Source: Tetradesmus obliquus (lineage: Eukaryota > Chlorophyta > Chlorophyceae > Sphaeropleales > Scenedesmaceae). Taken from it: DNA of 64,000 nt. Shown piece after piece: positions 1 to 64,000 of the stretch. The stretch's first letter is position 1. Each line of letters starts with the position of its first letter. Below the pieces are notes generated by a model. That model saw nothing but the letters and a program-made list of their open reading frames with translations. It had not been told where the DNA came from and did not search any database. The stretch is from the NCBI GenBank assembly GCA_030272155.1, contig CP126192.1, forward strand, positions 4,436,501 to 4,500,500, in the 5' to 3' direction. The position numbers were made by a program, and so were the translations under genes.

Positions 1-63
1 TGTACATCAATCAACACCCACTATACAACTGCTCCATCCAACATGCTGCCTTTTTCTACCTTG

Positions 64-64
<1 letters not shown>

Positions 65-94
<30 letters not shown>
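65..94 (+). repeat. Intronic (GCT)10 microsatellite
   Basis: Ten GCT units end 13 nt before the CAG acceptor of the first visible VPS13 exon. The tract occupies the place of the polypyrimidine tract. Confidence 0.9.
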
Positions 95-96
<2 letters not shown>

Positions 97-109
97 CGGC
101 TGTGGCCAG

Positions 110-725
110 GTGTCAGTGTTGACGTGGGAGGGCATGACCAGCAGTGTGGCCAAGTGGCAGGCGCACCGCTGGCTGCACGTATGGCGGGGGCGGCTGTACC
201 TCACACCGGGCAGGGAGGACACGGAGCTGGTGTCCAGCACCGCCTACTGGATGGGCTACAGGGTGGTGGAGGTGCCGCCAGCGGTGAGGGGGGCGCCTGC
301 GCTGTAACGCAGTGGACAGAAGAGTGACAGCCAGGGATGCTGTTGCAGGACAAGCGGCGGCAGTCGGGACATGAGCTGCACTTCATCGGAGCGTCTGGCC
401 GTGCAGATGCTCCAGCAGCAGCACATGATCTCGCCCAAGCTGCTGCAACCTGCGCTCGGTTGGCTAGGACCTGTGTGCTGGTGCTCTGCAAGCTGCCTTA
501 CGTGCTTGTTATGCTGGTCTGCTCTGCGCCTGTTCCAATGTGCAGTCTGTGGGCGGCTGCGACAACGTGGTGGCTGTGGTGCCCAAGGCGGTGCGGGCGG
601 ATGCCGCCGCTGAGTGCCGCGACGCGGTGGTGCTGCGCGCGCCTCATGCGCTGGCTGCCAAGGAGCTGCGCAAGCGTCTGACCGCATCAGCCAGCCAGAT
701 GGCTGCAGTGGCGGGGCTGCTGGAG
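110..725 (+). other. VPS13: PH-like segment of VPS13 (exons 1-2 in window)
   Basis: The first two visible exons encode residues 1-118 of the window protein. The pattern is a hydrophobic strand with TWEGM, then KWQAHRWLHVWRGRLYL, a variable loop and YRVVEVPPA, and then, across the intron, VVAVVPKA with a charged C-terminal helix (AAKELRKRL). This strand-turn-strand-helix layout, with a lysine/arginine-rich RW..VW..RLYL strand, is typical of the PH-like domain that plant and algal VPS13 proteins carry between groove segments. Whether it binds phosphoinositides cannot be judged from sequence alone. The acceptor before residue 1 lies just after an intronic (GCT)10 tract. Confidence 0.6.
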
Positions 726-3700
726 GTGAGGGGCAGCAGCAGCACATAGGCTGGCAGTGGTTGAGTAGTTGGTGCGTGGTTCTGGCCATGAGAATGCAGC
801 TGACATGTGGCTGGAGTGCGGTGGTGGTTCAAGGCGCGTGTCACCTTCACCGATGTCGAGCAGTATTATTGTTGTACAGGTGAAGTCAATGAGCGTGCAA
901 TGCACAACATTGCGCAGCAGCTTGTGTGTGCGCCCCTGGTCACTCTCGTGAATGTGACCTGCTGCTCCTGCTGTGCCGCTCTGCTGCAGCTGGGTGACGC
1001 TGCGGAGCAAGACGCCGCTGTGGGCACCACCAAGGACGTGTTTGACGAGCTGTTCAGCCACCAGCTGCTGCTGCAGCTGTACGGCAGCATCAGCGAGGTC
1101 AGCCTGCTCATAGCGGGCAGGCAGCCGGTCTGCTGGTGGCCGCCCAGCGGCCTGGACGCCCTGCCCAGCACCAACAGCATCACCACGGCAGCAGGCTCTG
1201 CAGGCGGGCCTGGCAGTGCCAAGCAGCTGGCTAGCTTGCAGCCGGGGGATGCTGCACCACCTGATGGCCAGGGCCGTGAAACAGGCACACCTACGCCTCA
1301 GCCAGATGAAGGTCAGCAGCAGCAAATAAGTTCAGCACCCGCAGCCGGCGCAGCAGCTGCTGCGCTGCAGACAGTTGGCTCTGTTGGGGAGGCGCTGGGG
1401 CCCAGCAGCAGCAGCAGCGGGCCGCCCGCCATGCTTGTGGCGCTGGAGGATGAGGTGGACCTGGTGGCAGTAAAGTTCCAGGGTGCGCAGCTGGGCGTGC
1501 ACCTCGGTGGTGAGGGCTTTGTGGCTGAGGTGGCCATGGCTGCGCTGACCATGGACGACCTGCTGGTGGGGGCGCGCTGCCCGGGCAAGGCGCACATGGC
1601 TGAGTCCAGCATGGACTGGGAGCAGCAGCAGCAGCAGGAGCGGCAGCAGCAGCAGCAGGAGCGGCAGCAGCAGCAGCAGGAGGAGAAGCAGCAGCAGCAG
1701 GAGCGGCAGGCAGCAGCAGCGGCTGCTGCTGCTTCTGTTGATGCGCAGGCCGCAGGTGACGAGGGCGCTGCTGTGGGTGCGGAAGGTGAGGCTTGCATGT
1801 AGCTTGGTGGCTAGCGCACACAGACTATGTCAGCCACAGCATGACTGCAGCAGCCCTTGATGCAGCAGATGCAGCGATGTGTCTGTGCAGTGTCTGCTGG
1901 TTGCTGACAGTTGTGTGGGCATGCAGCAAGGTTTCCAACTACTACAATCCCCTTTCTAGAAGCCTCTGACCAGCTGCACTGCTGTGTATCTGCTGCCCTG
2001 CAGCTGCAGAGGCGCCGGATGCGCCCGCCACGCCCAAGCTGCGCATCAGCGTGGGCAGCAGCGCAGCACCAGGCGAGGCTGCGCAGCCATCTGCAACAGT
2101 AACAGGCGGCCCTGCCTCCCCTGCCGCTTCTGGTGCTGGTGATGATGAAGATGATGAGTTTTATGATGCAGAAGAAGGTGACCCTGGCACGCCATTAAGC
2201 CTGCGCAAGCGGCGATCCTCAGGCAGCAGCAGTGGCACGCTCGCAGCAGCAGTTGCTGACGCGACACCTGCTGGCGATGGAAGGCCTGCAGATGGTGCTT
2301 CTGGGGATGGCGGCACAGCAGCTGGTGCAGAGAAAAGAGCTGCTTCCGTTCCTTCGCATGAGCTTGCAGTGGCCTCACACGCGCTGCCGCAGCTGTCAGC
2401 GTCGCTGTCGGGGCTGGTTGGCGCTGGCTTAGATGGCGATGAATCCGGCAGCTTCATTGCTGCGCCCTGCTTTGCGACCGCCATGGCCAGCTTCAGCCAG
2501 GCGCGCGGCACGCTGCAGCTGGGCAGCAGGGCGCGCGACGGCGGCGGCAGCAGCGCAGGCAGGGCAGACACGCCGCCGCCAGGCACAGCCGCCGCTGCTG
2601 CTGGTGCTGCTGCTGCTGCTGGTGGGAGTGGTGAGGACACTGCTGCTGCTGCTGGTGGAAGTGGTGAGGGCAACCGTGAGGAGCTGGTGCGGCTGCTGTT
2701 TGCGCAGTACAGCCCTAGCAGCAGCGGCTACAGCGGGCTGGACACCGAGGTGGCGCTGGTGCTGTCACGGCTGGTGTTCTACTGCAACAGGCCCACCGTG
2801 GCGGCGCTGATGGTGTTTGGCGCTGACCTGGCGGCCATCAACAGCGCAATGGCGGCACCCGCTGACGCGCAGCAGCAGGTGCGGTGCGGTGCGGATGAGT
2901 GGTCCAAATATACGTGTTTTTTTGTGTTTGCTGAGCTGCCTGGATTTGTATCTATAGCATAATGCAGTTGTGGTGGGTGTAGTCAAATGCAGGCAGTTTC
3001 GTGTGATGGATGGGGCCTGACAATGCAGGCCACAGCGACGGGCGGCCCTCCTTGCCTTGCTGACAAGTTGCTGCCCTTGCACTGCTGTTGCCCCTGCAGG
3101 ATGGCAATAGCGGCGAGGCTGATGCAGCTGCTGAGTCTGCCACCACGGACAGCGAGTCAGTGAGCGACATCCAGCTGGTGCGCGGCGGGGGCGAGGAGCG
3201 CACACTGTTCAAGCTCACGCTGCAGGTGAGGACCAGGAGGGGCGGCTGCTAGGGACTAGCCAGGCAGGTGTTGTGGTGATGCTGCTTGAGCTGCTGTGTC
3301 ATTGTTGCAATCCTTGAAGGGACCTGCTACACTGGCGCGCCCTGGGCCTGCAGGAGCTATGCCTGCGTCATGTATGTCACCGACACCTGCACCTGCCCCC
3401 TGGCTATCCCTGCCTACTGCCTGCCTGCCTGCCTGGCGTCCGCAGGTGTCCAGTGTGGAGTTGCACCTCAACTACGAGGGCGATGTGGCTGCCCCGCTGG
3501 CGGTTGGCGTGATGCAGCGCTTCAGCCTGCAGCTGGACGTGCACCCCTCCACGCTGCGCCTGGCCACCAGCCTGGGCGACCTGGTGGCGGAGTACGGCGC
3601 ACTGGCCCCGGGCCACCCCAACAGGACCATGGTGGCGGTGCGCGACGCGACGGCCGGCAGCCTCATTGAGGTGCTGTTCAGGTGAGTGGCGGCTGGGCAT

Positions 3701-6700
3701 GGGTGGCATCTTAGACACGTCGATGCGTGGAAGAGGGCAGCAGCAACACGTGCAGAGGTTTAATTGCAAACCGCTGAAATGGCTGTGCTGGTGTGCCTGC
3801 TGCCTCGCTGCAGGATGCACTCGCTGCAGGAGTCGTTCAGCGAGGGCCGTGTGCCTGGCGGCAGTCAGTTCATGAGCGTGGTGGCGCGGCTGTCCACGGT
3901 GCAGGTGGTGTTCATGAACCGCTTCCTGACAGAGTTCTTGGACTACCTGGCAGGTGGGGGCGGGGGGCCCCGGGGTGCTGACGGGTTGGCTGGCTGGCTG
4001 GATGGTTGACTGGGCTGCTGAATGGCGGCTGCGGCAGCAGGGAGTAAGGGGACACTTGCAAGCAGTGTTTTTTTGCTGTGTAAGGCCGCTGCCGTGGACC
4101 ACAAGGCTCTGCTCCTGGGCGTGGGTTGTGGTGGCGTAGACGAGGCAGTGATGCTGCGTGCAGGGGGAGGAGCTGGGGTGCACTGTACAGTTGCATGCAT
4201 GCATCAGTGATCTCCCGCAACCTGCCATGCTGTGCGGGGCCGTTGCTGACTGGCTGTTGTCGTGTCATGCCTTCCTGCCCCGCCTGTGCTGCAGCGATGC
4301 TGGCCATGCAGGCCAAGCCCATCCAGCCAGAGCAGCCAGGGACAGCGGAGCCGGAAGCAGATGCACAGGCAACTCAGCAGCAGCAGCAGCAGCAGCAGCT
4401 GGCGCCGCAGCGCCAGTCGTCGCAGCCAGCAGCATCAGTGCTGGCCGCTGCTGCACGCGCAACAGGCCAGCCTGATGCCAGCACCACTGCTGCTGCTGCC
4501 GCCAAGCCGCTGGTGCTGCTGCTGGATGTGCACCTGGACGCCCCCGTGCTGCTGCTGCCGCTCAACAGCGCCAGCGAGGACCGGCTGGAGGTTGACCTGG
4601 GCACGCTCACGCTGGCCAACCGGGTGCTGTGGGAGATGCGCACCGAGCAGGACAGCCAGAAGCTGCTTGTGGACGAGATGCAGGTGGGGCTGCGGCGTGG
4701 CAGCGTCGCTGGGGTGGTTGGGTGAAGCGGGCCACATGGAGTGTGCTGCATGAGCTGCATGCAGGAGCATTCAGTCAGAGGCTAATTAGTTATGTGCGTG
4801 ATCGCTGCTGACATGCAGCACCCTGCACAGTGGTTTTCCCCATCATTGGACACTGATGTAGTGCCGTAGGCTGCTTGCCTGCTGACACATCCTGTGCTGC
4901 GCCGCCTGTGCAGATCACGCTGCAGAAGGTGGCGGGCTGTGTGGTGGAGGGCGGCGTGCGCGGCCGCAACGTCATCCGCGACATGGCGGGCGGCGTGCAG
5001 GTGGACGTGCGCCGTGCACTGCATGCGGAGCCGCTGCCGCTGCCGCCCATCACCACTGCCGTGACCGTGCCCAAGCTGCGCGCCTCACTGCTGGACAGTG
5101 AGTACGCGCTCATCCTGGCGGTCATGGCAGGCAACTTTGGCGAGGCTGCTGAGCCACCACGCACCATCGCCTGGCTGCACCAGCAGCTGCTGGCAGACAA
5201 GGGGCCAGCAGCACCGCCAGGGGCTTCCCCAGCATCTGCTGACGGCACAGCTGCGGCAGGAGCTGCGGGGTCAACCACAGCAGGTGACAGCTCTGGGGCA
5301 GCAGCAGCTGCAGGTGCGGCTGGCGAGTCTGATGCGTCGCTGAAGCGCCAAGTGGTGCGTGACTTCTCCTGCACGGCCAGCAGCCTGCTGGGCCTGCTGT
5401 GTGACACCACCACCGTGAAGACCACAGTCAGCATCGGGCAGGCCTCGCTGATGCTGTACAATAAGCAGCAGGGCGGGGTGCCGCCCAGCCCGCTGGGCAG
5501 CGCCGAGTTCAGCAACCTGTGGGTGGCGGTGCAGCTCACGGGGGCCGGCAACATGCTGCTGTCGCTGTCACTGCCCAGCGTGTGCGCCAGGGACCTGCGG
5601 CCCGGCGTGCCCAAGGTGGGTGTGGGGTTGCGCCTGATCAGGCCTGCACACATGTAAAGCATGCACTGCTGCGAGCCTGATCAGGCCTGCACACATGTAA
5701 AGCATGCACTGCTGCGAGCCTGATCAGGCCTGCACACATGTAAAGCATGCACTGCTGCGAGCCTGATCAGGCCTGCACACATGTAAAGCATGCACTGCTG
5801 CGAGCCTGATCAGGCCTGCACACATGTAAAGCATGCACTGCTGCGAGCCTGATCAGGCCTGCACACATGTAAAGCATGCACTGCTGCGAGCCTGATCAGG
5901 CCTGCACACATGTAAAGCATGCACTGCTGCGAGCCTGATCAGGCCTGCACACATGTAAAGCATGCACTGCTGCGAGCCTGATCAGGCCTGCACACATGTA
6001 AAGCATGCACTGCTGCGAGCCTGATCAGGCCTGCACACATGTAAAGCATGCACTGCTGCGAGCCTGATCAGGCCTGCACACATGTAAAGCATGCACTGCT
6101 GCGAGCCTGCAGTGGACGGCTCCTTGAGGAGGGCTGGCGGGTTTGCCAGGCCGGTGGAGCAGCCAGGTGCTGTAATCTCCTCTTGCTGCAGGCATGTGTG
6201 ACGCTGTGCTGATGAATGCTTCCGGCTGTGGTTTGTTGCCGAAAGCAGCACTGTATGTGTTTTGGCAAACCCAATCATAGCGGCCTGTTGCTGTCTTCCT
6301 GCCCTGAACGTGGTCGCCTGCTCTGCAGGAGGCGTCGCTGGTGCTGTCCACAGCTGAGATCGGCGCCTCAGCCAACCTGGGCACCAGCCTGGCAGGCACA
6401 GGCGCAACACCCCTGCCTGAGGCATGCCCCCGCCAGCAGCCCACCAGCAGCACACCAGCAGGCAGCAGCAGCAGCAGCAGCCCCTCTGGCCTGCTGCCCT
6501 CGCTGCTCACGCTGGAGTACAGGGTGATCAACAGCATCGGCCCTGCGCCAGCCGCCGCGCTGCAGGTGCGGCTGCAGCGGCCCACGCTGGTGCTGGACGT
6601 GGGCTTCATCATGCGCCTGCTGCACTTTGTGGCGCCAGGCGCGGGCCTGCAGGGGCCAGTGCCGCGCGCCTACGACACCCGCGAGCTGCACCTGGGGCCG

Positions 6701-9700
6701 CAGCCTTATGCAGCAACAGACCACCTGTGGCTCAGCCCTGAGTACAGGCTGATTGCTGATGCACCTGGCCTGGTTGAGGCTGTGTATGACGGCCAGGGCC
6801 ACGCCCTGGTGCTGCCTGAGTGCGTGCCGGCCATTGAGCACGTGCCGCTGATCGTGGTGGGGCGCGGCAAGACGCTGCGGCTGCGCAACGTGCGCGTGGT
6901 CAACCGGCAGGCGCTGGCGGGGGTGCTGCTGCTGGGCCCTGGGGGACGGCTGCTGGCTGAGGAGGCTGATGGCGTGAGCTGGCACGGCCCTGAGGAGCTG
7001 CCCAGGCTGCGCAACAAGGCCGGCAGGTGCGGTGGGATGCGTGGTCAGGCGGGGCGGCAGGACTTGCGCAATGCTTGTTGCGCCTGCAAGCGGGAAGTCC
7101 AAGTTGGTGGCTGTGGTGCAGGTGCTAGGTCCTATCTGTGGTTGGGTGCATGTTCAGACGCACTTGTTCCAAGGCTTGTGTGCTGGGTGATGCAGGCACA
7201 TCGCTTGCATGATAGTTGCATGCATCTGTGCCCGCATGGCCTGCTGTGTGCGCAACATGCTCAGTATCGCGCAACATGCTCAGTATCGCGCCGAGAGACC
7301 CACATGCACCCTGCTTGCCCACCCTCGCCGCCGCCTGCAGGCACATCTTCAGCCGCAAGGGCGCTGGCGGCCACTCCTCTAGTGGCCAGCAGCCAGCAGC
7401 GCCGCCAGCAGCAGGCAGCATGGACATCAGCCTCAACGCTGTCGGCGCTGCGCTGTACCTCATTGACGCACACACAGGAGCAGACCGTCCGGCAATGCAG
7501 GAGACAGCTTCTGGCAGGGCCTCTCCTGCTGCTGTTGGCACCACAATACCTACCAGCACTGAGCAGCCAGAGCTGTTGCAGCAGCAGCGCCCAGGCAGTG
7601 CTGACAGCAGCAGCAGAGGCTGCTCAGGGTGTGGTGCCGCTGAGGAGGAGGCGGATGAGGGCGTGGCTGCTGCTGCTGGCGGTGGTGATGGTGGTGGCCG
7701 CAGTGCTGAGATGCTGCGCATGCTGGGGCTGTACCTGGACCTGGCGCTGGACATGCACATGCAGGTGGGTTGCAACACGCGGTGATGAGGGCAGACCGCC
7801 ATGATACATGCGTTGGATAACTATGTCGTTGTTATGTTGTTATGACAGCAAGGCTCTATTTGCACACCAATATGTGTCTTGAAGCTGGCTGGCTACAGTG
7901 TCAGCAGTTGCCCCATGTCTGTGCCGTATGGCTTTTAGATGGCAGCTGCTGCTGTGAACCGTGGCTGCTGCCGCTGTTGTCACTTCCGCTGCCACCCCAT
8001 AAGCAGGACGACTCCTCGCACATCACCACGCAGCTCAAGGGCCTGGCGGTCAAGGCGCAGTCAAGGCTGCTGGAGGACGCAGCAGGCGGCACACCCGGCA
8101 CAACAGACAGCATCGACGGCCCCACCAGCAGCAGCAGCAGCTACCGGCCGCGTCTGACTCAGGAGGTGGCCACCAGCATCCTGGAGCCGTGTGATGTGCG
8201 GCTGGTGCTCAAAGGCAGCGCCGCGGTGCAGGACGTGGCGCTGGAGGTGTCCGCGCTGCAGCTGCGCATGTCACCGGACGTGATGCAGCTGCTGCTGCAC
8301 CTGCACAAGGTGCGCAGCGGGGGTGCTGCTTCTGATCACTGGCAACGCAATCGAGTTCGTAGCGCTCCACCACTGCCAAAAACTAGCCAAACCTGCAGCA
8401 ACTTCCGTGCTGGGATTGGGTAGCATTGGCCACCTTGCTGCACCCTTGAAGCTGCATGCTTGCATGTCAGTGTCTGTGCTTCTGTTTGTTGCTCGCAGGT
8501 GGTGTGGGAGCCGCTGGCGGTGCCGCCTGCCGACCAGCCACTGGCGCGCGTGGACCGCTTCGGCTGCCTGTGGAGCAGCCACGCTGCGCCCGAGGTCACC
8601 GGCGCTGCGGGGCTGAGCTATGCGACTGCGGGCGCTGGCGGCGTGGACGTGGTGGGCAGCGACAAGGGCGTCACGCTGTGGCGGCCGCAGCCGCCGGTGG
8701 GCTACGCCATCCTGGGCGACGTGCTGTCACCAGGTGGGTGGCGCACAGCACAGAGGCAAATTCCTTTTCAAGCCTGCCCAGCCTGGCATGTGTTCTGCAA
8801 GCGCTGTGTGTTGCTGTGCCTTCCGTAACCTGTATTCTACAATCAATTCAGCGTGCTCTGCTGTGCACTTCACCACCGCCGTCCTCCCTGCTGCGCTGCA
8901 GGCCACAGCCAGCCTGACCACCAGGTGGTGGCTGTGGCCATCAACAGCGGCCTGGCCACGCACCCGGTGGGTTTCGCCCTGGCCTGGGAGTCAGCAGGGG
9001 TCAGCCTGTGGAGGCCGCTGCCGCCACCCGGCTACGTGGCCCTGGGCTGCGTGGCATCACTGGCGGCAGCTGGCGGGGGCAGGGCCTCCGCACCTGGCGA
9101 CGCATCGGGCCCTGTGCCCCCGCCGCTCAAGTCGTGCGTGGTGGTGGCGCGGCAGGTGGCGGTGGAGGCGCTGCTGGCAGAGTGCATGCTGCTGTGCACG
9201 GCCGGCAACCTATGGTGCATCCAGAACAGCGCCGGCACCTTTGAGGTGGCGCCACCGGACGCACACAAGCCGCAGGTACGGGCTGAGGGCTGGGCTTTGG
9301 TGCAGCAACGCGCTGGGCTGATCAGCAGCGTAGCCTTTCTTCTTTCTGTGCGCAGGCAACCGGCATTGCTCCTTTGGCGCATGTTGTGCAGAACATGCCG
9401 CTTGGTTTTTCCTTGTTGGGGCTGAACCACGGCTGCAACCTCTTGCTCCCGCAACAATTCAGATTGCGCCCAGCCCCTGTTGTCACCGCTGTCATCACCT
9501 TGCTGCCGCCAGGTGCCCCTGTATGACCTGCGCTCGCCGCTGGGCATAGCCCCGGCTGCCCTCAAGCCGCTGCACCAGCCAGCCGCCAGCAGCAGCATGC
9601 AGGGCATCAGCCCATTTACCTACAACCCAGCGCCACCCAGCCTGCAGGCTGCGCGCGTATTCGCCGCACAGCGTGCTGTGTTGCGGGCCAAGGTGGCACG

Positions 9701-11254
9701 GTCGGGACAGGTGAGACGCAGCAGTGAGTTGCGCTGCTTGACTGGTGAGACGCAGCAGTGAGTTGCGCTGCTTGACTGGTGTAGATTGTTGACACACACC
9801 ACACAGTCAGTACTGCCGTGCAGGCACTGCACGTCAGTGACCTGCGTCAGTGACTTGCTCATAGCGTTTGTTCAGTTGCCTTCTTGCACGTGTGCCGCAC
9901 AACCGATATCCTGTTTTTACGTGTGGCGCACGGTGTGACAGGACCGTAGATACCAGCTTGCTTGCCCCGCTGCGCTGCCGCAGGTGACGACCACCGTGGA
10001 GTTTGCGCGCATCTGGTGGGACAAGCACGCCAAGCACCCCTCCATGACCAAGGTAAGCTTCTGGAGGCCGCTGCCGCCCCCCGGCTATGTCATCCTGGGC
10101 GACTGCATGGTGCCAGGGCTGTACTGCCCACCCCAGAGCGTGCTGGTGGTGCGCGACACTGACCCCTCAGAGGTGGTGGAGGGCCGCCCCGCATTGCTGG
10201 CACGGCCCCTCAAGCTGCTGCAGGTGGGGCGCGGCGTGCTATGAGCACTTCCAGCCATGCATGCACCAATGCTTGCAGGACAGGCTGTCAGCGGATGTGA
10301 CAGCGAAAGGTGCTGCGCCAAATGCGTTTAACTGCCGGCCAACAGCTACTTTGGGCATGTTGCTCGCCTCTACATAACAGCCAACTGCTCGCACCGCTGG
10401 AGTCCAGCCAGCCATCAACACCAGCTGTCAGCTGCATGCAGTCTCATCAACACCTGTGTGCTTGTGCTGCAGGTGTGGCAGGACGGCCACAAGCGCTCCC
10501 GGGGCGACCCCAACTACCTCACACTGTGGAGGCCCATCGCCCCCGCAGGCTACGTGTCCATGGGCACCCTGGCCAGCCTGGGGGGGCGCGAGCCGCCCAG
10601 CTACAGCGCGGTGAGGCAGCAGCATTTCAGCTAGTTCACAGCAGCAGCTGGCGCATGGAACCTGCCTTGCCTGTGGTGACACCAAGATTCAGTGCAGCGT
10701 TGGTGCTTTGTTGCAGGATTTTCTTGCTGCGCAATGCCGTGTATCAGCTTGACCTCCCCAGTTGTCACATGCTGCTGCTGACGGCTCCACTCTTGTTGTC
10801 TCCGATACACGTGCCTGTGCTGCCCGGCCGCTGCGGTGCAGGTGCGCTGCGTGCGCGCTGACATGGCGAGCCGTGTGGAGCTGCAGGCCAGCGACCCCGC
10901 GCTCATCTTCTACCCCTACAAGACCCGCCCCGCGCTGGGCGGCTGGCTGGCTGACGAGCGGGCCTCCTCCTTCGTGGTGATCAGCCATGACGGCAGCCCG
11001 CAGCTGCTGGAGGCATTCCGGCTCAAGGAGCTGGAGGAGGCAGGGGGGCAGCAGCAGCAGGAGGCGGCTGGCAAGGCAGGACAGCAGCAGGGTGAGAGCT
11101 GCCACAGCTGCAGCCCACTATGCCTGCCGCATCATGTTGGTGACTGAGAGTAGATGGGAGTATTGATGGCTGCAAAAGCAACAACACACAGCATCTGTGA
11201 TGAGCCAGCATGCAAATGGGTCCTGACTGTAACCATATGTGTTCAATTTCCTTC

Positions 11255-11304
<50 letters not shown>

Positions 11305-14300
11305 AGACGCTGATGACGGCAGCCCGCCGCCGCGTGCGCTGCAGCTGTCGCTGTCTGTAGGCAAGACCAACCTGCTGCTGCGCAATTTGCTGCGCACGCC
11401 CATCCTGGAGCTGGAGGCGGCCAAGGTCAACCTGGGTGAGGCAACCGGCTGGCCACGCACCCGGCAGCAGCAACATCAAGGATGTCATACTGTTGGCTAG
11501 TGTCCTGGCTGCTGGCAGGTCCAGTTGTGGCTTGCTTGCTTTCTTGCTTGATTGCTTGTGGCTTGCTGACGTCCATCTTGGGCACGTGGATTCAACCATG
11601 TGCACGCAGCCTGGACAGGCTGCAGGAACGTGTTTACAACATCAGTCAAGCGTGTTCGACCTCCTTGAACAGATGATTGCACTGCAAGTCTCCTCTGCCC
11701 CTGCTGCCGCTCCTTCCGCGGCGCCACTGCACGCATCACTCCCCATACACCAGGCCTGTCGCAGGAGCCGTGTGGCGTGCGGCGCTGCTTCGCCTACCTG
11801 ACCGTGGGCCTGTGGTCCTACCACCAGAGCCTGGAGGTGTGGGAGCCCATCCTGGAGCCATGGCAGCTGCTGCTGCACATGGACGCAAACCCCAACCCGG
11901 CAGCCAGCGCAGGCATCGCGCCAGGCACCTGGCTCAAGGTCACCAGCCCACACGGCTGCATGCACGTCACGCTGGCGCAGGCAGCACTCAACTACGCACT
12001 CGACGCAGCGGCAGACTGGCAGCAGCTGGCGGCGGGGGCTGATGGTGGTGCGGCAGCAGCCAAGTCGTCACGCCGGCAGGGCCTGGCTGCCACTGACGGC
12101 CTCACCGTGTACACCACGGTGCTCAACACGCTGGACACTCCTGCCTACCTGCAGCTGGACTATGGCGAGGGCCGCAAGGAGGTGGTGGCGCTGCCCCCGC
12201 ATGCCACCACGCCGCTCACGCAGCCCATGCCGCTGCCCGCCATCAGCCACGCGCCGCTGGCTGGCGGGCAGCCACCACCCATGCGGCTGGTGCTGGACGT
12301 GCTGGGGGGGCAGCTGCAGGCGGGGCTGGGTGGGGCCGGCTGGGCGCCCGAGCTGTTTGTGCAGGTGAGGCGATGGCGCGAGGTAGATGAGAGTTGGCTC
12401 TGCCCCACGCGGTGTGCGGCAGGCCCTGACTGGCTGTGCGCTGCTTGCTGACAACGACCACAACTCGCTTACATGGCCGGCCTTTGTATGTGCTTACATA
12501 TGTCGTGTGAACGCCAAAGCATAAATGCTGATTGACGATACACATACTCCCCTCCCTGTTGGCTGAGACTGGCTGCATGCGTCCTACTCGTGCTGCCCTC
12601 CTTCCCCTCTGCCAGATCAAGCTGGTGGGCCAGCGCGCCAAGCAACTTGCGCCTGAGCTGGTGCAGCAGACCGAGGGCATGGTCACGCGGCCAGTGCCCG
12701 TGCAGGCGCAGCTGCAGCCCGCCGCGCAGGCCTCCGCCACAGCACAGCCGGGCCTGGCTGTGCAGCAGGGGCAGGCGGTGCAGTGGAACCAGCGCTTTGT
12801 GCTGGCGCTGCCGCCGCAGCTGGCTGAGCAGCTGCTGACGCCTGCCCCTGGGGACAACCCCTGGGAGCTGGCCCCGCTTGAGCTGCAGCTGGAGCTGTGG
12901 GATGGCAGCGGGGAGCGGGGCCTGGGCCGCAAGCTCAGCAGCAGCCGGCTGGCCGTGACCTACAGCTGGCTGCTGGGCCAGGTGACGGCGCTGTTGGCCA
13001 TACGGCAGGCGGCAGCAGCAGCCACCAGCAGCAGCACAGCAGCGGCCAGCCAAGGGCAGCACAGGAGGTCGTTGTCTGTGCCTGGCGCTGCAGCAGCAGC
13101 TGCCGCTGTGGAGCTGGGCCAGACACGTGTGCTGAGCTTCACAGCTGCTGATAGCAGCAGCAGCAGCAGTGCGGGCAAGGACCCGTCAGACAGCAGCAGC
13201 ACGCCGCTGATGCAGCTGTCTGTGGCTGTGTCGCTGGACGACTCCCAGGTCAGCAGCAGCTGGTACCCTCACCAGCGCATGCGCCGCCAGCTGCAGCGGC
13301 TGCTGAGCATCAGCAGGGACAGCCCCATCAAGGTCGGCGCCAGCAGCAGCGGCAGCAAGCCTGCTGCCCAGCAGCTGGCGCCCCGCTCAGGCCTGGCTGC
13401 AGCAGCTGCTGCTGGCGGCAGCAGGCATGCGCTGCGGCTGGAGGGCAGCGACATGTGGTCGCCCTTCAGCTACAGCTCGCTGCGGCGGCTGACTGGGCAG
13501 ATGGCGGGGCCGCACACAGGCATCGTGCCCATACGGGCAGGCCAGGGCCTGGTGTTCGAGCTGTCCTACGCAGGTGGGCAGCTGTGTTTGAGGTGTGAGT
13601 TGTTCGTATGCTGAGCGTGCACCACAGGCAGCCAGCTGAGTTGCTGAATTCCTACACAGCTGCACCACCTGCATCTGGCTGTGTTGGCTCTGCTGCCTGA
13701 GCTTTGGCCTGCATCACACACAGCACACAGCCATGGGCCTCATCTGCATGGGCCCGGCACTGCTCACGTGCCGGCTTGTTTTGGCTGCTGCGCTCCCCCC
13801 TGCCCTGCAGGTGGGCAGTACCAGGGCCGCATCCGCAGCCTGTGCCAGTTCTTCAACGCCACAGACATGCTGCTGGAGGTGGCACTGCTAGAGGAGGACG
13901 ACGCCAGCTGGACGCTGCTACCGCACAGCGCTGGCAGCGCCTCAGGCAGCAGCAGGCCTGCGGCCGTGGGTGATGCCGCGGAGGAGGAGGTGTACGAGTA
14001 CGAGCGCTACCTGCCGCTGCGCGGCTGGTCTGGCGAGCACCTGAGCGGGCTGACGGACCCACGGCACTACATGTGGCAGAGCAACGGCAACAAGGGCAGC
14101 AGCGCCTTCCCCAAGGTGGCGCTGCCGCAGGTGATGGTGCAGGGGAGGGTGCTTGGGCCTATCTCAGAAATGCCGATGATGATACGTATGAATCTGGCTT
14201 TAGATACTGCCTGTGACCAGGATTGCAGCAACCGGCACAAGGTGCTTGTGTATCTGTATGCCGTCACCTGCTTACACAGCTGCGTGTTCCTGCTGCTGCT

Positions 14301-17300
14301 GCTGCTGCTGTGGCCAGGGCTGGGAGTGGGAGGGCCCCTGGGAGGTGGAAAGCCATGGCAACCTGGACCCTGAGGGCTGGGCCTACGCCTTTGAGCCCAG
14401 CCAGTTCAGGTGGCCGCCACCACCAGGCGCAGGCAACAAGAAGGCGCACGACTTTGTGCGGCGGTGCGCAGCAGGCTCAGGCCAGGCTGCTGAAGCAACT
14501 TCTGTGAAGTCAGCTAGGCCTGTGCTCAGCCTGCCCCATCCTGCAATGCTTGGTTTGGAAATCTTGCAAGGCAAAACATGTTTGTGTGCAGGTGCATGCC
14601 AACTTGCAAGCGCATTGTACGCAGTAGTCAAGCAGAGCCGTGCTGCAGCTACCCCTGCATGTGCCTTACCTGCAACCTCTGCCACTTCTGTGTGCTTGCA
14701 GGAGGCGCCTGGTGCGCAAGCGCCGGCGTGTTGCGCTGCCACCCAGTGTGATGGACATGTCAGCGGCTGGGCAGAACAAGGGGCAGTCTACCACGGAGCA
14801 CTTGCAGCGAAGGGTGCGTCGGACAGCTGGCCGTTGGCTGACCAGCTGCAGGCCTCCCAGCAACCAGTATCTATGCCCGGATGCTGCGTCTTGTGGCTGG
14901 TGGTTCCTTTGTAGATGCGTGCCTGTAGCTTCCTTCTGTGCAGCTCGCTGCAGCCACACCCTGCACACTGCATTGCACCAGGCGCTCGCAAATGGGCCCA
15001 ACACTGACCTGGCTCCTGGCTGCTCTGCCCTGCAGGTGCTGGGCCGCGTGGAGCCAGGCGGCAGCCTGCCGCTGCCCGGAGACTGGCGCTCAGACAACAA
15101 GCAGCTGCAGCTGCGGCCCGTGCTGGCGCCGCACAGTGCCCCAGCAGCCGCTGACGAGCTGCCCAGCCATGCCTGGAGCTACGGCGTCAGCAGCGGCCAG
15201 TCCAGCGTGGCGCTGGCCAGCATGGAGGATGGCGGCAGCCGCCTGCTGTGCTGCAAGGCGCTGGGCCAGCCCGGCGAGGAGCCGACAGCGCCAGGCGCCA
15301 GCAGCAGCAGCAGCAGTCGCGCAGCCACGCCTAGCAGCAGCCCGCGCAAGGCTGCCGCTGCTGCGCCGTCCTGCTGGTTCAGCACTGCCTGTGAGGCCAG
15401 CGAGCTGGTGCTGCAGGGCGGCATGGACGTGCTCAGCGACTGGGCCGTCACCGCGGCCCCACCCCTCACGCTGCGCAACGACCTGCCTGTGGCGGCGCAC
15501 TACGTGCTGTGGGAGCGGTCTGCGCGTGGCGGGGCGCTGGTGATGCGTCAGCAGGGCCACTTGGCTGGTGGCGCCAGCGTGAACGTGTACTCCGTGGACA
15601 TGCGGCAGCAGGTGCGAGGGGCGGATTGTCGATGCCTTGTCAGCTGTTATGAGGTGGACAGCTCACCCTGCACTGCCGACTGCCCACATGTCAATTATAG
15701 TTATTCAGGTGCCATGCCACGCTGTGTAACGTGTTTGGCTGCCCATGCTGCTGCCGCTGCTGCCAGGTGTGCCTGACCTTCCACCCTGAGGGCGCGGAGT
15801 GGGCTGAGCCTGAGCCGGTGCTGGTCAGCGAGGGATACCTCAGCAGCACAGCAGGTGCGGCGGCAGCAGCAGCAGCAGTGGTATGGCTTGTGCAACTGCG
15901 CGTGTGTGGGCAGTGGTGGCAGCCGCCAAGTCATGGGCATCTGCGCGCTTGAATGCAGCAGCACAGGTACATGAAGCGGTCATGGTTGTGCAGCAGGTGT
16001 TTGCGTGTGTGTCTGTTCGAGCTCCTGCCTGCTCACACCAGCCGAACTGTGCTATGCTGCTGGCACCCCTTGTGTCTGCAGGTGTGGAGTCTGCTTCCCG
16101 CCAGCTGCCTGACAGCTTCTGTGTGGCGTACGGCAACAGCCAGGCCAGCAACACGCGCCTGCGCATTGCGCTGCAGCGCCAGCTCGACACAGAGCTGCTG
16201 GACTCGCAGCGCATCCGCGCCGCAGCAGCAAGGGCGGCAGCAGCAGGCAGCACCAGCGCACTGGCAGCAGCAGCAGCTGCAGATGCCTCCTCCGCCGACG
16301 CCTGGCGCATGAGCTACGGCGCTGCACTGGCGCAGGGCAGGCCGCTGCTGCTGTCACTGTCCGTGCCAGTGTGGGTGGTCAATGGCACGCAGCTGCCCAT
16401 CTCCATAGGCATCGTGCCGCACGCCACCACTGTCAACGGTGAGGGAGGCGGCCTGGCAACCACGGGAGATGCGCCTGGCCTGGGTGAGGGCGGCCTGCTG
16501 GGCAGCGGCGCTGCTGCCGCTGGCGCGCTGCGCGTGGTGGACACTGAGGCCTACAGCCAGCTCACGCGGCCTGGCAGCCACGTCACCATCATGGGCAACA
16601 GCGTGGAGCTGCTGTCATTCCCCGGGGAGGGGCCGGACGGCTCAGGATGGGGCGGTGCTGCTGCAGGCGGCAGCAGCAGTGGCGGCAGCGTGCTGGGCGG
16701 GGCGCGTGCTGGGCTCAGCAGCAGCCTGGAGCAGGCCGGGCTGTCTAGCGGTGTGGTGCAGCAGTGGGCTGCTGTGATCAGCGTGATGGGCAGCAGGTGG
16801 AGCTCGCCGCTGGTGCTGGCGGCAGCAGGCGCGGAGGGCGGCGCGCCAGGCAGCGCGGGCGAGGCTGCTGCGCCAGTCGCGGAGGCCGTGGCGCGGCTGC
16901 CGCGCTACGAGCCTGTGCTGCTGCGCGCCAAGTGCAGGGACGGCTGCGTGTATGACGTCACGGTGCGCATTGAGTCTGCGGGCAGCAGCCTGCCGCTGTC
17001 CACAGTGGTGCGGCTGGACCCGCACATGGTGGTCAGCAACCGCACAGGATACACGCTGCACCTCATGCAGCCTGAGCCGCTGTGGAAGGCGCTGGGCGCC
17101 AGCCTGGCAGGTGCACCAGGCGGCAGCTCATTGACATCATCCGGCAGCAGGGCCGGTGCGGCACCAGGGGCGTGGTTCATGGCTGATGCAGCTACTCCAG
17201 GGACAGCAGCAGCAGCAGCCACGCAGCGGCGAGGCCCGCCGACAGCAGCTAGCTCGACGCCGGTGCGGGACGCCACGCTTGTGCTGCGTGCTGGGTCGCT

Positions 17301-20300
17301 GGCAGTGCCGCTGTCATGGCCGCAGGGCTGCCTGCGGCGCTTGCTGCTGCTGACACTGCCGCCAACGCCAGCAGTGATGGGTGCTGCGGCTGCAGCAGCA
17401 GCTGCGTCCAATGTGCTGGAGGCAGTGGACCCTGTGATGTGGTCTGAGGCCTTCCGTGTAGACTACCCGGCCACAGGCGTGATGCAGGTGCTGCTGCCGC
17501 TGTACCGGCTAGGCACGCCGGGCGAGCCGCAGCCGGTCAATGAGGCCAGCCTGGCTGCTGCACACGCAGCATTTGACTCGTTACTGCAGCAGGTCCCTCA
17601 GCAGCAGCAACAGCAAGCCAAAACAGAAGCAGTAGCAGCAGCAACATCATCAGCAGCAGAGCGGCCGCCGCTACCGAGCAGGCCAGGCAGTGGTGGTGGC
17701 CGCAGCAGCAGTAGCACCAGCAGCCAAAGCCCTGAGCTGGGCGAGCCTGCTGCTGCTGCTGCCGCCAAGCCGCTGCTGGTGCATGTGGCCAAGCGCACAG
17801 AAGGGGGCCTGCTGGAGTACCTGGCAGTGACGCTCAACCTGGCTGTGGAGATGCCTGCGCCCGGCTGCCTGCACCTGGTGCTGCAGTCCCTGGGCGGCGA
17901 GCCGCAGCAGTGCCTCATGAACTGCACGGCAGCGCCCATCAGCTACAGGCAGGCCACGCCCAAGGCAGCCTGGCAGCTGCTGCCGCCATATTCAGGCGCG
18001 GCGCTGGTGCTGCTGCAGCCGGCAGGCGGCCTGGGCGGCCTGACAGGAGCCAGCTCAGCAGCATCTGCAGGGGACAGCAGCAGCGGCAGTGCTGGAATGC
18101 TATGTGGCGGTGCGGAGGTGGAGCTGCGTGACACTGACCCAGCCACCAGCGGCTCAGCAGTGTGCAGCTTAGACACGGATAGCTCGGGCCTGGCCGTATC
18201 ACAGTCAGCAGGCAAGCGCGGCAGCAGCAGCGGCGGCGCGCAGGGGTCAGAGCTGCCTGCAGCATTTGCCATAGCGGGCGGCAAGGCGCAGGCATTAGCA
18301 CAGGTGAGGTGGCTGCAGGTCTGGCTGCAGGTCAGCAAAGGGTGCTGTGCTCTGCAATGGTAGGCGGCGTGGAGGCGCATGAGGTATCCTCATCGCCACA
18401 CACGTCTTCTTCCTTAACTTACGCGGGTGTTAAGTGTGAACACACCACGCGTAGCTCATTCATTCATTCATCCATTCATGCTTTGCAACATTTTGTCTGC
18501 CGTCTGTCATTGCACTGGTGCTGTCACCATGCTGCTGCGTCTGCTGGGCTTGACAGTCTGTTGTTGCTGAACACACAATTGAGAAGCACCCACACAACTC
18601 CTTGTGAGGCTCCCAAATGACCTTCACATCTGTTTTGCATGCATCATACGCAGGTGCTGCCGCTGCTGGAGTCTGTGATGGCGGGCGCAGGCCCCTGCGA
18701 GGTGCCCGGCACTGGCAGCGTGAGCGTGGGCCGCACGCAGACCGACCGCCTGCTGCGCGTGCTGCCCAAGCCGCCCTCAGTCAGCATGAACCAGCTGCGG
18801 CTGGCAGCATGCATCGCAGGCCAGGACCAGGTGCGGCGCTGACTGGGCTTGCGCGCACAGCAAAGGCTTGAGCTCGTCACATCGTTCAGAGTGCAATTTG
18901 TTGCTTGTTGCCAGGTGCCAGCTGCCAGCTGCAAACTGCTTGATCACAGCCTGATGGTGTGTGAGGGTGTATGGTGCTGTTACCCACCACCTCTTTTCCT
19001 CCTGCCTGCGCTGCTTGCTGGTGCCTGTCAGGCCCGGCTGTCCCCCGCTGCCTCCATGCACCTGGCCGTGGACATCCCCGCCATGGACCTGTCCCTGGTG
19101 GACGGCCGCCCCGCGGAGCTGCTGCTGCTCACGCTGGACGGGCTCAGCCTGCACTACACCGCGGGCAACAGCGCGGGCGTGGCATATAGCCAGGTGGGGG
19201 TGCTGGAGGGGTTGCAGGGATCAAGGCTTGGTTAAACACGGCTCGTCCGCGTTGAGCCCATATGGTGATGTATGTTGTGTGGCAACACACAATGGCAGCT
19301 GTTGCAGTGGCACATGCAGGCCATGCTGGCTGCCAACTGGACTTGCTGTATCATCCAACAATGTTGGCACCATTGCTGTCTGCATACTGCATCGCCGCTG
19401 CGTGGTGTGGGTGCTGTCGACTCAGCTGCTGTGGCGCTGCCTTTTGCTGCTGCAGTTGCTGGTGCGGCTCAACCTGGCGCAGCTGGATGACATGCTGCAC
19501 GGCAGCCCCTTCCCTGTGGTGCTGCTGCCCGCAGACAAGACGGTGCTGGAGGACAGTCGAGCCGACCCGCTGCTCTTCTTCACGCACGTGGCGCAGCCGG
19601 GCCGCTTCAGGGGCGCGCTGTACACGCCCACCATCGCGGGGCGCATCGCGGCGCTGCGCCTGCAGCTGAGCGAGACGCTGCTGTGGCGGCTGTTCACCCT
19701 CAGCCAGGGCCTGGCAGCAGCAGGCGGCAGCAGCAGCAGCACGGCATCGGGCAGCAGCGGCAAGCTGGCAGGCAGCAGCAGCAGCAGCACAGGCCTGGCT
19801 GGCTCCAAGGCTGGCAGTGCCAGCAGGGGCCGCCTGGCTGGGGGGCCCAGCAGCGGCAACCTGCCTGCTGCTGCTGCTGCTGCTGGCCAGGCTGCAGGCA
19901 ACGGGGCTGCTGCGGGCCAGGGCAGCTCAGCAGTGCAGCAGGTGGCCAGTGCTGACCTGCCACTGCAGGTGAGGTTGCCCCTGGGCACAGCACGGCACTG
20001 CCGGCCTGACAGCCCTGCTGAGCACTGCCATGCATTGCCCTCTGCCACAATTGCTCATGCTCACATCGCTTGACGCGGCTGTGTGCGGGTTGGTGTTTGG
20101 ATCAAGTTCAGAGCCACGCGCCATGAACATGCGGGGGTTGGCTGCTTGGTGTGCCACTGTGGCTGCCTCTAATGCCCACCGCCTGCTGCGCATCACTGCC
20201 CGCAGGTGGACCTGCTGTCGCTGGACGACCTGCCACTGCGGCTGAGCTTCCGCACCGACAAGGCCACGCGGCCGCGCTGGGCCAACCAGATGTGGCTGTT

Positions 20301-23300
20301 CAACACGCTGGGCGACATGCTCAACCTGGACGACTTGGCGCTGACGCTGCCGGGGCTGGAGCGGGAGAACATGCGCGAGGCGCGCAGCGCGCTGCTGGGC
20401 CATGCGGTCAAGGCGCTGCAGGCGCAGGCGCTGCTCATCACGCTCAACGTGTTCAGGTGAGCCCGCGGCAACAGGGCGCCGGCAGGTTGACAGGTGCAGC
20501 GCGCCTGTAGGCAGCTGCTGCTTGGTGTGTGTATGTGCTGTTCTTCGTGCCACAGCACACAACCTTCTGGATGTTTTGATAGTTTTTGTTACAGCACATC
20601 CCTGCAAGATCTGCCGCTGCTGCCGCTGCTGCCGTTGCTGCTGCTGCTGTGCTGCGTCAGGTCGTACGGCGTGCTGGGCACCACCAGCAAGCTGCTGGCG
20701 GTGGGCAGCAACATCACCAGCGCCATCACGGGCACGTCAACGGGCGCCCTGGGCGGCGCGGGTGGCGGCGAGCGCATGTCCAGCGTGAGCCAGGGCATCA
20801 TGGAGGGGGGCAAGACCTTCGGCGAGGGCCTGCTCAAGGGCGTGACAGGCATCGTGGCTGACCCGCTGGCTGGGGCCAAGGCGGGCGGCATGCTGGGGCT
20901 GGTGAAGGGCGTGGGCAAGGGCCTGGTGGGCGTGCCGGGGCAGATCATCGGCGGCGCGCTGTCGGGCTTCTCCAAGGTGACGGAGGGCCTGGACGCGTCC
21001 GTGAGGGAGGTGAGCACAGCGCGGTGCGGCAGGCCCAGCAGAAGATGCGATGCTCTCACAGCATGGGCTCGTTGCTGGACCAGGGGCAAGCGCACGGCAG
21101 GCAAGACCACCCGTGACTGAGATGTGGCTTGCAATAGGCATGCTCTCAAAACAACCGTGCACTACCACCAACAGCCGTGCATCATAACAGAGCTGAAATC
21201 TCCCTGGTAATTGTCGAAACAAGTGATTGTCATGTCTCAGCAGGTATCGTGTATGCCATATATATCAGTGGTAGTAGCATGTGCTGCGCTGCTGCTGCTG
21301 CTGCGCAGGCCAAGAACACACTGACCGGCACCGAGCTGCGTGCCAGCAGGCGGCGGCGGCTGCCGCGCTGCATCCGTGGTGACCGCGTGCTGACGCCCTT
21401 TGCGCTGGGCCCCGCGCTGGGCCTGGCGCTGCTGCACAACTGCGGCGCGGGCAGCCTGGAGGGCCTGGTGAAGGGCTCGGGGGCCAGCCTGCTGGGGGGT
21501 GGCCGGGGCAGGGAGGCGCTCAGCGACAGCTACGAGAGCCACATGACACTGCCTGGCGGCAACGTGGCCATCATCACCAACGTGCGGCTGCTGATGGTGG
21601 CGGCGGAGGCCTTTGCTGCGCTGGAGGCAGAGGCGGAGGCGGGGCGGCTGGCCAATGTGGGTGTGCTGGCACAGCGCGCAGATGTGTGCATGGTTGCTGC
21701 GTTCTGATTCCTGCGCAATTCAACAGTGCTGAACCCTGCAGAATCTGTCATGCGGATGTAAGCTGAGAGTGATCGCACTGGTCAGGGCTGACAGGTGGCA
21801 CGAGCCTACTCACTCCTTCCTCAGCCTGACTACAGCAGCACCCTCCTGATGCGCGTGTGTGCAGGTTGACGCGGTGCCGCCTGGGCGGCTGCTGTGGCAG
21901 CTGACGTGGGACCAGATGCTGTCGGTGGAGCTGGCCTACCACAGGCAGCAGGCGGGCGCACCCGCTGACGGCATCATCGTGCACAGGAAGTACCGCAGCG
22001 AGGACACCGACGTGCTGGTGCACGACGTGCGCTGCAACCCCAACAACAACCAGGTGGGCGGGGTGGGCTGCGGGCTGCAAGGACAGCTGCAGGCTGCAGG
22101 CTGCCTGTGTGTGGTGACTCTGTGTGTGAGTGCCAGAGTGCCTTTGGAGTAGCTTGCATGTGCGTTGGGGCGTGCGCACAGCTGTTGATTGATTATGATG
22201 ATTCTTATTCCTTACACTACGCACCGCTACTTTCTTCAGCTCAACACATTACTTACAAGCCCTGCCGCTTTCACACAATGCGCGCCCCAGGCATCACAGC
22301 TGTACGAGGCGCTGGCTGCTGCGCGGGCCAAGTACTACCTGGAGCCGCGGCGTGAGGCGCGCGGCTGGAAGGTGACGCCGGTGCTGGCGGCCGAGCAGCA
22401 GGTGAGGGCACCATGCTGTGCTACTCCTCAAGCATTCAGCGTTATCAACAGTTGCAGTTGAGCTGTTGAGCCATACAAGCAGTTGATTGTTGATTCAGCC
22501 ACTGAGCTACTCACTGGATCACTCATTGTGCATTCGCCACTCGCTGTGCATGCACACCGTGCTTCCACATCATGTCCCCAGCAACTGCCAAGGTTGTGTG
22601 CTGCGCCCCGCTTCTGCCGCTGCCTGCAGAGCAACCAGGAGATGCCAGACGTGATGCTGTCCATGGACTTCAAGCGCATCTGGCAGTCAAGCAGGGCTGG
22701 GGCACGGCCGCTGTCCGTGTGGCGCCCCGTGGGCCCCCCGGGCTACTCTGCGCTGGGTGACGTGGCCATGCCTGGCAGGGAGCCGCCCGCCCGCCCAGTC
22801 AGCATGTACAAGGATGTAGCGCAACAGCAGGTGAGCAACACAGCGCAGCACCGCTTCATGCGGGCGTACTCGTAAGTAGGTGCAAAGCCAGCTTTGTCGG
22901 TTGCATTGTGTTGGCTCGAGCTTGTCAACGGCTGCAACGGCTGCTGTAAGTTTGACCAAGTGCCACTGGCATTTGGCATAAGTACCTTCCTGCGGCGCAC
23001 TGCTCCTCCCCTGCGTTGTCCGCCTCTGCAGGATGCCGGTGCAGGTGGCGCGCTGCCTGCGCTGGCGCTGCCTGAGCGCTTCCAGCTGATGTTCAGGGAC
23101 AGCGGAGGCGTGGGGGTCAACGCGGTGGCAATGTCCATATGGCGGCCTGTGCCTCCACGCGGGTGAGATGGTGCATCGCAGGTGTACAGCTGCATCAAAA
23201 CCGTGACAAGTTGAACTGCAGAGTTGCACGAAGTCAAACATCTTTTTACAACACCTGCTGAAAAGAGCAGCATGTCTCTCATTACAGGTTCATGTAGAAT

Positions 23301-23622
23301 TCATGCACGACTATGAATGCTCCACTGCTGATAATTGTTGACCAGTGCTAGTGCTTTTACTGCTTCTGGCAGGTACATGGAGGCTGGCTTTGTGGTGGTG
23401 CCGGCCATAGACGAGCCCCCGCAAGGCGCAGTGCGCGTGATGAGGGCCGACCTGCTGAAGCCTGCACGGCTGTACGACTACCCTGTGTGGTCAGGCGCCA
23501 GCAGCGACAATGTGTACTGGCAGTGCAGCATGTGGCAGGTGGACAACCCATGCAGCACGTTTGTGGCAGTAAAAGGGAATGACAAGCCGCACCCGCGGCA
23601 AGCTGTGTCGCCGACTTACTGA
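110..23622 (+). CDS. VPS13: VPS13-family bridge-like lipid transfer protein, 3' 38 exons (5' end outside window)
   Basis: VPS13 proteins are long rods with a hydrophobic groove that move bulk phospholipid between membranes at contact sites. I chained 38 exons: 110-283, 546-725, 990-1785, 2010-2878, 3100-3225, 3446-3681, 3814-3953, 4295-4683, 4914-5615, 6329-7026, 7341-7764, 8007-8309, 8499-8733, 8902-9275, 9513-9710, 9984-10223, 10473-10610, 10842-11091, 11307-11435, 11754-12364, 12616-13573, 13811-14130, 14318-14463, 14702-14813, 15036-15611, 15767-15854, 16082-18303, 18654-18830, 19032-19193, 19456-19968, 20205-20455, 20661-21009, 21309-21656, 21865-22053, 22291-22401, 22630-22830, 23032-23162, 23373-23622. 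All join in phase (14,316 nt; 4,771 codons plus stop). Donors are GTGAG, GTGCG, GTGGG and similar; acceptors are CAG apart from a few close variants. Family membership rests on the VAB repeats, the C-terminal glycine-rich helical segment and the WRP-PP-GY repeats. The chorein N-terminus is missing only because the window starts inside the gene. Single splice sites could be off by a few bases; the family call is firm. Confidence 0.88.
990..2878 (+). other. VPS13: VPS13 exons 3-4 with low-complexity linkers
   Basis: Exons 990-1785 and 2010-2878 alternate conserved stretches with low-complexity linkers. Conserved parts include FDELFSHQLLLQLYGSI, a block around EDEVDLVAVKFQGAQLGVHL, and near the end NREELVRLLFAQY followed by LSRLVFYCNRPTVAALMVFG. 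The last matches the VPS13 pattern in which an FxCNRPT-like block follows a tripartite groove strand. Between them lie Gln/Glu/Arg runs (about 1621-1710, encoded by CAG), Ala runs (about 1710-1735) and Ala/Gly runs (about 2590-2665). An acidic patch DDEDDEFYDAEEGD (around 2141-2180) resembles the short acidic FYDA motifs known in VPS13 and other large scaffold proteins. Confidence 0.65.
5632..6104 (+). repeat. 11-copy 43-bp minisatellite in VPS13 intron
   Basis: Eleven near-perfect tandem copies of a 43-bp unit begin 16 bp after the exon 9 donor (5616). Each unit holds a 12-bp palindrome (GCCTGATCAGGC), a GCATGC palindrome and the string ATGTAAAG, which contains the green-algal polyadenylation word TGTAA. 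Reading on from exon 9 the frame meets a TAA in the first copy (about 5655). The tract lies wholly inside the intron 5616-6328. Confidence 0.95.
7252..7289 (+). repeat. 19-bp tandem duplication in VPS13 intron
   Basis: Two adjacent copies of GCAACATGCTCAGTATCGC lie in the intron between exons 10 and 11. No function is apparent. Confidence 0.8.
8007..10610 (+). other. VPS13: Block of four VPS62-type WRP repeats (exons 12-17)
   Basis: After exon 12 (8007-8309), which has an LQLRMSPDVMQLLLHLHK element, exons 13, 14, 16 and 17 each carry one copy of a WRP-x-PP-x-GY-x-x-LGD motif: LWRPQPPVGYAILGDV, LWRPLPPPGYVALGCV, FWRPLPPPGYVILGDC and LWRPIAPAGYVSMGTL. This is the signature of the VPS62/DUF946 family, a module found inside plant and algal VPS13. 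Exon 15 (9513-9710) is a linker that supplies the YDLRSPLGIAP strand. Because one motif falls in each exon, the block probably grew by exon duplication. In exon 16 a GTAAG at 10053 is not used as a donor, since the motif reads straight through it. Confidence 0.75.
9711..9778 (+). repeat. 34-bp tandem duplication that copies a splice donor
   Basis: The first 34 bp of the intron after exon 15 are duplicated exactly (9711-9744 and 9745-9778). Each copy begins GTGAGACG, so the 5' splice donor itself is present twice. Only the first follows the exon in frame with conserved coding sequence. Confidence 0.9.
10842..12364 (+). other. VPS13: VPS13 exons 18-20, start of VAB repeats
   Basis: Exon 18 completes the WRP block (VRCVRADMAS, then IFYPYKTRPALGGWL) and ends in a Gln-rich tail. 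Exon 19 (11307-11435) has paired strands LSVGKTNLLLRNLL and TPILELEAAKVNL. Exon 20 (11754-12364) continues CFAYLTVGLWSYHQSLEVWEPILEPW, the VPS13 'Y.N..L..WEP.IEPW' element that precedes the adaptor-binding domain. It then has VYTTVLNTLDTPAYLQLDYG, which I read as the first Asn-centred VAB repeat. The exon 20 acceptor was placed at 11754, not at the nearer CAG ending at 11764, because only 11754 keeps the frame. Confidence 0.7.
11258..11303 (+). repeat. Intronic (GCT)15 microsatellite at a splice acceptor
   Basis: About 15 GCT units run directly into the CAG acceptor of exon 19 (exon starts 11307). The tract replaces the normal polypyrimidine tract. Confidence 0.9.
12616..13573 (+). other. VPS13: Possible C2-like insert in VPS13 (exon 21)
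   Basis: Exon 21 begins IKLVGQRAKQLAPELV, continues with PVPVQAQLQPAAQA and AVQWNQRFVLALP, and then has LAPLELQLELWDGSGERGLGRKL. A strand pattern with a WNQRF..L strand followed by L.L.LWD and a charged loop is what C2 domains show (W-N..F.F.L, then L...V.D.D). The second half is Ser/Gln/Ala low complexity with short basic helices (RMRRQLQRLLSIS). I call it C2-like with low confidence: several calcium-binding aspartates expected of a classical C2 are not evident. The segment may simply be an extended loop between VAB repeats. Confidence 0.4.
13811..14813 (+). other. VPS13: VAB repeat 2 followed by DysF-like segment (exons 22-24)
   Basis: Exon 22 starts with a second Asn-centred repeat, IRSLCQFFNATDMLLEVALL, and YERYLPLRGWSGEHL. 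Exons 23 and 24 then encode GWEWEGPWEVES, DPEGWAYAFEPSQFRW and, across the intron, HDFVRRRRLVRKRRR. The order W-E-W-x(3)-W, D-x-E-GW-x-YA-x(n)-F-x-W, then F-VRRRR-x-VRKR is the dysferlin/peroxin (DysF N plus C) signature, held together by stacked Trp and Arg residues. Here it is intact and split by one intron. The basic FVRRRR element is shared between exons 23 and 24, which supports this splice junction. Confidence 0.65.
15036..18303 (+). other. VPS13: VAB (SHR-BD) repeats 3-6 of VPS13 (exons 25-27)
   Basis: The VPS13 adaptor-binding domain consists of beta-rich repeats, each with a near-invariant Asn, and docks PxP-motif adaptors that place VPS13 on specific organelles. Four such repeats are visible here: LRNDLPVAAHYVLWE (around 15471-15515), WVVNGTQLPISIGIVP (around 16372-16419), VSNRTGYTLHLMQPEPLW (around 17032-17085) and MNCTAAPISYRQ (around 17917-17952). 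Exon 27 is the largest exon (2,222 nt) and contains many Ser/Ala/Gly linkers coded by GCA/AGC. FCVAYGNSQASNTRLRI and YEPVLLRAKCRDGCVYDVTV are further strands of the same domain. With the Asn repeats in exons 20 and 22 the count is six, the number usual in the family. Confidence 0.75.
18654..20455 (+). other. VPS13: VPS13 post-VAB groove segments (exons 28-31)
   Basis: Exon 29 has MHLAVDIPAMDLSLVDG followed by PAELLLLTLDGLSLHYT, the classic VPS13 element 'GISLVD..P.ELLYLSL.GI.L.Y'. Exon 30 adds LLVRLNLAQLDDML and SPFPVVLLPA, the 'L.I..LQIDN.L...FPVVL.P' element, then a long Ser/Ala/Gly linker. Exon 31 (20205-20455) carries LDDLPLRLSF, WANQMWLFNTLGDMLNLDDL and LLGHAVKALQAQALLITLNVFR. These lead into the helical C-terminal region, as in other VPS13 proteins. 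Exon 28 (18654-18830) is a conserved linker before them. Confidence 0.75.
20661..21009 (+). other. VPS13: VPS13 C-terminal glycine-rich amphipathic region (exon 32)
   Basis: Exon 32 encodes YGVLGTTSKLLAVGSNI, then KTFGEGLLKGVTGIVADPLA, KAGGMLGLVKGVGKGLVGV and GQIIGGALSGFSKVTEGLDA. The spaced glycines and small residues with repeated (G)LxKGVxGKGLVGxxxxP are the hallmark of the VPS13 C-terminal ATG2-C-like region. In that family it forms amphipathic helices that bind lipid droplets or mitochondria and associate with scramblases. This is the most diagnostic stretch for VPS13 in the window. Confidence 0.85.
21309..22053 (+). other. VPS13: C-terminal PH-like domain of VPS13 (exons 33-34)
   Basis: Exons 33 and 34 encode ELRASRRRRLPRCIRGDRVLTPF (cf. 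the VPS13 'R.PR....D..L..Y' linker), then YESHMTLPGGNVAIITNVRLLMVA, and after the intron LLWQLTWDQMLSVEL. The order Y..H......V.IITN.RLL.V then W...W..ML.VEL is the PH-like domain at the VPS13 C-terminus. The donor of exon 33 was set at 21657 (GTGGGT) so that the reading frame joins exon 34; the frame runs open for another 50 nt past it before a stop. Confidence 0.75.
22291..23622 (+). other. VPS13: C-terminal VPS62-type module and stop (exons 35-38)
   Basis: Exon 35 closes the PH-like helix (ASQLYEALAAARAKYYL). Exon 36 has MDFKRIWQSSR and VWRPVGPPGYSALGDV. Exon 37 has FQLMFRDSGG and IWRPVPPRG, which joins in exon 38 to YMEAGFVVVPAIDEPP, followed by VRVMRADLLKPA, LYDYPVWSGASSD and WQCSMWQVDNPCSTFVAV. 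These are two more copies of the WRP-PP-GY motif plus the 'C.R.DL....YD.P.W' tail of the VPS62 family. The protein ends SPTY at the TGA ending at 23622. Confidence 0.8.
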
Positions 23623-24008
23623 GACTCTAGCTCTCAGCGTGGTCATGACACAACATGCATGCACGTTGAATTCAAGGGAGCGCACTCACTGCTGAGTGCT
23701 GGTTTTATTCCTTGGCCACGACAGTGCAATGTGCATAGGCATGTACAGTTATGGCGTGTATTGCAGCAGCAATTGGCCATGGAGCGGCGCATTTGTTATC
23801 CGGGAAAGTGTCAGACATGGTAATGCACTTCTTCAAGTAGGCATCATGGTCAAGGCCCGCCGTTGGAATGCTAGAGTGTCTGTGAACCGCCACTTTGACC
23901 TAGCGTATTTGACGAGAACCTGGAGGCACTCAGTACCTCACCTTACTTACTTCAAAAATATATACCTCACCAATGAGACACGTCTGACACCCTGAACCGC
24001 CAATCATC
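23623..24008 (+). other. VPS13 3' flank / 3' UTR region
   Basis: This is 386 bp of single-copy sequence between the VPS13 stop and the first LINE poly(T). I see no further gene. I also see no TGTAA on the plus strand; the nearest look-alike is TGTAC near 23742. The 3' end of the transcript is therefore unassigned. Confidence 0.5.
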
Positions 24009-24404
24009 TTTTTTTTTAAGCAAGAACGTTACAAGGGCTGACCCAAATAACTGTGCACTTGCTCCATAAAAAGATCCATTGAGAGAGTGAGGCAACCTGT
24101 TCCGCACTCACCCCACAGGTCTCTTGTACCAAGAGACGCTGTCACACGATTTTTTTTTGAAGCCAGAACGTTACAAGGGCTGACCTTAATAACTGTGCAC
24201 TTGCTCCATAAAAAGATCCATTGAGAGAGTGAGGCAACCTGTTCCGCACTCACCCCACAGGTCTCTTGTACCATGGTCTCTTGGCCAAGAGACGCTGTCA
24301 CACGATCATGCAGACAGTCCCGTGCGGGGCAGCCCCGAAAGGCATCCAGGACCTGACCGAGTGCCCAGACTCCCCTAAAATCACAGTCACGCAATGACGT
24401 CCTG
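24009..24404 (-). mobile_element. Two nested 5'-truncated LINE 3' ends
   Basis: An outer minus-strand LINE 3' end starts with a T-run at 24009-24017, is broken at 24150, and resumes at 24307-24404. An inner copy of the same 3' end (24151-24284, T-run 24151-24158) sits inside it. A 22-bp stretch of the outer copy (24129-24150) is repeated at 24285-24306, as expected of a target-site duplication. This is the first repeat met after VPS13 and marks the edge of the array. Confidence 0.75.
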
Positions 24405-25135
24405 GCCGTGGCGGCACGTCGAAGGCCGCTGCGATTACTTTTGTATGTCGGTCCTAGGCAGGTGGGGGCCTCACATGCTTGGTCATGGATTGTCCGGGAT
24501 AAATGCGTCCAGTAGGATTTTTAGCAGGCCAGTGAGTTTCCAGTGGCGGTTCACAGACACCCCTGCCAGCCCGCCTCCTTCGTCTAGGACATTCGTACGG
24601 CTTCAAATTTGAGAAAATTTGAGAAAATTTGAGAAATTTGAGAAATAAACATTTTACAAACAGGTGTAACAACGAATAAACTCTCACGAGGCACACATAG
24701 CAAATTTAACAAATGCGCCACTACGCGGGCCGGGCCGAAATTTCAACCGTGGCGGCACGTCGAAGGCCGCTGCGATTACTTTTGTATGTCGGTCCTAGGC
24801 AGGTGGGGGCCTCACATGCTTGGTCATGGATTGTCCGGGATAAATGCGTCCAGTAGGATTTGTAGCCGGCCAGTGAGTTTCCAGTGGCGGTTCACAGACA
24901 CCCCTGCCAGCCCGCCTCCTTCGTCTAGGACATTCGTACGGCTTCAAATTTGATAAATAAACATTTTACAAACAGGTGTAACAACGAATAAACTCTCACG
25001 ATGCACACACAGCAAATTTAACAAATGCGCCACTACGCGGGCCGGGCCGAAATTTCAACCGTGGCGGCACGTCGAAGGCCACTGCGATTACTTTTGTATG
25101 TCGGTCCTAGGCAGGTGGGGGCCTCACATGCTTGG
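24405..25135 (+). repeat. 311/312-bp satellite, first block
   Basis: This block has one partial and two further monomers. The monomer runs from CACTACGCGGGCCGGGCC through a GGTCCTAGGCAGGTGGGGGC core to an AT-rich end with TAAATAAACATTTTACAAAC, GGTGTAACAACG and CTCTCACGA. The block is cut at CACATGCTTGG by the minus-strand LINE that follows, and the same monomer resumes on its far side. Confidence 0.9.
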
Positions 25136-27150
25136 TTTTTTTTTTTTTTGAAGCAAGAACGTTACAAGGGCTGACCTAAATAACTGTGCACTTGCTCCAT
25201 AAAAAGATCCATTGAGAGAGTGAGGCAACCTGTTCCGCACTCACTCCACAGGTCTCTTGTACCAAGAGACGCTGTCACACGATCATGCAGACAGCCCCTT
25301 GCGGAGCAGCCCCGAAAGGCATCCAGGACCTGACCGAGTGCCCAGACTCCACTAAAATCACAGTCGCGCAATGACGTCCTGTGATGTGTGACAGACCGTG
25401 ACTGGCCCTTGAAACAAAATCTGTCCATGGCGTAACTGTCAGCTATCACTGCATGGTGACTTGTACACCTCTACAAGCTGCACTTTACAGGCAGCATTAC
25501 GACACCTACACAAGACGCCTATTAATAGGTGACGGATTGTCGACACAGACAATCCCCACCTGACTATTCATTGACTCTCCACTTCATGCAAAGCACATCC
25601 TGCTACTGACCGAACACACCCCTATGAGATATGTGGCATTCTGCAGGAAATGACACCACCTCAGGCACACAAAGCCCCACACACACAAACTTATCCACAC
25701 ATGCTGCACACATCCTCGTACTCTGCTACCCACACGCACGCATACATAACGTACTCTGCTACCCACTCACATGCATACATAACGTATCCCGGCCATCAAC
25801 TTAGCCTTTGCCATACTATTTTGCAACACATCACAACGAGGAACGACGGCCACTACTCCAACGAATGCATTGTACACCCCGCCCGAACCGTCAAAACAGA
25901 CCACCACGCCTCGTAGACCCGTGCCCAAACCATCCCTCACATGCCAGCCGCGCTGGCCCGAACCTTGATGCGCCCATTTGCGCCCATCCTATACAGTGCT
26001 CCCCACTTCTGCTCAAAGTCAACAAGTTTGATCTCAGGCGACCTTCCCTGCAGCCATGCAAACGGTATCCCACAACCTATCCTAACATCTACTTCCACCC
26101 TATCCCACTCCCTCTGAATTTGCTGCCGCAGCTCTGCCAGAAACCTACACGCCACAGCCTTAGCAGCGTATGATGAGCTGCCCGGCTCGCCAGTTGTACC
26201 CCGTTGACTGCCCATGCTGCTGCTGCTGCTGCTGCTGCCCTCTGCATCGCTGATGCCGTGGCTCTGAGATTGAGAATTGCTGCCTGCATTGTGGCTGCCG
26301 CTGCCATCGCTGCCATCGGCACTGGGCACAGTCACGCCAGCCCTGATGCTGCTGCAGCGCACCACCCAAATGGACTCCAGCAGCAGCAGACGCAGCTGTG
26401 TCCACATCTGCTGCTGCCCTGCTGGCGGCGCCCACACACTGAAGTCATCCAGCAGCAGCAGACGGCTGTTATTAACAGGGACCACTGCTCCGGGCTGCAC
26501 ACGCTGCCACACCTGTTGCGCGTACCACTGCCACGCTGCTGCAGCTACAGGGCACTCCACTAACAAGTGGGTGAGGGTCTCCAGTTGCTGCGGCTGCTGG
26601 CACTGCTGGGCTGGGCAGGTAAAGTGAGCCGGCGCGTGCCTGCTGGATGCCAGCATGCGCCGTGCGCCTACCTTCACTCCTGCATGCAGAAGCCGCCAGC
26701 CAAACACTCGCAGCCGCCTCGGCAGCTGGGTGTCTTTCAGCCGCTGATAACTCGCCACCCAGCGGTGCTGCCTGGCATTGGCAGCACCCATGGAGTGAGT
26801 GATCGGGTCCAGTAGATCATTGTGTGCTGGGCAGCTGATGCGCTGCTGTTGCTGCTCCTGTTGCTGCCGTTGAGAGCCGTGACTACTGCTGCTGCTGTTG
26901 CCGCGCGCTGTCTTGGCAGCTCCCGCTCCCTGGACGGATCCATCCAGGACGCATGGTAAGCTGCCATCATAGCTGCGTCGCTAAACCGCTGGCTGCCACT
27001 GCTGCTGCTGCTGCGATTGCCAGGCGCCTCGCTACTTTGCTGCATTTGCTGGAAGGACCGTTTCTGAGCTGCCTCCATCTCCTGCAAGCCGTCCTGTGGC
27101 GCCTCAGCACCCAGGCGGTTGCGCCACAGGCGCGGGCGCATGCCGACACC
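25136..27150 (-). mobile_element. 5'-truncated L1-type LINE copy, minus strand (about 2.0 kb)
   Basis: The poly(A) tail reads as T at 25136-25149. The copy covers the same 3' UTR and C-terminal coding region as the long plus-strand LINE and is very similar to it, but stops at 27150. It encodes the C-terminal 400 or so residues in two frames: 27141 down to about 26875, and then 26791 down to 25937 with the zinc-knuckle domain (FTCPAQQC, then HLLVEC). The frame change comes from a 2-bp insertion near 26873-26876 relative to the long copy. The satellite is interrupted at CTTGG, which is seen on both sides (25131-25135 and 27150-27154), so the target-site duplication is only 5-6 bp. Confidence 0.9.
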
Positions 27151-27532
27151 TTGGTCATGGATTGTCCGGGATAAATGCGTCCAGAAAAATTTTTATGGAG
27201 CAAGTGCACAGTTATTTGAATCAGCCCTTGTAACGTTCTTGCTTCAAAAAAAAAAAAAAGCTGCAGTTTACAGGCAGCATTACGGCTTCAAATTTGATAA
27301 ATAAACATTTTACAAACAGGTGTAACAACGAATAAACTCTCACGAGGCACACATAGCACAACTCCAAAATGGCCACTACGCGGGCCGGGCCGAAATTTCA
27401 ACCGTGGCGGCACGTCGAAGGCCGCTGCGATTACTTTTGTATGTCGGTCCTAGGCAGGTGGGGGCCTCACATGCTTGGTCATGGATTGTCCGGGATAAAT
27501 GCGTCCAGTAGGATTTTTAGCCGGCCAGTGAG
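27151..27532 (+). repeat. Satellite block with a LINE-chimaeric monomer
   Basis: The satellite resumes at TTGGTCATGG and is replaced from about 27185 by a short LINE 3' end with a 14-nt A-run (27246-27259). A 25-nt LINE-like piece (GCTGCAGTTTACAGGCAGC...) follows, and the satellite returns at about 27282. Roughly 120 bp of the normal monomer is missing. The next monomer (27369 onward) is cut at 27532 by the following LINE. The same chimaera recurs at seven other places in the array. Confidence 0.8.
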
Positions 27533-28115
27533 TACGAGGATGTGTGCAGCATGTGTGGATAAGTTTGTGTGTGTGTGGCTTTGTGTGCCTGAGGTGGTGT
27601 CATTTCCTACAGAATGCCACATATCTCATAGGGGTGTGTTCGGTCAGTAGCAGGATGTGCTTTGCATGAAGTGGAGAGTCCATGAATAGTCAGGTGGGGA
27701 TTGTCTGTGTCGACAATCCGTCACCTATTAATAGGCGTCTTGTGTAGGTGTCGTAATGCTGCCTGTAAAGTGCAGCTTGTAGAGGTGTGCAAGTCGCCAT
27801 GGAGTGATAGCTGACAGTTGCGCCATGGACGGATTTTGATTCAAGGGCCAGTCACGGTCTGTCACACATCACAGGACGTCATTGCGCGACTGTGATTTTA
27901 GTGGAGTCTGGGCACTCGGTCAGGTCCTGGATGCCTTTCGGGGCTGCTCCGCAAGGGGCTGTCTGCATGATCGTGTGACAGCGTCTCTTGGTACCAGAGA
28001 CCTGTGGAGTGAGTGCGGAACAGGTTGCCTCATTCTCTCAATGGATCTTTTTATGGAGCAAGTGCACAGTTATTTAGGTCCGCCCTTGTAACGTTCTTGC
28101 TTCAAAAAAAAAAAA
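27533..28115 (+). mobile_element. LINE 3' UTR copy with poly(A), plus strand
   Basis: Starting at ACGAGGATGTGTGCAGC, this piece matches the last 590 bp of the long LINE (from about 37376) and ends in a 12-nt A-run at 28104-28115. It contains only 3' UTR. CTTGTAACG lies just before the tail. Confidence 0.85.
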
Positions 28116-28262
28116 TGTCGACTTGCACACCTCTACAAGCTGCACTTTACAGGCAGCATTACGACACCTACACAAGACGCCTATTAATAGGTGACGGATT
28201 GTCGACACAGACAATCCCCACCTGACTATTCATGGACTCTCCACTTCATGCAAAGCACATCC
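28116..28262 (-). mobile_element. Inverted LINE 3' UTR fragment
   Basis: This piece is the reverse complement of LINE 3' UTR sequence near 37495-37640. It joins the poly(A) of the preceding plus-strand copy directly and runs into satellite (CTCACGATGCAC). It has no tail of its own, so it probably arose by inversion or template switching during insertion. Confidence 0.7.
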
Positions 28263-30867
28263 TCACGATGCACACATAGCAAATTTAACAAATGCGCCAC
28301 TACGCGGGCCGGGCCGAAATTTCAACCGTAGCAGCACATCGAAGGCCGCTGCGATTACTTTTGTATGTCGGTCCTAGGCAGGTGGGGGCCTCACATGCTT
28401 GGTCATGGATTGTCCGGGATAAATGCGTCCAGTAGGATTTGTAGCCGGCCAGTGAGTTTCCAGTGGCGGTTCACAGACACCCCTGCCAGCCCGCCTCCTT
28501 TGTCTAGGAAAAACGTACGGCTTCAAATTTGATTAATAAACATTTTACAAACAGGTGTAACAACGAATAAACTCTCACGAGGCACACATAGCACAACTCC
28601 AAAATGGCCACTACGCGGGCCGGGCCGAAATTGCAACCGTGGCGGCACGTCGACGGCCGCTGCGATTACTTTTGTATGTCGGTCCTAGGCAGGTGGGGGC
28701 CTCACATGCTTGGTCATGGATTGTCCGGGATAAATGCGTCCAGTAGGATTTGTAGCCGGCCAGTGAGTTTCCAGTGGCGGTTCACAGACACCCCTGCCAG
28801 CCCGCCTCCTTCGTCTAGGAAAAACGTACGGCTTCAAATTTGATAAATAAACATTTTACAAACAGGTGTAACAACGAATAAACTCTCACGAGGCACACAT
28901 AGCACAACTCCAAAATGGCCACTACGCGGGCCGGGCCGAAATTTCAACCGTGGCGGCACGTCGAAGGCCGCTGCGATTACTTTGGTATGTCGGTCCTAGG
29001 CTGGTGGGGGCCTCACATGCTTGGTCATGGATTGTCCGGGATAAATGCGTCCAGTAGGATTTGTAGCCGGCCAGTGAGTTGCCAGTGGCGTTTCACAGAC
29101 ACCCCTGCCAGCCCGCCTCCTTCGTCTAGGACATTCGTACGGCTTCAAATTTGATAAATAAACATTTTACAAACAGGTGTAACAACGAATAAACTCTCAC
29201 GAGGCACACATAGCAAATTTAACAAAAGCGCCACTACGCGGGCCGGGCCGAAATTTCAACCGTGGCGGCACGTCGAAGGCCGCTGCGATTACTTTTGTAT
29301 GTCGGTCCTAGGCAGGCGGGGGCCTCACATGCTTGGTCATGGATTGTCCGGGATAAATGCGTCCAGTAGGATTTTCAGCAGGCCAGTGAGTTTCCAGTGG
29401 CGGTTCACAGACACCCCTGCCAGCCCGCCTCCTTCGTCTAGGACATTCGTACGGCTTCAAATTTGATAAATAAACATTTTACAAACAGGTGTAACAACGA
29501 ATAAACTCTCACGATGCACACACAGCAAATTTAACAAATGCGCCACTACGCGGGCCGGGCCGAAATTTCAACCGTGGCGGCACGTCGAAGGCCACTGCGA
29601 TTACTTTTGTATGTCGGTCCTAGGCAGGTGGGGGCCTCACATGCTTGGTCATGGATTGATCGGGATAAATGCGTCCAGAAAAATGTTTATGGAGCAAGTG
29701 CACAGTTATTTAAATCAGCCCTTGTAACGTTCTTGCTAAAAAAAAAAAAAAGCTGCAGTTTACAGGCAGCATTACGGCTTCAAATTTGATAAATAAACAT
29801 TTTACAAACAGGTGTAACAACGAATAAACTCTCACGAGGCACACATAGCACAACTCCAAAATGGCCACTACGCGGGCCGGGCCGAAATTTCAACCGTGGC
29901 GGCACGTCGAAGGCCGCTGCGATTACTTTTGTATGTCGGTCCTAGGCAGGTGGGGGCCTCACATGCTTGGTCATGGATTGTCCGGGATAAATGCGTCCAG
30001 TAGGATTTGTAGCCGGCCAGTGAGTTTCCAGTGGCGGTTCACAGACACCCCTGCCAGCCCGCCTCCTTCGTCTAGGACATTCGTACGGCTTCAAATTTGA
30101 TAAATAATCATTCTACAAACAGGTGTAACAACGAATAAACTCTCACGATGCACACATAGCAAATTTAACAAATGCGCCACTACGCGGGCCGGGCCGAAAT
30201 TTCAACCGTGGCGGCACATCGAAGGCCGCTGCCATTACTTTTGTATGTCGGTCCTAGGCTGGTGGGGGCCTCACATGCTTGGTCATGGATTGTCCGGGAT
30301 AAATGCGTCCAGTAGGATTTGTAGCCGGCCAGTGAGTTTCCAGTGGCGGTTCACAGACACCCCTGCCAGCCCGCCTCCTTCGTCTAGGACATTCGTACGG
30401 CTTCAAATTTGATAAATAAACATTTTACAAACAGGTGTAACAACGAATAAACTCTCACGAGGCACACATAGCAAATTTAAGGAGCAAGTGCACAGTTATT
30501 TAGGTCAGCCCTTGTAACGTTCTTGCTTCAAAAAAAAAAAAAACGTTCTTGCTTAAAAAAAAAAAATAGCAAATTTAACAAATGCGCCACTACGCGGGCC
30601 GGGCCGAAGTTTCAACCGTGGCGGCACGTCGAAGGCCGCTGCGATTACTTTTGTATGTCGGTCCTAGGCAGGTGGGGGCCTCACATGCTTGGTCATGGAT
30701 TGTCCGGGATAAATGCGTCCAGTAGGATTTTTAGCCGGCCAGTGAGTTTCCAGTGGCGGTTCACAGACACCCCTGCCAGCCCGCCTCCTTCGTCTAGGAC
30801 ATTCGTACGGCTTCAAATTAGATAAATAAACATTCTACAAACAGGTGTAACAACGAATAAACTCTCA
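28263..30867 (+). repeat. 311/312-bp satellite array with short LINE 3' insertions
   Basis: About eight monomers, with clear period at 28604 to 28915 (311 bp). Monomers differ at a few fixed sites (GTCGAAGG or ATCGAAGG; GGACATTCG or GGAAAAACG; TTTTTAGC or TTTGTAGC). One chimaeric monomer with a LINE 3' end lies at about 29538-29790. A very short LINE insertion with two A-runs occupies 30480-30566, flanked by the 11-bp duplication TAGCAAATTTA (30469-30479 and 30567-30577). Confidence 0.9.
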
Positions 30868-31736
30868 CAATGGATCTTTTTATGGAGCAAGTGCACAGTT
30901 ATTTAGGTCGACCCTTGTAACGTTCTTGCTTCAAAAAAAAAAAACAAAAAAAAATAAACTTTCACAATTTTTTTATTTTTCTTTTAAGCAAGAACGTTAC
31001 AAGGGCTGACCTAAATAACTGTGCACTTGCTCCATAAAAAGATCCATTGAGAGAGTGAGGCAACCTGTTCCGCACTCACTCCACAGGTCTCTTGTACCAA
31101 GAGACGCTGTCAGGTCCTGGATGCCTTTCGGGGCTGCTCCGCAAGGGGCTGTCTGCATGATCGTGTGACAGCGTCTCTTGGTACAAGAGACCTGTGGAGT
31201 GAGTGCGGAACAGGTTGCCTCACTCTCTCAATGGATCTTTTTATGGAGCAAGTGCACAGTTATTTAGGTCAGCCCTTGTAACGTTCTTGCTTCAAAAAAA
31301 AAAAAAAAAAAAGAGACGCTGTCACACGATCATGCAGACAGCCCCTTGCGGAGCAGCCCCGAAAGGCATCCAGGACCTGACCGAGTGCCCAGACTCCACT
31401 AAAATCACAGTCGCGCAATGACGTCCTGTGATGTGTGACAGACCGTGACTGGCCCTTGAATCAAAATCCGTCACTGGATCTTTTTATGGAGCAAGTGCAC
31501 AGTTATTTAGGTCAGCCCTTGTAACGTTCTTGCTTCAAAAAAAAAAAAAAAAAAATCCGTCCATGGCGCAACTGTCAGCTATCACTGCATGGCGACTTGC
31601 ACACCTCTAAAAGCTGCACTTTACAGGCAGCATTACGACACCTACACAAGACGCCTATTAATAGGTGACGGATTGTCGACACAGACATCCCCACCTGACT
31701 ATTCATGGACTCTCCACTTCATGCAAAGCACATCCT
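30868..31736. mobile_element. Cluster of nested LINE 3' fragments in both orientations
   Basis: In order: a plus 3' end (30868-30944), a minus 3' end after a T-rich run (about 30971-31112), a plus 3' end (about 31113-31311 with its A-run), a minus fragment (about 31312-31473), a plus 3' end (about 31474-31555) and a minus fragment (about 31556-31736). Positions 30986-31112 and 31166-31292 form a perfect 127-bp inverted repeat with a 53-bp spacer. Confidence 0.75.
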
Positions 31737-32062
31737 CACGATGCACACATAGCAAATTTAACAAATGCGCCACTACGCGGGCCGGGCCGAAATTTCAACC
31801 GTGGCGGCACATCGAAGGCCGCTGCGATTACTTTTGTATGTCGGTCCTAGGCAGGTGGGGGCCTCACATGCTTGGTCATGGATTGTCCGGGATAAATGCG
31901 TCCAGTAGGATTTGTAGCCGGCCAGTGAGTTTCCAGTGGCGGTTCACAGACACCCCTGCCAGCCCGCCTCCTTCGTCTAGGACATTCGTACGGCTTCAAA
32001 TTAGATAAATAAACATTCTACAAACAGGTGTAACAACGAATAAACTCTCACGATGCACACAT
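31737..32062 (+). repeat. Satellite monomer bordering the long LINE
   Basis: One monomer of the 311-bp family, interrupted after GATGCACACAT (32052-32062). That string is repeated right after the LINE tail at 37966-37976. Confidence 0.9.
32052..32062 (+). repeat. Target-site duplication, left copy
   Basis: GATGCACACAT here and at 37966-37976 bracket the LINE. In uninterrupted satellite the string occurs once and is followed by AGCAAATTT. Confidence 0.9.
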
Positions 32063-32496
32063 GTCAGAAAATAGTTCAACAGGACACAGAACCTGTGATT
32101 GAGTTTACAGACGGGCAGGGCAGGTTACTCAGGGTAGCCTGGACAACGCCGTGGGGCCAGCAGGTGGCAGCGGTGGCGGTGTATGCGCCGCACGAACCCA
32201 CGGGGCGCCCAGCCTGGTTTCAGGGGCCTTATCAGGAGGCACTGGAGGCAGGCGCGCAGGGGTCCAGCCTGATTGTGGGCGGGGACTTCAACTGTGCCTT
32301 GCAGGAAATCGACGTGCAGCCAGTGGCTGGCACGCGGGCGCGACACTCGCGCCGCATGGTGGGGGCAGCGCAGCTGCAGCGCGTCACTGTGCGCTCGGGC
32401 CTGGTGGATGCGTGGCGACACTGCAACCCGCACGCCAGGCAGCCTACGCATTACAGCTACCATGGCAGCGCAGCTGGCAGCAGCAACGCGGCAGCC

Positions 32497-32545
<49 letters not shown>

Positions 32546-35500
32546 TAACAGACGCTACAGCCACAGCTCATGCTGCAGCCGCGGCGGCTGCAGTAGCGGC
32601 TGCAGCAGCAGCAGGCAGCAGGCGAGATCAGGGCCAGCCAGCAGCAGCAAATCAAGCCACGTCAGCCGGCAGGATTGACTATGTCTTCTTGTCAGCAGAC
32701 CTGGTTGAGGAGGGCTGGCTGCAGAAGGCCACACAGCACACGAGGCAGCCTTCAGATCACCGCCCTGTGGTTGTCAAGCTGCGGCCGCCTGGCATGCCGC
32801 TCCTTGGACAGCGCAGGTGGTGCTTCCCCACCTCTGCTCTGGGTGGCGCAGCTTTTGTCTCAGCTATGCAGGAGAGCCTGTCAGCAGCGGTGGAGCAGCA
32901 GCAGCAGCAGCGGCCGCGCAACAACCCAGCAGCTGAGTTTGAGCACCTTAAGCAGCATGCTGTGACTGCCACTGCAGTCATAATGCAGCGACAGAGGCTG
33001 CAGCAGCAGGCAGAACTTAGGCGGCTGCGCAGGGCGGTGGCAACAGCCGGCTGGCAGCAGCGCCAGCACAGCAATGGGCAGACGCAAACCAACCTTCAGC
33101 ATGCAGAACAGCAGTTGCTGGATTATGAAGTGCAGCAACGCCAGCAGCAGCAGGAGAAGACTGATGCGATGTACGAGTTGTACGCTGATGGCCCGTCTAG
33201 CTTTTGGGGAGCGAGGCTAGGGCAGGCCGTGCCGGAGCCGCAGTATATCAGCGCTGTGGCTGCAGCAGATGGCACCACAGTGTCCACTGGCAGCAGCGAG
33301 GGCGCGGCAGCAGCAGGCAGCCTGCTTGCAGACTTTTATGACCCTGCAGAAGACGGGCTGTTCTCGCGACGCCCCACCAACCCACAGCAGCAGCAGGAGC
33401 TGCTTGCGTGTGTGGATAAGCAGCTTTCTTCGGAGCAGCAACAGCAATGCCTCGGCCCCGCAGGCGACGGCACCATCACCTTGGAGGAGGTGACAGCGGC
33501 ACTCAACAGCATGCCTAGAGGGAAGGTGCCAGGCAGCGATGGGCTCACGTATGAGTTCTATAGCGCATTCTGGGAGCAGCTAGGACCAGCTTTTGTGGCA
33601 GCATGCAACTTCCGGTTTGGTCTGGAGGGGGCGCTGCTGTCTCCGCAGCAGCGCCTTGGGCTCATCACCTTACTGTTCAAGGGTGGCGGTAAGCCAAGGG
33701 ACCAGGCTGCCAGCTACCGCCCCATCACGCTGATGAACTGTGATGTGCAAATTCTGGCGAAGGTGGTGGTGCTGCGGGCGGCGCCAGTGCTGGACAGCGT
33801 CGTGGACAGCACTCAGACAGCGTTTGTTCCAGGCAGGGACATTGCAGACAATGTGCTGCTGCACCTGGAGGAAGTTGACTTCCTCAGGACGCAGCAGCAG
33901 CCCGGCTGCATTTTGTTTCTGGATTTTGAGAAGGCCTATGACAGGCTAGACAGGGAATGGCTGATGAAGTGCATGGCAGCAATGCAGTTCCCGCCAGGCA
34001 TGCGTAGGTGGGTACAGCTGCTGCTGGCAGGCACACAGGGCCGCATCGTGTTCAACGGCGGCCACCTCAGCAGGGTGTTTGACATCCCCTCTGGCTGCGC
34101 GCAGGGCAGCCCACTCAGCCCGCTGCTGTATGTGCTAGCAGCGCAGCCGCTGGCGGCCAAATGCAGAGCGCTGCAAGCAGCAGGGGAAGTGGACAGCATC
34201 AGCATGCCCGATGGCTCAGCAGCACCCTGCAGCATGCAGCATGCAGACGACACCACCCTGCACGCCGCCAGCAGGCAAGGCGTTGCTGTGCTGGTGAGGA
34301 AAGCAGTACAGCCGTTTTGTGCAGCGAGTGGCGCCAAGCTGGGAGTCAGCAAGTGCCAGGGCATGGAAGTGGGCACGCAGCAGCCGTTTGTAGGGGTAGA
34401 TCCAGCCACGCAGATACCGTTCCATGATACAGCACTACACCCGATCAGGCACCTGGGTCTGCTGCTGTCAGCAGCAGGCGCAGAGCCGCATGCAGCAGCG
34501 CTGTACACGCAGCGCCTGCAAACCATCACATACCGGGCGCGGCAGTGGGCACGGCAGAATCTCAGCTATTTGGGGCGCTGCGCAGTTGCGCAGCAGATGA
34601 TGGCATCTTGCATCACCTATCATGCGCAGTTCGTGCCAGTCCCAGTAGATATCATGGCCAGGATGCACCGCCGCCTCTTAGGGTTTGTGACAGAGCAGGG
34701 CTGCGCTCGAGAAGCCAACATCCGGCAGTGGAATGAAAGCCCTCCGGCAGCAGTGGCCAGCCTGCCTTTCAGCATGGGCGGAATGAGGCAGGTTGATGTC
34801 AGGGCGCACGCCACAGCAATGCAGGCACGTACAGCAGCAGCATTGCTGTCGCCGCGGCGAGCCCCATGGAAGGCCTTCATGCGGGCCAACCTGCGCCACG
34901 CACTGCCAGGACTAGGGGAGGCAGCGTTGGTGCAGCGATCAAAGGCGCCGCTGCAGGCTGCCGCCAGGGGCGGCAGGCTGCCGCTGCGCCTATCAGCATA
35001 CATAGAGGCGCTGCAAAGCGTGGGCATTCACAGGCACGTCGAGCACAGCGCCATGACCAGCCAGCAGATCCAGCTTGAGCTGCTGGTGGGGAACCACAGC
35101 GTGGGCAGCAGCTCAGATGGGCAGATGTTGGCAGCAGCCGGTGCCCTCCCTGCTCAGCTGCGCCACGGCGCAGGCACCACACTGGGGCAGGTGCAGCAGC
35201 AGCTAACTGGACAGCCGCAGCAAGATGGCATTGTGCTGCCGCCGGCATGGCTGCACACTCTGCGGGAGGGCAGCACAGGTGCATGGCAGACCGACACGCA
35301 GCAACAGTGGGCACAACAGTTGCAGCACGATGGCACCACCAAGTGCTACAAGGTGCAGCTGGATGGCAGCTTGAAGGCCACAACAGCTGTCCTAATGGAC
35401 ACAGCAGCCCTCCAATGGGCGCCATGTTGTGTGGTAGATGTAACAGCAGTGCCGCACCCTGCATTTCAGCGGCAACAACAGCAGCGGCAGCAGCGGCAGC

Positions 35501-35681
35501 AGCAGCAGCAACAGCGGCAGCAGCCAGCAGCACGGCAACAGCGGCAGCCACGACAGCAGCAACAACAGGAACGTCAGCAGCAGCAGCTGCAGCAGCCAGC
35601 TGCATGGCAACAGCAGCAGCCGCGACAGCAGCAACAACAGGAACGGCAGCAGCAGCAGCAGCAGCAGCAGCACCACCAGGG

Positions 35682-35735
<54 letters not shown>

Positions 35736-37158
35736 CCAAGGACAGCACCAGCAACAGCAGCAGCAGCAGCAATCGCGAAGCACGCCGTCATGGTACCTGG
35801 TGGGGGCTTGGGCAGACATTCGCGTAGATCCTGGTGTATGGGGGATGGGGTTTGCTGTCAGCTTGCTGCAGTTCACGCCAAAGGTGGCAACATGCAGGCT
35901 GCTGCAGGAGCAATGCAGTCGGCAGTGCAAAGAGGGATGGCTATCAGGTGTCGGCATGCGCCCGCGCCTGTGGCGCAACCGCCTGGGTGCTGAGGCGCCA
36001 CAGGACGGCTTGCAGGAGATGGAGGCAGCTCAGAAACGGTCCTTCCAGCAAATGCAGCAAAATAGCGAGGCGCCTGGCAATCGTAGCAGCAGCAGCAGTG
36101 GCAGCCAGCGGTTTAGCGACGCAGCTATGATGGCGGCTTACCATGCGTCCTGGATGGATCCGTCCAGGGAGCGGGAGCTGCCAAGACAGCGCGCGGCAAC
36201 AGCAGCAGCAGTAGTCACGGCTCAACGGCAGCAACAGGAGCAGCAACAGCAGCGCATCAGCTGCCCGGCACACAATGATCTACTGGACCCGATCACTCAC
36301 TCCATGGGTGCTGCCAATGCCATGCAGCACCGCTGGGTGGCGAGTTATCAGCGGCTAAAAGACACCCAGCTGCCGAGGCGGCTGCGAGTGTTTGGCTGGC
36401 GGCTTCTGCATGCAGGAGTGAAGGTAGGCGCACGGCGCATGCTGGCATCCAGCAGACACGCGCCGGCTCACTTTACCTGCCCAGCACAGCAGTGCCAGCA
36501 GCCGCAGCAACTGGAGACCCTCACCCACTTGTTAGTGGAGTGCCCTGTAGCTGCAGCAGCGTGGCAGTGGTACGCGCAACAGGTGTGGCAGCGTGTGCAG
36601 CCCGGAGCAGTGGTCCCTGTTAATAACAGCCGTCTGCTGCTGCTGGATGACTTCAGTGTGTGGGCCCCGCCAGCAGGGCAGCAGCAGATGTGGACGCAGC
36701 TGCGTCTGCTGCTGCTGGAGTCCATTTGGGTGGTGCGCTGCAGCAGCATCAGGGCTGGCGTGATTGTGGCCAGTGCAGATGGCAGCGATGGCAGCGGCAG
36801 CCGCAATGCAGGCAGCAATTCTCAATCTCAGAGCCACGGCATCAGCGATGCAGAGGACAGCAGCAGCAACAGCAGCAGCATGGGCAGTCAACGGGGTACA
36901 ACTGGCGAGCCGGGCAGCTCATCATACGCTGCTAAGGCTGTGGCGTGTAGGTTTCTGGCAGAGCTGCGGCAGCAAATTCAGAGGGAGTGGGATAGGGTGG
37001 AAGTAGATGTTAGGATAGGTTGTGGGATACCGTTTGCATGGCTGCAGGGAAGGTCGCCTGAGATCAAACTTGTTGACTTTGAGCAGAAGTGGGGAGCACT
37101 GTATAGGATGGGCGCAAATGGGCGCATCAAGGTTCGGGCCAGCGCGGCTGGCATGTGA
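32053..37158 (+). CDS. LINE ORF2-type polyprotein: APE endonuclease (5' truncated), reverse transcriptase, zf-RVT
   Basis: 1,701 codons without a stop. APE: SLIVGGDFNCALQE (residues about 75-88), RIDYVFLS and SDHRPVVVKL (about 210-240). The first part of the domain with its N- and E-motifs is missing. A poly-Ala insert from GCA runs (about residues 145-190) interrupts the APE loop. Reverse transcriptase: YRPITLMNCDVQILAKV (about 556), FVPGRDIADNVLL, FLDFEKAYDRLD (about 622), GCAQGSPLSPLLYVLA and QHADDTTLHA (about 728), so the catalytic aspartates are present but the usual Y/F before ADD is H. A Gln/Arg-rich linker spans about 1138-1240. The zinc-knuckle domain has C-x4-C-x10-H-x4-C around 1475-1496. 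The ATG and the next two codons belong to the satellite target site, so the start is accidental. It probably supplied or resembles the enzyme that spread the local copies. Confidence 0.88.
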
Positions 37159-37965
37159 GGGATGGATTGGGCACGGGTCTACGAGGCGTGGTGGTCTGTT
37201 TTGACGGTTCGGGCGGGGTGTACAATGCATTCGTTGGAGTAGTGGCCGTCGTTCCTCGTTGTGATGTGTTGCAAAATAGTATGGCAAAGGCTAAGTTGAT
37301 GGCCGGGATACGTTATGTATGCATGTGAGTGGGTAGCAGAGTACGTTATGTATGCGTGCGTGTGGGTAGCAGTGTACGAGGATGTGTGCAGCATGTGTGG
37401 ATTAGTTTGTGTGTGTGGCTTTGTGTGCCTGAGGTGGTGTCATTTCCTACAGAATGCCACATATCTCATAGGTGTATGTTCGGTCAGTAGCAGGATGTGC
37501 TTTGCATGAAGTGGAGAGTCAATGAATAGTCAGGTGGGGATTGTCTGTGTCGACAATCCGTCACCTATTAATAGGCGTCTTGTGTAGGTGTCGTAATGCT
37601 GCCTGTAAAGTGCAGCTTGTAGAGGTGTACAAGTCACCATGCTGTGATAGCTGACAGTTACGCCATGGACAGATTTTGTTTCAAGGGCCAGTCACGGTAT
37701 GTCACACATCACAGGACGTCATTGCGCGACTGTGATTTTAGTGGAGTCTGGGCACTCGGTCAGGTCCTGGATGCCTTTCGGGGCTGCTCCGCAAGGGGCT
37801 GTCTGCATGATCGTGTGACAGCGTCTCTTGGTACAAGAGACCTGTGGAGTGAGTGCGGAACAGGTTGCCTCACTCTCTCAATGGATCTTTTTATGGAGCA
37901 AGTGCACAGTTATTTAGGTCAGCCCTTGTAACGTCCTTGCTTCAAAAAAAAAAAAAAAAAAAAAA
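32063..37965 (+). mobile_element. Long L1-type non-LTR retrotransposon (LINE), Zepp-like setting
   Basis: A 5.9-kb element with one long coding frame, a 3' UTR of about 785 bp (37159-37943) and a 22-nt poly(A) tail (37944-37965). CTTGTAACGTCCTTGCTTC just before the tail contains TGTAA, the green-algal polyadenylation signal. The 11-bp target-site duplication lies in satellite DNA. There are no terminal repeats, which fits LINE retrotransposition. The 5' end is truncated inside the endonuclease domain, so any ORF1 and 5' UTR are absent. The 3' UTR has an internal 33-bp duplication (about 37310-37375). Resemblance to algal Zepp elements is inferred from domain order, tail and nested clustering, not from a database comparison. 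Confidence 0.92.
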
Positions 37966-37976
37966 GATGCACACAT
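37966..37976 (+). repeat. Target-site duplication, right copy
   Basis: GATGCACACAT directly follows the 22-nt poly(A) and continues into satellite as AGCAAATTTAAC, the sequence expected if the LINE were absent. Confidence 0.9.
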
Positions 37977-40674
37977 AGCAAATTTAACAAATGCGCCACT
38001 ACGCGGGCCGGGCCGAAATTTCAACCGTGGCGGCACATCGAAGGCCGCTGCGATTACTTTTGTATGTCGGTCCTAGGCAGGTGGGGGCCTCACATGCTTG
38101 GTCATGGATTGTCCGGGATAAATGCGTCCAGTAGGATTTGTAGCCGGCCAGTGAGTTTCCAGTGGCGGTTCACAGACACCCCTGCCAGCCCGCCTCCTTC
38201 GTCTAGGACATTCGTACGGCTTCAAATTTGATAAATAATCATTCTACAAACAGGTGTAACAACGAATAAACTCTCACGATGCACACATAGCAAATTTAAC
38301 AAATGCGCCACTACGCGGGCCGGGCCGAAATTTCAACCGTGGCGGCACATCGAAGGCCGCTGCGATTACTTTTGTATGTCGGTCCTAGGCAGGTGGGGGC
38401 CTCACATGCTTGGTCATGGATTGATCGGGATAAATGCGTCCAGAAAAATGTTTATGGAGCAAGTGCACAGTTATTTAAATCAGCCCTTGTAACGTTCTTG
38501 CTTCAAAAAAAAAAAAAAAAGCTGCAGTTTACAGGCAGCATTACGGCTTCAAATTTGATAAATAAACATTTTACAAACAGGTGTAACAACGAATAAACTC
38601 TCACGAGGCACACATAGCACAACTCCAAAATGGCCACTACGCGGGCCGGGCCAAAATTTCAACCGTGGCGGCACGTCGAAGGCCGCTGCGATTACTTTTG
38701 TATGTCGGTCCTAGGCAGGTGGGGGCCTCACATGCTTGGTCATGGATTGTCCGGGATAAATGCGTCCAGTAGGATTTTTAGCCGGCCAGTGAGTTTCCAG
38801 TGGCAGTTCACAGACACCCCTGCCAGCCCGCCTCCTTCGTCTAGGACATTCGTACGGCTTCAAATTTGATAAATAATCATTCTACAAACAGGTGTAACAA
38901 CGAATAAACTCTCACGATGCACACATAGCAAATTTAACAAATGCGCCACTACGCGGGCCGGGCCGAAATTTCAACCGTGGCGGCACATCGAAGGCCGCTG
39001 CGATTACTTTTGTATGTCGGTCCTAGGCAGGTGGGGGCCTCACATGCTTGGTCATGGATTGTCCGGGATAAATGCGTCCAGTAGGATTTGTAGCCGGCCA
39101 GTGAGTTTCCAGTGGCGGTTCACAGACACCCCTGCCAGCCCGCCTCCTTCGTCTAGGACATTCGTACGGCTTCAAATTTGATAAATAAACATTTTACAAA
39201 CAGGTGTAACAACGAATAAACTCTCACGAGGCACACATAGCAAATTTAAGGAGCAAGTGCACAGTTATTTAGGTCAGCCCTTGTAACGTTCTTGCTTCAA
39301 AAAAAAAAAACGTTCATGCTTAAAAAAAAAATAGCAAATTTAACAAATGCGCCACTACGCGGGCCGGGCCGAAGTTTCAACCGTGGCGGCACGTCGAAGG
39401 CCGCTGCGATTACTTTTGTATGTCGGTCCTAGGCAGGTGGGGGCCTCACATGCTTGGTCATGGATTGTCCGGGATAAATGCGTCCAGTAGGATTTGTAGC
39501 CGGCCAGTGAGTTTCCAGTGGCGGTTCACAGACACCCCTGCCAGCCCGCCTCCTTCGTCTAGGAAAAACGTACGGCTTCAAATTTGATAAATAAACATTT
39601 TACAAACAGGTGTAACAACGAATAAACTCTCACGAGGCACACATAGCACAACTCCAAAATGGCCACTACGCGGGCCGGGCCGAAATTTCAACCGTGGCGG
39701 CACGTCGAAGGCCGCTGCGCGGAGCAAGTGCACAGTTATTTAGGTCAGCCCTTGTAACGTTCTTGCTTCAAAAAAAAAAAAAAAAAAAAAAAGGCCGCTG
39801 CGATTACTTTTGTATGTCGGTCCTAGGCTGGTGGGGGCCTAACATGCTTGGTCATGGATTGTCCGGGATAAATGCGTCCAGTAGGATTTGTAGCCGGCCA
39901 GTGAGTTTCCAGTGGCGGTTCACAGACACCCCTGCCAGCCCGCCTCCTTCGTCTAGGACATTCGTACGGCTTCAAATTTGATAAATAATCATTCTACAAA
40001 CAGGTGTAACAACGAATAAACTCTCACGATGCACACATAGCACAACTCAAAAAAAAAAAAATATAAAAAACTCCAAAATGGCCACTACGCGGGCCGGGCC
40101 GAAATTTCAACCGTGGCGGCACATCGAAGGCCGCTGCGATTACTTTTGTATGTCGGTCCTAGGCAGGTGGGGGCCTCACATGCTTGGTCATGGATTGTCC
40201 GGGATAAATGCGTCCAGTAGGATTTGTAGCCGGCCAGTGAGTTTCCAGTGGCGGTTCACAGACACCCCTGCCAGCCCGCCTCCTTCGTCTAGGAAAAACG
40301 TACGGCTTCAAATTTGATAAATAAACATTTTACAAACAGGTGTAACAACGAATAAACTCTCACGAGGCACACATAGCACAACTCCAAAATGGCCACTACG
40401 CGGGCCGGGCCGAAATTTCAACCGTGGCGGCACGTCGAAGGCCGCTGCAATTACTTTTGTATGTCGGTCCTAGGCTGGTGGGGGCCTAACATGCTTGGTC
40501 ATGGATTGTCCGGGATAAATGCGTCCAGTAGGATTTTTAGCCGGCCAGTGAGTTTCCAGTGGCGGTTCACAGACACCCCTGCCAGCCCGCCTCCTTCGTC
40601 TAGGACATTCGTACGGCTTCAAATTAGATAAATAAACATTCTACAAACAGGTGTAACAACGAATAAACTCTCAC
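37966..40674 (+). repeat. Satellite array with short LINE 3' insertions
   Basis: About eight monomers, some modified. A chimaeric monomer with LINE 3' end lies at about 38303-38560. A short double-tailed LINE insertion lies at about 39250-39332. A 73-bp LINE 3' end plus A-run (39720-39792) is flanked by the 10-bp duplication GGCCGCTGCG (39710-39719 and 39793-39802). An A-rich run interrupts a monomer at about 40049-40070. Confidence 0.9.
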
Positions 40675-41159
40675 AATGGATCTTTTTATGGAGCAAGTGC
40701 ACAGTTATTTAGGTCGACCCTTGTAACGTTCTTGCTTCAAAAAAAAAAAACAAAAAAAAATAAACTTTCACAATTTTTTTATTTTTCTTTTAAGCAAGAA
40801 CGTTACAAGGGCTGACCTAAATAACTGTGCACTTGCTCCATAAAAAGATCCATTGAGAGAGTGAGGCAACCTGTTCCGCACTCACTCCACAGGTCTCTTG
40901 TACCCAGAGACGCTGTCACACGATTTTTTTTTTTTTTTTTTTGAAGCAAGAACGTTACAAGGGCTGACCTAAATAACTGTGCACTTGCTCCATAAAAAGA
41001 TCCATTGATCTGTCACACGATCATGCAGACAGCCCCTTGCGGAGCAGCCCCGAAAGGCATCCAGGACCTGACCGAGTGCCCAGACTCCACTAAAATCACA
41101 GTCGCGCAATGACGTCCTGTGATGTGTGACAGACCGTGACTGGCCCTTGAATCAAAATC
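40675..41159. mobile_element. LINE-fragment composite, first form
   Basis: A plus LINE 3' end with broken A-run (40675-40760), a minus 3' end (about 40790-40924) and a second minus 3' end after a T-run (about 40925-41010), followed by 3' UTR fragments ending GAATCAAAATC. CTGTCACACGAT flanks the inner T-tailed copy on both sides, as expected of a target-site duplication. It lacks the middle plus/minus pieces seen in the later composites, so it may be their precursor. Confidence 0.7.
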
Positions 41160-41716
41160 TTTTGTATGTCGGTCCTAGGCAGGTGGGGGCCTCACATGCT
41201 TGGTCATGGATTGTCCGGGATAAATGCGTCCAGTAGGATTTTTAGCCGGCCAGTGAGTTTCCAGTGGCGGTTCACAGACACCCCTGCCAGCCCGCCTCCT
41301 TCGTCTAGGACATTCGCACGGCTTCAAATTTGATAAATAATCATTCTACAAACAGGTGTAACAACGAATAGACTCTCACGATGCACACATAGCACAACTC
41401 AAAAAAAAAAAAAAAAAAAAAAACTCCAAAATGGCCACTACGCGGGCCGGGCCGAAATTTCAACCGTGGCGGCACGTCGAAGGCCGCTGCAATTACTTTT
41501 GTATGTCGGTCCTAGGCTGGTGGGGGCCTAACATGCTTGGTCATGGATTGTCCGGGATAAATGCGTCCAGTAGGATTTGTAGCCGGCCAGTGAGTTTCCA
41601 GTGGCGGTTCACAGACACCCCTGCCAGCCCGCCTCCTTCGTCTAGGACATTCGTACGGCTTCAAATTTGATAAATAAACATTCTACAAACAGGTGTAACA
41701 ACGAATAAACTCTCAC
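41160..41716 (+). repeat. Satellite block
   Basis: A partial monomer starting TTTTGTATGTCGG, then a 22-nt-class A-run (about 41401-41422), then a complete monomer from 41431. Confidence 0.9.
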
Positions 41717-42529
41717 AATGGATCTTTTTATGGAGCAAGTGCACAGTTATTTAGGTCCGCCCTTGTAACGTTCTTGCTTCAAACTCTCACGATTTAATTT
41801 TTTTTTTTTTAAGCAAGAACGTTACAAGGGCTGACCTAAATAACTGTGCACTTGCTCCATAAAAAGATCCATTGAGAGAGTGAGGCAACCTGTTCCGCAC
41901 TCACTCCACAGGTCTCTTGTACCAAGAGACGCTGTCACACGATCATGCAGACAGCCCCTTGCGGAGCAGCCCCGAAAGGCATCCAGGACCTGACCGAGTG
42001 CCCAGACTCCACTAAAATCACAGTCAGTATTGCTTCAAAAAAAAAAAAAAAAAACACAGTCGCGCAATGACGTCCTGTGATGTGTGACAGACCGTTTTTT
42101 TTTTTTTTTTTTTTTTTTTTTTGAAGCAAGAACGTTACAAGGGCGGACCTAAATAACTGTGCACTTGCTCCATAAAAAGATCCATTGAGACAGGTGTGAC
42201 AGACCGTGACTGGCCCTTGAATCAAAATCCGTCCATGGCGCAACTGTCAGCTATCACTGCATGGCGACTTGCACACCTCTAAAAGCTGCACTTTTAGAGG
42301 TGTGCAAGTCGCCATGCAGTGATAGCTGACAGTTGCGCCATGGACGGATTTTGATTCAAGGGCCAGTCACGGTCTGTCACACATCACAGGACGTCATTGC
42401 GCGACTGTGATTTTTTTTTTTGAAGCAAGAACGACTGTGATTTTAGTGGAGTCTGGGCACTCGGTCAGGTCCTGGATGCCTTTCGGGGCTGCTCCGCAAG
42501 GGGCTGTCTGCATGATCGTGTGACAGCGT

Positions 42530-42563
<34 letters not shown>

Positions 42564-43392
42564 TGACAGCGTCTCTTGGTACAAGAGACCTGTGGAGTGA
42601 GTGCGGAACAGGTTGCCTCACTCTCTCAATGGATCTTTTTATGGAGCAAGTGCACAGTTATTTAGGTCAGCCCTTGTAACGTTCTTGCTTCAAAAAAAAA
42701 AAAAAAAAAAAATATATGGAGCAAGTGCACAGTTATTTAGGTCAGCCGTTGTAACGTTCTTGCTTCAAAAAAAAAAAAAAAAAGGTGCACTTTACAGGCA
42801 GCATTACGACACCTACACAAGACGCCTATTAATAGGTGACGGATTGTCGACACAGACAATCCCCACCTGACTATTCATGGACTCTCCACTTCATGCAAAG
42901 CACATCCTCACGATGCACACATAGCAAATTTAACAAATGGGCGTCTTGTGTAGGTGTCGTAATGCTGCCTGTAAAGTGCAGCTTGTAGAGGTGTACAAGT
43001 CACCATTTTTTATTTTTTTTTTTGAAGCAAGAACGTTACAAGGGCTGACCTAAATAACTGTGCACTTGCTCCATAAAAAGATCCATTGAGAGAGTGAGGC
43101 AACCTGTTCCGCACTCACTCCACAGGTCTCTTGTACCCAGAGACGCTGTCACACGATTTTTTTTTTTTTTTTTTTGAAGCAAGAACGTTACAAGGGCTGA
43201 CCTAAATAACTGTGCACTTGCTCCATAAAAAGATCCATTGATCTGTCACACGATCATGCAGACAGCCCCTTGCGGAGCAGCCCCGAAAGGCATCCAGGAC
43301 CTGACCGAGTGCCCAGACTCCACTAAAATCACAGTCGCGCAATGACGTCCTGTGATGTGTGACAGACCGTGACTGGCCCTTGAATCAAAATC
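41717..43392. mobile_element. Dense cluster of nested LINE fragments with perfect palindrome
   Basis: At least eight LINE 3' pieces in both orientations with A- or T-runs of 12 to over 20 nt. It includes a perfect inverted repeat (42194-42285 and 42291-42382), two successive plus 3' ends (42617-42783) and the first copy of the composite piece GCGTCTTGTGTAGG (42941) that recurs seven more times downstream. No host gene or satellite monomer is recognisable between about 41800 and 43390. Confidence 0.75.
42194..42382. repeat. Perfect 92-bp inverted repeat, 5-bp loop
   Basis: Arms 42194-42285 and 42291-42382 are exact reverse complements around CTGCA. Both arms are LINE 3' UTR sequence. Confidence 0.95.
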
Positions 43393-44611
43393 TTTTGTAT
43401 GTCGGTCCTAGGCAGGTGGGGGCCTCACATGCTTGGTCATGGATTGTCCGGGATAAATGCGTCCAGTAGGATTTTTAGCCGGCCAGTGAGTTTCCAGTGG
43501 CGGTTCACAGACACCCCTGCCAGCCCGCCTCCTTCGTCTAGGACATTCGCACGGCTTCAAATTTGATAAATAATCATTCTACAAACAGGTGTAACAACGA
43601 ATAAACTCTCACGATGCACACATAGCACAACTCAAAAAAAAAAAAAAAAAAAAACTCCAAAATGGCCACTACGCGGGCCGGGCCGAAATTTCAACCGTGG
43701 CGGCACATCGAAGGCCGCTGCGATTACTTTTGTATGTCGGTCCTAGGCAGGTGGGGGCCTCACATGCTTGGTCATGGATTGTCCGGGATAAATGCGTCCA
43801 GTAGGATTTGTAGCCGGCCAGTGAGTTTCCAGTGGCGGTTCACAGACACCCCTGCCAGCCCGCCTCCTTCGTCTAGGAAAAACGTACGGCTTCAAATTTG
43901 ATTAATAAACATTTTACAAACAAGTGTAACAACGAATAAACTCTCACGATGCACACACAGCAAATTTAACAAATGCGCCACTACGCGGGCCGGGCCGAAA
44001 TTTCAACCGTGGCGGCACGTCGAAGGCCACTGCGATTACTTTTGTATGTCGGTCCTAGGCAGGTGGGGGCCTCACATGCTTGGTCATGGATTGATCGGGA
44101 TAAATGCGTCCAGAAAAATGTTTATGGAGCAAGTGCACAGTTATTTAAATCAGCCCTTGTAACGTTCTTGCTTCAAAAAAAAAAAAAAAGCTGCAGTTTA
44201 CAGGCAGCATTACGGCTTCAAATTTTATAAATAAACATTTTACAAACAGGTGTAACAACGAATAAACTCTCACGAGGCACACATAGCACAACTCCAAAAT
44301 GGCCACTACGCGGGCCGGGCCAAAATTTCAACCGAGGCGGCACGTCGAAGGCCGCTGCGATTACTTTTGTATGTCGGTCCTAGGCAGGTGGGGGCCTCAC
44401 ATGCTTGGTCATGGATTGTCCGGGATAAATGCGTCCAGTAGGATTTTTAGCCGGCCAGTGAGTTTCCAGTGGCGGTTCACAGACACCCCTGCCAGCCCGC
44501 CTCCTTCGTCTAGGACATTCGTACGGCTTCAAATTTGATAAATAATCATTCTACAAACAGGTGTAACAACGAATAAACTCTCACGATGCACACATAGCAA
44601 ATTTAACAAAT
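43393..44611 (+). repeat. Satellite block with chimaeric monomer
   Basis: Monomers start at 43662 and 43973 (311 bp apart) and at 44299. The 43973 monomer carries the LINE 3' end chimaera with an A-run at about 44176-44189. Confidence 0.9.
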
Positions 44612-44977
44612 GTCTTGTGTAGGTGTCGTAATGCTGCCTGTAAAGTGCAGCTTGTAGAGGTGTACAAGTCACCATGCAGTGATAGCTGACAGTTACGCCA
44701 TGGACAGATTTTGTTTCAAGGGCCAGTCACGGTATGTCACACATCACAGGACGTCATTGCGCGGCTGTGATTTTAGTGGAGTCTGGGCACTCGGTCAGGT
44801 CCTGGATGCCTTTCGGGGCTGCTCCGCAAGGGGCTGTCTGCATGATCGTGTGACAGCGTCTCTTGGTACAAGAGACCTGTGGAGTGAGTGCGGAACAGGT
44901 TGCCTCACTCTCTCAATGGATCTTTTTATGGAGCAAGTGCACAGTTATTTAGGTCCGCCCTTGTAACGTTCTTGCTT

Positions 44978-45007
<30 letters not shown>
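44612..45007 (+). mobile_element. LINE 3' UTR copy with long poly(A)
   Basis: A plus-strand 3' end beginning TCTTGTGTAGGTGTCG (compare 37577) and ending in an A-run of about 30 nt (44980-45008), followed directly by satellite. Confidence 0.85.
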
Positions 45008-45011
<4 letters not shown>

Positions 45012-47110
45012 AACAAATGCGCCACTACGCGGGCCGGGCCGAAATTTCAACCGTGGCGGCACATCGAAGGCCGCTGCGATTACTTTTGTATGTCGGTCCT
45101 AGGCAGGTGGGGGCCTCACATGCTTGGTCATGGATTGTCCGGGATAAATGCGTCCAGTAGGATTTGTAGCCGGCCAGTGAGTTTCCAGTGGCGGTTCACA
45201 GACACCCCTGCCAGCCCGCCTCCTTCGTCTAGGAAAAACGTACGGCTTCAAATTTGATTAATAAACATTTTACAAACAGGTGTAACAACGAATAAACTCT
45301 CACGAGGCACACATAGCACAACTCCAAAATGGCCACTACGCGGGCCGGGCCGAAATTTCAACCGTGGCGGCACGTCGAAGGCCGCTGCGCGGAGCAAGTG
45401 CACAGTTATTTAGGTCAGCCCTTGTAACGTTCTTGCTTCAAAAAAAAAAAAAAAAAAAAATGCACACATAGCAAATTTAACAAATGCGCCACTACGCGGG
45501 CCGGGCCGAAATTTCAACCGTGGCGGCACATCGAAGGCCGCTGCGATTACTTTTGTATGTCGGTCCTAGGCAGGTGGGGGCCTCACATGCTTGGTCATGG
45601 ATTGTCCGGGATAAATGCGTCCAGTAGGATTTGTAGCCGGCCAGTGAGTTTCCAGTGGCGGTTCACAGACACCCCTGCCAGCCCGCCTCCTTCGTCTAGG
45701 AAAAACGTACGGCTTCAAATTTGATAAATAAACATTTTACAAACAGGTGTAACAACGAATAAACTCTCACGATGCACACACAGCAAATTTAACAAATGCG
45801 CCACTACGCGGGCCGGGCCGAAATTTCAACCGTGGCGGCACGTCGAAGGCCACTGCGATTACTTTTGTATGTCGGTCCTAGGCAGGTGGGGGCCTCACAT
45901 GCTTGGTCATGGATTGATCGGGATAAATGCGTCCAGAAAAATGTTTATGGAGCAAGTGCACAGTTATTTAAATCAGCCCTTGTAACGTTCTTGCTTCAAA
46001 AAAAAAAAAAAAAGCTGCAGTTTACAGGCAGCATTACGGCTTCAAATTTGATAAATAAACATTTTACAAACAGGTGTAACAACGAATAAACTCTCACGAG
46101 GCACACATAGCACAACTCCAAAATGGCCACTACGCGGGCCGGGCCAAAATTTCAACCGTGGCGGCACGTCGAAGGCCGCTGCGATTACTTTTGTATGTCG
46201 GTCCTAGGCAGGTGGGGGCCTCACATGCTTGGTCATGGATTGTCCGGGATAAATGCGTCCAGTAGGATTTTTAGCCGGCCAGTGAGTTTCCAGTGGCGGT
46301 TCACAGACACCCCTGCCAGCCCGCCTCCTTCGTCTAGGACATTCGTACGGCTTCAAATTTGATAAATAATCATTCTACAAACAGGTGTAACAACGAATAA
46401 ACTCTCACGATGCACACATAGCAAATTTAACAAATGCGCCACTACGCGGGCCGGGCCGAAATTTCAACCGTGGCGGCACGTCGAAGGCCGCTGCGATTAC
46501 TTTTGTATGTCGGTCCTAGGCAGGTGGGGGCCTCACATGCTTGGTCATGGATTGTCCGGGATAAATGCGTCCAGTAGGATTTGTAGCCGGCCAGTGAGTT
46601 TCCAGTGGCGGTTCACAGACACCCCTGCCAGCCCGCCTCCTTCGTCTAGGAAAAACGTACGGCTTCAAATTTGGTTAATAAACATTTTACAAACAGGTGT
46701 AACAACGAATAAACTCTCACGAGGCACACATAGCACAACTCCAAAATGGCCACTACGCGGGCCGGGCCGAAATTTCAACCGTGGCGGCACGTCGAAGGCC
46801 GCTGCGCGGAGCAAGTGCACAGTTATTTAGGTCAGCCCTTGTAACGTTCTTGCTTCAAAAAAAAAAAAAAAAAAAGGCCGCTGCGATTACTTTTGTATGT
46901 CGGTCCTAGGCTGGTGGGGGCCTAACATGATTGGTCATGGATTGTCCGGGATAAATGCGTCCAGTAGGATTTGTAGCCGGCCAGTGAGTTTCCAGTGGCG
47001 GTTCACAGACACCCCTGCCAGTCCGCCTCCTTCGTCTAGGACATTCGTACGGCTTCAAATTTGATAAATAAACATTCTACAAACAGGTGTAACAACGAAT
47101 AAACTCTCAC
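45008..47110 (+). repeat. Satellite block with four embedded LINE 3' ends
   Basis: About six monomers. Short LINE 3' ends occur at about 45391-45460 (followed by TGCACACATAGC) and 46805-46875 (followed by GGCCGCTGCG, which restores the duplication), and a chimaeric monomer lies at about 45796-46050. Confidence 0.85.
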
Positions 47111-47780
47111 AATGGATCTTTTTATGGAGCAAGTGCACAGTTATTTAGGTCCGCCCTTGTAACGTTCTTGCTTCAAAAAAAAAAAAAAAAAAAAAAAAAA
47201 AACACAAGACGCCTATTAATAGGTGACGGATTGTCGACACAGACAATCCCCACCTGACTATTCATGGACTCTCCACTTCATGCAAAGCACATCCTCACGA
47301 TGCACACATAGCAAATTTAACAAATGGGCGTCTTGTGTAGGTGTCGTAATGCTGCCTGTAAAGTGCAGCTTGTAGAGGTGTACAAGTCACCATTTTTTAT
47401 TTTTTTTTTTTGAAGCAAGAACGTTACAAGGGCTGACCTAAATAACTGTGCACTTGCTCCATAAAAAGATCCATTGAGAGAGTGAGGCAACCTGTTCCGC
47501 ACTCACTCCACAGGTCTCTTGTACCCAGAGACGCTGTCACACGATTTTTTTTTTTTTTTTTTTGAAGCAAGAACGTTACAAGGGCTGACCTAAATAACTG
47601 TGCACTTGCTCCATAAAAAGATCCATTGATCTGTCACACGATCATGCAGACAGCCCCTTGCGGAGCAGCCCCGAAAGGCATCCAGGACCTGACCGAGTGC
47701 CCAGACTCCACTAAAATCACAGTCGCGCAATGACGTCCTGTGATGTGTGACAGACCGTGACTGGCCCTTGAATCAAAATC
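47111..47780. mobile_element. LINE-fragment composite, higher-order repeat copy
   Basis: Order: plus 3' end with A-run, minus 3' UTR piece ACAAGACGCCTATTAATAGG to CATCCTCACGATG, a short satellite end, a plus piece GCGTCTTGTGTAGG (47328), a T-run and minus 3' end, a second T-run and minus 3' end nested at CACACGAT, then minus 3' UTR ending GAATCAAAATC. The same order recurs in every later composite. Confidence 0.8.
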
Positions 47781-48648
47781 TTTTGTATGTCGGTCCTAGG
47801 CAGGTGGGGGCCTCACATGCTTGGTCATGGATTGTCCGGGATAAATGCGTCCAGTAGGATTTTTAGCCGGCCAGTGAGTTTCCAGTGGCGGTTCACAGAC
47901 ACCCCTGCCAGCCCGCCTCCTTCGTCTAGGACATTCGTACGGCTTCAAATTTGATAAATAATCATTCTACAAACAGGTGTAACAACGAATAAACTCTCAC
48001 GATGCACACATAGCACAACTCAAAAAAAAAAAAAAAAAAAAAAAATCCAAAATGGCCACTACGCGGGCCGGGCCGAAATTTCAACCGTGGCGGCACATCG
48101 AAGGCCGCTGCGATTACTTTTGTATGTCGGTCCTAGGCAGGTGGGGGCCTCACATGCTTGGTCATGGATTGTCCGGGATAAATGCGTCCAGTAGGATTTG
48201 TAGCCGGCCAGTGAGTTTCCAGTGGCGGTTCACAGACACCCCTGCCAGCCCGCCTCCTTCGTCTAGGAAAAACGTACGGCTTCAAATTTGATTAATAAAC
48301 ATTTTACAAACAGGTGTAACAACGAATAAACTCTCACGAGGCACACATAGCACAACTCCAAAATGGCCACTACGCGGGCCGGGCCGAAATTTCAACCGTG
48401 GCGGCACGTCGAAGGCCGCTGCAATTACTTTTGTATGTCGGTCCTAGGCTGGTGGGGGCCTAACATGCTTGGTCATGGATTGTCCGGGATAAATGCGTCC
48501 AGTAGGATTTGTAGCCGGCCAGTGAGTTTCCAGTGGCGGTTCACAGACACCCCTGCCAGCCCGCCTCCTTCGTCTAGGACATTCGTACGGCTTCAAATTT
48601 GATAAATAAACATTCTACAAACAGGTGTAACAACGAATAAACTCTCAC
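47781..48648 (+). repeat. Satellite part of higher-order repeat
   Basis: A partial monomer, an A-run (about 48022-48045) and two full monomers starting at 48052 and 48363 (311 bp). Confidence 0.9.
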
Positions 48649-49311
48649 AATGGATCTTTTTATGGAGCAAGTGCACAGTTATTTAGGTCCGCCCTTGTAA
48701 CGTTCTTGCTTCAAAAAAAAAAAAAAAAAAAAAAACACAAGACGCCTATTAATAGGTGACGGATTGTCGACACAGACAATCCCCACCTGACTATTCATGG
48801 ACTCTCCACTTCATGCAAAGCACATCCTCACGATGCACACATAGCAAATTTAACAAATGGGCGTCTTGTGTAGGTGTCGTAATGCTGCCTGTAAAGTGCA
48901 GCTTGTAGAGGTGTACAAGTCACCATTTTTTATTTTTTTTTTTGAAGCAAGAACGTTACAAGGGCTGACCTAAATAACTGTGCACTTGCTCCATAAAAAG
49001 ATCCATTGAGAGAGTGAGGCAACCTGTTCCGCACTCACTCCACAGGTCTCTTGTACCCAGAGACGCTGTCACACGATTTTTTTTTTTTTTTTTTGAAGCA
49101 AGAACGTTACAAGGGCTGACCTAAATAACTGTGCACTTGCTCCATAAAAAGATCCATTGATCTGTCACACGATCATGCAGACAGCCCCTTGCGGAGCAGC
49201 CCCGAAAGGCATCCAGGACCTGACCGAGTGCCCAGACTCCACTAAAATCACAGTCGCGCAATGACGTCCTGTGATGTGTGACAGACCGTGACTGGCCCTT
49301 GAATCAAAATC
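48649..49311. mobile_element. LINE-fragment composite, higher-order repeat copy
   Basis: Same order of pieces as 47111-47780, beginning 1,538 bp after it. The landmark GCGTCTTGTGTAGG is at 48861. A-runs and T-runs differ in length. Confidence 0.8.
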
Positions 49312-52061
49312 TTTTGTATGTCGGTCCTAGGCAGGTGGGGGCCTCACATGCTTGGTCATGGATTGTCCGGGATAAATGCGTCCAGTAGGATTTTTAGCCG
49401 GCCAGTGAGTTTCCAGTGGCGGTTCACAGACACCCCTGCCAGCCCGCCTCCTTCGTCTAGGACATTCGTACGGCTTCAAATTTGATAAATAATCATTCTA
49501 CAAACAGGTGTAACAACGAATAAACTCTCACGATGCACACATAGCAAATTTAACAAATGCGCCACTACGCGGGCCGGGCCGAAATTTCAACCGTGGCGGC
49601 ACATCGAAGGCCGCTGCGATTACTTTTGTATGTCGGTCCTAGGCAGGTGGGGGCCTCACATGCTTGGTCATGGATTGTCCGGGATAAATGCGTCCAGTAG
49701 GATTTGTAGCCGGCCAGTGAGTTTCCAGTGGCGGTTCACAGACACCCCTGCCAGCCCGCCTCCTTCGTCTAGGACATTCGTACGGCTTCAAATTTGATAA
49801 ATAAACATTTTACAAACAGGTGTAACAACGAATAAACTCTCACGAGGCACACATAGCAAATTTAAGGAGCAAGTGCACAGTTATTTAGGTCAGCCCTTGT
49901 AACGTTCTTGCTTCAAAAAAAAAAAAACGTTCATGCTTAAAAAAAAAAATAGCAAATTTAACAAATGCGCCACTACGCGGGCCGGGCCGAAGTTTCAACC
50001 GTGGCGGCACGTCGAAGGCCGCTGCGATTACTTTTGTATGTCGGTCCTAGGCAGGTGGGGGCCTCACATGCTTGGTCATGGATTGTCCGGGATAAATGCG
50101 TCCAGTAGGATTTGTAGCCGGCCAGTGAGTTTCCAGTGGCGGTTCACAGACACCCCTGCCAGCCCGCCTCCTTCGTCTAGGAAAAACGTACGGCTTCAAA
50201 TTTGATTAATAAACATTTTACAAACAGGTGTAACAACGAATAAACTCTCACGAGGCACACATAGCACAACTCCAAAATGGCCACTACGCGGGCCGGGCCG
50301 AAATTTCAACCGTGGCGGCACGTCGAAGGCCGCTGCGCGGAGCAAGTGCACAGTTATTTAGGTCAGCCCTTGTAACGTTCTTGCTTCAAAAAAAAAAAAA
50401 AAAAATGCACACATAGCAAATTTAACAAATGCGCCACTACGCGGGCCGGGCCGAAATTTCAACCGTGGCGGCACATCGAAGGCCGCTGCGATTACTTTTG
50501 TATGTCGGTCCTAGGCAGGTGGGGGCGTCACATGCTTGGTCATGGATTGTCCGGGATAAATGCGTCCAGTAGGATTTGTAGCCGGCCAGTGAGTTTCCAG
50601 TGGCGGTTCACAGACACCCCTGCCAGCCCGCCTCCTTCGTCTAGGAAAAACGTACGGCTTCAAATTTGATTAATAAACATTTTACAAACAAGTGTAACAA
50701 CGAATAAACTCTCACGATGCACACACAGCAAATTTAACAAATGCGCCACTACGCGGGCCGGGCCGAAATTTCAACCGTGGCGGCACGTCGAAGGCCACTG
50801 CGATTACTTTTGTATGTCGGTCCTAGGCAGGTGGGGGCCTCACATGCTTGGTCATGGATTGATCGGGATAAATGCGTCCAGAAAAATGTTTATGGAGCAA
50901 GTGCACAGTTATTTAAATCAGCCCTTGTAACGTTCTTGCTTCAAAAAAAAAAAAAAAAAGCTGCAGTTTACAGGCAGCATTACGGCTTCAAATTTGATAA
51001 ATAAACATTTTACAAACAGGTGTAACAACGAATAAACTCTCACGAGGCACACATAGCACAACTCCAAAATGGCCACTACGCGGGCCGGGCCAAAATTTCA
51101 ACCGTGGCGGCACGTCGAAGGCCGCTGCGATTACTTTTGTATGTCGGTCCTAGGCAGGTGGGGGCCTCACATGCTTGGTCATGGATTGTCCGGGATAAAT
51201 GCGTCCAGTAGGATTTTTAGCCGGCCAGTGAGTTTCCAGTGGCGGTTCACAGACACCCCTGCCAGCCCGCCTCCTTCGTCTAGGACATTCGTACGGCTTC
51301 AAATTTGATAAATAATCATTCTACAAACAGGTGTAACAACGAATAAACTCTCACGATGCACACATAGCAAATTTAACAAATGCGCCACTACGCGGGCCGG
51401 GCCGAAATTTCAACCGTGGCGGCACATCGAAGGCCGCTGCGATTACTTTTGTATGTCGGTCCTAGGCAGGTGGGGGCCTCACATGCTTGGTCATGGATTG
51501 TCCGGGATAAATGCGTCCAGTAGGATTTGTAGCCGGCCAGTGAGTTTCCAGTGGCGGTTCACAGACACCCCTGCCAGCCCGCCTCCTTCGTCTAGAAAAA
51601 ACGTACGGCTTCAAATTTGATTAATAAACATTTTACAAACAGGTGTAACAACGAATAAACTCTCACGAGGCACACATAGCACAACTCCAAAATGGCCACT
51701 ACGCGGGCCGGGCCGAAATTTCAACCGTGGCGGCACGTCGAAGGCCGCTGCGCGGAGCAAGTGCACAGTTATTTAGGTCAGCCCTTGTAACGTTCTTGCT
51801 TCAAAAAAAAAAAAAAAAAAAAAAAAGGCCGCTGCGATTACTTTTGTATGTCGGTCCTAGGCTGGTGGGGGCCTAACATGCTTGGTCATGGATTGTCCGG
51901 GATAAATGCGTCCAGTAGGATTTGTAGCCGGCCAGTGAGTTTCCAGTGGCGGTTCACAGACACCCCTGCCAGCCCGCCTCCTTCGTCTAGGACATTCGTA
52001 CGGCTTCAAATTTGATAAATAAACATTCTACAAACAGGTGTAACAACGAATAAACTCTCAC
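49312..52061 (+). repeat. Satellite block with short LINE 3' insertions
   Basis: About eight monomers with a double-tailed short LINE insertion (about 49865-49950), LINE 3' ends at about 50338-50404 and 51755-51826, and a chimaeric monomer at about 50741-50990. The arrangement closely parallels 37966-40674. Confidence 0.85.
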
Positions 52062-52726
52062 AATGGATCTTTTTATGGAGCAAGTGCACAGTTATTTAGG
52101 TCCGCCCTTGTAACGTTCTTGCTTCAAAAAAAAAAAAAAAAAAAAAACACAAGACGCCTATTAATAGGTGACGGATTGTCGACACAGACAATCCCCACCT
52201 GACTATTCATGGACTCTCCACTTCATGCAAAGCACATCCTCACGATGCACACATAGCAAATTTAACAAATGGGCGTCTTGTGTAGGTGTCGTAATGCTGC
52301 CTGTAAAGTGCAGCTTGTAGAGGTGTACAAGTCACCATTTTTTATTTTTTTTTTTTGAAGCAAGAACGTTACAAGGGCTGACCTAAATAACTGTGCACTT
52401 GCTCCATAAAAAGATCCATTGAGAGAGTGAGGCAACCTGTTCCGCACTCACTCCACAGGTCTCTTGTACCCAGAGACGCTGTCACACGATTTTTTTTTTT
52501 TTTTTTTTTGAAGCAAGAACGTTACAAGGGCTGACCTAAATAACTGTGCACTTGCTCCATAAAAAGATCCATTGATCTGTCACACGATTATGCAGACAGC
52601 CCCTTGCGGAGCAGCCCCGAAAGGCATCCAGGACCTGACCGAGTGCCCAGACTCCACTAAAATCACAGTCGCGCAATGACGTCCTGTGATGTGTGACAGA
52701 CCGTGACTGGCCCTTGAATCAAAATC
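52062..52726. mobile_element. LINE-fragment composite, higher-order repeat copy
   Basis: Same order as 47111-47780; landmark at 52273. One visible base difference from its neighbours is CACGATTATG where others have CACGATCATG (about 52585). Confidence 0.8.
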
Positions 52727-53595
52727 TTTTGTATGTCGGTCCTAGGCAGGTGGGGGCCTCACATGCTTGGTCATGGATTGTCCGGGATAAATGCGTCCAG
52801 TAGGATTTTTAGCCGGCCAGTGAGTTTCCAGTGGCGGTTCACAGACACCCCTGCCAGCCCGCCTCCTTCGTCTAGGACATTCGTACGGCTTCAAATTTGA
52901 TAAATAATCATTCTACAAACAGGTGTAACAACGAATAAACTCTCACGATGCACACATAGCACAACTCAAAAAAAAAAAAAAAAAAAAAAAAATTCAAAAT
53001 GGCCACTACGCGGGCCGGGCCGAAATTTCAACCGTGGCGGCACATCGAAGGCCGCTGCGATTACTTTTGTATGTCGGTCCTAGGCAGGTGGGGGCCTCAC
53101 ATGCTTGGTCATGGATTGTCCGGGATAAATGCGTCCAGTAGGATTTGTAGCCGGCCAGTGAGTTTCCAGTGGCGGTTCACAGACACCCCTGCCAGCCCGC
53201 CTCCTTCGTCTAGGAAAAACGTACGGCTTCAAATTTGATTAATAAACATTTTACAAACAGGTGTAACAACGAATAAACTCTCACGAGGCACACATAGCAC
53301 AACTCCAAAATGGCCACTACGCGGGCCGGGCCGAAATTTCAACCGTGGCGGCACGTCGAAGGCCGCTGCAATTACTTTTGTATGTCGGTCCTAGGCTGGT
53401 GGGGGCCTAACATGCTTGGTCATGGATTGTCCGGGATAAATGCGTCCAGTAGGATTTGTAGCCGGCCAGTGAGTTTCCAGTGGCGGTTCACAGACACCCC
53501 TGCCAGCCCGCCTCCTTCGTCTAGGACATTCGTACGGCTTCAAATTTGATAAATAAACATTCTACAAACAGGTGTAACAACGAATAAACTCTCAC
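52727..53595 (+). repeat. Satellite part of higher-order repeat
   Basis: A partial monomer, an A-run (about 52969-52992) and monomers at 52999 and 53310. Confidence 0.9.
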
Positions 53596-54254
53596 AATGG
53601 ATCTTTTTATGGAGCAAGTGCACAGTTATTTAGGTCCGCCCTTGTAACGTTCTTGCTTCAAAAAAAAAAAAAAAAAAAAACACAAGACGCCTATTAATAG
53701 GTGACGGATTGTCGACACAGACAATCCCCACCTGACTATTCATGGACTCTCCACTTCATGCAAAGCACATCCTCACGATGCACACATAGCAAATTTAACA
53801 AATGGGCGTCTTGTGTAGGTGTCGTAATGCTGCCTGTAAAGTGCAGCTTGTAGAGGTGTACAAGTCACCATTTTTTTTTTTTTTTGAAGCAAGAACGTTA
53901 CAAGGGCTGACCTAAATAACTGTGCACTTGCTCCATAAAAAGATCCATTGAGAGAGTGAGGCAACCTGTTCCGCACTCACTCCACAGGTCTCTTGTACCC
54001 AGAGACGCTGTCACACGATTTTTTTTTTTTTTTTTTTGAAGCAAGAACGTTACAAGGGCTGACCTAAATAACTGTGCACTTGCTCCATAAAAAGATCCAT
54101 TGATCTGTCACACGATCATGCAGACAGCCCCTTGCGGAGCAGCCCCGAAAGGCATCCAGGACCTGACCGAGTGCCCAGACTCCACTAAAATCACAGTCGC
54201 GCAATGACGTCCTGTGATGTGTGACAGACCGTGACTGGCCCTTGAATCAAAATC
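53596..54254. mobile_element. LINE-fragment composite, higher-order repeat copy
   Basis: Same order; landmark at 53806, 1,533 bp after the previous one. The T-run before the minus 3' end lacks the TTTTTTATTT interruption seen in other copies. Confidence 0.8.
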
Positions 54255-55119
54255 TTTTGTATGTCGGTCCTAGGCAGGTGGGGGCCTCACATGCTTGGTC
54301 ATGGATTGTCCGGGATAAATGCGTCCAGTAGGATTTTTAGCCGGCCAGTGAGTTTCCAGTGGCGGTTCACAGACACCCCTGCCAGCCCGCCTCCTTCGTC
54401 TAGGACATTCGTACGGCTTCAAATTTGATAAATAATCATTCTACAAACAGGTGTAACAACGAATAAACTCTCACGATGCACACATAGCACAACTCAAAAA
54501 AAAAAAAAAAAAAAAATCCAAAATGGCCACTACGCGGGCCGGGCCGAAATTTCAACCGTGGCGGCACATCGAAGGCCGCTGCGATTACTTTTGTATGTCG
54601 GTCCTAGGCAGGTGGGGGCCTCACATGCTTGGTCATGGATTGTCCGGGATAAATGCGTCCAGTAGGATTTGTAGCCGGCCAGTGAGTTTCCAGTGGCGGT
54701 TCACAGACACCCCTGCCAGCCCGCCTCCTTCGTCTAGGAAAAACGTACGGCTTCAAATTTGATTAATAAACATTTTACAAACAGGTGTAACAACGAATAA
54801 ACTCTCACGAGGCACACATAGCACAACTCCAAAATGGCCACTACGCGGGCCGGGCCGAAATTTCAACCGTGGCGGCACGTCGAAGGCCGCTGCAATTACT
54901 TTTGTATGTCGGTCCTAGGCTGGTGGGGGCCTAACATGCTTGGTCATGGATTGTCCGGGATAAATGCGTCCAGTAGGATTTGTAGCCGGCCAGTGAGTTT
55001 CCAGTGGCGGTTCACAGACACCCCTGCCAGCCCGCCTCCTTCGTCTAGGACATTCGTACGGCTTCAAATTTGATAAATAAACATTCTACAAACAGGTGTA
55101 ACAACGAATAAACTCTCAC
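54255..55119 (+). repeat. Satellite part of higher-order repeat
   Basis: A partial monomer, an A-run (about 54496-54516) and monomers at 54523 and 54834. Confidence 0.9.
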
Positions 55120-55790
55120 AATGGATCTTTTTATGGAGCAAGTGCACAGTTATTTAGGTCCGCCCTTGTAACGTTCTTGCTTCAAAAAAAAAAAAAAAAA
55201 AAAAAAAAAACACAAGACGCCTATTAATAGGTGACGGATTGTCGACACAGACAATCCCCACCTGACTATTCATGGACTCTCCACTTCATGCAAAGCACAT
55301 CCTCACGATGCACACATAGCAAATTTAACAAATGGGCGTCTTGTGTAGGTGTCGTAATGCTGCCTGTAAAGTGCAGCTTGTAGAGGTGTACAAGTCACCA
55401 TTTTTTATTTTTTTTTTTTGAAGCAAGAACGTTACAAGGGCTGACCTAAATAACTGTGCACTTGCTCCATAAAAAGATCCATTGAGAGAGTGAGGCAACC
55501 TGTTCCGCACTCACTCCACAGGTCTCTTGTACCCAGAGACGCTGTCACACGATTTTTTTTTTTTTTTTTTTTTGAAGCAAGAACGTTACAAGGGCTGACC
55601 TAAATAACTGTGCACTTGCTCCATAAAAAGATCCATTGATCTGTCACACGATCATGCAGACAGCCCCTTGCGGAGCAGCCCCGAAAGGCATCCAGGACCT
55701 GACCGAGTGCCCAGACTCCACTAAAATCACAGTCGCGCAATGACGTCCTGTGATGTGTGACAGACCGTGACTGGCCCTTGAATCAAAATC
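55120..55790. mobile_element. LINE-fragment composite, higher-order repeat copy
   Basis: Same order; landmark at 55336, 1,530 bp after the previous one. Confidence 0.8.
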
Positions 55791-57970
55791 TTTTGTATGT
55801 CGGTCCTAGGCAGGTGGGGGCCTCACATGCTTGGTCATGGATTGTCCGGGATAAATGCGTCCAGTAGGATTTTTAGCCGGCCAGTGAGTTTCCAGTGGCG
55901 GTTCACAGACACCCCTGCCAGCCCGCCTCCTTCGTCTAGGACATTCGTACGGCTTCAAATTTGATAAATAATCATTCTACAAACAGGTGTAACAACGAAT
56001 AAACTCTCACGATGCACACATAGCAAATTTAACAAATGCGCCACTACGCGGGCCGGGCCGAAATTTCAACCGTGGCGGCACATCGAAGGCCGCTGCGATT
56101 ACTTTTGTATGTCGGTCCTAGGCAGGTGGGGGCCTCACATGCTTGGTCATGGATTGTCCGGGATAAATGCGTCCAGTAGGATTTGTAGCCGGCCAGTGAG
56201 TTTCCAGTGGCGGTTCACAGACACCCCTGCCAGCCCGCCTCCTTCGTCTAGGACATTCGTACGGCTTCAAATTTGATAAATAAACATTTTACAAACAGGT
56301 GTAACAACGAATAAACTCTCACGAGGCACACATAGCAAATTTAAGGAGCAAGTGCACAGTTATTTAGGTCAGCCCTTGTAACGTTCTTGCTTCAAAAAAA
56401 AAAAACGTTCATGCTTAAAAAAAAAAATAGCAAATTTAACAAATGCGCCACTACGCGGGCCGGGCCGAAGTTTCAACCGTGGCGGCACGTCGAAGGCCGC
56501 TGCGATTACTTTTGTATGTCGGTCCTAGGCAGGTGGGGGCCTCACATGCTTGGTCATGGATTGTCCGGGATAAATGCGTCCAGTAGGATTTGTAGCCGGC
56601 CAGTGAGTTTCCAGTGGCGGTTCACAGACACCCCTGCCAGCCCGCCTCCTTCGTCTAGGAAAAACGTACGGCTTCAAATTTGATTAATAAACATTTTACA
56701 AACAGGTGTAACAACGAATAAACTCTCACGAGGCACACATAGCACAACTCCAAAATGGCCACTACGCGGGCCGGGCCGAAATTTCAACCGTGGCGGCACG
56801 TCGAAGGCCGCTGCGCGGAGCAAGTGCACAGTTATTTAGGTCAGCCCTTGTAACGTTCTTGCTTCAAAAAAAAAAAAAAATAAAAAATGCACACATAGCA
56901 AATTTAACAAATGCGCCACTACGCGGGCCGGGCCGAAATTTCAACCGTGGCGGCACATCGAAGGCCGCTGCGATTACTTTTGTATGTCGGTCCTAGGCAG
57001 GTGGGGGCGTCACATGCTTGGTCATGGATTGTCCGGGATAAATGCGTCCAGTAGGATTTGTAGCCGGCCAGTGAGTTTCCAGTGGCGGTTCACAGACACC
57101 CCTGCCAGCCCGCCTCCTTCGTCTAGGAAAAACGTACGGCTTCAAATTTGATTAATAAACATTTTACAAACAAGTGTAACAACGAATAAACTCTCACGAT
57201 GCACACACAGCAAATTTAACAAATGCGCCACTACGCGGGCCGGGCCGAAATTTCAACCGTGGCGGCACGTCGAAGGCCACTGCGATTACTTTTGTATGTC
57301 GGTCCTAGGCAGGTGGGGGCCTCACATGCTTGGTCATGGATTGATCGGGATAAATGCGTCCAGAAAAATGTTTATGGAGCAAGTGCACAGTTATTTAAAT
57401 CAGCCCTTGTAACGTTCTTGCTTCAAAAAAAAAAAAAAAGCTGCAGTTTACAGGCAGCATTACGGCTTCAAATTTTATAAATAAACATTTTACAAACAGG
57501 TGTAACAACGAATAAACTCTCACGAGGCACACATAGCACAACTCCAAAATGGCCACTACGCGGGCCGGGCCAAAATTTCAACCGTGGCGGCACGTCGAAG
57601 GCCGCTGCGATTACTTTTGTATGTCGGTCCTAGGCAGGTGGGGGCCTCACATGCTTGGTCATGGATTGTCCGGGATAAATGCGTCCAGTAGGATTTTTAG
57701 CCGGCCAGTGAGTTTCCAGTGGCGGTTCACAGACACCCCTGCCAGCCCGCCTCCTTCGTCTAGGACATTCGTACGGCTTCAAATTTGATTAATAAACATT
57801 TTACAAACAGGTGTAACAACGAATAAACTCTCACGAGGCACACATAGCACAACTCCAAAATGGCCACTACGCGGGCCGGGCCGAAATTTCAACCGTGGCG
57901 GCACGTCGAAGGCCGCTGCGCGGAGCAAGTGCACAGTTATTTAGGTCAGCCCTTGTAACGTTCTTGCTTC

Positions 57971-58001
<31 letters not shown>

Positions 58002-58752
58002 CATATCAAATTTAACAAATGCGCCACTACGCGGGCCGGGCCGAAATTTCAACCGTGGCGGCACATCGAAGGCCGCTGCGATTACTTTTGTATGTCGGTC
58101 CTAGGCAGGTGGGGGCCTCACATGCTTGGTCATGGATTGTCCGGGATAAATGCGTCCAGTAGGATTTGTAGCCGGCCAGTGAGTTTCCAGTGGCGGTTCA
58201 CAGACACCCCTGCCAGCCCGCCTCCTTCGTCTAGGAAAAACGTACGGCTTCAAATTTGATTAATAAACATTCTACAAACAGGTGTAACAACGAATAAACT
58301 CTCACGATGCACACATAGCAAATTTAACAAATGCGCCACTACGCGGGCCGGGCCGAAATTTCAACCGTGGCGGCACATCGAAGGCCGCTGCGATTACTTT
58401 TGTATGTCGGTCCTAGGCAGGTGGGGGCCTCACATGCTTGGTCATGGATTGTCCGGGATAAATGCGTCCAGTAGGATTTGTAGCCGGCCAGTGAGTTTCC
58501 AGTGGCGGTTCACAGACACCCCTGCCAGCCCGCCTCCTTCGTCTAGGAAAAACGTACGGCTGCAAATTTGATTAATAAACATTTTACAAACAGGTGTAAC
58601 AACGAATAAACTCTCACGAGGCACACATAGCACAACTCCAAAATGGCCACTACGCGGGCCGGGCCGAAATTTCAACCGTGGCGGCACGTCGAAGGCCGCT
58701 GCGCGGAGCAAGTGCACAGTTATTTAGGTCAGCCCTTGTAACGTTCTTGCTT

Positions 58753-58800
<48 letters not shown>

Positions 58801-59032
58801 CGCTGCGATTACTTTTGTATGTCGGTCCTAGGCTGGTGGGGGCCTAACATGCTTGGTCATGGATTGTCCGGGATAAATGCGTCCAGTAGGATTTGTAGCC
58901 GGCCAGTGAGTTTCCAGTGGCGGTTCACAGACACCCCTGCCAGCCCGCCTCCTTCGTCTAGGACATTCGTACGGCTTCAAATTTGATAAATAAACATTCT
59001 ACAAACAGGTGTAACAACGAATAAACTCTCAC
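55791..59032 (+). repeat. Satellite block with short LINE 3' insertions and a 43-nt A-run
   Basis: About ten monomers with a double-tailed LINE insertion (about 56345-56427), LINE 3' ends at about 56816-56886, 57921-57995 and 58704-58797, and a chimaeric monomer at about 57223-57470. The A-run at 58755-58797 is the longest in the window and is followed by GGCCGCTGCG. Confidence 0.85.
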
Positions 59033-59696
59033 AATGGATCTTTTTATGGAGCAAGTGCACAGTTATTTAGGTCCGCCCTTGTAACGTTCTTGCTTCAAAA
59101 AAAAAAAAAAAAAAAAAAACACAAGACGCCTATTAATAGGTGACGGATTGTCGACACAGACAATCCCCACCTGACTATTCATGGACTCTCCACTTCATGC
59201 AAAGCACATCCTCACGATGCACACATAGCAAATTTAACAAATGGGCGTCTTGTGTAGGTGTCGTAATACTGCCTGTAAAGTGCAGCTTGTAGAGGTGTAC
59301 AAGTCACCATTTTTTATTTTTTTTTTTTGAAGCAAGAACGTTACAAGGGCTGACCTAAATAACTGTGCACTTGCTCCATAAAAAGATCCATTGAGAGAGT
59401 GAGGCAACCTGTTCCGCACTCACTCCACAGGTCTCTTGTACCCAGAGACGCTGTCACACGATTTTTTTTTTTTTTTTTTGAAGCAAGAACGTTACAAGGG
59501 CTGACCTAAATAACTGTGCACTTGCTCCATAAAAAGATCCATTGATCTGTCACACGATCATGCAGACAGCCCCTTGCGGAGCAGCCCCGAAAGGCATCCA
59601 GGACCTGACCGAGTGCCCAGACTCCACTAAAATCACAGTCGCGCAATGACGTCCTGTGATGTGTGACAGACCGTGACTGGCCCTTGAATCAAAATC
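59033..59696. mobile_element. LINE-fragment composite, higher-order repeat copy
   Basis: Same order; landmark at 59245. It has a private base change (GTAATACTGCC instead of GTAATGCTGCC, near 59267). Confidence 0.8.
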
Positions 59697-62647
59697 TTTT
59701 GTATGTCGGTCCTAGGCAGGTGGGGGCCTCACATGCTTGGTCATGGATTGTCCGGGATAAATGCGTCCAGTAGGATTTTTAGCCGGCCAGTGAGTTTCCA
59801 GTGGCGGTTCACAGACACCCCTGCCAGCCCGCCTCCTTCGTCTAGGACATTCGTACGGCTTCAAATTTGATAAATAATCATTCTACAAACAGGTGTAACA
59901 ACGAATAAACTCTCACGATGCACACATAGCACAACTCAAAAAAAAAAAAAAAAAAAAAACTCCAAAATGGCCACTACGCGGGCCGGGCCGAAATTTCAAC
60001 CGTGGCGGCACATCGAAGGCCGCTGCGATTACTTTTGTATGTCGGTCCTAGGCAGGTGGGGGCCTCACATGCTTGGTCATGGATTGTCCGGGATAAATGC
60101 GTCCAGTAGGATTTGTAGCCGGCCAGTGAGTTTCCAGTGGCGGTTCACAGACACCCCTGCCAGCCCGCCTCCTTCGTCTAGGAAAAACGTACGGCTTCAA
60201 ATTTGATTAATAAACATTTTACAAACAAGTGTAACAACGAATAAACTCTCACGAGGCACACACAGCAAATTTAACAAATGCGCCACTACGCGGGCCGGGC
60301 CGAAATTTCAACCGTGGCGGCACGTCGAAGGCCACTGCGATTACTTTTGTATGTCGGTCCTAGGCAGGTGGGGGCCTCACATGCTTGGTCATGGATTGAT
60401 CGGGATAAAAGCGTCCAGAAAAATGTTTATGGAGCAAGTGCACAGTTATTTAAATCAGCCCTTGTAACGTTCTTGCTTCAAAAAAAAAAAAAGCTGCAGT
60501 TTACAGGCAGCATTACGGCTTCAAATTTGATAAATAAACATTTAACAAACAGGTGTAACAACGAAAAAACTCTCACGAGGCACACATAGCACAACTCCAA
60601 AATGGCCACTACGCGGGCCGGGCCAAAATTTCAACCGTGGCGGCACGTCGAAGGCCGCTGCGATTACTTTTGTATGTCGGTCCTAGGCAGGTGGGGGCCT
60701 CACATGCTTGGTCATGGATTGTCCGGGATAAATGCGTCCAGTAGGATTTTTAGCCGGCCAGTGAGTTTCCAGTGGCGGTTCACAGACACCCCTGCCAGCC
60801 CGCCTCCTTCGACTAGGACATTCGTACGGCTTCAAATTTGATAAATAATCATTCTACAAACAGGTGTAACAACGAATAAACTCTCACGATGCACACATAG
60901 CAAATTTAACAAATGCGCCACTACGCGGGCCGGGCCGAAATTTCAACCGTGGCGGCACATCGAAGGCCGCTGCGATTACTTTTGTATGTCGGTCCTAGGC
61001 AGGTGGGGGCCTCACATGCTTGGTCATGGATTGTCCGGGATAAATGCGTCCAGTAGGATTTGTAGCCGGCCAGTGAGTTTCCAGTGGCGGTTCACAGACA
61101 CCCCTGCCAGCCCGCCTCCTTCGTCTAGGACATTCGTACGGCTTCAAATTTGATAAATAAACATTTTACAAACAGGTGTAACAACGAATAAACTCTCACG
61201 AGGCACACATAGCAAATTTAAGGAGCAAGTGCACAGTTATTTAGGTCAGCCCTTGTAACGTTCTTGCTTCAAAAAAAAAAAACGTTCATGCTTAAAAAAA
61301 AAATAGCAAATTTAACAAATGCGCCACTACGCGGGCCGGGCCGAAGTTTCAACCGTGGCGGCACGTCGAAGGCCGCTGTGATTACTTTTGTATGTCGGTC
61401 CTAGGCAGGTGGGGGCCTCACATGCTTGGTCATGGATTGTCCGGGATAAATGCGTCCAGTAGGATTTGTAGCCGGCCAGTGAGTTTCCAGTGGCGGTTCA
61501 CAGACACCCCTGCCAGCCCGCCTCCTTCGTCTAGGAAAAACGTACGGCTTCAAATTTGATTAATAAACATTTTACAAACAGGTGTAACAACGAATAAACT
61601 CTCACGAGGCACACATAGCACAACTCCAAAATGGCCACTACGCGGGCCGGGCCGAAATTTCAACCGTGGCGGCACGTCGAAGGCCGCTGCGCGGAGCAAG
61701 TGCACAGTTATTTAGGTCAGCCCTTGTAACGTTCTCGCTTCAAAAAAAAAAAAAAAAAAAAAAAGGCCGCTGCGATTACTTTTGTATGTCGGTCCTAGGC
61801 AGGTGGGGGCCTCACATGCTTGGTCATGGATTGTCCGGGATAAATGCGTCCAGTAGGATTTTTAGCCGGCCAGTGAGTTTCCAGTGGCGGTTCACAGACA
61901 CCCCTGCCAGCCCGCCTCCTTCGTCTAGGACATTCGTACGGCTTCAAATTTGATAAATAATCATTCTACAAACAGGTGTAACAACGAATAAACTCTCACG
62001 ATGCACACATAGCACAACTCAAAAAAAAAAAAAAAAAAAAAAACTCCAAAATGGCCACTACGCGGGCCGGGCCGAAATTTCAACCGTGGCGGCACATCGA
62101 AGGCCGCTGCGATTACTTTTGTATGTCGGTCCTAGGCAGGTGGGGGCCTCACATGCTTGGTCATGGATTGTCCGGGATAAATGCGTCCAGTAGGATTTGT
62201 AGCCGGCCAGTGAGTTTCCAGTGGCGGTTCACAGACACCCCTGCCAGCCCGCCTCCTTCGTCTAGGAAAAACGTACGGCTTCAAATTTGATTAATAAACA
62301 TTTTACAAACAGGTGTAACAACGAATAAACTCTCACGAGGCACACATAGCACAACTCCAAAATGGCCACTACGCGGGCCGGGCCGAAATTTCAACCGTGG
62401 CGGCACGTCGAAGGCCGCTGCAATTACTTTTGTATGTCGGTCCTAGGCTGGTGGGGGCCTAACATGCTTGGTCATGGATTGTCCGGGATAAATGCGTCCA
62501 GTAGGATTTGTAGCCGGCCAGTGAGTTTCCAGTGGCGGTTCACAGACACCCCTGCCAGCCCGCCTCCTTCGTCTAGGACATTCGTACGGCTTCAAATTTG
62601 ATAAATAAACATTCTACAAACAGGTGTAACAACGAATAAACTCTCAC
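59697..62647 (+). repeat. Satellite block with short LINE 3' insertions
   Basis: About nine monomers with a chimaeric monomer (about 60278-60525), a double-tailed LINE insertion (about 61220-61304), a LINE 3' end at about 61692-61764 and an A-run at about 62021-62043. Monomers at 62051 and 62362 are 311 bp apart. Confidence 0.85.
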
Positions 62648-63412
62648 AATGGATCTTTTTATGGAGCAAGTGCACAGTTATTTAGGTCCGCCCTTGTAAC
62701 GTTCTTGCTTCAAAAAAAAAAAAAAAAAATATGGAGCAAGTGCACAGTTATTTAGGTCAGCCGTTGTAACGTTCTTGCTTCAAAAAAAAAAAAAAAAAAA
62801 AGGTGCACTTTACAGGCAGCATTACGACACCTACACAAGACGCCTATTAATAGGTGACGGATTGTCGACACAGACAATCCCCACCTGACTATTCATGGAC
62901 TCTCCACTTCATGCAAAGCACATCCTCACGATGCACACATAGCAAATTTAACAAATGGGCGTCTTGTGTAGGTGTCGTAATGCTGCCTGTAAAGTGCAGC
63001 TTGTAGAGGTGTACAAGTCACCATTTTTTATTTTTTTTTTTTGAAGCAAGAACGTTACAAGGGCTGACCTAAATAACTGTGCACTTGCTCCATAAAAAGA
63101 TCCATTGAGAGAGTGAGGCAACCTGTTCCGCACTCACTCCACAGGTCTCTTGTACCCAGAGACGCTGTCACACGTTTTTTTTTTTTTTTTTTTTTGAAGC
63201 AAGAACGTTACAAGGGCTGACCTAAATAACTGTGCACTTGCTCCATAAAAAGATCCATTGATCTGTCACACGATCATGCAGACAGCCCCTTGCGGAGCAG
63301 CCCCGAAAGGCATCCAGGACCTGACCGAGTGCCCAGACTCCACTAAAATCACAGTCGCGCAATGACGTCCTGTGATGTGTGACAGACCGTGACTGGCCCT
63401 TGAATCAAAATC
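62648..63412. mobile_element. LINE-fragment composite, extended higher-order repeat copy
   Basis: Same order as the other composites but about 100 bp longer, because a second plus LINE 3' end (about 62730-62802) follows the first. The same double 3' end is present at 42617-42783. Landmark at 62959. Confidence 0.8.
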
Positions 63413-64000
63413 TTTTGTATGTCGGTCCTAGGCAGGTGGGGGCCTCACATGCTTGGTCATGGATTGTCCGGGATAAATGCGTCCAGTAGGATTTTTAGCC
63501 GGCCAGTGAGTTTCCAGTGGCGGTTCACAGACACCCCTGCCAGCCCGCCTCCTTCGTCTAGGACATTCGTACGGCTTCAAATTTGATAAATAATCATTCT
63601 ACAAACAGGTGTAACAACGAATAAACTCTCACGATGCACACATAGCACAACTCAAAAAAAAAAAAAAAAAAAAAACTCCAAAATGGCCACTACGCGGGCC
63701 GGGCCGAAATTTCAACCGTGGCGGCACATCGAAGGCCGCTGCGATTACTTTTGTATGTCGGTCCTAGGCAGGTGGGGGCCTCACATGCTTGGTCATGGAT
63801 TGTCCGGGATAAATGCGTCCAGTAGGATTTGTAGCCGGCCAGTGAGTTTCCAGTGGCGGTTCACAGACACCCCTGCCAGCCCGCCTCCTTCGTCTAGGAC
63901 ATTCGTACGGCTTCAAATTTGATAAATAATCATTCTACAAACAGGTGTAACAACGAATAAACTCTCACGATGCACACATAGCACAACTCAAAAAAAAAAA
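63413..64000 (+). repeat. Satellite block running off the window
   Basis: A partial monomer, an A-run (about 63653-63675), one full monomer from 63683 and the start of the next A-run at 63990. The array clearly continues beyond the window. Confidence 0.9.

Follow-up and report, generated by a model that had tools for sequence, protein, structure and literature searches.

A LINE-plus-satellite array as the probable centromere of a Tetradesmus obliquus chromosome

Introduction

In many plants and animals, centromeres consist of satellites. The green-algal centromeres described in three reports are built from transposable elements (PMC8226300, PMC3446292, PMC11005252). A long block of Tetradesmus obliquus DNA in which a satellite and a LINE lie intermingled raises the question of what such a block is to its chromosome. 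We analysed a 64,000-nucleotide stretch of contig C2 (the window), the right part of which an initial annotation had described as a 40-kb array and as a candidate centromere or subtelomere. On sequence grounds, the centromere half of that proposal is supported and the subtelomere half is not: the array is very probably part of the regional centromere of its chromosome, with an equivalent on each of the other 16 chromosomes.

Results

One satellite and one LINE family fill the array

Best-hit tiling assigned 97.2% of positions 24,009-64,000 to a 311/312-bp satellite (20,865 bp) and to pieces of one L1-type LINE (18,208 bp), using a LINE reference whose 5' end carried 33 satellite bases; two gaps of more than 60 bp were left (178 and 78 bp). 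That these two repeats fill the region, as the initial annotation had claimed, was also borne out by a reverse transcriptase domain (RVT_1, E = 8e-28) and by Tandem Repeats Finder, which placed arrays of period 311/312 between 28,262 and 62,647, the cleanest being a plus-strand run of period 312 with 7.1 copies (28,262-30,480). A 39-base stretch of the satellite gave 61 matches in the window (at most two mismatches), all on the plus strand and all to the right of 24,534, where 100 shuffles gave an expectation of 0.00.

The left border against the GC-rich flank is formed by LINE tails on the minus strand (24,009-24,404; tiling), and GC content is lower in the array, at 0.51, than in that flank, at 0.64. 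The 40-kb extent given at first was confirmed for the window but is only the left part of the array, which runs on for about 45 kb past 64,000; the whole measures about 85 kb (C2:4,460,509-4,545,415) and lies in the middle of an 8.85-Mb contig. Near 4.5205-4.5245 Mb, LINE or satellite makes up only 46% of the array, and in the satellite-rich stretches of this extent scan the LINE share is about a tenth too high, since the LINE ORF piece carried the 33 satellite bases. Four open frames of at least 250 amino acids were found between 24 and 64 kb, all within the two longest LINE copies, so that the region holds no recognisable host gene, as had been suggested, and an Rfam search of the window returned zero families above the gathering score.

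Repeat blocks are hard to assemble, and to the right of the C2 array lies a tandem repeat of 3,682 bp in which 9,318 bases compared at this lag showed no difference, as might be seen if repeats had been collapsed or falsely expanded at joins. We nevertheless consider an assembly artefact very unlikely, given that no N occurs in the stretches checked on C2 (124 kb), C6 (110 kb) and C3 (30 kb), that a few percent of divergence separates the array copies and chromosomes have versions of their own, and that C1 carries telomere repeats at both ends.

The LINE inserted into the satellite and into its own copies

The longest LINE copy in the window (32,063-37,965, plus strand) has a poly(A) tail and is 5'-truncated inside the endonuclease, as judged from its open frame, Pfam and PDB matches and junctions. 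Its frame (32,044-37,158; 1704 aa) carries the RVT_1 domain at residues 555-784 (33,706-34,395, plus strand), together with zf-RVT and Exo_endo_phos matches slightly below the curated cut-offs, and the nearest solved structures in the PDB are LINE-1 ORF2 chains (E = 8e-33), with R2 behind at 1.5e-12. The element thus combines the reverse transcriptase and poly(A) tail of an L1-type LINE with an endonuclease seen as a weak, truncated match (21.3 bits against a cut-off of 24.5).

Junction comparison showed that this copy is flanked in the satellite by target-site duplications, with GATGCACACAT at 32,052-32,062 on the left and again at 37,966-37,976 on the right (both plus strand). Another 5'-truncated copy, of 2,016 bp, lies inside satellite on the minus strand (25,136-27,151; tiling and junctions). 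Six insertions were tested, and the flanking strings in common beside the poly(A) measured 11 to 14 bases in five of them and 6 bases in one. Tiling, poly(A) ends and junctions further showed that the copies are nested and mostly 5'-truncated. Both the satellite and existing LINE copies have thus served as targets of the L1-type LINE, whose insertions are 5'-truncated, end in poly(A) and have short target-site duplications.

Amplification of the satellite carried captured LINE pieces along

The initial description of LINE and satellite as repeatedly inserted into each other holds for these real insertions with their target-site duplications, but most LINE pieces were copied. On C2, 107 poly(A) ends are followed downstream by 33 different 14-mers, an approximate number because tail-length variation can split one junction and separate insertions at a shared site can be counted as one, and six of these 14-mers account for 75 ends; most LINE pieces are therefore not separate insertions. 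LINE insertions multiplied as the satellite did, and most of the short pieces go back to a small number of original insertions.

The duplicated units can be seen directly. A higher-order segment of about 4.9 kb at 44,925-49,858 is followed by a second copy at 49,861-54,823 (both plus strand), the two being 98.4% identical in a 4,977-column alignment. By tiling, a composite block made of LINE tails nested in one another, exemplified by 47,103-47,781, occurs with identical internal order six times in the window (also at 48,641-49,312, 52,054-52,727, 53,588-54,255, 55,112-55,791 and 59,025-59,697), and two variants lie at 42,715-43,393 and 62,640-63,413. The satellite and its captured LINE pieces were thus multiplied by tandem and segmental duplication, which accounts for the nearly uniform versions that the sampled chromosomes each have of their own.

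Each contig has one internal LINE zone

The initial annotation had proposed counting such arrays per chromosome. Among the 100 matches listed in a reverse transcriptase search, in which 100 of 169 candidates were scored, 44 were at least 83% identical and 56 were at 31-36%; the 44 close matches were spread over 13 contigs, C16 and C17 among them, and all of those on a contig lay in a single zone. A LINE 36-mer (at most three mismatches) gave 127 matches against 0 in a reversed control, and neither these counts nor those of the reverse transcriptase search were affected by the satellite-carrying LINE reference. Among the best 100 of these 127, 98 lay in one zone per contig, the sole exceptions being two LINE copies outside the C5 zone, at 4.666 Mb; the 27 matches beyond the 100 listed, comprising all three-mismatch places and the two-mismatch places beyond C8, could lie anywhere. 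The 36-mer added C1, C3, C7 and C13, so that the LINE occurs on 17 of 17 contigs, and among the matches listed there is one cluster per chromosome with near absence elsewhere, the C13 zone resting on one listed LINE copy and the C3 zone on two.

Every zone, as far as known, lies more than 0.5 Mb from the contig ends, and some 4.3 Mb separate the C2 array from the TTTAGGG repeats in which its contig terminates at 8,847,849. A subtelomeric Zepp-like array capping or flanking chromosome ends, which the reported first discovery of Zepp in a Chlorella telomeric region might bring to mind, is rejected by these positions; for this assembly it is refuted unless contigs were joined wrongly, and we regard it as extremely improbable.

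Other L1 relatives, with about 32% reverse transcriptase identity, also cluster locally, though not one per chromosome, and clustering alone is therefore no proof of a centromere. The repeats might instead mark heterochromatin, pericentromeric or of another kind, in which a targeted LINE and its satellite are tolerated, the functional centromere being adjacent or elsewhere. Such a block would fit the other elements that the zones hold (another LINE in C6, the 3,682-bp repeat right of the C2 array) and the width of the C8 zone, about 4.08-4.25 Mb. We consider it unlikely, because a single zone per contig with near absence elsewhere among the places listed resembles published algal centromeres. 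A centromere is favoured by the same one-zone pattern on all contigs together with the internal positions. In such a centromere, recognition of centromeric chromatin, or of the DNA it contains, would direct the LINE to these sites, and the CENH3 nucleosomes on which the kinetochore is built would sit on the repeated block, with the LINE, the satellite or both as candidate carriers.

The satellite has chromosome-specific versions and a possible conserved core

Satellite relatives were present in 14 of the 17 zones, in samples partly scored with the same LINE reference and its 33 satellite bases. The C5, C13 and C14 zones were barely covered, and their small samples contained no satellite, so that it may not be universal. 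The listed matches of five satellite queries fell only in LINE zones; for the one query with all candidates scored (16 of 16), 122 matches all lay in C17:1.907-1.980 Mb. Leaving out the C9 monomer, which was cut short by the edge of its sample, identity was 0.95-0.99 within a chromosome (eight contigs with two or more monomers) and about 0.50-0.93 between chromosomes (ten contigs). Monomers uniform within the sampled chromosomes and higher-order repeats, both expected of a regional satellite centromere, were thus found. Human alpha satellite likewise has chromosome-specific monomers, uniform within an array, and higher-order repeats; unlike it, the fully read array here spans tens of kb, and pieces of one LINE family break it up at short intervals.

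In conservation between satellite groups, a core of about 62 bases ranked first among 312 windows of 62 bases (permutation p = 0.013; C9 again left out), values that lean in its favour because the distant satellite members had been found by the core itself. We can imagine a design intermediate between transposon and satellite centromeres, in which a centromere-seeking LINE supplies sequence, its fragments are captured into satellite higher-order repeats, and the core serves as the binding site of a kinetochore or CENP-B-like protein and perhaps guides the LINE. The rank of the core and the full dyad GGCACCCGTGCC within it in two of ten representative monomers (C7 and C17) speak for this design. 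It is weakened by the imperfect dyads of the other eight, by the core-seeded search and by core uniformity within arrays, which was not consistently above the rest (with rank 1 as the most uniform, it stood at 200, 24 and 81 of 312 in C2, C6 and C3), and we regard it as doubtful.

Comparison with algal centromeres

The zones resemble the ZeppL-1_cRei clusters of Chlamydomonas reinhardtii: in both, an L1-type LINE forms a single gene-poor cluster on each of 17 chromosomes and is absent or nearly absent elsewhere. ZeppL clusters lie at the mapped centromeres, with ZeppL-1_cRei as the major component (PMC8226300), and span 252-480 kb (PMC8226300, PMC10030371), as the available text of these papers has it. 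The array here differs in that about half of its tiled window part is tandem satellite, chromosome-specific and arranged in higher-order repeats. In Coccomyxa subellipsoidea C-169, one Zepp cluster per chromosome is the proposed centromere, with nested copies and mostly internal positions as here; those clusters are local GC peaks of 1.5-42.3 kb, whereas our array is a GC trough, 0.51 versus 0.64 (PMC3446292, available text). The centromeres of Chlorella sorokiniana, mapped with CENH3 ChIP-seq, and of C. pyrenoidosa are likewise regional and rich in transposable elements, LTR/Copia, L1 and RTE-X being named as the main constituents for the genus; unlike in the zones described here, tandemly repeated satellites are reported absent in the text available (PMC11005252).

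Most likely, then, the zones work like Zepp and ZeppL centromeres with a satellite added. The remark in the initial annotation that a dedicated satellite was not known from Zepp species agrees with what the accessible parts of PMC11005252 and PMC8226300 say, and the titles and abstract openings listed from the open-access PMC literature yielded no LINE-plus-satellite centromere in a green alga. If our reading is right, LINE and satellite share most of the sampled centromere zones, LINE insertions becoming parts of higher-order repeats, and this genome would allow testing how a transposon centromere turns into a satellite centromere. The 17 zones would be natural replicates for asking whether LINE or satellite carries CENH3.

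C. reinhardtii is unlikely to be the source of this DNA: in the two alignments per exon that were compared, the RbcS exons are unlike the green-algal chains, and the largest contig measures 11.1 Mb. The telomeres of the two algae differ as well. The C. reinhardtii telomere repeat is TTTTAGGG, which we tried as a candidate and rejected, as it gave two matches only; the T. obliquus contig ends read TTTAGGG, confirmed by a repeat search.

Results and Discussion

From position 24,009 of the window (C2:4,460,509; C1 to C17 are the 17 contigs of the 104.66-Mb Tetradesmus obliquus assembly), the GC content of 0.64 on the left gives way to a mean of 0.51 in an array that extends beyond the window to ~C2:4,545,415. 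Best-hit tiling of 24,009-64,000 assigned 20,865 bp to a satellite (period 311/312 bp) and a further 18,208 bp to a single L1-type LINE, together 97.2% of the interval, which confirmed the two repeats named in the initial annotation. A 39-base satellite stretch, expected 0 times in the window from shuffles, was counted 61 times, with all 61 copies on the plus strand, so the satellite has a single orientation there; LINE pieces lie in both orientations. Within the array at C2 ~4.5205-4.5245 Mb, LINE or satellite accounts for only 46%. The GC-rich flank contains a 43-bp minisatellite (5632-6109; 11.1 copies, 100% matches), and right of the array (C2 ~4.547-4.560 Mb) lies a 3,682-bp tandem repeat, completely identical at its own lag wherever compared (9,318 bases); its open frames, 308 and 317 aa long, gave no Pfam match at E 0.01.

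Among the best 100 of 169 candidates, a query with the LINE reverse transcriptase (RT) returned 44 matches at 83-100% identity on 13 contigs, in a single zone on each, the other 56 being only 31-36% identical. With 40 of 572 candidates scored, all 149 matches to the LINE 3' part fell inside zones. For a 36-mer at the 3' end of ORF2, allowing at most 3 mismatches, there were 127 genome matches versus 0 in the control; 98 of the 100 listed lay within one zone per contig, and the remaining 27 are two-mismatch places beyond C8 and three-mismatch places. This search added C1, C3, C7 and C13 to the LINE-bearing contigs and, together with the RT matches (the source for C16 and C17), places the LINE on 17 of 17 contigs, with one zone per contig. 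As far as seen in the LINE and satellite searches, the zones span 4.42-4.54 Mb (C1), 4.46-4.55 Mb (C2), 5.22-5.24 Mb (C3), 5.42-5.52 Mb (C4), 2.61-2.67 Mb (C5), 3.10-3.20 Mb (C6), 2.49-2.54 Mb (C7), 4.08-4.25 Mb (C8), 4.13-4.21 Mb (C9), 3.18-3.30 Mb (C10), 3.77-3.85 Mb (C11), 3.69-3.78 Mb (C12), 3.17 Mb (C13, one copy among the matches listed), 1.38-1.50 Mb (C14), 3.48-3.54 Mb (C15), 3.83-3.84 Mb (C16) and 1.91-1.99 Mb (C17).

A subtelomeric location, the other half of the original proposal, was rejected: the C2 array sits at 50-51% of its contig, far from terminal TTTAGGG repeats, and every one of the 17 zones, as far as known, is more than 0.5 Mb from the ends of its contig, that of C16 having the smallest distance at 0.57 Mb. 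TTTAGGG matches (390 forward and 400 reverse genome-wide) were found, among those listed, at both ends of C1, at the right end only of C2 and at the start of C3. The candidate centromere fared better. In the literature consulted, algal centromeres are described as built of transposable elements, and one internal LINE-dense block per chromosome served to locate those of C. reinhardtii and Coccomyxa (PMC8226300, PMC10030371, PMC3446292), the C. reinhardtii blocks coinciding with mapped centromeres on 15 chromosomes (PMC8226300). By its RbcS and light-harvesting genes, the present genome belongs to a green alga that is probably not C. reinhardtii. Because T. obliquus likewise has, as far as the matches listed show, a single internal LINE block on every chromosome, these zones are very probably its centromeres. 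CENH3 would then bind at the LINE-plus-satellite zones, on the LINE, the satellite or both, and the LINE may be targeted to centromeric chromatin.

The 36-mer matches listed (100 of 127) suggest two LINE subfamilies divided by chromosome: copies with 0-1 mismatch occur on C2, C4, C6 and C9-C15, and a single form with two substitutions occurs on C1, C3, C5, C7 and C8. Two of the listed copies (C5:4,666,199 and 4,667,594) are found 2 Mb away from the C5 zone and are possibly a relic or former centromere. Other L1 relatives, ~31-32% identical in RT, form dense local clusters (C8:1.465-1.538 Mb; C1:4.96-5.00 and 7.98-8.06 Mb), which do not follow a one-per-chromosome pattern. The C6 zone also contains a different LINE (C6:3,115,001-3,125,000; RVT_1 E 8e-24, weak endonuclease match), accompanied by a further 1845-aa open frame.

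The longest LINE copy in the window (32,063-37,965) starts within the endonuclease and has an open frame of 1704 aa that matches RVT_1 (E 8e-28), with zf-RVT and Exo_endo_phos scoring slightly under cut-offs. Among solved structures, its relatives are chains of LINE-1 ORF2 (E 8e-33), with R2 behind at E 1.5e-12. Elsewhere in the genome, 27 whole-RT-query matches lie within open frames 808 to 1898 aa long. The copy terminates in poly(A) and is flanked on both sides by the satellite sequence GATGCACACAT. The longest strings shared between flanks in six insertions were 11, 6, 12, 14, 13 and 13 bases, where two or three bases of the 12- and 14-base strings may be tail A and both strings of 13 bases stem from copies of a single event. 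A poly(A) end and a duplicated flank are marks of target-primed reverse transcription.

LINE insertion did take place, but repeated insertion of the two repeats into each other, as originally described, is not the source of most pieces. A 124-kb stretch of C2, including 24 kb of flank, contains 107 LINE ends with poly(A), followed by only 33 different 14-mers; six of these 14-mers cover 75 of the 107 ends. Across 110 kb of C6, 76 such ends have 33 different 14-mers. Nested LINE tails form a composite block that is present in the window in six copies of identical internal order, plus two variants, and a ~4.9-kb segment of the window array is present again at 98.4% identity. Most LINE pieces therefore arose by copying of the satellite together with its insertions, alongside separate insertions.

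When the C2 monomer was compared by blast with 3-kb samples from 11 further zones, relatives appeared on C4, C8, C9, C10, C11, C15 and C16; C17 matched weakly, and C5, C12 and C14 gave no match. Samples of 2 kb from C1, C7 and C13 yielded relatives on C1 and C7, the C3 and C6 zones were read at length, the C12 relative emerged when the genome was searched with the C16 monomer, and the C17 array (period 322) belongs by profile match (E 3e-16). The family is thus present in 14 of 17 zones, the samples of C5, C13 and C14 holding only 25, 484 and 380 non-LINE bases, too few to show it. Within a chromosome, sampled monomers share 95-99% identity (8 contigs, each with at least two monomers, some with two to four only); between chromosomes they share 50-93% (10 contigs, C9 left out; one monomer each for C4 and C10). 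They fall into three similarity groups: C1, C2, C3, C4, C6, C8, C9, C10 and C15; C7, C11, C12 and C16; and C17 alone. In five satellite genome searches (5/284, 39/433, 36/230, 16/16 and 36/336 candidates scored), the matches listed were confined to LINE zones; the C17 search, the only complete one, gave 122 matches, all inside the C17 zone, and three others hold among the matches listed. In contrast, PMC11005252 reports tandem satellites absent from the centromeres of two Chlorella species. What is new here is a satellite with chromosome-specific versions in nearly equal share (in the window) with a probable centromeric LINE, for which the literature searches listed no precedent.

A blast-aligned 62-base window is the best conserved part between satellite groups (rank 1 of 312; permutation on three sequences, p 0.013) and ranks 2 in the C7/C16 comparison and 14 or 30 within the first group, depending on the members included, figures that are biased towards this core since distant family members were detected via the core itself. 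Inside arrays, its uniformity does not consistently exceed that of the remaining sequence (rank 200 in C2, 24 in C6 and 81 in C3, of 312). That the core binds a protein is no more than conceivable.
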